64,000 bases of DNA, taken from NCBI GenBank assembly GCA_964019135.1, contig OZ025252.1, positions 47,776,959 to 47,840,958 on the forward strand, written 5' to 3'. The notes under the pieces are model-generated. The model had not been told where the DNA came from. It worked only from the letters and a program-made list of their open reading frames with translations, and made no database searches. Positions within the stretch are counted from its first letter, which is position 1; each line of letters begins with the position of its first letter. This document shows positions 1 to 64,000 of this stretch, one piece after another. This DNA comes from Arenicola marina. Lineage: Eukaryota > Annelida > Polychaeta > Arenicolidae. The translations under genes were made by a program, and so were the position numbers.

Positions 1-1696
1 CCCTCCCCTGTTTACTCACCGCGCCCTAAAGCTGTTCCTTCCTCCAAACCCCTCCCCTGTTTAATCACCGCGCTTTGGGCTGTTCCTTCCTCCACCCCGC
101 CCTCCCTGTTTACTCACCGCGCCCTCTGGCTGTTCCTTCCTCCGCCCCGCTCCCCTGTTTACTCACCGCGCCCTCGGGCTGTTCCTTCCTCCAACCCCCT
201 CCCCTGTTTACTCACCGCGCCCTCGGGCTGTTCCTTCCTCCGCCCCGCTCCCCTGTTTACTCACCGCGCCTTTGGGCTGTTCCTTCCTCCACCCCGCCCT
301 CCCTGTTTACTCACCGCGCCCTCGGGCTGTTCCTTCCTCCGCCCCGCTCCCCTGTTTACTCACCGCGCCCTCGGGCTGTTCCTTCCTCCAACCCCTTCCC
401 CTGTTTACTCACCGCGCCCTCGGGCTATTCCTTCCTCCAACCCCCTCCCCTGTTTACTCACCGCGCCCTCGGGCTGTTCCTTCCTCCAACCCCCTCCCCT
501 GTTTACTCACCGCGCCCTCGGGCTGTTTCTTCATCCCCCCACCCCACCCTCTGTTTACTCACTGCGCCCTCGGGCTGTCCCTTCCTCCACCCCGTCCCCC
601 CTGTTTACTCACTGCGCCTTTGGACTGTTCCTTCCTCCACCCCGCCCTCGGGCTGTTCCTTCCTCCGCCCCGCTCCCCTGTTTACTCACCGCGCCTTTGG
701 GCTGTTCCTTCCTCCACCCCGCCCTCCCTGTTTACTCACCGCGCCCTCGGGCTGTTCCTTCCTCCGCCCCGCTCCCCTGTTTACTCACCGCGCCCTCGGG
801 CTGTTCCTTCCTCCAACCCCTTCCCCTGTTTACTCACCGCGCCCTCGGGCTATTCCTTCCTCCAACCCCCTCCCCTGTTTACTCACCGCGCCCTCGGGCT
901 GTTCCTTCCTCCCCCCCCCCCACCCCCTGTTTACTCACCGCGTCCTCGGGCTGTTCCTTCCTCCAACCCCCTCCCCGGTTTACTCACCGCGCCCTCGGGC
1001 TGTTCCTTCCTCCAACCCCCTCCCCGGTTTACTCACCGCGCCCTCGGGCTGTTCCTTCCTCCGCCCCGCTCCCCTGTTTACTCACCGCGCCCTCGGGCTG
1101 TTCCTTCCTCCAACCCCTTCCCCTGTTTACTCACCGCGCCCTCGGGCTGTTCCTTCCTCCAACCCCTTCCCCTGTTTACTCACCGCGCCCTCGGGCTATT
1201 CCTTCCTCCAACCCCCTCCCCGGTTTACTCACCGCGCCCTCGGGCTGTTCCTTCCTCCAACCCCCTCCCCGGTTTACTCACCGCGCCCTCGGGCTGTTCC
1301 TTCCTCCGCCCCGCTCCCCTGTTTACTCACCGCGCCCTCGGGCTGTTCCTTCCTCCAACCCCTTCCCCTGTTTACTCACCGCGCCCTCGGGCTATTCCTT
1401 CCTCCAACCCCCTCCCCTGTTTACTCACCGCGCCCTCGGGCTGTTCCTTCCTCCCCCCCCCCCCACCCCCTGTTTACTCACCGCGTCCTCGGGCTGTTCC
1501 TTCCTCCAACCCCCTCCCCTGTTTACTCACCGCGTCCTCGGGCTGTTCCTTCCTCCAACCCCCTCCCCTGTTTACTCACCGCGCCCTCGGGCTGTTCCTT
1601 CCTCCCCCCCCCCCACCCCCTGTTTACTCACCGCGTCCTCGGGCTGTTCCTTCCTCCAACCCCCTCCCCGGTTTACTCACCGCGCCCTCGGGCTGT
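1..1696. repeat. 49-bp minisatellite, about 34 copies, cut by the window edge
   Basis: Tandem units of 49 bp contain the core CTCACCGCGCCCTCGGGCTG followed by a C-rich variable segment. The variable segment occurs in a few recurring versions (AACCCCCTCC, AACCCCTTCC, GCCCCGCTCC, or a pure C run), and blocks of the same order recur, so there is a higher-order structure. Because 49 is not a multiple of 3, reading frames cycle through the unit and stay open for up to 547 codons. These frames are by-products. The array separates the visible NUP133-like exons from the rest of that gene. Confidence 0.95.
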
Positions 1697-2572
1697 GGGG
1701 TGGCCGCCCGGAAGATGAATGTGGACATCCTCCGCCCTATGCCAGCCATCATACCACGTGACGCGTGCAGCTCCCGACATTGCAGGGCGTTCTGAAAGGT
1801 GCAAGAGGTATTTGTTCACGTCACATATCACAGACATATATGGGAGTCGAAGTGGCAGTCATAACACTCTATTTGTTGTCCATGTTTGTGGAATAGCCTT
1901 GCATGGGCAGCAGTCCACATTTAAAGGAAACCGCCAGCCTGGCCTCTAACGCTGCTTACCGATTCATATAATACCCAATTGTCTATCCTCCAAATTCCAG
2001 AATTTTTCGTGCTATCTATAGCTCACAATAAAATTTAGAAGTGACCGCCGGGCACGATTTCGCCGCCTACACAGGCATCATGGCATTGTTGCGGATTCCA
2101 TCGTCGCAAGACGTATATCCATTTGTTAGGATGGTACATTTCCATTAACACTAAGATCATGTTCTACTGCGCGGCTTGGAACTGCCGCTGTTCATCTGTA
2201 AATCGCGGCCCTGATCTCTCTCACCGCGAGCTATAACGTAAGGCGGTGCCACATGAATAGTCACAATACGAGTCACTGCTCCCGGCAAAATGGCGCTCTG
2301 CTTGACATTGCTGGAGGCGGGTTGCCTTAATTTTTTTCTCCTTACCAGTCGGTCGAAACGAAGCGTTACCACTCGCCAATTTAACTTGAAGATATAAACT
2401 TTCGGTGCAGATCGCGATTAAATTAGGTTGGACACCCGCTTTAAGGAATTATCTTGCTCCAATAGACTAAACTTTTACTGTACTGTCATATCGCATTGAA
2501 TTTCAAAAATAGACAAATATATTATAGTAACACCTTGTGCAAAGCGTGTTTACATGCATACACATGTCATAC
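1697..2572. other. Intron of the NUP133-like gene (minus strand)
   Basis: AT-rich unique sequence between the repeat array and the last visible NUP133-like exon. I see no exon with homology here. An open stretch on the minus strand at 2157-2372 does not resemble nucleoporins and lacks fitting splice sites. Confidence 0.5.
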
Positions 2573-2638
2573 CTGTCCTTGCCCTATGGTGATCAGGAAC
2601 AGTGTACTGGTGGATGTGGCCAACACACAGCGCCCTCT
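2573..2638 (-). CDS. NUP133: NUP133-like nucleoporin, internal exon (fourth visible)
   Basis: A 66-bp exon of 22 codons, phase 0 to phase 0. On the minus strand the acceptor reads CGCCACAG and the donor GTATGA follows CAG. The peptide has the pattern GRCVLATSTSTLFLI. This aligns with the human Nup133 propeller segment of type GGSFILSSSGSQLIRLI, which directly follows the segment matched by the preceding exon. It is a blade strand of the N-terminal beta-propeller that positions the Y-complex at the nuclear pore. The order of matches across four exons is collinear with the protein. The next exon (RRVSSLF region of the human protein) is not visible and probably lies left of the window. Confidence 0.7.
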
Positions 2639-2998
2639 CTGTGGCGAATCCGGGTAATTGGTCAGGATTACAAACAATAACATAATATACATACAATTAT
2701 TTTTTTTATGTTATAATTAAGCTACAATCTCGCCATATGTAACGATCACTAACGCCTCCATTTATCCTATCAACATTTACTATTTACTGTCATACTGGGC
2801 AAAATTGAAAGTAATAAGCAGGACATTTACACCCCATAGACCATTACACAATGACAAGACCTCTAACTCTGCATCAACTTATGTAAAATGTATTCTGTAT
2901 TGGGTAAACAATGCATGTATTTGTCTATTTTATACCGGCTTTGTGCCAAGATCAAGACAGACAACTGTGACATTCAGCCAGCGACCAAGGCTGTCTAC

Positions 2999-3223
2999 CT
3001 CTAGAGGTGTGAGGGCGCTGCAGTCTTCGCCCTTCACGTCCGCAGCGACCTCTATGTAAGATCCCCCGTGAGCCACATTAGTCCAGTAGCGCACGGCGCC
3101 CTCTGGCGACACGGCCACACAACCTGCCCCATTGGGGTCGGTGGCGCTGGGCAGAAGGCACACCAGGCTACACTTGTGTGGCAGACTGCTGGCCGACAGT
3201 GTCAGCTCAAAGCAACTGGAAGT
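2999..3223 (-). CDS. NUP133: NUP133-like nucleoporin, internal exon (third visible)
   Basis: A 225-bp exon of 75 codons, phase 0 to 0. The minus-strand acceptor is TTTGCATTTGCAG and the donor is GAG|GTAGAC. The peptide starts TSSCFELTLSASSLP and contains GCVAVSPEGAVRYWTNVA, then GGSYIEVAADVKGEDCSALT. Human Nup133 has the same layout: KELQLPPSDF, then VATREGSIRYWPSLA, then a YTEAFVDSGGDKTYSFLT segment. The RYW core and the ALT/FLT end are the clearest matches. Nup133 is a scaffold subunit of the Nup107-160 (Y) complex, which builds the nuclear pore and also acts at kinetochores. The open frame runs 24 codons past the proposed donor, but that extension does not match the family and the next exon continues the homology. 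Confidence 0.8.
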
Positions 3224-3562
3224 CTGCAAATGCAAAAAAGTTTTCATAGATAAAATAACATTCGTGGGTGTATGAAAGGATGCAGAAAAATAAAACTTTT
3301 TTGTTGCGCCAAAACATAATTACATGTACTAGTACCAGGTATATTGGCTATTAAAGGTAAACTCAACTGACCTAAGTCCTATTTATCATATATTTTGTTA
3401 CAAATGCAAAACAATCAAAAAACATCATCCATTAACCAGGGTACTGTTAGATATTTGGTTTTATATGTATAAATATGTATAATATTTATACAGCTTCAAA
3501 ACAGGAGAGTTTACTGTTCGCTTAACAATCAAGAAACGGATTATACATTTGAAAGAGAATAC

Positions 3563-3666
3563 CTTGCTTGTGGAATTTCCAATGTACTTCCACACAAGTA
3601 GCTTTCTGCCTGAGAGAAGTAACCCCCATCCTGAAGGGTCGAGCTTCACTGTAGCATCGGCCGCTG
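3563..3666 (-). CDS. NUP133: NUP133-like nucleoporin, internal exon (second visible)
   Basis: A 104-bp exon that starts in phase 1 and ends in phase 0. The acceptor is TTTGTAG and the donor AAG|GTATTC. It encodes ADATVKLDPSGWGLLLSG followed by RKLLVWKY. This corresponds to the human segment with DEGGWACLV and KLIIWK: an acidic residue, a Gly-Trp pair, and a short blade ending in hydrophobic-Trp-Lys. The first codon is split with the upstream exon and gives Ala after ETLTLER. The phases of the two exons fit together exactly, which is strong support for the model. Confidence 0.8.
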
Positions 3667-3928
3667 CTACAAACATGTGAAGCTAATCATTCTGAGGAAG
3701 CATGATCATTCTAAATAAATAACACTTCAAATAGATTGTAAACAATATCCCTTATACATATTATTGCAAGGGTGAAAATGTAAAAGAATGTACCACCCAT
3801 ACCACATCTCTAGTAACTCTGTTACTGTAGTTACCAGGTATATATACTTGCTGCACACAATCCCCACTATGTTATATACTTACTCCAGTAAGTTGATTGC
3901 TGTATTCTTGAACAAGAGCATGACTCAC

Positions 3929-4062
3929 CTCGCTCCAATGTAAGTGTTTCAGTCACAAGCAGGGGCAGTGGAGGGCCATATGCTTCTAGTCTGTGCTGAC
4001 CAGATTCTTCAAACACTCGTGAAGTTTGAAGTGCAGGCACACTTGTCAAGCTAACATTTCTC
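3929..4062 (-). CDS. NUP133: NUP133-like nucleoporin, early exon (first visible)
   Basis: A 134-bp exon that starts with the third base of a split codon and ends in phase 1. The acceptor is AACCTCTCCAG and the donor CGAG|GTGAGT. It encodes RNVSLTSVPALQTSRVFEES, then YGPPLPLLVTETLTLER. Human Nup133 has a Ser/Arg-rich N-terminus followed by [22 protein letters not shown], so LPLLVTETLTLE is the diagnostic match. The Ser/Arg-rich first exon with the start codon must lie at higher coordinates and ends in phase 2. I searched up to about 14 kb without finding a convincing one. Confidence 0.7.
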
Positions 4063-4964
4063 CTGGAGAGGTTTAATAAAGGACAGTTAATCACAGAATT
4101 GCATGAATAAGTACATGTAACAATTTTATAAGGTTATTTGAGTGATAGCCATTTATGTCAGAATAGAAGCAGAACAGAATCAGAGAGGTCTTATACAACA
4201 GAACAATATTACCTACAAACAGGACAAATGCCACAAACTGGCATTATTTTTAAGTGGCGGTGAGTAACAGAAACTTTGTTTTAGTAGATATATTTTGTGC
4301 TGATGATTTCGTGAGCAGCATATGAGGTATTCTCAATGCCTAAGTCTTCCTAAATGTATCCTTGGCATAAATATATCAAATATATGTAGCGTCATCATCA
4401 TTTTTTTTATAGAACCCAGAAATCTCTGGCACCATTTCCTTTTTTTTTTGGTGTGGAAGGCTGAGATCAGCAATCCATGGCCTTTCAGTCCACCCAGCAG
4501 CTGGTGGGCGATGTTACAGGACTAGCCCCAAACTATCCATCTACTCCTACCACTCTGCCTACCCCTCTTGCCCAATATGTTGCTCTATTGTCTGTTTTGA
4601 ATGACAGGATCTAAGTGCTGTTGCCGCTCTGCCTGGTATAAAGTTAATTAAGATTTCTGGCTGCAGGAATCACAGGAATATGTGAGGAAAAGATGAAGCA
4701 TTTTCTTTTAAATTCAGTAATTGAGGATTGTAGAGATAATCTTTCAGTTACAGATGGATATAAGAAAAGAACTGAAGGTTTCAGATATTGGCAAAGAGAG
4801 AAAAAATGGGTCATTTTGGTAGCACATATGTCTATACCTAAGCTGATGATATGATATATGTAGTTCAAACAGGGCAGAGTTCTGCATCACAGTTGACTGC
4901 AGCATACAATTTTGATCACTCTGAACTCGCTATGCAACAGCATTGGTCACATCCAGAGACCTGT
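4063..4964. other. AT-rich, probably NUP133-like first intron
   Basis: Unique AT-rich sequence with short A/T runs. I found no coding exon with acceptable splice sites. It probably belongs to the long first intron of the minus-strand gene. Confidence 0.4.
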
Positions 4965-5250
4965 CTGTCAGATGGGCAGGCAGCTTCAATTTTGGAGGGT
5001 GGATTTTCAACTTGGCTGGCACTCAGATGCTGTTTACACACCCTAAAAGTGTCTTTTTGTCAGGAGGTTTAGAATAAATTCATGGCACTCAAAATGTAAA
5101 ACTACTTTTGCTTATAGCATTGTAAATTGCGAGCTCAACATGCGATCTAATCAGGATGGGGCCATGATGTGTGTGTACCTTGAACACTTTTTTTACCAGT
5201 CAAAACGTTGGCTGGCAAAACAAAAATTCTGGCTAATACCCTGGTCACAT
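4965..5250. repeat. Dispersed repeat, copy 1
   Basis: This segment is alignable with 16125-16322. Shared blocks include GGATTTTCAACTTGGC / AGATTTTCAGTTTGGC, GTCAGGAGGTTTAGAA / GTCAGAAGGTTTAGAA, and near the end a TTGGCTGGCAAAA block followed by ATTCTGGCTAATACCCTG / ATTCTGTCTAATACCCTG. Copy 1 carries extra sequence in its second half. The divergence indicates an old interspersed element. I do not recognise the family, and no coding frame is shared between the copies. Confidence 0.65.
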
Positions 5251-5820
5251 CAAACAATTTTGATTTGTTCCTGGCCTATCAACTAAATAATTATCCCTAA
5301 TTTTAAAATAGCAAAACCATCTAAATTGTGTAAAATATTGATAAATAAGCTAATTATACATCAATATTTATGGGTTATTCCTAAATATTTCAGAAGAATT
5401 GTAAGCCAGCTGGACTGCTCTCGATCATGGCAAATCATGTATAGGTATACCCTAGTCCTGTACGGTGTCGGGAAAAGATGTATGCTCCAACACTTTTTCA
5501 TAAAAAAATAACCAAAACAACATGGTGTTGACACAATTTTTTGGTGTTTCGAAGATAGAACAAAGTATGTAAAATATATAAGCACTATGATTGTACATCC
5601 ATATATTATAATAAAAGCTGCAGTTGATTCTTTACTAACGAGTAATGTCTAAAAATGTTAACATTGACACTGTCGTACCCTATAGTCGGCACGGAAAATA
5701 TTTACCATCTCCTTTTCTAATTTGACACAAAATATTTCATTGACAAACCCTTAAATCAGTTTATATTTATCAACTTGAACCAAAGATCCAACAGAATTTG
5801 GCATAATCAGTCCTGTTGTC

Positions 5821-5967
5821 AAAGGAATTCACATGACATCAACATTATAAATTTCATGCAAACAAAGTCAAAGGAATTCACATGACATCAACATTATAAA
5901 TTTCATGCAAACAAAGTCAAAGGAATTCACATGACATCAACATTATAAATTTCATGCAAACAAAGTT
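5821..5967. repeat. 49-bp unit repeated three times
   Basis: Three perfect or near-perfect head-to-tail copies begin at 5821, 5870 and 5919. Each starts AAAGGAATTCACATGACATC and ends CATGCAAACAAAGT. It is unrelated in sequence to the 49-bp array at the left edge. Confidence 0.9.
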
Positions 5968-7213
5968 TTGCTATGGCCGTCGCTCTGTTTACCTTGTCAT
6001 CTGTCATGTCTGTGGGCAATAGTAATGCTGGTATTTTGGGTTGGGTTGGGGGGGGGTGGTTGTTGTATTAATGTCAAGCCGTAACTTGAATTAAGTTTAC
6101 ATGTATTTATTGTTCCTCTCACACTTATAAATATTGATTCTACAAACTCATTCTTTTTGTATTGCTTTTACTTTGAGACGCTAAAATTACTCTTAGTTTA
6201 GAAATTGTGCATGGGTACATAATGCTTTGTCCCCTATTCTAGAACCTGATATTAGATTCTTCTGTAAGCCTACTTCTTTTAACCAATGAAAATGCAGTAA
6301 TATGACCTTCACCTTACAACATCACAAAAAGGCGGCTGTCAACACACTTTCGTCTGCTATACTTTTTGCTGGAGATCATCGTATTGTGCTGTTATTTAAT
6401 AAGATACAATTCAAATAAGTTATAATCACAAGGGTCTCTTGTAATGGAGTAAATAAATATATAATTGGTAAAGGGTAGGGGTCTTGTACGGTCAGTCAGC
6501 CCAAAAGCTTCCGTAGCCGTAGCCACCACAGGATGCGTGTAAGGGGCAGGGTGGGGTAAGGTCAGCACACAGTATTTGGCTTCCTTGGTTCCTTGCAAAC
6601 AAAGCCTGGAACGAGTGTAAAGGGATTGGCCGAGAAGGAGGAGGAGGGGAGGTGTCACAAACTTAGCCTCTTCGTCACCGCAGGCACTTTGCGAGCTGAG
6701 AGGAACGGCCCTCCTCTGACGACAGAGGTGGGGTGGGCAGCGGTTGGAATGGGGATTACTGTCGGTGAACCAGCTCTGATGGAGAGAAGAGAAGCCGAGA
6801 AATGTGCGTCACATGGCTAGCCAGGGGTGGAGGGTGGTGCAGACAGGCAGCGCAGAAATAAAACCCATTACCCATTTGAGTAGCTTGAGTGATATTGGAT
6901 GGGTGGTAAGCGTAGGAACTGATGCCTAAAAGTTGGGAGGGTGCTGGATCGGAGGTTGATACTCCCCTATTGAGACCGATTTCTTATATCTTCACGGCCG
7001 CGACGTAAGTAAATATATCTATTTCCGGAAAATGAAGGTGTACTAAAACATTGATACAAAAAAATTACCCACCATCTGTGGTGTACTAAAATATACAGCC
7101 ACAAAAAACAATTATTATTTCCAAAATTGGGGGTGTTCCAAAACATAGGGACATTTTCAGTGTTCCAAAACATACGTAAATGATGGTACATCTATCTCCC
7201 TGAAAACAGAGTA
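5968..7213. other. Non-coding stretch with no recognised gene
   Basis: Mixed AT-rich sequence with a G run near 6045. An ATG-initiated frame at about 6919 ends at a good donor (GCGAC|GTAAGT near 7008) in phase 2, but no partner exon was found. Nothing else is supported. Confidence 0.3.
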
Positions 7214-8103
7214 CAGCTTGTCAGGCAGTAGCGGATCACTTTTGTCTAAGGAGTGATTGAGAATGTTTTCTGAGGAGCTGGTGCATCATCTTAGGCTCAT
7301 TCTTTTCAGACATGCAGGCTCTTTTCATGTGTAGCGAACTTGATCACTCTCCGGCAACAACCTGTCTAAAAATGGTCCATGTTGTAGAGTACTGTATTAG
7401 GCAGTAATGGATCACTTTAGGCAGTAGCTGATCACGCCATTGTGCGGCCTGTTTTGACAGTAAACAGGTATCATAATGCATTGACTGTCTTAAAAATACG
7501 AAATCTGGTTGTCAACGATTTAATATGGCATATAATTTATAGTTTGGGAAAATAATTTATAGCTTATTTTGATATTTTCGGAGCCATACCGCTACTGATA
7601 TGGGACCAATGATTTATGCCATGCCACCTGGCAGTCTAGCTTGGCGATAAAGCTTGGCAGTAAAGCTTGGCAGCAAAGATATGCGTCACTGATCCACTTT
7701 GCTGAGAAAGCAGCTAACGCAATTTAGATGACAAGAGCAATTCTGCTTTATGGAGGGATCTGATTATTTTTATGAAGGTTCATGGTATATACAGCTATGA
7801 AAAAATTACCTCAGTTGTGTACAGATGTATTCACTTTGGCAAAAATGGCCTGTTGAAATGGAAGTTACTGTTTCGCAGGAGAACTCACGGAGTAAAAAGC
7901 TCGCTACTGGAAGTGCATTTGAGGTAAAAATGAATGTAAACATTGGTAGAACCTCACATTTTTGGACTTATTTTAAGTCAGTGGGTAATTATCTTTGAAA
8001 TAAGTTCTAATTTATTACATTTAGTGGCTTTAATAGAAACACTTCAACATGAACAGCGAAGTGATCCGCTACTGCCTATGATCCGTTACTGCCTGACAAG
8101 CTG
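7214..8103. mobile_element. Inverted-repeat DNA element (about 890 bp, non-autonomous)
   Basis: The two ends are 25-bp terminal inverted repeats with one mismatch. The left begins CAGCTTGTCAGGCAGTAG, and the reverse complement of the right begins CAGCTTGTCAGGCAGTAA. Each end is bordered by TA, which would fit a TA target duplication. Inside, shorter copies of AGGCAGTAnnGGATCAC recur near 7402, 7420 and 8060, like subterminal transposase-binding repeats. There is no transposase-length open frame, so it looks like a MITE or deleted element. The superfamily is not certain. The TA borders suggest Tc1/mariner-like, and the subterminal repeats would also fit hAT. Confidence 0.65.
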
Positions 8104-10232
8104 TATCAATGGCATGAACAGGTACTGCATCTATATATACCACTGTTTTTAACATCGCCGCACCGTAAACTGTAGATCGGAACTAGATTGGCACAGTGAA
8201 AGTACATCGGTGAATTACCCTGAACCGTTCAAATCGGCCTTCACGGCTTCAGTCTTGGGTGTTTACTCAATAACATCTTACATTATCGCTCATTTGGATA
8301 CCTACCCTGGAGTAATTGTTGATGGTTTCTGAGGAGTAAATATGTTTGTTGTCCTTCGTCTCTTGCCTGTAGATCCCAGCACTTCGCCAGAAATTCCCAC
8401 AGACGAATATCGTCCCTTTCTGGTGCTTACTTTTGGAGTAAACATAATAGATTCTTAGTTTTCACCGGTTCGCGCCATAAGCGGAAATGGCAGTGCGAGA
8501 GGCTGGGTCCCTAGCTCAGCCACCTCATTCGCTAGATGGCGCGTCTGACAAAGCCACTGATTTTTTTGCCCGTGGGTCCGCAACCTGCAGGGAAAGTTCA
8601 CAGAAATATCATTTCCCCCTATTCACTGTTCCGCAGTTGTGACAGTGCCCCTTCTGCCACTATCTTCAGAGAAAGGGGCGTACCTTTTTTTCGTCTTTTT
8701 TAAAACCCTCCGCCACTAAGCTTCCATATACTTTGCCATGACTGTCAACCATCTCTCAATGACCAAAAAATATTGCTTTCCTCTCGTTCTCAATGTGCTC
8801 TATATGGTTTGGGCGGCAGACCCAGACTACTGTAGTGATGTAGCGTCCCGTCCTATTCCAGGGATTTACCCCGCCTCCTTTATACTAAGTACATCTTTAA
8901 TTTGACCTTAATCTCCTTTTTTTTCCTGCATTGCTCGTTGCTGGTTTTATGATTCCGGTAACTGAATCTAGCAGCTGTGCTTGGTCTATCGTTGACAAAA
9001 ATGAGGGTTTAGTAATTCAACTTTATGCTGAATGTTGACAAACTGAATCTCTCTTGTACGTCAACAAAGCTGTTGATGTTTAACTTTTTGGAAGGTTATA
9101 ACAACATGATACTTTTTAGCTTTCCCGCTTCATGGGCTGTGTCAGTGGGGGGGGGGGGGGGGGGGGCACAGGGGCATGTGCCCCCCCTTTCAGACCCTAA
9201 AGTATATCTGTGCCCCCCCCCGCGCCTTTACAAATTCTGTGCCCCCCCCCCCCCCCGTTCGCATTTCAGTGTGCCCACCTAACCAGGTCGTTGAAAACAC
9301 GTGTCTCCTTTTATTATTTGAACTGCCTGGTAAGTCGCTTGTACGTCTTCAATCGATCATAGACTCAGGAGTGCCATCTAGCGTTTATAGTCACAAACCG
9401 CCACGTACGTATACAGCTCGCCTAAAATAGAGGTCTGGAAGCGAGGGTCCCAGTGTCCAGTGTCGGTTTTTCAAAATTATCAGTGTCGAATGTCGAGTTT
9501 TTACGACGTTCCGTGTCGCTTTTTGGCTAATTTCAGTGACGTTCAGTGCCATCTTTGTCGATGTCGTTTTTTCAGATCCTTATTGCCGGCGGGATGTGGT
9601 GGTCAATGTCGAATGTCGATTTTTCAGATATGCCGGTGTCGGGTTTCGCCATTTACCCCTTTCAGACCCTTTAAAAAGCAAAATGCCATAAACGCCCGGG
9701 GGCGATGGAGGGGGGGGGGGGGGGGGGGGCGGGGCACTACATATAGTTACGTATATACATATGTGCCGCCCAAATGACCCCTTTTTTTTCTCCAACCCCG
9801 AAGCAGAAATCTGCAATTTCTCTCCATGTGCCTATCTGAGAGTGACTTTTTTTTAATTCTAAATTTCAGTTCTTGACTGTATAGTCCAGTTGATATCGAA
9901 AGTGTTCAAATAATTAACCTCCAGACACTTTGTCATGAATGTCAGTGTCTATTTTAGATGCCTTTTTCAACCAAGAAATTTTCTCTCAATGACCACAAAA
10001 TCGCGCACTTTTCTCTCCTCTCGCTCTCCCCCCCCCCCCCCCCCCCCCGGGCCTCAACGCATAAAAAATAACACTTGATAAGACGTATGACTCCAACCAA
10101 TATATCTTATGCTACAGCCATAGTCCAGCGTATTTTTTACCAATAGAATTAATTAACAATGTTGTTGAATCTGTTTATTCATAACAATAAGCGTGCAACT
10201 TAAATCCATATCCGAAATCGAGATATATTCTT
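8104..10232. other. Non-coding stretch with mononucleotide G/C runs
   Basis: This stretch contains long G or C runs near 9148-9167, 9710-9730 and 10026-10048. The text around 8745-8790 (CTCTCAATGACCAAAAAATA) recurs in altered form at 9990-10005, so older repeat fragments are present. CTCF-like motifs lie at 8529 and 9371. I see no gene. Confidence 0.4.
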
Positions 10233-10394
10233 ATGAAATGTGTGCCTCGGGTATTGGGAGCGATTAGGCGGGAAAATCTGTTCAGTCGGCATTCGCTAGA
10301 TGGCGCTAAACGCAAATATTCACATGCTGATAAACATCGAGGTTGGGGGTCGCGTTTTCCGAACCAAGCGAAAATGTTAGAAACCGTGAAATCA
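10233..10394 (+). CDS. Putative first coding exon of a small protein
   Basis: The open frame from ATG 10233 runs 54 codons to a strong donor (ATCA|GTAAGT) in phase 0. A second in-frame ATG at 10374 has an A at -3 and would leave only MLETVKS in this exon. The phase fits the exon at 12823-12912, giving a protein of 83 or 36 residues. A separate splice-bounded segment at 10458-10509 (acceptor TTATTGTAG, donor GTAAGA) has stops in all frames, so it would have to be a skipped or untranslated exon. I do not recognise the protein. The model rests on splice sites, phase and the protein-like quality of the second exon. Confidence 0.35.
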
Positions 10395-10675
10395 GTAAGT
10401 ATTGAGTCTGTTCTTTATGTACCATAAGTCACATGAATACTTTATGTCTTATTGTAGCAAGTGATATAGAGGTGACAGAATCGAAAAGCTAGATATATCG
10501 GAAGAACAGGTAAGACATTGATATCTGTCAGTTGTGGCATTGCCATTCATTGCCTTGGCCGTTGCCTCGTTGGGCATTGACGTGAATGAACCGATAAATG
10601 TCCTTATCGACATTACTTTACACAATAACGCAATGCATCAACGATATCCACCCAGACGCCTGTGTCAATAAACCA

Positions 10676-11711
10676 TTAACTTTCCTCTAATCTAATATGG
10701 CAACAAGGTGTAATACAATATTCAACATAATGTATTTACATAATTACACAGTGACATTATTCTGAAACATTTACGATTTAGAGATGTTGGCCCACAATCA
10801 TCTCAATGTAGATCTAGGATATGTTCCCCATTTTTTTTATCAATATCAACAATACCACAGGTGCACAGTTGTTAATTTATTAGCTTTAAAAATTGTATGT
10901 CATAAAGTATCTTAAAGTTAAACTGTGATCAGTTATTATTCAAAAGAAAAGACATATCTTACATGTCTTTCAGGAAGAATGCAATTTTTCAATGCAAAAT
11001 TTAGGCCATTGGAGGTGTGGAAGCGTTCCCATTTTTGAGGACATTTTGAAGACAGTTAACATCCAGCCCCCCTCCCCCGCCCCAGTCATAAAAAATGGGT
11101 GGATCTCTGGTTGCAATCTTTGTCAGAGCCCTTCCGATCTATCTCAGTTGCAAGTTTAGATCCCCTTTTTCAAATTCCTGGATCCACCCATGCAGGTGCT
11201 ATAAGTTAGTGGGAAGAGGTCAATTAGCTGATGATACACAGTAAACGAAAATAGTATAGGTACTGATAAGTGCTTTAAAAGGTAGTTTGGGTTTGTTTAT
11301 TAATTTATTTCAATCCTAAATGAGTATATACATTTTTTTTTTAAATGAAGTTAACAAAAATAAATAAAGGTGTTACTTATATATCACATAATATGACAGA
11401 GGACTAGATAACTTCATTTTGAAACTGTATGAGCAAACACCATTTGGCGATAAAGAAAGGGTATTTTTCGCATTAGAGACTGATAGAACAAATGCTTGGA
11501 CTTTGCTGTAATATATTTGTAATATAACTGATAATAAACTGATATTAAAATATGTATTATCCATCTTGAATAGGTACAAAACAAGTTCTGTTATCAGTAA
11601 GGTCTATTAAACATTCTGTGTTACTTCTAAACTGTTCTAAGTTGTTAATATAAGTTATGAAATCTAAGGATTTCAGGTCTGCTATGCAGCTTACTCACTA
11701 TGCCTTTGGTA
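10676..11711. repeat. 1,036-bp tandem duplication, copy 1
   Basis: This block is followed immediately by an almost identical copy (11712-12747). I found two substitutions: GAAGCGTTCC versus GAAGCATTCC near 11026, and GTATAGGTAC versus GTATAAGTAC near 11257. Similarity that high means a very recent duplication or an assembly duplicate. There is no gene inside; a 68-codon minus-strand frame occurs in each copy only because the block is duplicated. Confidence 0.95.
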
Positions 11712-12747
11712 TTAACTTTCCTCTAATCTAATATGGCAACAAGGTGTAATACAATATTCAACATAATGTATTTACATAATTACACAGTGACATTATTCTG
11801 AAACATTTACGATTTAGAGATGTTGGCCCACAATCATCTCAATGTAGATCTAGGATATGTTCCCCATTTTTTTTATCAATATCAACAATACCACAGGTGC
11901 ACAGTTGTTAATTTATTAGCTTTAAAAATTGTATGTCATAAAGTATCTTAAAGTTAAACTGTGATCAGTTATTATTCAAAAGAAAAGACATATCTTACAT
12001 GTCTTTCAGGAAGAATGCAATTTTTCAATGCAAAATTTAGGCCATTGGAGGTGTGGAAGCATTCCCATTTTTGAGGACATTTTGAAGACAGTTAACATCC
12101 AGCCCCCCTCCCCCGCCCCAGTCATAAAAAATGGGTGGATCTCTGGTTGCAATCTTTGTCAGAGCCCTTCCGATCTATCTCAGTTGCAAGTTTAGATCCC
12201 CTTTTTCAAATTCCTGGATCCACCCATGCAGGTGCTATAAGTTAGTGGGAAGAGGTCAATTAGCTGATGATACACAGTAAACGAAAATAGTATAAGTACT
12301 GATAAGTGCTTTAAAAGGTAGTTTGGGTTTGTTTATTAATTTATTTCAATCCTAAATGAGTATATACATTTTTTTTTTAAATGAAGTTAACAAAAATAAA
12401 TAAAGGTGTTACTTATATATCACATAATATGACAGAGGACTAGATAACTTCATTTTGAAACTGTATGAGCAAACACCATTTGGCGATAAAGAAAGGGTAT
12501 TTTTCGCATTAGAGACTGATAGAACAAATGCTTGGACTTTGCTGTAATATATTTGTAATATAACTGATAATAAACTGATATTAAAATATGTATTATCCAT
12601 CTTGAATAGGTACAAAACAAGTTCTGTTATCAGTAAGGTCTATTAAACATTCTGTGTTACTTCTAAACTGTTCTAAGTTGTTAATATAAGTTATGAAATC
12701 TAAGGATTTCAGGTCTGCTATGCAGCTTACTCACTATGCCTTTGGTA
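11712..12747. repeat. 1,036-bp tandem duplication, copy 2
   Basis: This is the second copy of the preceding block, starting at ATTAACTTTCCTCTAATC and ending at CCTTTGGT. It lies in the putative intron between the exons at 10233 and 12823. The junction is a short shared ATTA, so unequal exchange or replication slippage at microhomology is possible. Confidence 0.95.
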
Positions 12748-12822
12748 TTACATGTATAACCTTTGCTAGCTGAATCAACCTGCTACTTTGTGCAAACCCC
12801 TCTTGTCTCATGCTTTGGTTAG

Positions 12823-12912
12823 GGCATACCAGTATATGAAGACATATATGAGGACTACCCAGATGATGGAACTCGTGTGACTTACTATCTCTTCCAGGCT
12901 TCCTGCCGCTAG
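12823..12912 (+). CDS. Putative terminal exon of a small protein
   Basis: A polypyrimidine tract (CCCCTCTTGTCTCATGC) and the acceptor GGTTAG precede a 29-codon frame. It reads GIPVYEDIYEDYPDDGTR, then VTYYLFQASCR, then TAG. The acidic and tyrosine-rich composition looks like a genuine protein C-terminus, not chance. Possible poly(A) signals are ATTAAA at 13081 and AATAAA at 13225. I cannot assign a family. The exon could instead be the 3' end of a longer gene with other upstream exons. Confidence 0.4.
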   Translation, partial: GIPVYEDIYEDYPDDGTRVTYYLFQASCR

Positions 12913-14120
12913 GTGGATCTGAGAGGGCGACAAGGCCATGGAGTAAATTGCATGCAATGACTGAATTGTTATGCTTTGTGTACAGTTGAGTTTAAATGGG
13001 ATCCTCCTTCATAGCTTTTCTGATATATCTTTACATAATGTATAGTGCATTATCTTAGCTATTTATTCTATTTTTCTGTTATTAAACTGTAAAAATGTCT
13101 TGCTCTACTTTGTTCTAGGTTTGTAAACATTATCATTGGACAGGGATACACTAATTACTTTTATAGATTGAATTTCTTCTACTAATTAACTGTATAATTT
13201 AGAATGCACAAAATGATTAATTGTAATAAATGATAGCAATGAGTAATATATGAGCTATGCAGAAATAATGATTTGTCCTAACATTGACGAAAGGGCATTG
13301 AGTAAATTGTGTATTGTTTCAATTGGATCTTGAAAGGTGCAATTTGTTTCACTGCTAGATGAGTAGCTTATACAATGTGTTCTTTTGCATCCAATATATT
13401 TATAGTGCAATTTATTTGCCCTTTTAATCCTTATTGTTTGAGGAATTGATCTGTGGTATCTGTAACTATGGTTACCACTCACTCTGGCTTTAACGTTACC
13501 ATGATTCACACCTGAGGGATTTCCCTGGCCTTGTTGGAGTGCACTCATATACCTATACTGTGAGCCCACACTACTTACTCGGCTTAGCAGCAGCCAGGAT
13601 CAATTCCTTATTTTCGTCAGGACTAAGTGGGTCATGGTTGGTTGGTTTTGCCTGTAATAGGCATGCATGGGTTGAATTCTGGTCACAGGTCATTTCTGTA
13701 TGTACAACATTTGATTTGTCCCTCAGACATACAAATATGTTCTGTGTACACAACCTCTCCCGCGCGACGTCGAAGCGATCGTCTCCGCGAGAGTGCCGGT
13801 CCGGGGATGTCAGGCCCGGTGCTTGAATTCACCATGGCTTAAGGTCCAAAGTAAACAACATTGGAAGCCTGTTATGCTTGGTTTGGCACTTGTGTTCTGA
13901 AGTGGTGACCACTGTCATTATGTTGGCGTGAGTACCTCTGCGCAGCGATGGTCGAGGCACTGACGGGCCATGGGCTTTGTCATTCCAATTGGCGATTAAT
14001 GGAATATCGCTTGGAATCTGCGTCCTCAACGTGCATGGACAGAGTGAGTAATATACGAGATCGCGTGTCAGTGTCGCGTTACTGAGTGTTGTATCATCAT
14101 TTGTTATCTTGTCCTTGCAG
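12913..14120. other. Possible 3' UTR, then a short CpG-rich island
   Basis: 12913-13250 is AT-rich and could be the 3' UTR of the preceding exon. 13755-13840 is abruptly CpG-rich. On the minus strand it has an ATG in an ideal GCCATGG context at 13834-13836, with a short Ser/Arg-rich frame, but the donors there are weak (GAG|GTTGTG). It might be a promoter or first exon of a minus-strand gene. I could not show that it joins the NUP133-like exons, because the phases do not fit. Confidence 0.25.
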
Positions 14121-14343
14121 GTGAGGAAACGCGATTCCATTGAGAATTATGTGCACAGTGGTCCATGGAACGTGAGGACCAGTGAAGCAAGGTTATCAGC
14201 ATGAAGAAGCACAAGAAATACATCAATCGTCGAATTCACTTCTGACAAAATACTTTGTTGTGGATTTCATTGTTAGGAATATATCTGTGTTATGTGATAG
14301 CATCTCCACGAAGGATTATAGTGTGTAACCAAGGTTACGAGTT

Positions 14344-14527
14344 ATGGCAGACAGACGACCAGGCAGTTTCCAGTCGCCTTATGGACGCGGATTTAGTCCC
14401 GAACCTGGATTTATCCGCCGGGGAAGTAGTCCCTTCACCAATCGCGGGAGCGGGAGTAGCCGGGGAAGTAGTCCGGCTCCCAGCGATGGTGGCGGAGGAA
14501 TACTCCTTACGATTCAACATTTGGCTG
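14344..14527 (+). CDS. Alternative first exon A of the nesprin-like gene (Gly/Ser/Arg-rich N-terminus)
   Basis: ATG 14344 has G at -3 and G at +4. The frame encodes 61 residues beginning MADRRPGSFQSPYGRG. They are rich in Gly, Ser, Arg and Pro, with the repeated pattern RGSSP / SRGSSPAP, and end GGGILLTIQHLA. It stops at a strong donor, GCTG|GTAAGT, in phase 1. Joined to the common exon at 63208, the split codon gives Asp, so IQHLA runs into DEQERVQKK. In vertebrate nesprins a short helix also precedes this point. A good acceptor (TTATCTTGTCCTTGCAG) at 14120 and a donor at 14044 suggest an upstream untranslated exon. The distance of 49 kb to the CH exon is the main reason for caution. The Gly/Ser/Arg segment looks disordered and could be a phosphorylation or filament-binding region, which is inference. 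Confidence 0.5.
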
Positions 14528-16086
14528 GTAAGTTTCGGAATTAATATTTTTATTGATGATAACGTCTGCCTTATGGGTGAGCAAATTGCTTGTTGCCTGT
14601 CTCGAGAATCTCACATCTTGACCGGCCATTGTATAAAGGATGTTAGTTTATCAAGAAAAAGTTGTATTTACCGGAACCGGTGGCTATTGGGACCCCGCAG
14701 TTATTATTGACTTAACCTGTTATAGTTTTTGTGAGAAAGAAACACATGGATATTGTTTGAAAGGAACAGGTGATCGTTGAATAGCGAGTGTTTCAAAACA
14801 CCGTTACTGCCCTTACGTTAAAGGCTTCAGTCATTCACGGACCAGCTTTGTGCCGCTGACAAAAATAAATAGCTGTGACCGGGGTTATTGCGAAGTGGGT
14901 GGGTGGACGCGGTCAACCGAGCAGCGGGGGGGGGGGGTAGGAAGTGGTGGGGGGGGGGGGGGGGTGGGAGTTGCTACGAGCATTGAGTTGCAAGAGTCAA
15001 ACCCCACCCCATGCTGTGCTTCAAAGCAGGAAGGTGGATCAGAAGGGATCACTTCTATGATATACCTACCTACCAGTCCAGCTTTTCATGAAGTAGCGGA
15101 GGGCAGAGTGGGCGGCCTGGCGGTCAGCTAGATAGTGCTGTGGATGTATGTATTTTCTCTTTGCCTTTGGTCCGGTAAATGCCAGGTGGTTGGTTAGGTG
15201 GGGGTGGTTGGTTAGGTGGGGGTGGGTGGGTGGATGGCTTGCGAGGGGGCGCGAAGCGTGCCCATATCAAGGCCACCCGCTGACGGCCTCAGAGGGCCAG
15301 TCAGAGTGGCAGGTGGGGTGGTGATACACCCCCGCCCCCCACCCACACACACAGCCTGGTCCCGTACCCTTTGGCGGCGTGTGAGGGGATGGGTTACCCT
15401 TGGCATCTGGGTCCCAGATCATGGCGGCTTGCTGCGGCCTGTTGACCGGCAGCAGACGGCCTCGAGGATCGTCTTTTTGGCGGGAAAGCGGTAGCGTTGA
15501 CTCCCGTGCGGAGTGGGCCTCTCAAGTGGCCGCGAGAGGCTATGAAGTCAGCGCGCCTCGCTGTCCGGTGTCACACTGGCCTTGCTGACGTGAATAAATC
15601 ACCGCTATTTGTCCGTGGAGATACAGTGCCATCAAAAAGCGTTACATACGCACCCCTCCGGGCTTTATGTTACATATACAGCGCCCACACACGGGCCACA
15701 AAGGGATTGATATCTAGTATCGTTGAAGACCTCTCGTGAAAAGGGCCACAAAACATGTCGGTACTTTATTAAAGACAAATCTTTGATGGCGTCAAGTACA
15801 GTGTTACTTTAAGCAACACCTACCCTGCTTTGTTATTGGCGACTCTTTATTTGTGATTTAGTGTCGCTGTCTTGGGCAACATTTTGGGCGAACGAATCTC
15901 TGCCAAGCCTCGCGACAGACTTATATATAAACCCGGAAAAAAACAGCTCTCCATTTGCCATTATCTTGGGGTGAACTTAATGTGAACTTTGGATTCAGTA
16001 TTTTTTTGCTGTAAGTCCTCGTACGAAGGGGAATAAATTGTGTTTTAGTTCAGCCAACCTGATCGCATGTATTGCCTCTGTGCTCG
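14528..16086. other. Intronic or intergenic stretch; one weak phase-1 exon candidate
   Basis: G runs near 14925-14965 and GTTGGTTAGGTGGGGGTG duplications near 15190-15230 are present. At 15421 an ATG (A at -3) opens a 23-codon frame starting MAACCGLLTG. It ends in phase 1 at AGCG|GTAGCG, a weak donor. It has the right phase for the common CH exon, but I do not call it. Nothing else is supported. Confidence 0.3.
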
Positions 16087-16124
16087 TGACGCCGGGGTAA
16101 TACATCAGATAGAGCTGTGACGCC
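16087..16124. repeat. 38-bp direct repeat, left copy (flanks a dispersed repeat)
   Basis: The core TAATACATCAGATAGAGCTG occurs here and again at 16323-16360, with three differences over 38 bp. The two copies sit exactly on either side of dispersed repeat copy 2, like an unusually long target duplication or part of a nested tandem. Confidence 0.7.
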
Positions 16125-16322
16125 AGGATGGGCGGGCAGTTTTAATTTTAGCGGGCAGATTTTCAGTTTGGCGGGCCCTCAGGGGCTGTTTACCCGCCCC
16201 AAAAAATGGTCTTTTGGTCAGAAGGTTTAGAAGCTAATCATGACGCTCACAGTTTCACATGAACATTTTCTTCTACCAGCCACAATGTTGGCTGGCAAAA
16301 AAAAAAATTCTGTCTAATACCC
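16125..16322. repeat. Dispersed repeat, copy 2
   Basis: Homologous to 4965-5250 (see that entry) and about 198 bp long. It is GC-richer than copy 1, begins with GGCGGGCAG-type motifs and ends TCTAATACCCTG. It is enclosed by the 38-bp direct repeats. Confidence 0.65.
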
Positions 16323-16419
16323 TGACGCCAGGTTAATACATCAGATAGAGCTGTGATGCCTTGGAGACTCGTGCGCACCGGGGTAAAACGAACCTTATGG
16401 GGGTCAAGGGGACAAATGA

Positions 16420-16498
16420 TAGAGGGTTCGAACCCGAGACTTGTGGACCTGACAGCGAGGTCCCTGTCGCCGTGACAGCAGGATATCACTGAGTGAAC
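16420..16498 (-). repeat. tRNA-like sequence, probably the head of a SINE
   Basis: On the minus strand an A-box-like TCACTCAGTGATA is followed by a stem GGACCT / AGGTCC around a 7-base loop, then a perfect B-box-like GGGTTCGAACCC at 16424-16435. The order and spacing are tRNA-like, but the A-to-B distance is long and the acceptor stem is not convincing. A tRNA-derived SINE or tRNA pseudogene is more likely than a functional tRNA. Confidence 0.4.
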
Positions 16499-17301
16499 GG
16501 GTTGTCAATGGTCCCGCGTGTTGAGACATGTACTTGGCGGGTAGATGGCAGACGAACATCTCTTAGCATTCCTTGCCACACCCGCACCAGTGAAAGTAAA
16601 GTGGCAAGTAGCGACAAAAAAAAACCCTGAGTGTATATTTACGGAGCAGGTACTTTTCTGCATGTGAGTTCTGGTGGCATCGGCGAACCCTGACGTACAG
16701 GTCGCAACGAACGCGCCAGTTGATAATATCTCATCGATTGTCATGTGCTCTACGATGTCTTCGCCGGGCGTCTTTAGCGGGTGGTAGGGGTGGTGGTGGT
16801 GAAGGGTGGGTGGAGGATGGTGACGGGCGTGTTGAGAAGTTGACAGCCAAGGATAGCTGGCGTGAAAGGAGGTTGACGGGCTGAAGCGGTGGGGGGGGGG
16901 GGGCGGGGGGGAGTGGGGGGACGGCAGGGTTACACTGATATGTGATAATATGACCTACTGGTTGGGGCCCTGAACCACGGAAGCCTACCCCCTACCCACC
17001 CCCCCCCCCCCCCGCACGCACACACATCTAATCTTTATGTTATGGTTACATTACTCTTTAAGTAGATACATCAAAACAAGTTTATTTTTCACCAATTATT
17101 TGCTCCTGCACATAGCTCAAGCATTCTTATGATTTTGCTATCAAGCGAAAGAATCTCCTGCACCAAAGCCACCAAGAGAAACCCACAAAGACACTCTAAC
17201 AGATAACTTGCTTTCTTTGTCCCTTCATTGAAGGGGCTTTTGAAATCAAATAAATATTGACTGTTACTAGTCAAACGCTTGGAATAATTCAGTGCATTGT
17301 G
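16499..17301. other. Non-coding stretch with G and C runs
   Basis: Contains GGTGGTGGTG-type simple sequence near 16785, a G-rich run near 16888-16920 and a C run near 16996-17012. No gene is seen. Confidence 0.4.
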
Positions 17302-18819
17302 TCTCCATGGCCCACGCCTCACCCATGTGAAGGGATGGCATCCATGGCCCACGCCTGACCCAAGTTAAGGGATGGCATCCATGGCCCACGCCTGACCCAA
17401 GTGAAGGGATGGCATCCATGGCCCACGCCTGACCCAAGTGAAGGGATGGCATCCATTGCCCACGCCTGACCCAAGTGAAGGGATGACATCCATGGCCCAC
17501 GCCTGACCCAAGTGAAGGGATGGCATCCATGGCCCACGCCTGACCCAAGTGAAGGGATGGCATCCATTGCCCACGCCTGACCCAAGTGAAGGGATGACAT
17601 CCTTGGCCCACGCCTGACCCAAGTGAAGGGATGACATCCATGGCCCACGCCTGACCCAAGTTAAGGGATGGCATCCATGGCCCACGCCTGACCCAAGTGA
17701 AGGGATGGCATCCATGGCCCACGCCTGACCCAAGTGAAGGGATGGCATCCATTGCCCACGCCTGACCCAAGTGAAGGGATGACATCCTTGGCCCACGCCT
17801 GACCCAAGTGAAGGGATGACATCCATGGCCCACGCCTGACCCAAGTGAAGGGATGGCATCCATGGCCCACGCCTGACCCAAGTGAAGGGATGGCATCCAT
17901 GGCCCACGCCTGACCCAAGTGAAGGGATAGCATCCATGGCCCACGCCTGACCCAAGTGAAGGGATGACATCCATGGCACACGCCTGACCAAAGTGAAGGG
18001 ATGGCATCCATGGCCCACGCCTGACCCAAGTGAAGGGATGGCATCCATTGCCCACGCCTGACCCAAGTGAAGGGATGACATCCATGGCCCACGCCTGACC
18101 CAAGTGAAGGGATGGCATCCATGGCCCAGGCCTGACCCAAGTGAAGGGATGGCATCCATGGCCCACGCCTGACCCAAGTGAAGGGATGGCATCCATGGCC
18201 CACGCCTGACCCAAGTGAAGGGATGGCATCCATGGCCCAGGCCTGACCCAAGTGAAGGGATGGCATCCATGGCCCACGCCTGACCCAAGTGAAGGGATGG
18301 CATCCATTGCCCACGCCTGACCCAAGTGAAGGGATGGCATCCATGGCCCACGGCTGACCCAAGTGAAGGGATGGCATCCATGGCCCAGGCCTGACCCAAG
18401 TGAAGGGATGACATCCATGGCCCACGCCTGACCCAAGTGAAGGGATGGCATCCATGGCCCACGCCTGACCCTAGTGAAGGGATGACATCCATGGCCCACG
18501 CCTGACCCAAGTGAAGGGATGGCATCCATGGCCCACGCCTGACCCAAGTAAAGGGATGACATCCATGGCCCACGCCTGACCCAAGTGAAGGGATGGCATC
18601 CATTGCCCACGCCTGACCCAAGTGAAGGGATGGCATCCATGGCCCACGCCTGACCCAAGTGAAGGGATGGCATCCATGGCCCACGCCTCACCCATGTGAA
18701 GGGATGACATCCATGGCCCACGCCTGACCCAAGTAAAGGGATGGCATCCATGTCCAACGCCTGACCCAAGTGAAGGGATGACATCCATGGCCCACGCCTG
18801 ACCCAAGTGAAGGGATGGC
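17302..18819. repeat. 37-bp minisatellite, 41 copies
   Basis: Units of 37 bp contain CCATGGCCCACGCCTGACCC and AAGTGAAGGGATGGCAT. Copies differ mainly by GGCATC/GACATC and by CATGGC/CATTGC. The minus strand is free of stops in all frames (up to 505 codons), which is a property of the unit. No donor or promoter supports a gene. Confidence 0.97.
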
Positions 18820-19582
18820 TGATCGGGGGTTCCAGTGTGACGCGACATACCTGGGCCTCCTTTACTGAGATTCCTCTCCTAACCGTGTCCTGATATTGCT
18901 GTGTTTATGGCTTTTTTTATGCGACATCTTGTCGTGTATCATAATAAGACATATGCATGACCAGCTCATTTGTTTCTGGGTCACCCCTTGGCCCTAGTCA
19001 GTCGTCATAGCAGGGTGGCAGGGTGGTATGGTCACGTGGGTTCTGCCGGGAGCAAGCCGCTCGAGCACATGTATGCGTAACAACGGTATCTCTTGACAAC
19101 AATAAGTTGGAGGGTCGGAGGGACATGGCTCCTTGTTCCCTGACACTTGGCGTTGAATGTGGCGATGTGACAGGTTCACCCCTGTCCACCTTGCACTGAT
19201 TCTGTAACCGATCTGGGGCCACTACCACCACCGTGATGAGGCGTCGGCAAATACTGTCACGCGAACTGTGTCACTTGAATGTGTCTCTCACTTCAGTGTC
19301 CAGTGTCTCAGTGTCATTATATTGCGTCAGGATGCTTTGGCACGGCGGTATTTGTGTTTTTGAATATGTTTCTAATTGTAGCATATATAGGCTATTCAAT
19401 GGTTTTTTGGTGCCTTCCACGCCGTGTGTTAATATTTGCCCACTCGTTTGCGTGGTTCACTAGCAGACTGGCCCTGCTGGCGTCGTCAGCGTCAGGTCAA
19501 TATTGACAGAGGTGTGCTAGTAAAACCCTCTCACATAGACATATATATATCCGTTACTTGAGGGGACGGTGGTTACTGGTTT
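18820..19582. other. Non-coding stretch with no recognised gene
   Basis: Unique sequence with short overlapping open frames on both strands. None has a recognisable domain or convincing splice sites. Confidence 0.3.
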
Positions 19583-19810
19583 CGGTAGTTGATGCAGTTG
19601 GTAGTCGATGCAGTCGGTAGTCGTTGCAGTCGGTGATCAATACAGTCGGTAGTCACTACAGCCGGTAGTCACTACAGCCGGTAGTCACTACAGTCGGTAG
19701 TCGTTGCAGTTGGTAGTCACTACAGGCGGTAGTCACTACAGCCGGTAGTCACTACAGTCGGTAGTCGTTGCAGTTGGTAGACACTACAGTCGGTAGTCGT
19801 TACGGTAGTC
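19583..19810. repeat. 16-bp minisatellite, about 14 copies
   Basis: Units follow GGTAGTCACTACAGCC / GGTAGTCGTTGCAGTC with alternating variants, so some pairs of units behave as 32-bp repeats. Confidence 0.9.
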
Positions 19811-20187
19811 ATGAAGAGCCGTTTTACCTATTGCATCGTGACATTAGATGCCAACCATGCTAGAGGTTGTGTGACCTTGACCTTGAGTGGTGTCGATATC
19901 AGGTATTTACTTCCCCACTGTTGCCCACCCCCCTCACTCACCCCTCGGCGGGTGATTGATGAGACGGGTAGAACAGGGAGTGGGGGCGAGTGTGGTTTTT
20001 TATTCATCATGTTCATAGGGAATCTGCTCCTCAAATAAAGGTCAAATTGAGGTCGAGCCTTTTGTGCAAAAGGACAGTCCTGCCTCAAATGTCACATGGA
20101 TTTTTGACCCGGTTTAACCTTCATGTGCACAATAGTGGCATAAACCACCAAGATTCCATGTCCAAGCGGTAAGCTGTACAGTCGTGG
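19811..20187. other. Short unique spacer
   Basis: Contains GTGACCTTGACCTTGAG at 19871-19887, a tandem nuclear-receptor-type half-site repeated exactly at 30929. No gene is seen. Confidence 0.3.
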
Positions 20188-20512
20188 TGTTGGACGTCCG
20201 TGTGGGGCCATTGGACATCCGTGAGAGGCCATTGGACATCCGTGTGGGGCCATTGGACGTCCGTGTGGGGCCATTGGACGTCCGTGAGGGGCCATTGGAC
20301 GTCCGTGTGAGGCCATTGGACATCCGTGAGAGGCCATTGGACGTCCGTGTGGGGCCATTGGACATCCGTGAGAGGCCATTGGACGTCCGTGTGGGGCCAT
20401 TGGACGTCCGTGAGGGGCCATTGGACGTCCGTGTGAGGCCATTGGACGTCCGTGAGGGGCCATTGAACGCCCGTGTGAGACCATTGGACGTCCGTGTGAG
20501 GCCATTAGTCGA
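20188..20512. repeat. 21-bp minisatellite, about 15 copies
   Basis: The unit is GGCCATTGGACGTCCGTGTG plus one base, with GTGTGG/GTGAGA/GTGAGG variants. Being 7 codons long it leaves both strands open, which explains the His/Gly/Arg/Pro-repeat frame on the minus strand. Confidence 0.93.
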
Positions 20513-20755
20513 ACCAGCTTGGCTGGTATTAGGTGTAGTACACCAACCTATTATTGAATACTGTTTACTGATGTATCTAGTGGTTTAGACGGGTCAGTGG
20601 TGTCAGCCACTCCAGGAGGTGGCCTGTTATTCTCAGGTCCTGATACATGGTAGTATTACGCTCACAAAAGAACATGTTAGTGCCAAGGGCTACATTTATG
20701 CGGAGGTGAATTTTGCTGTGGAGGTCTGCATACTATGTAGACTGTCTAAGGGTTA

Positions 20756-21050
20756 ACCTGGGGTGTAACTATGGAGACGATGTAGGGTGAATAAAAGCTG
20801 ACATAGAGTGTAACTATGGAGACGATGTAGGCTGTATAACAGCTGACATAGGGTGTAACTATGGAGAAGATGTAGGCTGTATAACAGCTGACCTAGGGTG
20901 TAACTATGGAGACGATGTAGGCTGTATAACAGCTGACCTAGGGTGTAACTATGGAGACGATGTAGGCTGTATAACAGCTGACCTAGGGTGTAACTATGGA
21001 GACGATGTAGGCTGTATAACAGCTGGCCTAGGGTGTAACTATGGAGACCA
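20756..21050. repeat. 45-bp minisatellite, about 6.5 copies
   Basis: The unit contains GTGTAACTATGGAGACGATG and TAGGCTGTATAACAGCTGAC. The CAGCTG in each unit is an E-box. Confidence 0.92.
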
Positions 21051-21423
21051 TGTAGACCATGTGCAACGGCATAATCACATTGCTAAGCCTGCTATATGTA
21101 TATATATATCTATATGACTCAGCGGTTCCTCCCTTGTTTCCCAGCTCGTGCGTGTTGGGCGTGGGCCGGTTCCGTTGCCATGGTATCCTGTAGGGTTACA
21201 TAACGTCTGCTGGGCAGATGACGAGACGAAGCGGAGATGTGTGGCGGAGGTACCAGGCCGGGTGAACGCCTGGGCGGGCGGGGATGTGTGTGTGTGTGGG
21301 GGGGGGGGGGGGGGTAGTACTAGAGCTACAGCCGCGCTTATTGTTGATAGAATACGTGGGGTAGGGGGAAGGGATGCGAGTGGGTGGGGTGCTGGAACTA
21401 GGTTTCCTTCTCACATACCTCAT
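21051..21423. other. Short spacer with a G run
   Basis: A GT-rich and G-run segment near 21284-21314. No gene is seen. Confidence 0.3.
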
Positions 21424-21863
21424 TGTGCAAGATAACCTGGAATCTCTGCCAGCGATGGCATGAGCACATGGGCTAACGAGAGAAGATAACCTGGAATCTC
21501 TGCCAGCGATGGCATGAGCACATGGGCTAACGAGATAAGATAACCTGGAATCTCTGCCAGCGATGGCATGAGCACATGGGCTAACGAGATAAGATAACCT
21601 GGAATCTCTGCCAGCGATGGCATGAGGACATGGGCTAACGAGATAAGATAACCTGGAATCTCTGCCAGCGATGGCATGAGGACATGGGCTAACGAGATCA
21701 GATAACCTGGACTCTCTGCCAGCGATGGCATGAGCACATGGGCTAACGAGATAAGATAACCTGGAATCTCTGCCAGCGATGGCATGAGCACATGGGCTAA
21801 CGAGATAAGATAACCTGGAATCTCTGCCAGGGATGGCATGAGCACATGGGCTAACGAGAGAAG
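21424..21863. repeat. 54-bp minisatellite, 8 copies
   Basis: Units contain GATAACCTGGAATCTCTGCC and GATGGCATGAGCACATGGGC. On the minus strand the 18-codon unit stays open. I regard that frame as a by-product because there is no gene context. Confidence 0.93.
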
Positions 21864-22796
21864 AACGCAGCTTATAAACCTGTTCCGGTCGGTACTTGTA
21901 TCGATATTGTATTGTTGTCTGATATCAACGTGGTTCAGTCCAAACGGCTCAACTCTCCCCTTCCTCATAGAACGGCTGCTCAGGCAGAACACATCAGATC
22001 ATGCCTTCTGTTTATCGATCGCATTCTGAGTGACGACCTTGACCATTAAGGGGAGAGGCTGGAGAAGGAGTGGGTGTTGGGGGGGGGGGGGGCGGAGTGG
22101 TGGGCAGTGATGGCCGAAAACCAGCACAGGTCACCTTGACCTATATTGAACGCTGTGTACAATGAGCCGCGTCTCGGCGTCCGCCTGAACCATCACGATC
22201 ATCACCATGGTTACGGGCGTGTATCTGTCTGAGTGGCCGCTATATCTGGGCCACAGGCGCCGCGTGGTGTGTTCCCTGCCTCCTGCCCGCAGCCATCCCG
22301 CCCCAGGCTGGCTCCATGTTCGACATGTGCCTGGCAGCAATGGCCGGGAACGCGGTACATCATTCACGATGACGCTTTATAACAGGCCGTCCACGTCTGA
22401 AGTATATGTCTTACGTTCGCGTGTTTTCATATTGAATATACACGGCGTTACAAGACACTCGCGGCATCTCCCACTGAAAATCTGTACTTGACAGGTACTT
22501 GGGACTGATCGACAAGAAAAACTCTGACCCCCTTTTGACTATAGGGTGTGTATTTTTTTCCAATTGAGCCCTAGAATAGAGTGGGGTATTGCAAAACGCT
22601 ACCTCTCCACCCGAGGGTAAGACTTGGCCAATTTGGCTGCCGATAAATAGCCTGTGCACTGAGCACTGCTGAAGACAGCCACATGCTGGTGGGTCGTGTA
22701 GCCGTCTTCCTGGTAGACTGGTGCAGCGGATAGGTCGGTGTGGTCGTCAGCGATGATCATTGTCCCGAGAGTGGAGTAAAACAACCACATTACGTC
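21864..22796. other. Non-coding stretch with no recognised gene
   Basis: Includes a G run near 22080. A 94-codon frame from ATG 22207 starts in good context, but it has no recognisable domain and its only phase-1 donor (GTACAT) is poor. Confidence 0.3.
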
Positions 22797-24505
22797 TCGA
22801 TGGCAGCCAGGGGGAGGGAGCTACAGCGGTGAGGACGGTCGGCGATGGCAGCCAGGGAGAGGGAGGTACAGCGGTGAGGACAGTCGGCGATGGCAGCCAG
22901 GGAGAGGGAGGTACAGCGGTGAGGACGGTCGGCGATGGCAGCCAGGGAGAGGGAGGTACAGCGGTGAGGACGGTCGGCGATGGCAGTCAGGGAGAGGGAG
23001 GTACAGCGGTGAGGACGGTCGGCGATGGCAGCCAGGGAGAGGGAGGTACAGCGGTGAGGACGGTCGGCGATGGCAGCCAGGGGGAGGGAGGTACAGCGGT
23101 GAGGACGGTCGGCGATGGCAGCCAGGGAGAGGGAGGTACAGCGGTGAGGACGGTCGGCGATGGCAGCCAGGGAGAGGGAGGTACAGCGGTGAGGACGGTC
23201 GGCGATGGCAGCCAGGGAGAGGGAGGTACAGCGGTGAGGACGGTCGGCGATGGCAGCCAGTGGGAGGGAGGTACAGCGGTGAGGACGGTCGGCGATGGCA
23301 GCCAGGGAGAGGGAGGTACAGCGGTGAGGACGGTCGGCGATGGCAGCCAGGGAGAGGGAGGTACAGCGGTGAGGACGGTCGGCGATGGCAGCCAGGGAGA
23401 GGGAGGTACAGCGGTGAGGACGGTCGGCGATGGCAGCCAGGGAGAGGGAGGTACAGCGGTGAGGACGGTCGGCGATGGCAGCCAGGGAGAGGGAGGTACA
23501 GCGGTGAGGACAGTCGGCGATGGCAGCCAGGGAGAGGGAGGTACAGCGGTGAAGACGGTCGGCGATGGCAGCCAGGGAGAGGGAGGTACAGCGGTGAGGA
23601 CGGTCGGCGATGGCAGCCAGGGAGAGGGAGGTACAGCGGTGAGGACGGTCGGCGTTGGCAGCCAGGGAGAGGGAGGTACAGCGGTGAGGACGGTCGGCGA
23701 TGGCAGCCAGGGGGAGGGAGGTACAGCGGTGAGGACGGTCGGCGATGGCAGCCAGGGAGAGGGAGGTACAGCGGTGAGGACGGTCGGCGATGGCAGCCAG
23801 GGGGAGGGAGGTACAGCGGTGAGGACGGTCGGCGATGGCAGCCAGGGAGAGGGAGGTACAGCGGTGAGGACGGTCGGCGATGGCAGCCAGGGGGAGGGAG
23901 GTACAGCGGTGAGGACGGTCGGTGATGGCAGCCAGTGGGAGGGAGGTACAGCGGTGAGGACGGTCGGCGATGGCAGCCAGGGAGAGGGAGGTACAGCGGT
24001 GAGGACGGTCGGCGATGGCAGCCAGGGAGAGGGAGGTACAGCGGTGAGGACGGTCGGCGATGGCAGCCAGGGAGAGGGAGGTACAGCGGTGAGGACGGTC
24101 GGCGATGGCAGCCAGTGGGAGGGAGGTACAGCGGTGAGGACGGTCGGCGATGGCAGCCAGGGAGAGGGAGGTACGGCGGTGAGGACGGTCGGCGATGGCA
24201 CCCAGGGAGAGGGAGGTATAGCGGTGAGGACGGTCGGCGATGGCAGCCAGGGGGAGGGAGGTACAGCGGTGAGGACGGTCGGCGATGGCAGCCAGGGAGA
24301 GGGAGGTACAGCGGTGAGGACGGTCGGCGATGGCAGCCAGGGAGAGGCAGGTACAGCGGTGAGGGCGGTCGGCGATGGCAGCCAGGGGGAGGGAGGTACA
24401 GCGGTGAGGACGGTCGGCGATGGCAGCCAGGGAGAGGGAGGTACAGCGGTGAGGACGGTCGGTGATGGCAGCCAGGGGGAGGGAGGTACAGCGGTGAGGC
24501 CTCAT
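22797..24505. repeat. 45-bp minisatellite, about 38 copies
   Basis: Units contain GGCGATGGCAGCCAGGGAGA and GGGAGGTACAGCGGTGAGGA. They are very homogeneous; the main variant is GGGGGAGG for GGAGAGGG. Since 45 is a multiple of 3, one frame on the plus strand is open for 600 codons and three minus-strand frames for up to 677. I see no signal, splice sites or other domain, so I do not call a gene. Confidence 0.97.
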
Positions 24506-24604
24506 CGCAGGGTCTGCTGGCGCCACGCCACGGTCCAGTGCTCTGTAGCAGTGAAACATTGATGTGTGGCTGTGAGAAACAGACACATCTGGCGGCGGAT
24601 CTGG

Positions 24605-25362
24605 TCTCCAGGTCTGATCGCATGGTCCTCCAATGGGTCTGATCGCATGGTCCTCTAATGGGTCTGATCGCATGGTCCTCCAATGGGTCTGATCGCATGG
24701 TCCTCCAATGGGTCTGATCTCATGGTCCTCCAATGGGTCTGATCTCATGGTCCTCCAATGGGTCTGATCGCATGGTCTTCTAATGGGTCTGATCGCATGG
24801 TCCTCCAATGGGTCTGATCTCATGGTCCTCCAGTGGGTCTGATCTCATGGTCCTCCAATGGGTCTGATCTCATGGTCCTCCAATGGGTCTGATCTCATGG
24901 TCCTCCAATGGGTCTGATCGCATGGTCCTCCAATGGGTCTGATCTCATGGTCCTCCAATGGGTCTGATCGCATGGTCCTCCAATGGGTCTGATCGCATGG
25001 TCCTCTAATGGGTCTGATCTCATGGTCCTCCAATGGGTCTGATTTCATGGTCCTCCAATGGGTCTGATCTCATGGTCCTCCAATGGGTCTGATCGCATGG
25101 TCCTCTAATGGGTCTGATCGCATGGTCCTCCAATGGGTCTGATCTCATGATCCTCCAATGGGTCTGATCGCATGGTCCTCCAATGGGTCTGATCTCATGG
25201 TCCTCCAGTGGGTCTGATCTCATGGTCCTCCAATGGGTCTGATCTCATGGTCCTCCAATGGGTCTGATCGCATGGTCCTCCAATGGGTCTGATCGCATGG
25301 TCCTCCAATGGGTCTGATCTCATGGTCCTCCAATGGGTCTGATCTCATGGTCTTTTCAATGG
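24605..25362. repeat. 25-bp minisatellite, about 30 copies
   Basis: The unit is GGGTCTGATCGCATGGTCCT followed by CCAAT. Variants are GATCTC/GATCGC and CTCTAAT/CTCCAAT. The 3' edge decays into partial units up to about 25420. Confidence 0.96.
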
Positions 25363-25420
25363 GTCTGATGATTGGTCTGATCATGGTCTGATCATCGTCT
25401 TGTCCCTGGTCTCATCATTG

Positions 25421-26935
25421 GGTCTACTCTGTTCCTGGTCTGTTTCCTGTCATACCCGTCACGTATCCTTGTATCCGTGGCTTCATACAGTGGTAGGATA
25501 TGACAATGTACCTCTTGGTGAACACAGAGAGCACGGCACTCTGCTGTCGCCCGTGAGCCACGCACTGTAACAGTGGACCCCTAGCCAGTCTCCTGCTCAC
25601 CTCACCGGGGGAAGCCAGGCACTAGCCTAGCCCCAGCTCTGTGGCTGTACTGGGGGTAGCTCTGGCCCACTTCCAACTGCTACAACCTGACCAGTTCATC
25701 CATTGCCGTCAGTCACCCTCCCTCCCTATCGGTGACGTCCATACGGGCCCCGCCCTCTCCCCGCCCCCTCCTCCCTGGACCCCCGGGGACAGGACGCCAA
25801 TCGATGACCGCCTGACCTTGGGATGTGTCTGAGGGTAGCAGACTCGCCGCCCGCCACCGGCTGCTGGGGGGAGGGGAATGGGGAGGGGAGGGGGGGTGAT
25901 GGGACTAGTCAGGGAGTGGGGAGGTTGATGATGGTGAGAAGGCTGGGCAGTCAAAGCACTCAATACCGCGCCGATAGAAAAGTTATTATTGCTGGGGAAG
26001 GTTTTAAAATCATTGAAGGCTGGGGCTTTGACAAGCCAGGATTGACGATAATAACATTGCTATCTGGCCACCATTGTGGTGGGGGGGGGGGGGTGTAACT
26101 TGTCTTTGGCCGGCTAGTGTTATCCCGTATGACTGTTAAAGGCGGTCAGCGCCTGGATGTATAGCCATGGGGTGATCTGGAGGCTGTCAGTCACTTAAAC
26201 TATGATTGACAGCTGTCTACATCAGTCATCAGCTTTGTTGAAGGAGGTGGAGATGTGGGGGGGGGGGGGGGGGGGTATGCACTCCAGTTTTGATATATTT
26301 GTTTTTCGGTGTATTTGGTTGTTGTAAGTTGTTGCACGACGTTACATTGTAACTGCACTGTGGCCGGTGGTCTGTTTGTGAATACATTGATGATGCAGAT
26401 GAAAGTTTTTAATGTCAAATTGCGCTGTTCACACAGACTGTGGTTCAAATCCTGGAGTTTGCACGCAGACCGTTCACAAACTCTTATCACACCTCACCCA
26501 CCCCATGGGGATCGCCTGAGTGATATGCAACCATTAGCCTTGGGGGGTAGTTGGGCTGGATGGTTAGCGAGGGGGTGGAGGAGGGGGGTGTCCATGAGAA
26601 CTGACGCCAGGCATGGCGCCAACCCAATTAAGGCACCGGTGGCTGATGGAACCACGCCATGCCAGCCGAGGCCAAAGATCAGTCCGGCCTTTATATCCGC
26701 CTGGTTCCCTGGTTGTCTGGTCCCCTGTTTGCCTGGTTCCCTAGTTCCTGCTCTCCTGCCGTCATGTCTAGTGTACAGAGAACAGTTATGGTATTTTAGG
26801 CGAGACTGCCGTTAACGTTGCAGTAACGTTTTATGAGGCGAGGCATGGCGAACGCGGCGTAGTCTACTCTCTTGACCTAAAACACTTCTTTATGTGTTAA
26901 ACGTTGTTCACTACCTGTTTGAGTATAACGCTGTG
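25421..26935. other. Non-coding stretch with no recognised gene
   Basis: GC-rich at 25600-25960, with G runs near 26081 and 26258. Short frames on both strands are low-complexity. No gene is seen. Confidence 0.35.
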
Positions 26936-27432
26936 ATGAAGTGATGGGGGCTGGTGGTGAGGGCGGTGATGGTGGTGATGGGGGCTTGTGTCGTGAGGCT
27001 GTGATGGGGGCTTGTGGTGATGGTGGTGATATGGGCTGGTGGTGATGGTGGTGGTGATAGGGGCTAGTGATGGGGGCTGGTGATGATGGTGGTGGTGATG
27101 TGGGCGAGTGGATACGGGGGCTGGTGGCGATGGTGGTGATGGGGGCTTGTGTCGTGAGGCTGTGATGGGGGCTGGTGGTGATGGTGGTGATGGTGGTGGT
27201 GATAGGGGCTAGTGATGGGGGCTGGTGATGATGGTGGTGGTGATGGGGGCGAGTGGATACGGGGGCTGGTGGCGATGGTGGTGATGGGGGCTGGTGGTGG
27301 TGGTGGTGATGGGGGCTGGTGGTGGTGGTGGTGATGGGGGCTGGTGGCGATGGTGGTGATGGGGGCTGGTGGTGGTGGTGGTGATGGGGGCTGGTGGCGA
27401 TGGTGGTGATGGGGGCTGGTGGTGGTGGTGGT
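26936..27432. repeat. GATGGTGGT-type compound repeat
   Basis: Irregular tandem units are built from GATGGTGGTGATGGGGGCTG and GTGGTGGTGGT. A roughly 190-bp higher-order block appears twice. The His/Pro-repeat frames on the minus strand come from this. Confidence 0.9.
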
Positions 27433-27706
27433 CTCTCTGTGGACACCCTCACACCACTGCTGCCCGTCCTCCCGTCCTCCCGTCCTCCCGTCCTCCCGAT
27501 GATTATCTCCTGAAGCCGTGTTTGAACACATAAACACGTGTGAGTTGAACACATAAACACGTGTGTGAGTTGACAGTCGCTGAAGACAAGTCACGGTGGG
27601 CGCTGGGCGTCTCAGTCCCTGGTTCAGTCGGTGGAAGGCTGGCTACCTGAGAGACAGGTCTGACGTGGTGTGAGTCGCTCACTCTGCATCGTTATGCCCG
27701 ACCCCG
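27433..27706. other. Short unique spacer
   Basis: CCCGTCCTC repeats four times near 27465-27496, and ACACATAAACACGTGTGAGT repeats twice near 27525-27555. No gene is seen. Confidence 0.3.
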
Positions 27707-27903
27707 CCCACGCACTCACCCTCCCACCACCCCACCCCACCCCGCATACACACTCACCCTCCCACCACCCCACCCCACCCCGCACACACACTCACCCTCC
27801 CATCACCCCACCCCACCCCGCACACACACTCACCCTCCCACCACCCCACCCCGCCCCGCACACACACTCACCCTCCCACCACCCCACCCCGCCCCGCACA
27901 CAC
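27707..27903. repeat. 38-bp minisatellite, about 5 copies
   Basis: The unit contains CACACTCACCCTCCCACCAC and CCCACCCCGCC. It is pyrimidine-rich and purely low-complexity. Confidence 0.9.
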
Positions 27904-28670
27904 CCCGGGGATAACCCACTGGTTCATTTCAGTGCGCAAAGTTCGCGCCTTTTTCTTCAAACGTTTTCCTACTTGTGGGCGGTTGTGGCGTGGAAGTCGT
28001 GTAAACTGGGTAGTCGTGCTGTGAGGAGAGAGTGGGAGGAGGAGGGGACGGGGCTGAGGGTGGGAGCGGGAGAGGGAGGGGAGGGTGCTGAGGGTGGCAG
28101 TGGGAGGAGGAGGAGCGGGGGCTGAGGGTGGCAGTGGGAGTGCACGCGTGAGTGGTGCACACTGACCGAGTGAGAGACGCGGGAGTCCCACCAACTGCCA
28201 ATATAGTTATTTACGGTCTGCAAGATCCGAACTGCAACAAATTAACAGCCTTCTGCTGCTGCTGCTGCTTGGCTGTAGATGGGGCCAGTACTGCTGGGGC
28301 CCGGCTGTGGCCAGTACTGCTGGGACCTGGCTGTGCCTCACCCGGTGCTGACGTTCTACACCGCTGGTTAGGCACGAGGCCCAGAAATGGATGCCACACC
28401 TCACAAGCACCAACACAAAAAGCTAGAGAGCTTGGGGCTGGATCAATGAAACTACCGTGGGCCGCTAATCGCTAGAGGGCGCTCTGGGTGTCGCCTTCAT
28501 AGTTTTTGTTCGAGATCAGCTTTGTGCGTTGTATGTTTAGATTTGCTTGCAATAATAGGTAGCACCGATTGCTCCTAACTCCGCCCACCTGGCTTCAGTA
28601 AAACTGCCTGGTATATCGCCAACACTTGTGCTACCCATTCAGCGAGCGTTGTGGGCTGTGAGGGCTCCAG
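27904..28670. other. Non-coding stretch with a CTCF-like motif
   Basis: Purine-rich repeats at 28020-28140 are followed by a strong but orphan donor (GCACGC|GTGAGT at 28146). A CTCF-like TCGCTAGAGGGCGC lies at 28469-28482. There is a (CTG)n tract near 28253. No gene is seen. Confidence 0.35.
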
Positions 28671-28919
28671 GGACCGTATTCATAATCCCCTCGTAAGTTA
28701 CGCACGAAAAGTGCATTTTCGTCTTAGTCTTACCAGTTCATTGTGGTGGTGCTCACGATTAAGAAATCCTCTTTAATATAATTTTATAACTTCCTTAATT
28801 CAGAAAATGTACTTTTTGGGTGACTACTTATGTATTTTAAACCCCAAAATCGCTCGCCAAATCTTTCACTTAGCGCTAAGTCTAGTGGCGTAGCCTAAGT
28901 GGCGATTATGAATACGGCC
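28671..28919. mobile_element. Small inverted-repeat element (MITE, about 249 bp)
   Basis: The left end GGACCGTATTCATAATCCCC pairs with the right end, whose reverse complement reads GGCCGTATTCATAATCGCC. The match continues loosely inward (CGTAAGTTACGC versus CTTAGGCTACGC). CCAG borders both sides (28667-28670 and 28920-28923), a likely 4-bp target duplication. There is no coding capacity. This is a typical MITE layout, and the superfamily is not assigned. Confidence 0.7.
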
Positions 28920-28923
28920 CCAG

Positions 28924-29349
28924 GGCCGTCTGTGTGTGGAGGTGTTCTGCGGGCTAACGAGGGAAACATTTCACTCCATCCTGAATGTGTGGGCCTCATT
29001 CAGTGTGTGCAGCGAGGGGACGAAGGGACGAGGGTTACATCGCGTCCTGTAACAGTGTAATGAACGCACGCATTGGGAGTGCACGGTGACGGGATATAGG
29101 GGACTTGTGGCGGGCCTTGGCTCCTCGTTTCTTGGAAATTCCTCCCCTCTCGCTCGAGACGTTCGGAAAAGCGAAACGAAGTGAAGCCATAGTTGTCCAG
29201 TCAGCGCATTCACCCCGCCACCCTGGCATGGGGTAGGCTGGGAGGGGTGGGGGGTAGCAATGAGGTACCAGTCTGGCAGACGACCCATCGCGTATTTGCG
29301 GGGGTTGGGGGTGGGGGGGGGTCATATTGGACACAGGGCCAGGCAAGCT
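28924..29349. other. Non-coding stretch with no recognised gene
   Basis: GC-rich unique sequence. Open frames here overlap on both strands without domains. Confidence 0.3.
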
Positions 29350-29500
29350 CGCCGGCGTGGCGTGGGGTGGGTTGTGGTGGGGCGGGGTGGGGCGGGGTGG
29401 GGTGTGGCGGGGTGGGGTGTGGTGGGGTGGGGTGGGTTGTGGTGGGATGGGTTGTGGTGGGATGGGGTGGCGTGGCGTGGGGTGGGGTGGAGTGAGGTGG
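29350..29500. repeat. GGTGGGGTGTGG-type simple repeat
   Basis: G-rich imperfect repeats of GTGGGGTGGGGCGGGGTGG. The strand has many G-triplets and could form quadruplexes. Confidence 0.9.
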
Positions 29501-29626
29501 GGTCTCCCTGGTATTTGTTATCACATAGATGGTGGTCTGTGGATATCACCTGGTGAGTCGATATCTATCCGATGGCTCTGGTATGGAATACTTGACCACT
29601 TGGCACCCATATTTTGTGTGATAGTG

Positions 29627-29738
29627 GTCGGTGGGGGTATAGGGAGGCGGAGGGGCGTGGGGGTGGTCGGTGGGGGTATAGGGAGGCGGAGGGGGGTGGG
29701 GGTGGTCGGTGGGGGTATAGGGAGGCAGAGGGGGGTGG
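29627..29738. repeat. 39-bp repeat, 3 copies
   Basis: The unit contains GGTCGGTGGGGGTATAGGGA followed by GGCGGAGGGGNGTGGGGGT. The copies are nearly identical. Confidence 0.9.
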
Positions 29739-32665
29739 GAGCGTACATGAAAGCTGAGCAGGTGTAAAGGCTTGATATGAGTGGTTCTCCGTTTTCTTTG
29801 AGCACGGTATGTACTTCTCTGGTTGTCGTCACCTGTTGGATCATGTCATTAATCTAACTGGCACCGGCATGGCATTGTGGGAGGGTGCAGTTTGTCTTGC
29901 AAATCTTTTTACGACCCCCAGTGGGGTCCGCAGCCTTGGAACTCTATCCAGAACAGATCTGCCGTGTGGTGCAGAGAAAAAACCAACTCTTGATCCCGTG
30001 ACCCCGCCAAACAACGCGAGATCTCGATGTGTTGTTAAGCACCTATGAGTGGTCTCGATGACGCTGTGGTGGAGAGAGACCACGTGGTCTGGTGGTGCCC
30101 CCTCGGGGTGACCTAGCGGTGACCTGGCCTGTGAAGCACATTCCATGACCATCGACCACGGGCGATCTAATCACCACGGGTAAAAACTAACCCCTGAGCA
30201 CCCACTTATAGAGGGTGTTAGAATGATCACCCCCGGGCTCTGTGGGGTGAATACCCCAGGACAGAGCCCCTATAGGCGGTAATGGGTTGTTACTGGCGGG
30301 GGTTGGTTCTGGGGCACCCACTGGACCGTCACTGCGCGATAAGTACTCACCGCTAGTCGATAATGGCTGGTCACTGGTCGATAATGACTGCGTACTTACC
30401 AATTAATGCCTTGTAGTTTTCTCTATTTTGTTCGGGATAAAATGTACGAAAGAAGTAGTTATCTTCCTGTGGTGGTTTGTGCATTCTGATATCAGCGTTA
30501 TTGTTTCTTCTTGATCTAGTCAAACATAAGTTGACGTAGAAAAGTTTCGAATAAAAGGTGTTGACTTTCAGTCTTATTGGCCTGCTGGTCTCCTAGTCAA
30601 ATTGAGATAATGATATATAGAAATCCGTTAAAATAAAAGAATGAAATCGTCCTGAAAATAATATATCACTTCAATTTCGTGGACCTGAAATTGTCGAGTG
30701 TATTTCACATGCACTGTGTTATTCTTGCGTTTTTTCGGGTGATGAAGGCTCCTAGTGTCGGTTATGTAACGGGGTCCGAAACCTGATGCAAGGGTTTAAT
30801 TTGGGTTTGACAGGGTAATGACTGTGTATTTTACTCTGGCAGACACACATGGCTCATATGATATTAAAAAAGACACAATAGACAGATACATAGTGGATAT
30901 AAATTTCATTGTGATTTGCTGGGGACTGGTGACCTTGACCTTGAGAAAGCCCAAACTGAGCCACCGCCCTGAAGGTGTGTTTTCTTCCCGCTAGACCCCA
31001 TCCTGCCCAAGCCTCCCGCACCCCCCCACCCCGCCCCCCCCCACCCCCCGACCCACTTCCTCCTTTGCGGCTCTCATCTCCTTTGTGTCTTGTGACTAAC
31101 TTGTTTGGTGAAAAAACATATCATCGGTCGTGGAGTCGCCTTGGTGATATCCCGGGGAAGAAAGGGAGGGATGGGGGGGGGGGGGCGCCACGCCGTCGGA
31201 GCGGCAGTCTTGGGACTGGGGAAGGCGGGGTATGGCAAACAGTTGTCTGCCTTCCCCCGCAGCTCGCTGATATAAACAATGGGTTAGTCAGCGGTTTTAT
31301 CCCGTGCGGGGGTGGAGAGGGACTGGGAGTGGGGAGGAATGGCTATTTATATATATTATGATGCGTGGTTCATTGTGTTCTCCGCAGCGGCACACCTAAA
31401 TATAATACATGTTTGTGTTTGTACAAACCATCCAACAGGGGCCGTCTGTTGGTGTTGATGGTGGTCCCCACGCAGGGATACTGGCAACTCTGGTCTCTTA
31501 ATGCTATGCTGGCTATTGGCCTGATATCTAACGTGTATGTACTAATATCCGTCTCAACCAATATTGTTGAAAATGGCATTTAACAAGCTATAGGTATTAG
31601 ACATAATTCGCAGGACCAGGGAGTAAGCATTGATGATCTCGGTCTGTGGCATTTTCTTTGGCGTTTGTAATCCTGGTTCTAATGCCACAACATTGGTGTC
31701 CAGTGACCACATCGCTATATAACTGTAATAGAGATGTAGTTGCAGGATGTAGAGGTGTAGGAGAGGTGTGCACGACAGTTGGGTGCTGCCACGGCTGCCT
31801 GCTGGCCTGGGGGCCTGCTTTCTCTGTCCGGGATGCCATGACGGCTATTCTCGGCACTTTCGTTATCCCCAGCAGCACTGGTAAAACCACCCGGGACTGG
31901 ACGGGACTGGGTGCGGGAAGGGGGGATGAAACATGCCAGCCTTGCAGACCTGGCATCTTTTTAACCCGGGAACAACACGGGGAAGGGGATCCATGGGTTG
32001 CTGCTTGAATGTGAAAGAAGGTGGTTTGAGGAAGGTAAACACGTGTCTAGACAAGGTATATTGGGTGCATAACTCGGTCGGGATTTTCCATTGGCAGTGA
32101 ACGACGGTGGTCATTCGCAAGATGGCGCCACTATTCGGTGGGTGTTCAATAAGTGCCACTGTCGACCTTTCACGGCGTTCTGTAGATTTTTGCTCTGGCG
32201 CAAACCTTGTTATAATTATGCACTTTAGGGGGACTTCAAAGGAATAATTGGACTGGATTAACCCGTGTGATATGTTTTACCCGCTTGACTTCCTTTAATC
32301 TGGGACCGATAAGCTCACCACTTCACAGAAACCTTGCTTGGTCGCGTTATGACGTCCGCTACCCGTCTCCCATTCGCTGTGTCTTGTTTCTTTCAGAGGA
32401 ACCGGCGAAAGTGAAAGTGACTTCCGGAATCTGAATTTACTGATTGTATTCCTACCTGGTAAACTGATTCAGATCGTCAGTACGTCAGTACGACACCGAG
32501 TCAAGCGATGGGTGGACTGGGGGGGGGGCAGTGTGTGCGGTAACGCCATGGCTTCAAACTATTTCATAATGTCCAAGGCATCTAATTTTCTCGTTCATGT
32601 ATTGTCTGCAAAAAGCATGCGCCCCTTAAAATATACCCGGCCAACCATATTTTCCACGTTAGTGT
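29739..32665. other. Non-coding stretch with no recognised gene
   Basis: GTGACCTTGACCTTGAG at 30929-30945 is an exact copy of 19871-19887. A C run lies near 31020-31048. At 31993 an ATG opens the frame MGCCLNVKE, which could look like a myristoylation/palmitoylation N-terminus. Its phase-1 donor (GAAG|GTGGTT) is weak and the stronger nearby donor is in phase 0, so it is not called. Confidence 0.3.
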
Positions 32666-32727
32666 ACATCACTGGGGTGATGTTGCTAGGGTTACCTAGG
32701 CTAACCCTAACATCACTGGGGTGATGT
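32666..32727. repeat. Symmetric 62-bp palindrome cluster
   Basis: Two identical hairpin units ACATCACTGGGGTGATGT flank a third inverted repeat, CTAGGGTTACCTAGG followed by CTAACCCTA. The whole block is nearly symmetric. It could extrude as a cruciform or be the remains of a small palindromic element. Confidence 0.85.
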
Positions 32728-32748
32728 TGACTGAGAGAATAATAATTT

Positions 32749-32920
32749 ATTTGACCGAGTATTATATCAGCATTGATGGTTCTGTGGCATGGTTTTAGTG
32801 ACTCGCTGAGCTTCGGATCAACAGACCCAAATTTATTTGACCGAGTATTATATCAGCGTTGATGGTTCTGTGGCATGGTTTTAGTGACTCGCTGAGCTTC
32901 GGATCAACAGACCCAGAGAC
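32749..32920. repeat. 86-bp tandem duplicate
   Basis: ATTTATTTGACCGAGTATTA begins two consecutive copies that run through GCTTCGGATCAACAGACCCA. I found one clear substitution (CAGCATTG versus CAGCGTTG). It is not coding. Confidence 0.9.
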
Positions 32921-34990
32921 CAAATGTCGATCATCGGCAAGACACGCATTGTACCCGAGGGTTCCTAGACTTATTCCAGGCTTAAAGACCAATTAATTCA
33001 TGCACTCATTCAGCATTCTTTCACCAATTCATTCACCCCAATGTCAAGCTGATCAGGACGATACATACACACATCGGGGACGCGAGGATGTCAGGGCGAA
33101 CTGCCAGGGAATCGGTGAGAGGAAAACGAGTCAGGGACTTGGTCACGTGATGAGATCCAACGCCTGTCACCAGGGCACCAGTCAGAACGTTGGCTTGACC
33201 ACCCCGCCTCCCTCCCTCCCCAGCCCCGCGCCTCCGGAAGGTCCCCCCCTAACCTCCCCCCCCCTCCCCCCACCGGACCCTCAACCCACCTCATCCTTAT
33301 CCTCTGCCGCACAGTGGCCGCATTTGATGCGGATGCTGTGTGTGTGGTTGCCATGGCAACCGTTTGCAGGCCGTACGCCTTAGAGCCACAACGCTGTGAC
33401 AGGGTCTCTCCCGGGGCAGTGGCAGCGCCGACTGAATGGGGCGGTGATCAGCTGGTACTAGAGCAGGTGGACACTGGCTAGGACGTGTCGTGTGTAGAGC
33501 CATGGGAGGAGAGCGTCGTGACCATGTATGTCACCAAAACGCATGGGGAGGGAGGTCCAGATACAGGAAAATATGTCGGCGGAGGCGTGTTGATCAGCGT
33601 TGTCGACTTGTGCGGCATCGTCACATGGCCAGACATAGCACGACCGCCGTCTCACCTATAGCACGACCGCCGTCTCACCTATAGCACGACCACAGGACGA
33701 CCCCCGTCCCACCTATCTATAGTACGGACTTACTGGGTGGGCGGTTCTGTGGGGTCACGTGGTCCAGCGGATCGGCCGCCATGGATTCCCTCCTGGATGT
33801 AAAGCGAGGAGGACGCTAGGTGGCGCCGTGTGCTGTTCCCACGTGGTCTCTGACCAGGTGACCAGCTGACTGTTGTGTTGTGATACTGGTGGCTGGGAGT
33901 GTTTCCGACACATGGGATCCGGCGACGTTAATAGACCAGCTGTCCTCTCTGGAGGGGTGACTGTCCCCAGAGGCGATGGCACACCTGGGCGTGGCGGACA
34001 TCACATACACCATGAGAGATAGGGCGCGGCGGTGCTGATCCGGTGCTCCTACAGGGGGTGGTGACCATCCTGCAAGCGGAATGGGTGGTCGAGTGGGTGG
34101 GTGGGCCTAGTCTGGGACAAAGATTATGCAATACCACAAGCGCACTTTGTCCCCTGGTGGAACTAACTGGTAGCGTAGTGTGTGAGTGCCAGGCGGCTAT
34201 GACAATGTACGAGCCGTGGTGAACATGGTGCACCGGGGCTGTACTGGGTAATAGGGCGACAGGGTGACGTGGTGCAGCGTGGTAAGGCATGGCTGAGCAT
34301 ACTCTCCATGGCAGTGGCACTGGACGGGTACCTGGTGATTGACTTTGAGGAGGGCAATAAATCGTGGCCCAGGCCGTGATCGGGGCGGTAGTTGATATGT
34401 GTGGCGACACGGAAAGGAAATAACTTTCATGTTGACTTCTTTCTGAGGGGTTGGAGCTTGGAGGGTTCTGCCGGGATACAGTGTTACACAGACTTCAGCG
34501 GCGGATACCGACCCGCCAACTGCAGACCTAGTGCACCTTTGGCTGGATGTGGATCATAAGCTCGCAGTTACTGCCCGGTGGGGCTCCTAAAACACTGGGA
34601 CAATAATTTCCGCGTAGTAGATTCTATGTGCTGGTTAGGGACATAAGATAATAATCTTTTATGGCACATATCTTTCAAAACGGACAGTACCAAATACAGT
34701 GGTATTAACGACAGTTAATATTAGGATATTCGGAACCTTGGGTTGACGTCAGCTGTGTAAATAAACCGTGTGCCTGTGTTGTTTGTGTCTCTGATGGGAA
34801 GGCGGATAATAACAATGTGTGTCGGCTATGACATCCCCAGCGAGAGAACCCTCTCTAAGACAGACACCATGCTTCGCCACGCCCCGTGGATCTAAAGTGA
34901 CATGACCTGAATCTGATCTAGCCACGTCAGACGCAATGAGTACATCTGGTATCGTCCAATCACACAACTGACCCACGGGATGAAGGCTTC
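32921..34990. other. Non-coding stretch with a CTCF-like motif
   Basis: CTATAGCACGACCGCCGTCT repeats near 33630-33710, and a CTCF-like ACGCTAGGTGGCGC lies at 33813-33826. Minus-strand frames up to 160 codons have no domain or splice support. Confidence 0.3.
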
Positions 34991-34998
34991 TATAAAAG
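34991..34998 (+). promoter_or_regulatory. TATA box upstream of alternative exon candidate B
   Basis: TATAAAAG is a consensus TATA box, 185 bp upstream of ATG 35176. A start site around 35020 would give a 5' UTR with one upstream frame (ATG 35063, 40 codons) that overlaps the main ATG by ten bases. Confidence 0.35.
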
Positions 34999-35175
34999 GA
35001 AATCTACATCCCGATCTGGTCGATTTCGACGTGATACTGACCTCACGGTCAAGGTCAATATCATGCGTCTGCTGCCGACATTCTTGGCGGGAACAGATTC
35101 GGGAGATAAACACGACGGGAAGACCCGAGTGTTGACGAAGCCTTCGAAGGTGGCCAAGATAACCGAGCATGCAGA

Positions 35176-35239
35176 ATGGATATAGTATGTCGCTATGGAC
35201 GTTACTGTTTGCGCAGCGACGTCATTGGATACGAACCAG
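35176..35239 (+). CDS. Candidate alternative first exon B of the nesprin-like gene
   Basis: ATG 35176 opens 21 codons (MDIVCRYGRYCLRSDVIGYE then P) to the donor ACCAG|GTAAAG in phase 1. Joined to 63208 the split codon becomes Asp: GYEP then DEQERVQ. A consensus TATA box lies at 34991. Against it, the ATG context is ordinary, an upstream frame overlaps the start, and the open frame continues far past the donor. Compatible phase alone has a one-in-three chance. Confidence 0.35.
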
Positions 35240-36172
35240 GTAAAGTCGTCGACAATGAAATTAGGGTGAATTATATTGCACAACTTGATAACTTGCAGTT
35301 TTTATATCACTTCAGAATGCGTTATGACGCCAAACGAATGTGCTCAGTAAATTCAATAAGAAGACTACAAATCAAAACGGAAAATCTCCGGACATCGAAA
35401 TTTGGAAATTATTTCTTTACTCTACGAGTTGAGGACGAAATCTATGCATATTCCTTACCTATGAACTGGGGCCTGTCTGAACAATTGTTTATCCGATCTG
35501 CAGTTTGATTCCTATCCTCACAATACAGGACCTGCCATGCTATTTAATAGAGCAGACGATGTTGTTTTTATCGTTCTCTTGTCAGTCGCGCAAATGTAAA
35601 GGTCATGCAACTGCCACCTGATTGGTTCAAAATCTAGGTCAGGTTGGCAAAGTCCATCGCGTCATTTGACGAGGGTACCGAGGTTGAATGCAATGGTCAG
35701 GGGGTAGTGGTTGATCTGCTGTACCCACTTTTGCAGGAGGCGTTTGCTTTCGCGCAATGAATCCAAGTTTAGCCTCAATTGATACTAAACTGATTTTAAG
35801 TTCCCTCTGGGTCACTTTAGGTATGCGTCAATGCTTAAAGACAGAGTTAATGATAAAACACTACAAAGGAATTCAAACCTATGACCCCTTACAATGATGT
35901 AAATGGTATCGCCCAGTGACGTCACAGTAAACAGTGAATGGCGCCATCAAGCCGATCGGCTGCTTCGAAGTGCAGCAAAGCAACATTTGCTTATGGTTTA
36001 TTTGCAAGTGTCTCAGGAAACGTGAGTTGACATACACTTATTAGGCCCCGATTTGAAGTTCACACAGAAAATATTGTTTTCTTCGAATCAGTGTATATTT
36101 TCTCGTAAACGGGAAATTTCGTTGTCCGGAGAGTTTCCGTTGCAACTATATTTTTTCGGGCCAGAACAGAAC
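35240..36172. other. Intronic stretch; one phase-incompatible exon-like segment
   Basis: At 35937 an ATG opens MAPSSRSAASKCSKATFAYG and continues to a strong donor (AAAC|GTGAGT) in phase 0, so it cannot feed the phase-1 CH exon. No other support. Confidence 0.3.
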
Positions 36173-36330
36173 CGTCTTCCGTTCAATCTCAGTCATTATG
36201 TGACCGTTCAACACGATTGTCTTCCGTTCAATCTCAGTCATCATGCGACCGTTATACACGATTGTCTTCCGTTCACCCTCAGTCATCATGCGACCGTTAT
36301 ACACGCTTGTCTTCTGTTCACCCTCAGTAG
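36173..36330. repeat. 45-bp repeat, about 3.5 copies
   Basis: The unit contains GTCTTCCGTTCAATCTCAGT and CATCATGCGACCGTTATACA, with increasing divergence between copies. Confidence 0.85.
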
Positions 36331-36894
36331 TCGCCAAAAAGATTAAATGTTCTAAGTAGCTTTTATCTCGGGTCTGTGGGTGTTCGCCCTATCAACTCCT
36401 GCCCCACCACATGGTGCCGACATTGTCAAGGATAATCACACACACAAGTCTCAGGCTTCATGGGCATTATAGAAACATACACTCCTTCTGCAGCACCATG
36501 TAATAGCCGGCTATCCTGTATCTAACACACGGTTGTGTAGGACATAAAACTTCGCTATGGCAATAAACAAACGTGCTGAGTTCAAGATTATCTGCCTTAT
36601 TGTATGATCCTGTACAGTTATTGTCCCGCCTCAGCGGTGTACCTGTAGATGTCATTATAATATATGTACTTGTGTAGTCGGGTACGATGTACTCTAGCTG
36701 GCATGGTAAGCTCGCCAGAGCAGAGTCGGCCCACAACTGTCGCGGATGTCTGGCCACCCGCGTACTCTCGCTGAGTGAGAGTGTGTGTAACGCACCAGGT
36801 AGTTGACTCTATCAGAGGTCAGTTCTTGACTGATATTGCTGGGTTTTACCCTTGTCGGCCGTACAAGTACAAAATGGGGTCCTACTGCTTACAA
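36331..36894. other. Short non-coding stretch
   Basis: Unique sequence. No gene or regulatory element is recognised. Confidence 0.3.
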
Positions 36895-37195
36895 TGTAGT
36901 AAACCTGTGTGTAACGGCCAGCTGCATGTAAACCTCTTTATAACGGCCAGCTACATGTAAACCTGTGTATGACGGCCAGCTGCATGTAATCCTCTTTATA
37001 ACGGCCAGCTACATGTAAACCTGTGTATGACGGCCAGCTGATGTAAACCTCTTTATAACGGCCAGCTACATGTAAACCTGTGTATGACGGCCAGCTACAT
37101 GTAAACCTGTGTATGACGGCCAGCTACATGTAAACTTGTGTATGACGGCCAGCTGCATGTAAACCTGTGTAACCCAACCAGCTACATGTAAACCT
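36895..37195. repeat. 29-bp minisatellite, about 10 copies
   Basis: The unit is TGTAAACCTGTGTATGACGG followed by CCAGCTACA. Variants alternate TGTGTATGA/TCTTTATAA. Each unit has a CAGCTR motif, some being E-boxes. Confidence 0.92.
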
Positions 37196-38235
37196 GGCCA
37201 GCGACGTGTAGGTCAGCCCGAGGCCAGCCAACGCCCTAAGCCGGCTGTAACAGGCAAGTGCCCACGCTCTAAGCTGGCTGTAACAGGCAGGTGTCCGAGG
37301 CCAGCCCGCGCCCTAAGCCGGCTGTAACAGGCAGGTGCCCGAGGCCGGCCCGCGCTCTAAGCCGGCTGTAACAGGCAGGTGCCCGAGGCCGCGCTCTAAG
37401 CCGGCTGTATCAGGCAGGTGCCCGAGGCCGCGCTCTAAGCCGGCTGTATCAGGCAGGTGCCCGAGGCCGCGCTCTAAGCCGGCTGTAACAGGCAGGTGCT
37501 CGAGGCCAGCCCGCGCTCTTAGCCGGCTGTAACATGCAGGTGGCAGGTGCCGGCCCGCGCCCTAAGCGGAATGTAACAGGCAGGTGCCCCAGACTAGCCA
37601 ACGCTCTAAGCCGGCTGTAACAGGCAGGTGCCCGAGGCCGGCCCGCGCTCTAAGCCGACTGTAACAGGCAGGTGCCCGAGACTAGCCAACTCTATAAGCC
37701 GGCTGTAACAGGCAGGTGCCCGAGGCCGGCCCGCGCTCTGAGCCGGCTGTAACAGGCAGGTGCCAGAGACCGGCCCGCGCCCTAAGCCGGCTGTAGCAGG
37801 CAGGTGACCGAGGCCAGCCAACGCTCTAAGCCGGCTGTATCAGACAGGTGCCCGAGGTCAGCCAACGCTCTAAACCGGCTGTAACAGGTAGGTGCCCGAG
37901 GCCAGCCAGCGCTCTAAGCCGGCTGTAACAGGCAGGTGACCGAGGCCAGCCAACGCTCTAAGCCGGCTGTAACAGGTAGGTGCCCGAGGTCAGCCAACGC
38001 TCTAAGCCGAATGTAACAGGCAGGTGACCGAGGCCAGCCAACGCTCTAAGCCGGCTGTAACAGGCAGGTGACCGAGGCCAGCCAACGCTCTAAGCCGGCT
38101 GTAACAGGTAGGTGCCCGAGGTCAGCCAACGCTCTAAGCCGGCTGTAACAGGCAGGTGCCCGAGGCCAGCCAACGCTCTCAGCCGGCTGTAACAGACAGG
38201 TGTCCGAAGCCAGCCCGCGCTCTAAGCCGGATGTT
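37196..38235. repeat. 44-bp minisatellite, about 23 copies
   Basis: The unit contains AAGCCGGCTGTAACAGGCAG and GTGCCCGAGGCCAGCCAACG, with several shortened units near 37380-37470. Divergence between units is higher than in the other arrays. Confidence 0.93.
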
Positions 38236-39149
38236 CTTAAGTGAAAGCGATGTCCCCTGACCGGTTGGAATGTCGCGACCAGTGTGTGGATGACACAGTC
38301 CTGGACAGAGAGGGATGTTGTGTTTGCTGAGGACTTAGCGAGACCCCGGCGGGGCAGGCCTCCAACCATAGAGCCATACGCTCAAAATACAAGATTTCAT
38401 ATGTAGTAATGTCTAATGTGACTGCTCACCCTGATCGCATGTGGGTGAGGAGAGGGTCGGGGGGGGGGGGGGGGGTGCTACAGGACGATGACTCATAAGG
38501 AAATGGCTTATCAAAAGGCCCAAATAACAACGTGACAGCTCTGGCTGGTTGCAAACTATGAAACTTGAAATACATTGGTACCTTCTGTTGTGAAGGGTTA
38601 ATGTACCACCACATGAGACATCAAACATTTGTGGCATCATTGAGGTATAGGTCCCGTACTAACTTGCCTGGGGCTTAGCCGATTCGTCGTTAATTTGCAG
38701 ACTGTTCGCTTATGTATACATTGCATAATTTCATATAATAAAGGCTATATATACATAAACAGATACTCGTATAATCTTGGCGAGCAGGCACCCCATGTCG
38801 TCGTGGGTCCCACGCCCTGTGGAGTGGCTCTGCCCCGGTGTCTGTGTCCTGGTTCACCTAGAGATATCCTCAGCATGCCGAGGTATCCTGCAGAGGATTG
38901 TGGGAAGGTCACGTGACCTAGATGGTTAAATGCACCCATTTCGCTGTACATGTATCTTGTTTTCTCGGACCAAACAACTTGTGATTGACAGTTGTTGGGT
39001 TGCTGAGTACTGACTGTTTCAGTCCTAATTGGCCGTTCATATGTAGTCCGTATCACAGTGTGATGCAGTGCATATGGTAAGGTAGGGTACAGGGATGGGA
39101 TGGGATGTTGGTGAGTGGGTGGGCGGGAGAGGTAAGTTTCAATGGAACA
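38236..39149. other. Non-coding stretch with a G run
   Basis: A poly-G tract lies near 38459-38475. No gene is seen. Confidence 0.3.
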
Positions 39150-41092
39150 GAAGTGTGGGGGGAGGGGTGACATTCAATGGAACAGAAGTGTGGGGGGAGG
39201 GGTGACATTCAATGGAACAGAAGTGTGGGGGGAGGGGTGACATTCAATGGAACAGAAGTGTGGGGGGAGGGTAGTCATTCAATGGAACAGAAGTGTGGGG
39301 GGAGGGGTGACATTCAATGGAACAGAAGTGTGGAGGGAGGGGTGACATTCAATGGAACAGAAGTGTGGGGGGAGGGGTGACATTCAATGGAACAGAAGTG
39401 TGGAGGGAGGGGTGACATTCAATGGAACAGAAGTGTGGAGGGAGGGGTGACATTCAATGAAACAGAAGTGTGGAGGGAGGGGTGACATTCAATGGAACAG
39501 AAGTGTGGAGGGAGGGGTGACATTCAATGGAACAGAAGTGTGGGGGGAGTGGTGACATTCAATGGAACAGAAGTGTGGGGGGAGGGGTGACATTCAATGG
39601 AACAGAAGTGTGGGGGGAGTGGTGACATTCAATGAAACAGAAGTGTGGAGGGAGGGGTGACATTCAATGGAACAGAAGTGTGGAGGGAGGGGTGACATTC
39701 AATGGAGCACAATTGTGGGGGGAGGGGTGACATTCAATGAAACAGAAGTGTGGAGGGAGGGGTGACATTCAATGGAACAGAAGTGTGGAGGGAGGGGTGA
39801 CATTCAATGGAGCACAATTGTGGGGGGAGGGGTGACATTCAATGGAACAAAAGTGTGGAGGGAGGGGTGACATTCAATGGAACAAAAGTGTGGGGGGAGG
39901 GGTGACATTCAATGGAACAAAAGTGTGGAGGGAGGGGTGACATTCAATGGAACAGAAGTGTGGGGGGAGTGGTGACATTCAATGAAACAGAAGTGTGGAG
40001 GGAGGGGTGACATTCAATGGAACAGAAGTGTGGGGGGAGTGGTGACATTCAATGAAACAGAAGTGTGGAGGGAGGGGTGACATTCAATGGAACAGAAGTG
40101 TGGAGGGAGGGGTGACATTCAATGGAACAGAAGTGTGGGGGGAGGGGTGACATTCAATGGAACAGAAGTGTGGGGGGAGTGGTGACATTCAATGAAACAG
40201 AAGTGTGGAGGGAGGGGTGACATTCAATGGAACAGAAGTGGAGGGAGGGGTGACATTCAATGGAGCACAATTGTGGGGGGAGGGGTGACATTCAATGAAA
40301 CAGAAGTGTGGAGGGAGGGGTGACATTCAATGGAACAGAAGTGTGGAGGAAGGGGTGACATTCAATGGAGCACAATTGTGGGGGGAGGGGTGACATTCAA
40401 TGGAACAAAAGTGTGGAGGGAGGGGTGACATTCAATGGAACAGAAGTGTGGGGGGAGTGGTGACATTCAATGAAACAGAAGTGTGGAGGGAGGGGTGACA
40501 TTCAATGGAACAGAAGTGTGGAGGGAGGGGTGACATTCAATGGAACAGAAGTGTGGGGGGAGGGGTGACATTCAATGAAACAGAAGTGTGGAGGGATGGG
40601 TGACATTCAATGGAGCACAATTGTGGGGGGAGGGGTGACATTCAATGGAACAAAAGTGTGGAGGGAGGGGTGACATTCAATGGAACAGAAGTGTGGGGGG
40701 AGGGGTGACATTCAATGGAACAGAAGTGTGGGGGGAGGGGTGACATTCAATGAAACAGAAGTGTGGAGGGAGGGGTGACATTCAATGGAACAGAAGTGTG
40801 GAGGGAGGGGTGACATTCAATGGAGCACAATTGTGGGGGGAGGGGTGACATTCAATGGAACAAAAGTGTGGAGGGAGGGGTGACATTCAATGGAACAGAA
40901 GTGTGGAGGGAGGGGTGACATTCAATGGAACAGAAGTGTGGAGGGAGGGGTGACATTCAATGGAGCACAATTGTGGGGGGAGGGGTGACATTCAATGAAA
41001 CAGAAGTGTGGAGGGAGGGGTGACATTCAATGGAGCACAATTGTGGGGGGAGGGGTGAAATTCAATGGAACAAAAGTTTGGAGGGAGGGGTT
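39150..41092. repeat. 35-bp minisatellite, about 55 copies (largest array)
   Basis: The unit is ATTCAATGGAACAGAAGTGT followed by GGAGGGAGGGGTGAC. Three unit types (GGAACAGAAG, GAAACAGAAG, GGAGCACAATT) recur in short ordered blocks, so homogenisation acted on multi-unit blocks. One strand is G-rich throughout. Confidence 0.97.
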
Positions 41093-41454
41093 GTTGGAGG
41101 AGGGCTTGTGGGGAGAGGGGTTGTGGCGGAAGTTTAATTTTCCACAGTGGTACATATGGAGGGGGGGGGGGCACTCCATCACATGGCTCCAGCACGTTGC
41201 CACAGCCCGTGGCCAACCTCCCTCCTACAGCCTATGGTATGATTAGCTATCGATGTAAATACGCCCCTAATCCTGTGGGTTACTGATTGATCACGGCAGG
41301 CTGCCCAGACCGCGGGGCCCAGACCGCCTGCCGCTGGTGAATCCCTGCTCGTGGCCCTACTCAGCCAAACTAGGAGGCGAACCACGTGCGGCGTGAAGTA
41401 TGGTTTGTATGTAGGCGCAATGGAAAGAGGTGACGTGTCACTACGTCACCGCCA

Positions 41455-41870
41455 CTAACCGGAAACAGATGGTCGCGTGTCGCCATGGCATCTCGAACGG
41501 ACCGGAAACGGCTGACCACGTGTCGCCATGGCACCGCCACTGACCGGAAACAGCTGACCATGTGTCGCCATGGCTACAGCACTGACCGGAAATAGCTGCC
41601 CACGTGTCGCCATGGAAACAGTACTGACCGAAAACATGTGACCACGTACCTCTACGTATCCCCCACTAATCGGAAACAGCTTACCACGTGTCGCCATGGC
41701 AACAGCACTGACAGGAAACAGCTGACCACATGTCGCCATGACAAAAGCGCCGACCTGGAAACAGCTGACCACGTGTCGCCATGGCAACAGCATTGACCGG
41801 AAACAACTGACCACATGTCGCCATGGCACCCCACTGCCATCAAACAGCTGACCCCGTGTCGCCACGTGCG
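41455..41870. repeat. 42-bp minisatellite carrying E-boxes, about 10 copies
   Basis: The unit is GACCGGAAACAGCTGACCAC followed by GTGTCGCCATGGCAACAGCACT. Intact units contain both CAGCTG and CACGTG, the two classic palindromic bHLH E-boxes, and diverged units mostly keep CANNTG. The array lies 650-1060 bp upstream of alternative exon C, so it could act as a repeat-derived enhancer. That is inference. Confidence 0.92.
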
Positions 41871-42055
41871 CACCACTGCTCTAGTCATGGGAAAGCCCCG
41901 CCTGCCGCCCATCCCCGCCCATCTCGCCCTGTTCTCTCGGTGTCATGGTAGAATACAAGGTCAGTCCGCTAAGACCACGTCCTCTGTTTGTCCCCCCGTA
42001 TTTACTATCGACATTAGGCGGGAAATGTGGAGTGCTGTCCCCGTCGCTGGCCTCG

Positions 42056-42062
42056 TATAAAG
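42056..42062 (+). promoter_or_regulatory. TATA-like element upstream of exon C
   Basis: TATAAAG occurs in otherwise GC-rich sequence, 461 bp before ATG 42517. It is a plausible core promoter element only if the GTGGTGTGGTATCGCG array is part of the 5' UTR. Confidence 0.2.
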
Positions 42063-42275
42063 ATAGAAAGATGGATCACTGGAGAGATAAGCCGAGCGGA
42101 CTGTCCGGTGTCGGAACGCGCCGTGTGGCGTGTGGCCTGTCAGCGCGAGGACAGGGCTCGTGACGTCACGCACGGACATCACGTGGGGCAAAGGTCACGG
42201 CGTCCGGTCCCAATATCGTGAAGGTCCTTGTAATGTTGTGATTTGAGAACTTGTGTTGAGATGCGAGCAGCGCGC

Positions 42276-42414
42276 GGTGTGGTGTGGTATCGCGCGGTGT
42301 GGTGTGGTATCGCGCGGTGTGGTGTGATATCGCGGTGTGGTGTGGTATCGCGGTGTGGTGTGGTATCGCGGTGTGTTGTGATATCGCGGTGTGGTGTGGT
42401 ATCGCGCGGTGATA
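42276..42414. repeat. 18-21-bp GTGGTGTGGTATCGCG repeat
   Basis: Seven or eight units of GGTGTGGTGTGGTATCGC, some with an additional CG. It lies between the TATA-like element and exon C. Confidence 0.9.
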
Positions 42415-42516
42415 TGCAGATGACTTGTGGATCGATTGTTTCATTCTGATTAAGCAGTTTATCTCCATAACCCGGTGATGTATTGCTCCTGCTGCTGATT
42501 ACCTGTGTTTGCTGTC

Positions 42517-42610
42517 ATGGCCCGCCGCTCGGTGTTTGGTGAGGCCAGGACTGACGGCATCCACACGGCACTGGATTCACTCTACGTACGCCACTTCCAG
42601 CAGCTTAAAG
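42517..42610 (+). CDS. Alternative first exon C of the nesprin-like gene
   Basis: ATG 42517 has G at -3 and G at +4. It encodes 31 residues, MARRSVFGEARTDGIHTALD then SLYVRHFQQLK, and ends in phase 1 at TTAAAG|GTACTC. Spliced to 63208 the split codon is Asp, giving HFQQLK-DEQERVQKK. Human nesprin-1 has a very similar junction (VMQRLQ-DEQEIVQKR), an amphipathic lead-in helix to the CH domain. This makes it one of the most family-like candidates. The donor lacks G at +5, its weakest point. The frame continues nine codons into the intron before a stop. Confidence 0.55.
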
Positions 42611-43615
42611 GTACTCGTGTAATTGTGTATAAGTAAAACTTGACGTTACCCTGTATTGCATTTTGTTATTTTTAAAATTGTCATGTTATTTGACACTATT
42701 ATATGAAATCATCTTACGGTGGTTACCACAAATAGTAGGTCAGCTAACACTAGGATGGGATTAGGAATAGGTGAACATGCCTCATTGTTTGTTGGTGAGA
42801 AAGGGAAGGGTCGTGCTGCAGCCAGGATTCTTTACAATTGTACGAGAGCGTTGTCTGAGACCCCCCCCCCCCCACGGCTCTACCCCGTCCCCTGGGAGCC
42901 TCACCGCCCTCCATGCAGAAACCACGCGGAATCAATTTCCAATCGATATTCCTGGATTTAGAGACTCTCATCTGATGGAGGTATTGACTTGTGATTGGCT
43001 TGATTGACTTCTCTGTGATCTCAGATCTGGCAAATATTTGTTCTGAATGCCTCATAAACTACCTGTGATGTACCAAGTGTTTCCTAATTTAAATGCAGTG
43101 ACGGGGCGGGGGCTGGGGTGGAGGGGAGGGGGGGACGTATCATCAACTGGTTCCCGCCAAGCAAAGCCAATTGTCGTCTGCTTACATCACCATGGGACAT
43201 CACGGCGAAAGTTCTAATTAGTTTTCGTTTTCTGTTGACTTTTTCACGATATGAAAGAAGCAAAATCTGTTCTTAATATACACAGCAGTTTATGACGTAA
43301 GCCTTTCGACGTGGCTTTTATTCAAAGATGGGATTTGTGTGATCGTTTTTGTTTGTAGTTTTTTTCGCCTGAATCCTGTGACTGTTGGAGGTAGACTGTC
43401 AGTGCGAGCCAGTTTGTGTGTTCCTGGGTGGCTGTCAATATTTAAAGGCTGTTTTCCGTGACCGTCCTCAGGCAAACGCGTTCGAGTAAACACCCATAAC
43501 ACTATCACAACATTTAATGTTTATGCGGATGATATAACTCTACATTGTATCTGTGACTTTGTTGACATAACGGTTTATTACAACACAGAACTGTAACCAT
43601 TTCCTGAGTTATTTA
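42611..43615. other. Intron downstream of exon C
   Basis: Unique sequence with a C run near 42861. No further exon is seen. Confidence 0.4.
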
Positions 43616-44442
43616 TTGCCGCGCACCCCATTACTATGACAACCCCGCTCACGGCCGGGCACCCATTACTATGACAACGCCGGTCACGGCCGGGCACCCC
43701 ATTGCTATGACAACCCCGCTCACGGCCGGGCAACCCATTACTATGACAACCCCGCTCACGGCCGGGCACCCCATTACTATGACAACCCCGCTCACGGCCG
43801 GGCACCCCATTACTATGACAACCCCGCTCACGGCCGGGCACCCCATTACTATGAAAACCCCGTTCACGGCCGGGCACCCCATTACTATGACAACTCCGCT
43901 CACGGCCGGGCACCCCATTACTATGCCAACCCCGCTCACGGCCGGGCACCCCATTACTATGACAACCCCGTTCACGCCCGGGCACCCCATTACTATGACA
44001 ACCCCGCTCACGGCCGGGCACCCCATTACTATGACAACCCCGCTCACGGCCGGGCACCCCATTACTATGACAACCCCGTTCACCGCCGGGCACCCCATTA
44101 CTATGACAACCCCGTTCACGGCCGGGCACCCCATTACTATGACAACCCCGCTCACGGCCGGGCACCCCATTACTATGACAACCTCGCTCACGGCCGGGCA
44201 CCCCATTACTATGACAACCCCGCTCACGGCCAGGCACCCCATTACTATGACAACCCCGCTCACGGCCGGGCACCCTATTACTATGACAACCCCGCTCACG
44301 GCCGGGCACCCTATTACTATGACAACCCCGCTCACGGCCGGGCACCCCATTACTATGACAACCCCGCTCACGGCCGGGCACCCCATTGCTATGACAACCC
44401 CGCTCACGGCCGGGCACCCATTACTATGACAACCCCGGTCAC
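43616..44442. repeat. 36-bp minisatellite, about 23 copies
   Basis: The unit is ATTACTATGACAACCCCGCT followed by CACGGCCGGGCACCCC. It has 12 codons, so frames stay open on both strands (252-279 codons). The array is highly homogeneous and CpG-containing. Confidence 0.96.
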
Positions 44443-44514
44443 GGCTGGCTCAACCGTGTCACCTAGCGGGGGTACTGGCAGCTTGGTGCTTGCTTCATAC
44501 CCCATGGATGAGTG

Positions 44515-44875
44515 TAAGACATCATGTCATGTGAGAGCCGTGAAGCCTCCGTCCCTATGCTGCCATAGCTCTGGGCCATTGTCACCATGTTAGGCCTGCC
44601 GACTAGATACTGTACTAAGTGGACCAAGTCCAACCATCATTGGAGAGAGCGACCAGAGAGCTGTGAAGTCTCCACCCTATGCTGTTCTAGGAGCATGCCA
44701 TAGCTCTGGGGACATTCTCACCATGTTAAGCCTACGGACAGAATACTGTACTAAGTGGACCAAGTCCAAACATTATTGCAGAGAGCGATCACAGAGCTGT
44801 GACTCCCTTGTCCCTGTGCTGTTCTAGGGACATCCCCATCATGGAGTGACTAATGTACTGGACACGTGTGTCCTT
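44515..44875. repeat. Diverged repeat of about 120 bp, 2-3 copies
   Basis: The block TACTGTACTAAGTGGACCAA, followed by GAGAGCGA and AGAGCTGTGA, recurs near 44608 and 44744. A partial copy precedes them. The unit count is approximate. Confidence 0.6.
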
Positions 44876-46622
44876 GACCCTCACTCCTGTCCACCTCTCT
44901 GGTAAAACTGCTGCTCCCGATAAGGGAAACCGATAAAAAAACCCACAATAGTCCTTACGAGGTGTGCTACATATTATTTATAGCGCTGGTCCTCCCCCCT
45001 CCGGGCCCGCTCGCGCCCCCGCCCTCCTTCCCCATGGTTTTGGTGGAAATGTTTGTACGCCCAATGATACTAAACGTCACCCCATCGCCCTCTAGCGTGC
45101 GTCGGACGTACTGTTTATAACGGCGCTAACCTGCGTCGACGTCTGCAATGTGATTTACATGGGCGATAATAAATAGGCCAAGCGCGAGTTGATTCTCCGT
45201 AATGGGGAAACGGTTTAAGGGCTCCGCGTTGTTTTCTGTGTCATTCCTCCTTGTACATAGCATCTACTGTAACTTTGTTCTGTGAAGTAATAGGTAGATT
45301 ATCGTGTTCAATTTTTTTTTTTTTTTATTGGCTTAAAAAGGTTATACAAGGGCAAATTACATCAATGGATCGACCAAGCTAACGTAGCTGGAGAATGAGA
45401 CGTACTCCAGTAAGCATATGTAAATGAATATATATATATATATATGAATTTTTGGAGGGCACTAATCTACTTCTGAAGAAACTCCTGAACATTATTATGT
45501 TAGATTAAAATTAGTTTTTCTAAGTTAAGTTAAACAAACAAACTTAGTTTACCCAGGGCGTGCACCATCTAGACACATGGGCCCTACATCTACGCCTAAG
45601 CGATGCCAATGTCAATCGACATCCATTGATCAAAAGTAAGAAAAACTCATCAAATGCTGAAGCCAGATTGAGTGAAAAATGTTACTTTCCAACATGATGA
45701 TACAAATGACTTTCCCCATACATTGCGGTGTACCTGTGATCTGTCGTTACCAAGCGACTCGTGTTACCAAGCTGCTATAGGCCTACCCCATGGTCTGTGT
45801 GTGTGTATGGCTTTGACTACCAAACAGGTCTTGTGGTTTATGAATAGCCCAACTATACGGCCGCTAACTCGATATCGTCGTGGCCAACATAGGGTATCTA
45901 CCCCAGGTGTAGGCTTATGGAAGTGAACGAATACCCATTGGGATACCCCCTCCCGCTGCCCCTGGTGTGCTGTGCACCCCCCCCCCCCCCAAACAGAAGT
46001 CGCTTGCTAAAATTTGAAGTTAAACCCATTTATAGATTGGCAGATTTCTTATGTAGGCGTAGTTAGTCTCGTTTTGACTTTTCGGGAAAGTTGTGTTATC
46101 ATTGGAATACGACGCTCGTCGAGTGTGACGTAAGGTCCATGTATGCAGATAACATGGATAAAAAATCAAACGATCAAAATGCACACACTGTCATGTGACT
46201 TCTACATCTCTATCCGACATCTAAACGAGACTGAAGTGGAGAGAATGGTCAGACTCAGGCACCATTTGGGGACGGGTCAAGTATGGTAGAAAAGATTGGT
46301 TAGATAAACATGACGACTTAACGATGGTAACTGGGTTAAGATGGGTTACGATTCGCCTTGAATCGACAGAACGAAAGTAGTCTCACATAGTGTGATAGTT
46401 TAGACGACGACAGAGGCGCGCTGTCTCGTTTATGACATTGCATCATGTTGAACGTTCTATCATCTGTCACATTGTATCAATCATTGCATCGTCTGTGACG
46501 TCCTATCCCGGGACGGTGTGTTCTGTGACGCTGTATGCTGTGACGCTGTCTGGCTGGAGACCCCCAGTGTTCTAACACAACGAACAGAACCATTACTAAC
46601 GTTAGGTTAGTATTATGTGGAT
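44876..46622. other. Intronic or promoter-side stretch
   Basis: A CTCF-like motif (minus strand) lies at 45085-45098, a short signal-peptide-like frame starts at ATG 45202 (MGKRFKGSALFSVSFLLV), and an (AT)n tract lies at 45430-45447. The short frame has no usable phase-1 donor and is not called. Confidence 0.3.
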
Positions 46623-46692
46623 ATGGCGGCATCTCCGAACGGCCGTTTGCAAGGACTAAAGTTTGAGGATGATAAGATCAAGGCCAAACACG
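46623..46692 (+). CDS. Alternative first exon D of the nesprin-like gene
   Basis: ATG 46623 (G at -3, G at +4) encodes 23 residues, MAASPNGRLQGLKFEDDKIK then AKH, and ends in phase 1 at a strong donor ACACG|GTAAGC. With the common exon the junction reads KAKH-DEQERVQKK. The short charged helix-like segment fits a CH-domain lead-in. An upstream ATG at 46614 in another frame ends after 14 codons and could lower translation. Confidence 0.55.
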
Positions 46693-49600
46693 GTAAGCTA
46701 AAGGGCGAAAAGGCGAAATAAGTTACGTGGATCGAACGTTAGATCTACTTCGCCAGAGAAACCTTGCAGTGTAACTGAATGTGGCGAGGCACTTGACTTG
46801 TCTCTCCGCGAGGTCGTGTATGAGCTAGCTGCGGATGGGGTCCACGTACCTGTGACCCACACGAACTGTATAATAGTGCCAGTTTGGGGAATAGTGTAAC
46901 TGATCCTTGAGACTATCCCTACGGTCCAGTTGGGGTTCTTCGGCCCGGTTTGGCCAATGCATCCAAGGAGCAAACTGAGATGGTCATAACGCGCTCGTGA
47001 AAGGTTTTGTCGGAGACACGTCCAACGGTCCAACATGACATTGCGAAGATACCAAAAAGACTATGGATACTTCAGACCTGTGCTAGACTCGGGGAGAGTC
47101 CAGCGAATGCGCTTCCGTAGTGACAGTCACAGTCCGTTCACTGGATCGCACCCCTCAGTGGTTGACCGAGCACACCAGGTTTATAGTTATATATAAAGGC
47201 TATGCCGTTAACCTAGGTAGGGAACAATGAAACATATCTAAGTGACGCAGGTTTCCCACCGTGTTCACATCAGTATATCCGGCCGTCTGTGAGACAGAAA
47301 TACACAACGAGGACATGTCCGAGGACATGTTGTCGTCCAATCCGCTAGAACCCTACCTGCTACTATATAACCTGTTTGAAAGCCAGCCAAAGTATGTGTT
47401 ATATATATGGCTAATATGCTTTCGGGGGGTGGGTGGGGGGGGGGGGGGGTAAGCGGTGGATATGTTGTCCAGAGCCAGAGGGGTATAACTAACAGTCATG
47501 ATGCACACCTCCGGAGGAGCTGAAATAACAAATAAAAATAACAATACTTCTATATATTGGTATATATTGGTATATATATATTGATTTGTGAGTACGACCA
47601 TTGGTTCATTATAGGTTGTACTGGGCACTGCGCTGACAGGGTCCATCACTCATATGACGTAGGCCTACCAACGCGAACCACGTCACTATGATCGGTTCTG
47701 TGGTATACGTAAAAAGAGGAAGTTCGCTCGCTGCTCGAGGGATAACGGAGCCTGGGGCTCTGCGAGGATGAGTTTTTTCGCTGCTTCGCGCTTTGAAGGT
47801 GACTTATCATAGAGCTACTATGTGATAGACACATAGCTGGTGGGAGGTGTGTGGGTGGGGGAGGGGGGGGGGGGGTAGAGGCGGGCTAACAGGGTCGTTA
47901 ATCAAATCATATATCACCTCAGCTCTTCAGCTGGAAACTTCCCCCCCAGAAGCTATTGGGTGATACACGATTTGTCTCATATAAGTAAAGAATCAATGCA
48001 CTTCTAGCTTTTCAAAATCTCTATATTTTTTTTTGTAGGCTTCCATTCCTTTTCGCACAAAGAAAAATAGCAATAGGCCTATCTAATAATTAACCCGACT
48101 GTTACGAATGCTATGCGTAAGAACATGTATTGCGGACAAAGATAGTTGTGTACCTGGCTGTGACGTCATCACACCGGATGCATTGCGCGCGCACATTAAA
48201 CACACCGATCTCCCGGCAGAGGGCGTTACGCTTGCGCCATAGTCCCTCTGCCCCACGTCAAACTTAACCATCAGAATTATCCTTCATACGCGAAAAATGA
48301 ATCTAATCGAAGGTAAATTCGCAGTTTGGCATCAATCAATTTTTTTTGTTTAACATTTACTGTGCCACTAGTACCATACCTGAAGAATGCATTTGAGTTT
48401 GAATAATTTGAAGCCATGTTACTTTCGAACTATATTTTCGAGTGCGGTCGAGGCCAAAGGCGTAAAGCGTTTTAAAATTTGACCCCGTGTTATTTTGAAA
48501 TAATTTTTCGCTTAACTCTTCCATTGTGATCATTCGACAACGGAATGTCTATATTTTTCAAATTCTGCATCTAAAATTCAATATTCAATCTAAAAAACCC
48601 TCTAAAACCATTCGTGACCCCAGGGCCGTTGGGGTCAACCGTGAGGTGGTCGGTGACGTGGGGCAGCGATGATGTGAGGAACGAGCGCCCTCTGCTGGCA
48701 GAGTGTACTCACACATGATTACTGATTGCTCATTATTACCCTTGATTTCCTTTACCCAGTATCTTGTGTATGGCCGTTCAAATATACCCCCTCCGCACTA
48801 TCTTTGGGCTGTTCCCCGCCCCTACCCCCGCCCCCGTTATCAATGAACACACCACTAACAATATGTTGTGCCATAATGGTTTGAATACCGTCCGTCTGTG
48901 GTGGGCTAAACCTGTGAACATCTGATGGCCTTCCAGTCCTGTTTATAGAGAATAGCGTAGCTGTAACCGCGGTCTGCTGCGAGCTTGCTGCCGGGTGTCC
49001 CCTGGGGCCTGGCTGGCTATGGCCTATGTTCAGGCTGCGGTAAGCAAGCTGAGACAGACTTGCTATCTGGAGTGTCCAAGAGTGAGGCTTTCAGATCGCG
49101 TGGCTTGTGGGCTTCAGGAGCCAAACTCGCGGAAGCGACAATGTCCCCTTGACTTGCCAGCTAAGCGCGTTATATGTCGCAGCTCGTTAACACAGTGTTA
49201 ACACAATGGCAATGATTCGACAACCGTTAACGGGAATGTCAGGAGGTGGGGGGGGGGGGGGGTAAAGAAAGGGTCGCCTTAACCGCCGTTATATTACCCG
49301 CTATCGCTTTGACAGGTTTTTTTGTGTGGTATGATATTTTATATAGCACGATTCGTAAGTTGGTGCCACTCTGGTAGCCTATCACCAGGGGGGGCAATGT
49401 GCTTTTGGTGCGGGAACACATCGAATAACTGTTGCTACTCTTCAATATATATGCATCTGTGTGTATATTACTGTATCATAATACATCGACAGTAGGGAGT
49501 ACAGCCTACAGGTGTGTTATCTAGACAGGTTCATACGGATTCGTTTGCCCTCATCTGAGCGTCCGTCCCCGGTCCACGTCTCCCTCCACCACGCGGAGAT

Positions 49601-50296
49601 ATCTCCGAGCAAACCGATCCAGGGGAAACGTTTTCGCCGCAGGGGTGGCCATTGCCAAGGAACCGTTGTTTACGTAGTTTAGGGTGCTGGGTGTGGTCCG
49701 CGGGACATACCTCTGTGGGTGTAACATCTGAGAGAGATCCGCGCAGCTTGATGTAGTTTATAAAGGGTGCTATCGTAGAAAAATAAAGAAACCCCCAGGT
49801 ATAAAGGAAAAAATATGTAGGGGTGTGTGGGTGGGGCTTCCTCGGAGTGGTACCTGTATGAATTGGACGCCAGTATGAATCCATTATAGACATAAGATGG
49901 CTGCTTGTGCTGGATGGGGGCACACGAGGGCAAGAACATGAAGCAAACACGACTGGAGGGGTTGCAGATTGGTGCTTTAAATGGTCCCCTGATGGCTCAT
50001 TGGGTCTTGGTCTTAGTGTCAAGTTGATAAAAGGGAACTGACCAAGAACTGGTGGCCTCCCATATTGAATCAGGGGATGGTGTTATAGTTCACAAGTGGA
50101 TGGAAACATGTTTGCCTTTAATGGGTGTAATGTCAACAATAGTCGTGACAGAGGGTGCCACAGTAAAACCGACCCGTTCGCCCCAAAGAAGTAAAAGGAC
50201 TGGTTTCTTTTGATCTCCTTATCCTTCGCTATATGGACCTGGTTTCGGCTATTTCTCCACCTTTCTATTCTGTATGGGCTGCCGGCGTGCCGTTAA
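46693..50296. other. Intronic stretch; weak exon candidates and a consensus CTCF-like site
   Basis: G runs lie near 47430 and 47865 and at 49245-49261. At 48297 an ATG gives only MNLIE before GAAG|GTAAAT in phase 1; it is compatible but too short to trust. Frames at 47315 (phase 2) and 49019 (phase 0) end at good donors but do not fit. A CCAGCAGAGGGCGC match on the minus strand lies at 48685-48698. Confidence 0.3.
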
Positions 50297-50340
50297 TGAC
50301 GTCATCGTCGTTACTGACGTCAGTGCCTCCTATGACGTCA
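50297..50340. promoter_or_regulatory. Three perfect CRE sites at 18-bp spacing
   Basis: TGACGTCA, the palindromic cAMP response element, occurs at 50297, 50315 and 50333. The 18-bp interval is exact, and the bases between the sites differ, so a very old or selected arrangement is likely. The sites lie 207-271 bp upstream of the start codons of exon E (50547 and 50568). CREB/ATF-type bZIP binding is established for this motif. Its role here is inferred. Confidence 0.7.
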
Positions 50341-50567
50341 GTCAATGCAAGGCGTTGGTAACTCGCAGACCTAATAACTTGTGCTCGGCCCGGAGTTTCA
50401 GGTAGTTCAGACAATGGCTCACGTCCCAATAACTGATAGAGTAACGAGTTACTTTGGATGGGCACAACTGGTTCATCGTGTACTGTTTGGGCTTTGAGCC
50501 TATACATTCTACTGTTGCCATAAAAATAGAAAATTACAAAAAGGTGATGGTTTGGCAAAGAGCGAAT

Positions 50568-50751
50568 ATGTTGTGGGGTTTACTTCTGGCTCGACTGCCC
50601 TTCTGGACGTATTGCGTCATTGCGTTGTGTGTGTACCCGGCCTGCCTCCCGGTGTGGCCCACGCCCACTCCCGACCGGGAGAGGGACACCCCGCGGTCTC
50701 CCTGGCTCCCAGCCATGAGAGCCGCGGGCCGAGGGAGCTCTATCAGACCAG
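50568..50751 (+). CDS. Alternative first exon E of the nesprin-like gene (membrane-anchor-type N-terminus)
   Basis: Start choice is ATG 50568 (A at -3) or in-frame ATG 50547 (seven residues longer, G at -3 and +4). From 50568 it encodes 61 residues. The first 30 are hydrophobic (MLWGLLLARLPFWTYCVIAL then CVYPACLPVW), followed by a Pro/Arg-rich stretch with TPTPDRERDTPRSP and an end GRGSSIRP. It ends in phase 1 at a strong donor ACCAG|GTATGA, and the junction would read SSIRP-DEQERV. The hydrophobic stretch could be a signal anchor or transmembrane helix, comparable to the dystonin isoform with an N-terminal membrane segment. Three CRE sites lie just upstream. Codon use is GC-rich and the frame stays open past the donor, so experimental proof is needed. 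Confidence 0.5.
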
Positions 50752-51362
50752 GTATGATGGGTGGGTGGAGGGGTGGGGGGGGGGGGGGGGTGGACCCGGG
50801 GCCATGCTACTACAGCCCGCGGCAACAAACAATGCTTGACTTACTCCATGCCAAAGTGCAACCTTCTAGCCATGGTCCAAATCCCTCCCCCTCTACTTCC
50901 CCATCCGTTTCCTTCGCCATCCTTCTTCCTTCCCTATCCCTGTCCCTGCCTCCTTCCTCTCCCCTCCCCCCAGCCCCCCCCCCCCACTTCCTCTCCCCTC
51001 CCCCCAGCCCCCCCCCACCCTTGGCGCTGGATGCATCCCACTTCCCACAACGCCCCTTCGCTCAACCCCCACATCCCTGGAGGTCATTCGGAACTCCTCG
51101 CCCTTTCCCTTCGGGATCCATACCCGGACAGCGGGGCATCTTGGATCCCAATAACATACGCTGGCCGCCGTCGCGGGCTGCTGCTGCCGCCGCCCGGTAG
51201 GATAAGGATCCAGAAATGTCAGCTGTAAGAAGTATTTCGACAGGGCATGAAGAGCCCTTCTAGTTATGGATCCTGATTTTCGTGCTATCCCGGATTCCGG
51301 CGAGCGGGAGGGCAGTCCGCTTGACCCGTGGACGTGTGGAGGTAACAAACAAATTCGCTGTG
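50752..51362. other. Intron with G run and pyrimidine-rich low complexity
   Basis: Contains a G run at about 50771-50790 and C/T-rich sequence at 50880-51030. The long open frames are low-complexity and I do not call them. Confidence 0.4.
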
Positions 51363-51489
51363 ATGTATGTCCGGCTCGCGGTAGGGGGTGAGGTGTGGGG
51401 GGAGGTCGGGAGGGGGGCGGGCAGGACAAACACGGCTCGTGTGTTGCTTAGCAATGGTTGTCGCTGGTGGTATCTCCGGCAGTGTGAAG
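51363..51489 (+). CDS. Candidate alternative first exon F of the nesprin-like gene
   Basis: ATG 51363 opens 42 codons (MYVRLAVGGEVWGEVGRGAG, then RTNTARVLLSNGCRW, then WYLRQCE) to a strong donor GAAG|GTATGT in phase 1. The junction would be LRQCE-DEQERVQKK. The last part looks helix-compatible. The Gly-rich start may simply be G-rich DNA read as protein, so I hold it below exons C-E. Confidence 0.3.
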
Positions 51490-54400
51490 GTATGTGACTT
51501 AACTACCAGAAGGTTTTATGTGTATACGCCATGCAAGTCAAGGCTCTTGTCTTATTGGCTCGGTATTGTCTTGGGTTTGATGTGGATATCCATGGGGGCT
51601 GTGTAATAACATAAGGCAGGTAGACACGTTATTTAAGACAACATCAACCTTCGATGGCTGTGTACTGTGTGCATGTGTTGTAAGCGTGGCTGTTCGCGGG
51701 TTGCCGACGGTGTGGGTAGGTCGCTGTCCACACGCTGTGACGCCAACCCTGTGACGCCAACCCTCTGAAGGTAATTGCCAATTTACGGCCTTATTGCGGC
51801 TACGGACTTGCCCGGTCAACATGTATAATGTGATGAAGTTTAATTAGAGCGTCGAAAGCTGCGCCCTGTCTTTATAGTCAGTGTCAATAGATTTTGTTAC
51901 GTCACGCACTGTTGAACGCCGAGGACCCCGTCAACCGTGGTGCATTGCTGAATGAACTGGGGCGGGATCCGGGAAGGTGAGAGGGTAGCGGGGCCCACGT
52001 GAGCACCCGCCCCCCCCCCCCCCCACCACCACCCCCACACCACACACTCGCGTACCGCCTGGGGAGGCGAGGGACGGTGGTAGCCGCTGGTGGCTAGAGG
52101 TGTGTGAAGCTGGATCGCTGGATATGGAGGACAGCGAACACAGGAGCTAGTCGTCAGGATTACCCCGCGGGGCTAGCTGACCGGAAAGCAGGTACGGACC
52201 GCAGAGACACCCAAACCGGAGCCGGAGTGGATGAAAATCGAGAAACCTTTATCAACGCCCATTTTGACAAAAAACTAAATTATAATTATCTCTCAATGTG
52301 TGGATGGATATATACCATTTTCGGATTACTTAACAGAATATCAGTTACATAATATCTGTTGCGGAATATCATTACGGAATATCAACTTGGCAGACAACTT
52401 TTGAAGGCCGCGAAAATGGGATTCAGTTGACTTCGAATCACGTCTCAACCGGTAGTAGCAGACTACTATATGATTCAACCGAGGAGTAAAGGATGACTAT
52501 ATTCTGCAGCGCTGCATCCAAATAAAGGACCAAAGTTCGATTATATTTTGTAGCATGTGCTAAATGTCGTCTGCTGAGTGATGACTGCTGCCAGCGAGTG
52601 GCACACAGAACGCCGCCATTTCATTGATGCAGTATATCTCTCACTGTTTGACTCTAGGTATCCGACCCGCTTCTGTCAACACGTATCGCTTGATTCTGTC
52701 AATCGATCAGTGATTGGTAGATACCGAGAGTCCATGTGGCGACTGGATGCTGGCGCATTGTAGTGAGGAGAACAGTGATGACTGGAGTGAGGAGGGGGGT
52801 AGGGCTCTGGCGGTCCACACAGTGGCACTTAATATTATGCATTGAAAGACGCCCTGTGGCGTAATAATAGAGGTAACTTCATATACAATAAATAAATTAA
52901 CCAGATTCATGATGTAACAGATATCCGTGATACTAGAATTGTTGGACAAGTACCGCTGCTTTAATTGGACCCGGTCAGTGTCCCGCTATACAGGGAGCCC
53001 TGTTACATCTCAAGTCAGGCAGATAGACACGAGACCTTGCACCTGACAGGTTTTATTGCTGCCCTCCAGTGCTCCTCCTGTTGACCAGTCGGGGTTTATG
53101 TCCAAGGCGGGGCCCCCAGTGCCACGCCAGCTGGTGTAGTGGTCAGTCAGTCAGTGCGAGCCTCGGGGACAGCACCGTCAGCGATGTGGACAGGCCACGG
53201 ATAAAGTCTCGGCGAATCACGGACAGTCACGGGCCGCGTCAGGCCGTTTACTCGCCAGAATGACCATTTGTCCATTTATGGCAGTTCAGATTGCATTGTC
53301 GTACAAATATAGCTGAACCGACATGGTCTTCGTTAATGACAATTCTCACTGTTGTATAACCCCCAGCCTCCCCGCCTCCCATACCCACCACCATATGTGC
53401 CCTGCCTCCACCAAACCAAGATCCTCCCTCACACTGGACAAGGCAGCGACACTTGTTAAGGTGGTGTGAATGCGTGTCGACTTGAAAAGGAAACTTGACC
53501 AGCAGACTTGAGTACACCAACCTCTGACCCATTCGCACACATCAGAACCACAAGTCATGTGTGATTTGCAGGTTACAAGAGCTTTGGACGTGTAAACGAA
53601 ACACTTGTCACTGCGAAAGAGTTACAATTCGCGTGACTATATCAAAAAGAAAAGTATTTGTTGAGAAACAGCCGACGTCGTCATGACCGCTCTATCGAAA
53701 CCTGCATTGTGACACCATGTCGACATATTGATGTCTGTCTTACTACAAGGATATATTAATGTGAAGATTATTGAAGTTTAATAAGTGCGCAAAAGAGGAT
53801 ATGGAAATCGTCTACATCCCATTCCACGCTGTACGACTGGAGGCCACAGAAGAGCCGGCCCGGGCTGTGGTTCCGGCGATGTGCCCTGTCGGTGGGCGGG
53901 ACATGGCCGTATGGATGTGAGCCAGTACACGTCAAGGTCAAACTCACTACGCTTGTCGCACCCAAGGATACAACAACCTCATTAGCTGAGAGTGGCATAA
54001 ATATAGCTCCGTGATACCTTGGCATGTCGGTGTTCAGGCTAATGAAGGTCTCCTGCCGTGCACGTGACGAGCCGTGTGTGTGATACACAAAACAATTGTG
54101 GGCTATTCCGGCCAGTCACACGGTCAGAGCGCCAGCAATGGATACAGTATAGTTTATTGCGGCATCTGTGTACCGCTTGCTCATTTACGTCCCAGTTTTA
54201 CTACTGATGCTGTTTTTATCGAAGTATTTTTTGTTTATAACTCGTTATTAAAATTTAACAAACCATTCTCACAATAAAATGGACATTATGCGTTGGACGC
54301 AAGTAATGGATTCCGTTATCACTCACAGCAGGAGTTTAGTACAAAGCAAGCGAAAGACAATGTGTCTGCCCACTTTGGAGAAACGGTCTTGCCAGTAGAA

Positions 54401-54540
54401 GCCAAGATGGGTGGAGCTACAGCGAAGTTACCTGTAACGTTGAGTGGGAACTGTGTGCAGTCACTAGCAGTGGCCGCCTCCACAGGACGTGGAGGAGTGC
54501 GCTATGATGGCGACGGACCACACGCCGAGTGCGTTATGAC
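51490..54540. other. Intronic stretch; no firm exon
   Basis: A short frame at 51673 (MCCKRGCSRV) ends in phase 1 at GTGG|GTAGGT, but its ATG is in poor context and sits inside another short frame. A protein-like frame at 52581 (MTAASEWHTERRHF) ends at CTAG|GTATCC in phase 2, which does not fit. A C run lies near 52010-52024. Confidence 0.3.
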
Positions 54541-54576
54541 GACGCTCTGGCGCTAAAGCGCCGCTTTCGGAGCGTC
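54541..54576 (+). promoter_or_regulatory. Hairpin ending at the start codon of exon G
   Basis: GACGCTC (54541-54547) pairs with GAGCGTC (54570-54576), whose last base touches the ATG at 54577. Inside it GGCGC TAAA GCGCC can form a second stem. In mRNA this would be a stable structure directly before the start codon. Two short upstream frames (54504 and 54536) also precede the start. Confidence 0.55.
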
Positions 54577-54673
54577 ATGTTCTCGTGCTGCGGGATGAGG
54601 AAGCACCGTGATTGCCGACGCTGCGATCTGCCTTCCCAAGTCTCCAGCATCTATTTAGAAATCTACACGCTCA
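54577..54673 (+). CDS. Alternative first exon G of the nesprin-like gene (Cys-rich N-terminus)
   Basis: ATG 54577 (G at -3) encodes 32 residues, MFSCCGMRKHRDCRRCDLPS then QVSSIYLEIYTL. It ends in phase 1 at a perfect donor, CTCA|GTAAGT. The split codon with the common exon is Asn: IYTL-NEQERVQKK. Five cysteines among the first 16 residues, next to basic residues, resemble membrane-proximal palmitoylation clusters (inference). The frame has a stop 70 bp upstream and no earlier in-frame ATG, so this start is the only choice. Confidence 0.5.
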
Positions 54674-56697
54674 GTAAGTACCAAGTGGTGTGCGCCGCGT
54701 GACCTCTGGCTGACCGCTGGCTGGCTTCGAACGCCCCACTTGAGTTGAGTTGAGTTGAGTTGAAATTGACGCGTCTGCTAAATCATTTGGTTTTTGTTGT
54801 GTTTTTTATGACAAGACTTGTGAAACACTTCTTTCGTTTTTATGGCTGGATTGCTGTACCCAATGTAGGAACTTTGTTATATTGGTAGTGGTTAGCTTTG
54901 TTTGCCTTCCCATTGCGTTTTGGCGTTTTGTGAGTGGAGGTTTCGAAAAACCTATGATGTCATGGGTTTTTCGGTAGGAAAGTGGTATCGGACTGACGTG
55001 AATATGTGAATATGTGTTGATGCCGTTATGATTTGCGCTTGCGGAGCTAGAAGTTAAGATATACAACGCTTTGTTTAGTCTGGTATGCTTCAAAGTAACC
55101 TTCTGCTGCTCTCTTTGTTTGCGTGGGATCAAGATCGTAAGCGTTAGGGTGTGTTCCCCAGGACTTGACTTGCTTTTATCTCAGTGTATGCGCAGGATCA
55201 ATATGTTATGTCTTTTAAACAAATGTCTTTTAACCGGTTACTTCCGGGTACATATGGGAGTTCCTGCATCTGCTGCAATGCATCCTTGTCCTGCGAGGCC
55301 CAATTACGTCCTTATATGCACAAAATGGACGCAACGCATCAATATTTCATTTTGTGTACACAGCGGTTTCTCCAGTTTTGACCCTTTGTATTGACATAAT
55401 AACGGTATTACAGCTACAAAACATTTCCTTGTAAAACAAGTCCCCCGTCAGGTGGCTCCCTCCGGCGGCAGACATGAGACCCGTTGCTCCGTGGTGAGCG
55501 TGTGTCGTTGGGTGGTCGGGCGGCCACAGTGTAACGGTCCATGCCCTAGAGGCCACTGTCTGCGAGGCATCACTCGTACACGTGTACTGAGCTCAGGTAC
55601 ATGACATGTGATCATTATTAACATGTTATTCACCAATTTGTGACAGACCGCGTGTCGCTTTGATAGACGTGCATCGTGACATTAGTTTGAAATATAGCGG
55701 GCTGTTGCTTGACGGCTCTCCTTGACTTATGTAAATGACCCCGATCTCGGGGCTGTGATTGGTTGAGGTGGTTTTTTTCATGGGGTGTGGCCCCGTTACC
55801 CGTGTGACGTCGCGATGTGACGTTGGTGTCAGCGTAAAGCGTCTGCCCTCTTATCTCAGGCCTTCCTTGGCCTGGCTCAGCCCGCGTGTTCACACAAGCG
55901 GCACAAAACGTCAATTCATCCGAACCTCCTTTTTGCATGTGGTGTGCTGGTGTAATGTATTGATTGAAATGTACTGGGCCTCATATCATGTTAGTTATGT
56001 ACATGTAGTTATAAGTGATATTGGCACACGTAATGGCTTTAATTCAACCCAATTATATACGCAAGTGCCACATTCACATGATTGAGCGAAAAACCTTGAA
56101 ATAAGTTTACATTGACTGTCAGGTTTTACCTTCTACACATTTTTCACCAGAAATATACGACTTTTTGCCCCGAGGCGAATACAATATGACAGTCGTCGTC
56201 AAATATAGTTAGGTGAAGTGACGTGTCTGCTTTGCTTGTCCGTCAATCTGTCAATAAATGAAGAAGTGTGGTTACTTGTGTCGCCCTCTGGTTAAACATT
56301 TCGACACCATATGGCAGAACTGCGAGAAAATTCCGTTTTGTCCTCGCTTCGTATAAAAGATATTTTTTTATCCTTGTTCGTTAAATGCATCTTGCTCACT
56401 ATGGACACAGATGCTTCCTCGATGACACTGCTAGCAGCAGTCACCCTCTTGCATTACATGCCTTCAGTTTATCCCTTTAATAATTGGTGTACCGTGTAAC
56501 TGCATTGAGGTCCCCCTGCCACGTGTCACTGTTGTCATGGTAAACACGAGGTGCGCCTAGCCTATCGCGGGGCAGACAATGGTTACTGCGCGCGCATGAC
56601 CCCCTCAAAGACGACCATGTTTGATGCGGCGGAGGGTGTCTGGCGCGTTCAGATGTGTCTTGGTCGGCCGGTCCACCCGTCAGCCGAGCGAGGACAC
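54674..56697. other. Intronic stretch; pentanucleotide repeat and one weak exon candidate
   Basis: TTGAG repeats five times near 54739-54763. At 55085 an ATG gives 17 codons, MLQSNLLLLSLFAWDQD, ending in phase 1 at GATC|GTAAGC. The hydrophobic core is signal-like, but the exon side of the donor is poor. Not called. Confidence 0.3.
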
Positions 56698-56828
56698 CTG
56701 TGTGTGTCACGTGTGTGTGTCACGTGCGTGTGTCACGTGTGTGTGTCACGTGTGTGTGTCACGTGTGTGTGTCACGTGCGTGTGTCACGTGCGTGTCACG
56801 TGTGTGTGTCACGTGTGTGTGTCACGTG
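56698..56828. repeat. 13-bp repeat with ten CACGTG E-boxes
   Basis: The unit is CACGTGTGTGTGT or CACGTGCGTGTGT, with one shortened unit. Each carries a full palindromic E-box. It lies between exons G and H, so a regulatory role is possible but not shown. Confidence 0.92.
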
Positions 56829-57235
56829 TCATTGTAGTTGACGTCACAGACGCAGATCGCGGTTTAGCGTGCCGTGCTTGACCACGACTCCTGTTGGCTC
56901 GACTGCTGCGCTTTAAAAACACAGGAGTTTTGTCAAAAATTGACGTAGACAGTAAACCTATGTACAAGAGTCACTTTATGGGGTGGAGTGAGGTCATGTA
57001 GGAAATGAGGGCCCGGCGGGGGGTGAAGGCGGGGGGGGGGGTGCAATGGTAAAATCCTCAGATATGTATATTCTACAAACAGCGAAAATCCGAGACGACA
57101 ATTAGTGATCTCTTGGCATCCTTGGCGTCTCATTAACATGGCCGAGTTTACAGGGCCAGCCTGGAATGTTCCTTGTGGGACTTAACAATCCCAGGCATGC
57201 GTCCAGTGTGTTGTGATAGTGATTCCCGAAGGCAA

Positions 57236-57535
57236 CGCCCCAGCATGGAGCGCCACCAGCATGAAGCGCCCCCTACACGGAGCGTCTCCCACACAGAGCG
57301 CCCCTAGCATGGAGCGCCTCTAGCATTGGGCGCCCCTACACGGAGCGCCTCCTACACGGAGTGCCCCTACAGGGAGCGCCTCTAGCATTTGGCGCTCCTA
57401 CACGGAGCGCCTCTTAAACTCCGTGCTAGAGCGCCCGCTAGCATGGAGCGCCCCCTACACGGAGCCCCCCCTTTACGGAGCGCCCCTTACACAGACCGCC
57501 CCCAGCATGGAGCGCCCCCTACACGGAGAGAGGAA
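57236..57535. repeat. Irregular GGAGCGCC-type repeat
   Basis: Units of about 16-24 bp are built on AGCGCCCCCTACACGG and AGCATGGAGCGCC. The lengths vary, so it is a degenerate array. Confidence 0.8.
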
Positions 57536-57665
57536 CTCTGACAGTGTCGAACTTACTGGGCCCAGGTCGGCTGGACACGTGTGATAGCCCTGGTGTGGTG
57601 TTACCGAGTGCACTGACGGTGACGAGACATGTGGGGGCGTGTGATGGACAGAGCCGAGACAGCTC

Positions 57666-58582
57666 TGACACTTTTGGTCCAGTACTGACACTTGTGGTCC
57701 ACTACTGGCATTGTGGTCCAGTACTGACACTTGTGGTCCAGTGCTGACACTTGTGGTCCAGTACTGACACTTGTGGTCCAGCTCTGACACTTGTGGTCCA
57801 GCTCTGACACTTGTGGTCCAGTACTGACACTTGTGGTCCAATACTGATACTTGTGGTCCAGTACTGACACTTGTGGTCCAGTACTGACACTTGTGGTCCA
57901 GTACTGACACTTGTGGTCCAGTACTGACACTTGTGGTCAAGCTCTGACACTTGTGGTCCAGTACTGACACTTGTGGTCCAATTCTGACACTTGTGGTCCA
58001 CTACTGGCATTGTGGTCCAGTACTGACACTTGTGGTCCACTACTGGCATTGTGGTCCAGTACTGACACTTGTGGTCCAGTGCTGACACTTGTGGTCCAGT
58101 ACTGACACTTGTGGTCCAATTCCGACACTTGTGGTCCAGCTCTGACACTTGTGGTCCAGCTCTGACACTTGTGGTCCAGTACTGACACTTGTGGTCCAAT
58201 ACTGACACTTGTGGTCCAGTACTGACACTTGTGGTCCAATACTGACACTTGTGGACCAGTACTGACACTTGTGGTCCAGTACTGACACTTGTGGTCCAAT
58301 TCTGACACTTGTGGTCAAGCTCTGACACTTGTGGTCCGGTACTGACACTTGTGGTCCAATTCTGACACTTGTGGTCCAGCTCTGACACTTGTGGTGCAGT
58401 ACTGACACTTGTGGTCCAGTACTGACACTTGTGGTCCAGCTCTGACACTTGTGGTCCAGCTCTGGTACTTGTGGTCCAGCTCTGGTACTTGTGGTCCAGC
58501 TCTGGTACTTGTGGTCCAGCTCTGGTACTTGTGGTCCAGCTCTGGTACTTGTGGTCCAGCTCTGGTACTTGTGGTCCGGTAC
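57666..58582. repeat. 20-bp minisatellite, about 46 copies
   Basis: The unit is TACTGACACTTGTGGTCCAG with TACTGA/CTCTGA/TTCTGA/CTCTGG variants. The last six units form a homogeneous CTCTGGTACT subgroup. The minus strand is open in three frames (up to 320 codons), a by-product. Confidence 0.96.
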
Positions 58583-60464
58583 CGAATCCGCAAACAATAA
58601 CCACAATAATAGTAACGAAATTTAATAATAAAATATGTTGGTAATAATGATAATATTGATCCATTTAAAATAATGCGAGGAGTTGTTGATATGTCACTAT
58701 ATTACTATATTTGAATCAGCCATCTCCGCCACAGTTAATACTTTCTACTACTTGTACATTGTATTAAAGTGTTCGTGCCGCGCCAAAACAACTTTAGCTC
58801 ATATTAATCTTCTGTGTGTCCGCGCTTATATTATTGAGCTGTAACGCCCCAAATAGTAGAAGGGCATACTTTTTCCACTTGTTTTCGCACTTACCAATGT
58901 AACTTCTGCGAGCAAGGAAAGTGACGTCAAAGGGGAATACAAACTCACGTGCTTTTATATTGAGACTCAGATTCTGTCTGCTCATTGGCTTGAACTCAAC
59001 GAAACGCACTCAACCATGAAAACAATACACGCCCTCGACCACAGATGTCTACGCACTGCCTCAAAGCTCACCTGTCAATCTTGTGACATCATTGGGGAAT
59101 TTTCAAATAACGCTCAGATGCAATGCTCCCAGAAACAAACCCGCCGGACCTCACTTTTGCTACTTTAACGAACCCGTTTATAGTGATATCGTGGAATAAA
59201 AACTATAAACTCCCATTAAAACAAATTGTTATTTGTTTATCTTCCCTAAACCAAGTTAAATATGATCAAGACAAAATCGTGGCACGAACACTTTAATATC
59301 GGAACATGTATTAGAAGAATAGGCGTATAGAAGTGTTTACTGAGACGTGATCCATTGCACCCGGAATGCTCGGAAAAAACACGCACCAACGGCGCGTTGT
59401 GGCTGATAGAGCTGATGGTGTCTGCACGGAGTCCCACAGAACCACGGAGACGTGGGGGGTGGGGGGGGGGGGGTAATAGATTGATTGTATGAACGGAGAA
59501 TGCGGCCTGTGTACGCAGCACTTCACATGAGGTACCATGTAAAGTCTCGGAGACCTGGGCGCAATTAGCCGGTACCGGTGCTATATGTATGTACACTCGT
59601 CTGATTTATAAACCTCGGTCCGTGCTATAAGCTCTGGGCCTTCGCAGAAACAATCTGATAGCGACCTCTGGGAGACGTTTGCTGCGGTGCCTACCAACTC
59701 ATCCATATTCAGGACATGAGTGACCCTGCGAGGGCGCCGTTTTGCCACTTCACACCCCATCCCACCCCATCCCCAATACCCCCTTCCCCACCCACCTATA
59801 TCATACCCCCCGCTCCCCCGCCACCCCCCATCGCGATCTGTGATCTGTCGCCCTTGTGGCGTGCGAGTTGAAATGGACACCTGTGTTGGTCCAGACACGA
59901 TATGCGACACCTCCGCGTCTTGTGCTCATTATGTGGACAGCAGTGGCCATAAAGCGACCACAGGGATCAGCCTTCTGGCCACTCGGTCATAGCCCTGCCC
60001 CCCTCTGTCACTCACTGGACGGTCAGCCATAGCACAGCCCCCTATGTCACTCTCTGGACGCTGCCCTGCTACCCGAATCTAACCCGAATCGGCGTTTCCC
60101 GATAGCTTTACGCATGGATTACCCCATGGATGACTGTGGAGTAGCAGTTTACTCAGTGCGGGGTTCCCTGGAAGTGGAAGTGAAGCAATGGCTTCTCCGG
60201 GGGATTAGCGAAATCAAACGGAAGTTGGTAGCGGTGCTATAACTTCCGGTTGAACACAGCTCAACAAAAGGCACTCGCACATTTGCGATTTGCGGAACCG
60301 TATTTATTCATCATAATGATGACATTTTAATGTATATTTATTAAACACAGTACTTCACCGTTAAGCCAAGATGCGGAATACGTCGGAATATGTGACCTTA
60401 ATCCTTCAGACTCCGACATCTCACAAAGATGCATGTCGTTACGTGTGACGTAACTTAGGTTGCC
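58583..60464. other. Promoter-side stretch of exon H
   Basis: AT-rich to 59300, with a G run near 59458. A TGACGTAA motif (CRE/ATF-like) at 60446-60453 lies 12 bp before the exon H start codon. No other coding exon is seen. Confidence 0.35.
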
Positions 60465-60666
60465 ATGGATACCGATGATCATGTGACGATAGACCTGCGT
60501 CGCCGCGTGAGTCGCGAGTTCCGTCGCCGGGCGACCGTGGAGGATGCGGGTGATGACGTAGAGGATCACGTGACCCCCGCCCGCCACCTGATGGATTGGT
60601 ACCAGGGGCTGGAGCGGGGGGAGGGTGTCAAGGTGTCCAAGGAGATGGAAATGTTGATGAAGAAAG
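60465..60666 (+). CDS. Alternative first exon H of the nesprin-like gene (closest to the CH exons)
   Basis: ATG 60465 lies in an ideal context (GCCATGG). It encodes 67 residues, MDTDDHVTIDLRRRVSREFR, then RRATVEDAGDDVEDHVTPAR, then HLMDWYQGLERG, ending VSKEMEMLMKK. It is rich in charged residues with clear protein-like codon periodicity, and ends in phase 1 at GAAAG|GTAGAT. The junction reads MLMKK-DEQERVQKK. The final part is a predicted amphipathic helix like those preceding nesprin CH domains. It is the nearest candidate (2.5 kb) to the common exon and the one with the best start context, so it is my first choice for the main promoter. Confidence 0.65.
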
Positions 60667-63207
60667 GTAGATCTACTAAATGAGGAGGTATCATCTTCAT
60701 CGTTAACGTCCGCCTAAGCGCTTAGTAGTATTAAAGTGCTCCAGGTGTGAGTAATAAGTGAGGGGTTCAGACAATGATTCACAAAGAACGATCAATTGTA
60801 GACCAAGATATATGGGCAGTGGTATAGCTGGAAAGGGGCACATATATGTGTGATTTTCTTCCATTGTATATTGTTCACTATTGTGAACACAAACTGTTGA
60901 GTGTTGTGCTGGGTGGGAGGCGGTCATCACCATGTGTTGATCAGTTTGGGCGACACTGGACACGGTCTCTGCATGGACTCTCTGGGGTCAGGGGCCCGAG
61001 GGGTGGCAGGAAGAGGGGAGGGGTGAGGGATAGAGGGTGGGGAAGGCAGGCCGTCGGACACGGGTACATGTTAACTGAACCAGCCCACATGTAAATAGCG
61101 CTGTGCATAACTCTCAGAGAGGAAACACGAATGTGACCAATGTACGTTATTCCAGCGATTGAAGTGACGTTGGACATTGGTCTGGGTTCCGTCTCCCATT
61201 GCTTCAATTCACGAATACATTGGTGTTTTCGGCCAACTCTGTGAACACATTGGCGCCACCGCCCAATGCTAATAAGATGCCTGATACGTGAACTGATCCT
61301 CGGAGCCGCACGGCAGTGACTTCTGCCCCCTCCCGCCCACCGACCCTCCGACCCACCGATCAAGGATTGTGTTCTATTGACCAGGGTTTGACTTCGGTTA
61401 AACAAGTTGGTCAGCTTGTCAAGAGCTGACCGGAAGGGACTGCAGCCCCCCCACCCTCCCAACACACACACACCCGGCTCCCGCACACCGACCCACCAGC
61501 CAGGGACTGTGTTCCGTTATTACCAGGCTTTGACTTGGTTAAACAACGTGGTCCGCTTGTCCAGAGCTGACCGGAAGTGGTCACTGTTGTGTAGAGAGAC
61601 CGCCAACGAAGACCTGTTTGCTTTACCCCAGCAATGGTGTCCATTTTGATTGGATTATTGCACTGGAACTGTCGCGTTGCCCTCGCGGTGTCTTGCTGGC
61701 CTTAGATTACAATTACTGTTCAACACTTTCTTCAACACATGGCCCGCCAGCCATGACTGCCCTAAGTCAGCGTTATGCGGTGCAAACAACGACAGTTAAG
61801 GTCGAAACAAGGAAATATCAGTGATTACATCACCCACTTTGATTGCCTTATAAAATGTGTAAATGCTGAATTGACAGTTGTGTTTTTACAACTGTGAGGT
61901 ATTTTTACCTTTCTTAAAACCCGAAATATTGATTTCGGTCGCCTCACTTGGAAAGTGTAATCTGTAGCAATCATGAGATTTTGTACCCTGTGCCCTGGCT
62001 GGTGGTCTAATGGATCCCCCCTGGCAGTCTAAGTGGCAGGCCGCCCTATGATTTCACACTTACCGGCGGGTTGGGGGTTGTGAGTGGGGGGGGGGGAGGG
62101 GGCATTGTAAAGCCCCTTTGACAGGCGTGGAGCCATCAGCCGTGTTGAGACTTGTCACGTGGCAGAGCGCGCCAATACCTGGTAGGACTGTTCGCGCCGT
62201 GTGTCAGCAGAGATCGTATAGTAGGTAATCTCTGGTGTCAGTGCGTGCTACTCTACTCTCGATCATGGCCTCGCACCCACTGACGTGTGGAAGGTTTTTC
62301 GGGTGTTAAATACTTAGTGTTGTTATTCGGCCTCCATTACTCTGTTATACCTACACGTTTCCCTGATCGGTAATCTATAGGGGACTTGATTTCACAGCAA
62401 AACATATAAATATGGCAATATTAACCTTAAGGATACCTTTGCATCGGTTTATAGTGGACATTCAACTGTTTTACGAATCGTAATGTAATACATTAGAGAG
62501 AGGGGGAGGGGAAGAGGGTAAGACTGGGTAAGACTGCAGCGAGCGTAAGAGAGTGCCGCTTTCTTGGAAATCGTTTGTCGACATGTTGCATGTGATTACT
62601 GTAATTATATGGAGGCCGCCAACTCAAAACATGCGGCTAATGTTTGCAATCCACGGTTGTTGATCATGTTGATACTGGATATATGGTAATTAAAGAGATT
62701 AAGATGCGGTGCTTGATAGTAGTGACAGAAAGTAGTCATAATGTAAACCAGAAGGGTTTCATAACGCGTCCAGCATGTGTGTGTTAAAACATACGGCGAG
62801 CTCTCTGCTTCAGGCTCGGTACTCAACCCCGAGTGTTCGGCCATTTAATCTCGTTTCTGTGTGCAGCCATTAGTCTACAAGTGTGCACTGAGGTTTGATA
62901 CATTGTGTTGTGCCGCATGTAAGGTTCATTACCTTCCGTAGCTGTAACATGGCCAGACAATAAGGAGGCACAGCGATTTATTGGAACAGCTCAGTCATGT
63001 AAAGTGTACCCTGTACATGTAGTCCAGCCACGCTAGACTCCGTGCCGCCACGTTGGTCCGCGACATATATGTCCAAGTTGGGAGCGGTCCGCGTTCAACT
63101 TGCGACAGTGTTTATTACGTAGATATCTGCCTCGGTTATTGGGATCGAGCTGTAATATATGTGATGTCTCCGTATGTCTCTACATCTCCCTTCTTGGTTG
63201 CTTGCAG
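60667..63207. other. Intron between exon H and the common CH exon
   Basis: Two blocks share text: GACCGGAAGGGACTGCAGCC near 61428 and CCACCGATCAAGGATTGTGTTC near 61352 correspond to parts of 61495-61580, a diverged local duplication of about 140 bp. A G run lies near 62085. No coding exon is seen. Confidence 0.4.
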
Positions 63208-63269
63208 ATGAACAAGAGCGGGTACAAAAGAAAACATTCACCAACTGGATCAACTCCTACCTCGTCAAA
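63208..63269 (+). CDS. Nesprin/SYNE-like protein: common exon, start of CH domain 1
   Basis: A 62-bp exon with acceptor TTGGTTGCTTGCAG and donor AAA|GTAAGT. It starts with two bases of a split codon (phase 1) and ends in phase 0. It encodes (D)EQERVQKKTFTNWINSYL then VK. QKKTFTNWIN matches the actinin-type actin-binding signature 1 (Q-x-x-T-F-x-x-W-x-N). A DEQE-xVQK start is typical of nesprins, while spectraplakins have DERDRVQKK. Nesprins (Drosophila MSP-300) anchor nuclei to actin as the outer part of LINC complexes at the nuclear envelope. The phase-1 entry is what all upstream first exons must match. A spectraplakin is the main alternative. Confidence 0.85.
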
Positions 63270-63898
63270 GTAAGTTTCAAAGCCGTATATATCAAAATGT
63301 GTTGTTTTTGTCATTGAGGTTACGTACTTCTCTCAGACAGACGACGATAGGTACACGGTACTCTCGCGAGATCCGCGTTTGTATTTGAGCCTAAACTCCC
63401 TGACCGCTGGCTATCAATTCATTCTATCAATGCCATAACAAGACACTGTTTCGAAACCTCCTTTATTGGTGGTATTATTTATTATATTACATAACTATTT
63501 AGATTGTTCGATAATAGATTGTTAGCGTCGAGCATTGTAGTTATCGTAAGGGTATAATTGCGAGGGACCAAAGCTGTTTATCGAAGACAGACGACCTTCT
63601 AGGACGATACATTATGGGAAAACGCTCTCGCACATGGGACTGTCCCAATTCGGCTTTGGAATGGATAATTCCGAGGTCAATTTATATGAAGAAAATGTGA
63701 ATGATGACGCCAGCAGAAATCGAACCCAGGACCGCCGGCTTGACGCGCCGGCAGCTGTTGGCCACTGAGGTACAGTCTGCGTTAGACTGAGGTTTTCCAC
63801 CACAGCGTTGTTGGCGGTGGGTGTTGAGCCCTCGTGATGATAACGGTTGTCAGGGTAAACCTTGTGATACTGACCCCTGTGAATGTTCTCTTCTGCAG
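63270..63898. other. Intron within CH domain 1
   Basis: A 629-bp intron with a tRNA-like sequence on the minus strand (63708-63775). Nothing else is seen. Confidence 0.7.
63708..63775 (-). repeat. tRNA-like sequence in the intron (SINE-type)
   Basis: On the minus strand an A-box-like TACCTCAGTGGCC is followed by a 5-bp stem CCGGC / GCCGG with a 7-base loop GCGTCAA (anticodon position GTC), then a B-box-like GGGTTCGATTTC. The T-stem is not complementary and position 33 is C, so a functional tRNA-Asp is unlikely. A tRNA-derived SINE or pseudogene fits better. Confidence 0.5.
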
Positions 63899-63994
63899 CA
63901 TGTGCCGCCGATGCGAATGGAGGAACTGTTCGAGGATATCAAAGATGGCGTCCGGCTGTTGTGTCTCCTGGAGGTCCTGTCAGGAGAGAAACTG
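63899..63994 (+). CDS. Nesprin/SYNE-like protein: second CH-domain exon (runs to the window edge)
   Basis: A 96-bp exon of 32 codons, phase 0 to 0, with acceptor TTCTCTTCTGCAG and donor CTG|GTGAGT. It encodes HVPPMRMEELFEDIKDGVRL then LCLLEVLSGEKL. The LFEDIKDGVxLLxLLEVLSG core matches human nesprin-1 (PPM, then DLFEDMKDGVKLLALLEVLSG) better than plectin or dystonin ([21 protein letters not shown]). PPM after the exon junction and KDGV are the nesprin-type residues. This covers the first actin-binding part of CH1; the rest of CH1, CH2 and the spectrin repeats lie outside the window. Confidence 0.9.
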
Positions 63995-64000
63995 GTGAGT

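Follow-up and report, generated by a model that had tools for sequence, protein, structure and literature searches.

Can one nesprin gene place different N-terminal heads on the same actin-binding domain? Nesprins are the products of giant genes and link nuclei to the actin skeleton. We asked this of a stretch of 64,000 nucleotides from the polychaete Arenicola marina (the window), in which an earlier note had proposed that six alternative first exons feed one common exon. The features discussed are listed below; a slash in a donor sequence marks the exon boundary.

14344..14527, + strand: first coding exon with a class A head (MADRRPGSF...GGILLTIQHLA), assigned by homology; donor CTG/GTAAGT.
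42517..42610, + strand: probable alternative first exon with a class B head (MARRSVFGEARTDGIHTALDSLYVRHFQQLK), assigned by class B rank; weak donor AAG/GTACTC (score 0.4).
46623..46692, + strand: possible alternative first exon, class C-like (MAASPNGRLQGLKFEDDKIKAKH), assigned by class C rank; donor ACG/GTAAGC.
50568..50751, + strand: proposed first exon, unsupported; it ranked 430 of 558 in the class-free test.
54577..54673, + strand: proposed first exon, unsupported; it ranked 273 of 558 in the class-free test, and its donor is TCA/GTAAGT (score 1.7).
60465..60666, + strand: possible alternative first exon (MDTDDHVTIDLRRRV...KEMEMLMKK), assigned by class-free rank; donor AAG/GTAGAT.
63208..63269, + strand: common exon and start of the first CH domain, phase 1 in and phase 0 out (DEQERVQKKTFTNWINSYLVK).
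63899..63994, + strand: next CH exon (HVPPMRMEELFEDIKDGVRLLCLLEVLSGEKL), assigned by homology to Solemya and other nesprins.

Judged by its sequence, the window carries the 5' end of a nesprin gene of the SYNE1/Msp300 type. The common exon (62 nucleotides; acceptor TTGCTTGCAG, donor GTAAGT) reads (D)EQERVQKKTFTNWINSYLVK, and CH exons and then a spectrin-like rod follow downstream. Its CH frame requires phase-1 input, in agreement with the earlier statement that this exon accepts phase 1 only. Residues 1 to 19 of the exon match the nemertean Tubulanus at 100%, and Solemya matches the next CH exon (63899..63994), with 83% identity across 88% of the 40 residues queried. The gene has two CH domains at its N-terminus, of the type found in nesprins (Pfam CH, 35.2 bits; cut-off 26). 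The rod was traced as 65 clusters of tblastn matches to six relatives, all on the + strand from 63177 to 159529; these clusters exclude minus-strand matches and are not a count of repeats. A genome search for the C-terminal transmembrane KASH domain returned a single match above the cut-off, on the same strand at C5:48029154-48029312 (E 6.6e-15; ending ...QYMDGPPPF), 188 kb past the window end. The CH exons and the KASH domain would be joined in one gene across that distance, with about 238 kb between the ATG at 14344 and the KASH domain. Taken together, CH exons, rod and KASH uphold the earlier assignment to an invertebrate nesprin-family gene. A tree of CH sequences, with samples from molluscs, nemerteans, flatworms, vertebrates and arthropods, placed the animal outside all of these (supports 86 to 88). 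Rfam gave zero matches within the window, and the 5' end of NUP133, looked for at 3.3 to 14.3 kb, was not found there.

Could the gene instead encode a plakin? Plectin and dystonin/MACF1 carry first-exon arrays, and the likeness would lie in several first exons that share one downstream splice partner, the exon with which the actin-binding domain begins. Among solved structures, plectin was the best match to the two CH exons, and MACF1 also matched well. A database search with the window's CH exon gave four matches, two nesprin-1 proteins and two unnamed proteins with CH domains and spectrin repeats. We rejected a plakin identity on the KASH domain on the same strand and the absence of plakins among these four matches; plakins are not known to carry a KASH domain. 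The good matches of plectin and MACF1 to the CH exons speak against this rejection, as does a hagfish "epiplakin-like" protein that ranked high in searches queried with nesprins.

Each of the six segments starts with ATG, stays open and ends at a GT, and their lengths (184, 94, 70, 184, 97 and 202 nucleotides, in order of position) are all 1 modulo 3, as the earlier description of six phase-1 segments holds. Is such a set more than chance would supply? Between 13.9 and 63.2 kb, ATG-led segments with a donor score of at least 0.4 numbered 55 (phase 0), 52 (phase 1) and 47 (phase 2) on the + strand versus 41, 46 and 25 on the reverse strand used as a control; with the donor cut-off raised to at least 4.3, phase-1 segments numbered 7 versus 6. 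Donor and phase counts thus gave no surplus over the reverse strand and were set aside as a discriminator. Since phase-1 counts were 52 against 46, the six segments as a set do not exceed chance. Donors were scored with a general metazoan matrix, which gave 6.6 at 14527, 4.8 at 46692, 4.4 at 50751, 2.7 at 60666, 1.7 at 54673 and 0.4 at 42610; four CH donors of the gene scored 5.5, 6.0, 6.3 and 1.5. The claim of five strong donors was not confirmed: besides the weak site at 42610 the donor at 60666 reads AAG/GTAGAT (no G at +5 there either) and the exon side at 54673, TCA, is poor.

Codon usage was uninformative. It was trained on 5581 codons from the rod and CH exons of the gene, after removal of 36 in-frame stops that fell in the tblastn ranges, and did not separate the candidates; even 14344 scored low, like non-coding sequence. 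Of the 108 open frames, 20, all within 30.9 to 61.5 kb, were scanned against Pfam and gave none above the cut-off, and the peptides of 14344, 50568 and 60465 had no Pfam match. A genome copy search for a repeat origin, which skips very common words and covered 42517, 46623, 54577 and 60465, found each of these four once.

The N-termini of nesprins from other animals told the segments apart. Database nesprins of gastropods, arthropods and vertebrates have N-termini that differ between species, and the CH residues after them are the same. Usable tails came from 124 of 145 proteins (11 lacked the junction motif and 10 had a tail that was too short or contained X), and candidates were ranked among 558 targets and against 2565 controls. 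Comparing six candidates with each of three classes (A, B and C) made 18 looks, and class C was set up after the likeness between 46623 and Tubulanus had been noticed, so that class C ranks are post hoc. All 16 mollusc-like and nemertean proteins have N, H or D (codons xAY) immediately before EQERVQ, a count that includes P0009, placed by its tree position. These codons agree with the prediction from a phase-1 splice to an exon whose first bases are AT or AC; most flatworms (C, A, G, S, M; one D) and six flies (E) do not show the pattern. In free local alignments, the candidate peptides were set against N-termini at most 120 residues long; of 60 shuffles each, the number as good was 0 for 14344, 0 for 42517, 8 for 46623, 19 for 50568, 35 for 60465 and 43 for 54577.

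By this comparison, 14344 is clearly a real first exon, far beyond chance. Its peptide (MADRR...TIQHLA) resembles bivalve and gastropod nesprin N-termini, is colinear with MADRRS...GIQVTIQQLQ of Solemya, and was also colinear in the free local alignment. With the class A profile it scored 15.5 bits and ranked first of 558 targets, with none of the 2565 controls as good; a profile built from 24 proteins, with molluscs and nemerteans left out, again put it first with no such control. Homology thus bears out the earlier placement of a first exon at 14344, 48.9 kb 5' of the CH exon.

Does the gene start anywhere else? Class B is the second N-terminus of protostomes, seen as EYDAHIAQIK in arthropods and KAFIDRVHLLK in gastropods, with the motif (Y/F)..(H/R)(I/V)..(I/L)(K/R) up to the junction. 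With the class B profile, 42517 ranked first of 558 (5.5 bits; 0 of 2565 controls). The arthropods-alone profile also ranked it first, at 0.7 bits and with 0 controls, and the gastropods-alone profile second (1.3 bits, 4 controls). In the class-free test it ranked second of 558, and 9 of the 2565 controls did as well; when the ATG requirement was dropped, 2 of 10268 control sites outscored it, and an earlier gastropod-only profile had placed it eighth of 3976 sites. Its free alignment was out of register and hence is not used as support. The head is 31 residues long; the four class B heads from gastropods measure 23 to 31, and those from arthropods are mostly much longer. Some related species split between the classes: Biomphalaria has A and Bulinus B, Patella A and Lottia B, Phlebotomus A and Sergentomyia B, Drosophila takahashii A and D. 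busckii B. Such a split is expected if both heads are isoforms; the swaps are seen in gene predictions from a database clustered at 90% identity. These data suggest that 42517 probably exceeds chance as a single element and is probably a second first exon.

The remaining four segments gave no significant alignment to the N-termini compared. For 46623 the class C profile gave rank 3 of 558 with 4 of 2565 controls, post hoc as the class is; a Tubulanus-alone profile ranked it first (2 controls), flatworms alone ninth (26 controls), and the class-free test 38th. The segment at 60465 ranked sixth of 558 in the class-free test, with 41 of 2565 controls as good, and a colinear homologue was not found among the nesprin N-termini compared. 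Both are possible first exons on these ranks. The segments at 50568 (CpG at the 53rd percentile; in-frame stop 126 nucleotides 5') and 54577 (in-frame stop 72 nucleotides 5') look like chance by the same tests. Of the proposed six-member array, then, 14344 stands by homology and 42517 is supported, 46623 and 60465 are possible, and 50568 and 54577 are unsupported.

We consider it likely that the gene is a nesprin with a distal start at 14344, at least one internal start (42517), alternative promoters and interchangeable heads on one actin-binding domain. The ancestral start would lie 48.9 kb 5' of the CH exon, and one or more internal starts such as 42517 would bear a different head. Alternative promoters would make the choice of first exon, and each first exon, with its phase-1 end, would be spliced past the others onto the 62-nucleotide exon at 63208, so that the short head varies while the actin-binding domain stays constant. 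Under this model 42517 would be transcribed from its own promoter, head choice would be regulated, and the heads could serve as addresses or tune actin binding.

One potential alternative is that 14344 is the sole coding start and the other five are chance pairs of ATG and donor in a large, minisatellite-rich first intron. The match of phase-1 counts to the reverse strand, the four segments without significant alignment, and the weak donor and low absolute scores of 42517 fit it. However, 42517 was the best of all targets and controls for class B, with the arthropods-alone profile too, and class B heads are present in both gastropods and arthropods; we regard a sole start as unlikely. That all six segments are used as first exons, in the manner of plectin, is very improbable: phase 1 fits all six, and 42517, 46623 and 60465 each lie in 500 bases rich in CpG (percentiles 0.966, 0.964 and 0.955 among 552 unmasked windows), as promoters can be, but 50568 and 54577 lie deep in the null distribution with in-frame stops upstream, and three donors, those of 54673, 60666 and 42610, are weak. 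It would be just as surprising if 42517, 46623 or 60465 were internal cassette exons or pieces of other transcripts not led by a promoter, a reading that the lack of a TATA-type match in the 300 bases 5' of any of the six would suit, but in-frame stops 9 to 21 nucleotides 5' of these three ATGs preclude in-frame read-through from upstream, barring an acceptor within those bases.

How does a nesprin with two starts compare with known systems? The favoured reading has a precedent in Drosophila Msp300, the nesprin-1 orthologue, for which the portion of PMC8616381 consulted gives two start sites, one at exon 1 and one at exon 3, each yielding CH-containing isoforms. The earlier remark that no comparable description was known for an invertebrate nesprin thus does not hold as worded, and alternative heads on a nesprin are already known in kind from these two starts 5' of the CH domains, as that portion describes them. 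The likeness to Msp300 is that of an invertebrate nesprin, and database proteins of Diptera bear a class A head in some species and a class B head in others; these two fly heads would be the two known start sites. In contrast to Msp300, the class A exon here lies 48.9 kb 5', the class B candidate 28 kb closer to the CH exon, and up to two further candidates are present, all known here from sequence. In database proteins of vertebrate SYNE1, the CH residues do not change and the head ahead of them is either DIANVMQRLQ/DEQ, which resembles class A, or SLNLVTGFFQYLR/DEQ; this second head is not class B and was set against the window in the class-free test only.

What may be new is the recurrence of two heads across phyla. 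It is quite conceivable, if tentative, that the heads form an old interchangeable set, with class A (I..TI..LQ up to the junction) across Bilateria and class B in protostomes, and that head choice is an ancestral regulatory switch; a class C head is perhaps shared by flatworms, nemerteans and this animal. Real and chance first exons in giant genes can be separated without RNA by the residues that precede a fixed splice junction across species. In C. elegans, according to the part of PMC8139857 available to us, the CH domains of ANC-1 are dispensable for nuclear anchorage in the skin syncytium, like the mouse results cited there, and in fly muscle CH-containing isoforms have a Z-disc role, as stated in the portion of PMC8616381 consulted. 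If the heads are conserved, the CH end of nesprins would have a regulated job of its own, for example a Z-disc role of the kind described there for fly muscle.

The window lies at C5:47776959-47840958 of the 867-Mb Arenicola marina genome, and the following features identify its gene.

Features of the gene (bare coordinates are window positions)
63208-63269, + strand: common exon, first CH domain, entered in phase 1, reads (D)EQERVQKKTFTNWINSYLVK
63899-63994, + strand: next CH exon, reads HVPPMRMEELFEDIKDGVRLLCLLEVLSGEKL
C5:48029154-48029312, same strand as the nesprin gene: KASH domain, ends ...SEEDYSCVLANNLRHTMQYMDGPPPF-stop

The nesprin-like CH domain that the earlier note had placed at 63208 was confirmed. 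The two exons jointly score over the Pfam CH cut-off and, in the Protein Data Bank, match the actin-binding domains of plectin, MACF1, spectrin and dystrophin. A search with exon 63899-63994 matched nesprin-1 from a killifish and a chimaera and, from Solemya and Lymnaea, unnamed proteins with CH and spectrin repeats, four database proteins in all. The proteins listed for Solemya and Tubulanus queries (the best 120 of 1013 and the best 120 of 3948) were mostly nesprins, with a hagfish "epiplakin-like" protein among the top matches. With six relatives as tblastn queries, 65 clusters run from 63177 to 159529 on the + strand (minus-strand hits excluded), exons for both CH1 and CH2 are present, and the KASH domain was the single match over the cut-off in a genome search. 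The CH matches, the nesprin relatives, the + strand clusters and the same-strand KASH domain together identify the gene as a nesprin that extends ∼238 kb, from the ATG at 14344 to the KASH domain; we infer unbroken splicing across that length. Further CH starts at C5:10095261, C1:10769255 and C5:25418402 resemble, by eye, beta-spectrin, filamin and alpha-actinin.

Six ATG-to-donor segments, starting at 14344, 42517, 46623, 50568, 54577 and 60465, had been proposed as alternative first exons. Each is as the earlier note described it, and as a set they are within chance. Scored with a general metazoan donor matrix, ATG-led phase-1 segments with a donor score of at least 0.4 number 52 on the + strand of 13.9-63.2 kb versus 46 on the reverse, and with at least 4.3, 7 versus 6 (an earlier count used other limits). 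Calling five of the donors strong was too generous, because G at +5 is missing from the donor of 60465 (60666) too, and the donor of 54577 (54673) is poor on its exon side. The proposed array reduces to one clear member, one probable and two possible.

The surroundings hold a gene neighbor and repeats.

Surroundings
About -9400 to -8350, perhaps to 3319, - strand: NUP133, left neighbor (phmmer E 8e-14, Nup133 chains)
17304-18819: minisatellite array
22798-24499: minisatellite array
24611-25369: minisatellite array
39138-41091: minisatellite array
43618-44445: minisatellite array
57665-58582: minisatellite array

NUP133, another nuclear-envelope gene, points away from nesprin; its 5' end was not found between 3.3 and 14.3 kb. 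The open frame at 2930-3319 resembles the NUP133 propeller by eye, and Pfam gave no match for it. Minisatellites (units of 20-45 bp, 23-56 copies) crowd the DNA ahead of the CH exon, and in several of them frames stay open over long distances on either strand, which can mislead ORF finders. CpG is nearly absent from the 35-bp array at 39000-41000 (observed/expected 0.08 and 0.00 per kb), compared with 0.66 and 0.73 in the flanking kilobases.

Among 145 proteins (the matches to exon 63899-63994 plus the listed Solemya and Tubulanus matches), the residues preceding EQERVQ or EQExVQ, here called heads, form recurring classes. Class A heads, ending I..(T/V)I..LQ and similar, occur in molluscs, the nemertean Lineus, insects (EYQATIHQLQ), rotifers and vertebrate SYNE1 (DIANVMQRLQ). 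Class B heads precede DEQ in arthropods (RSEYDAHIAEIK) and four gastropods (KAFIDRVHLLK, RAFTNRVNWLK). Class C groups flatworm heads (EEKITARK, EQKISSRR) with a looser fit in Tubulanus (VDDKRQTYK); vertebrates have a further head, SLNLVTGFFQYLR. In all 16 mollusc-like and nemertean proteins, EQERVQ follows N, H or D; these are three of the four residues, tyrosine being the other, that are possible when a phase-1 junction leads into an exon whose first two bases are AT or AC. The pattern fails in six flies, all with E, and in most flatworms, where C, A, G, S or M stands and D once; this weakens any comparison between class C and 46623.

Profiles of the last 14 head residues in each class were scored on every ATG-led segment in phase 1 ahead of the CH exon, 558 in all on the + strand. 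The 2565 controls came from the left flank (both strands) and from the reverse strand of the interval itself and of the right flank. In a class-free test, each segment was compared by BLOSUM62 with 124 tails and given the score of its best match, with the same numbers of targets and controls.

Class-free test (rank of 558; controls as good of 2565), nearest in-frame stop 5' of the ATG, and CpG percentile (500 bases, 552 unmasked windows)
14344: rank 1; 0 controls; 18 nt; 91st
42517: rank 2; 9 controls; 21 nt; ∼96th (window touches a masked array)
60465: rank 6; 41 controls; 9 nt; ∼96th
46623: rank 38; 201 controls; 15 nt; ∼96th
54577: rank 273; 1366 controls; 72 nt; 86th
50568: rank 430; 2072 controls; 126 nt; 53rd

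The clear first exon is 14344. It scored 15.5 bits with the class A profile (next target, 6.3; best control, 4.4), and with the ATG requirement dropped the best of 10268 control sites reached 10.5 bits. It still came first, with zero controls above, when the profile was free of molluscs and nemerteans, and its whole peptide aligned end to end with that of Solemya, sharing MADRR at the N-terminal side and TIQ.L at the C-terminal side. The segment at 42517 is a probable member that survives the discount for multiple looks (six candidates, three classes). It ranked 1/558 for class B (5.5 bits, 0 controls as good), first with arthropods only (0.7 bits, 0 controls) and second with gastropods only (1.3 bits, 4 controls; rank 8 of 3976 sites in a first version of that profile); without the ATG requirement, 2/10268 controls exceeded it. 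For class C, 46623 ranked third (4 controls as good), first with Tubulanus as sole model (2 controls) and ninth with flatworms only (26 controls), ranks that carry little weight because of the multiple looks and because class C was defined only once the likeness had been noticed. The segment at 60465 ranked third for both the arthropod class B and the flatworm profiles and fits no one class clearly. Both are possible members, which do not clearly survive the discount.

Stop distances, CpG and the G directly following the ATG at 14344, 42517, 46623 and 60465 are hints from tests not chosen in advance; the stretch at 63208, which is not a first exon, is likewise at the 91st CpG percentile. Codon usage was no help in separating the candidates.

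Do the heads replace one another, or are they isoforms? Among the proteins compared, some relatives have heads of different classes, A and B respectively in Biomphalaria and Bulinus, Patella and Lottia, Babylonia and Nucella, Phlebotomus and Sergentomyia, and Drosophila takahashii and D. busckii, and A and C in the nemerteans Lineus and Tubulanus, which suggests isoforms rather than replacement. No single gene carrying both heads was seen among the 145 proteins; as they come from a database clustered at 90% identity, most isoforms sharing a gene would be merged into a single entry and show one head. Babylonia areolata has two nesprin-like proteins, on contigs of differing size and both with a class A head; nesprin may be duplicated there.

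In excerpts from published accounts, the Msp300 gene of Drosophila starts at exon 1 or exon 3, in both cases giving CH-containing isoforms (PMC8616381); human nesprin has starts further inside the gene, and its N-terminal variants differ at their 3' ends (PMC3388047, PMC4948682); C. elegans anc-1b is without CH domains (PMC8139857). The excerpt of PMC3646009 does not deal with first exons.

Each alternative promoter would provide its own 5' UTR and short coding head, every head ending in phase 1 and skipping to 63208. Since the head would immediately precede the first CH helix, it could modulate actin binding in addition to serving as an address. The putative alternative first exons of this nesprin are of the ordinary kind and lie in a long, repeat-filled 5' region. 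The more interesting point, beyond the view of the earlier note, is that heads A and B recur across phyla.
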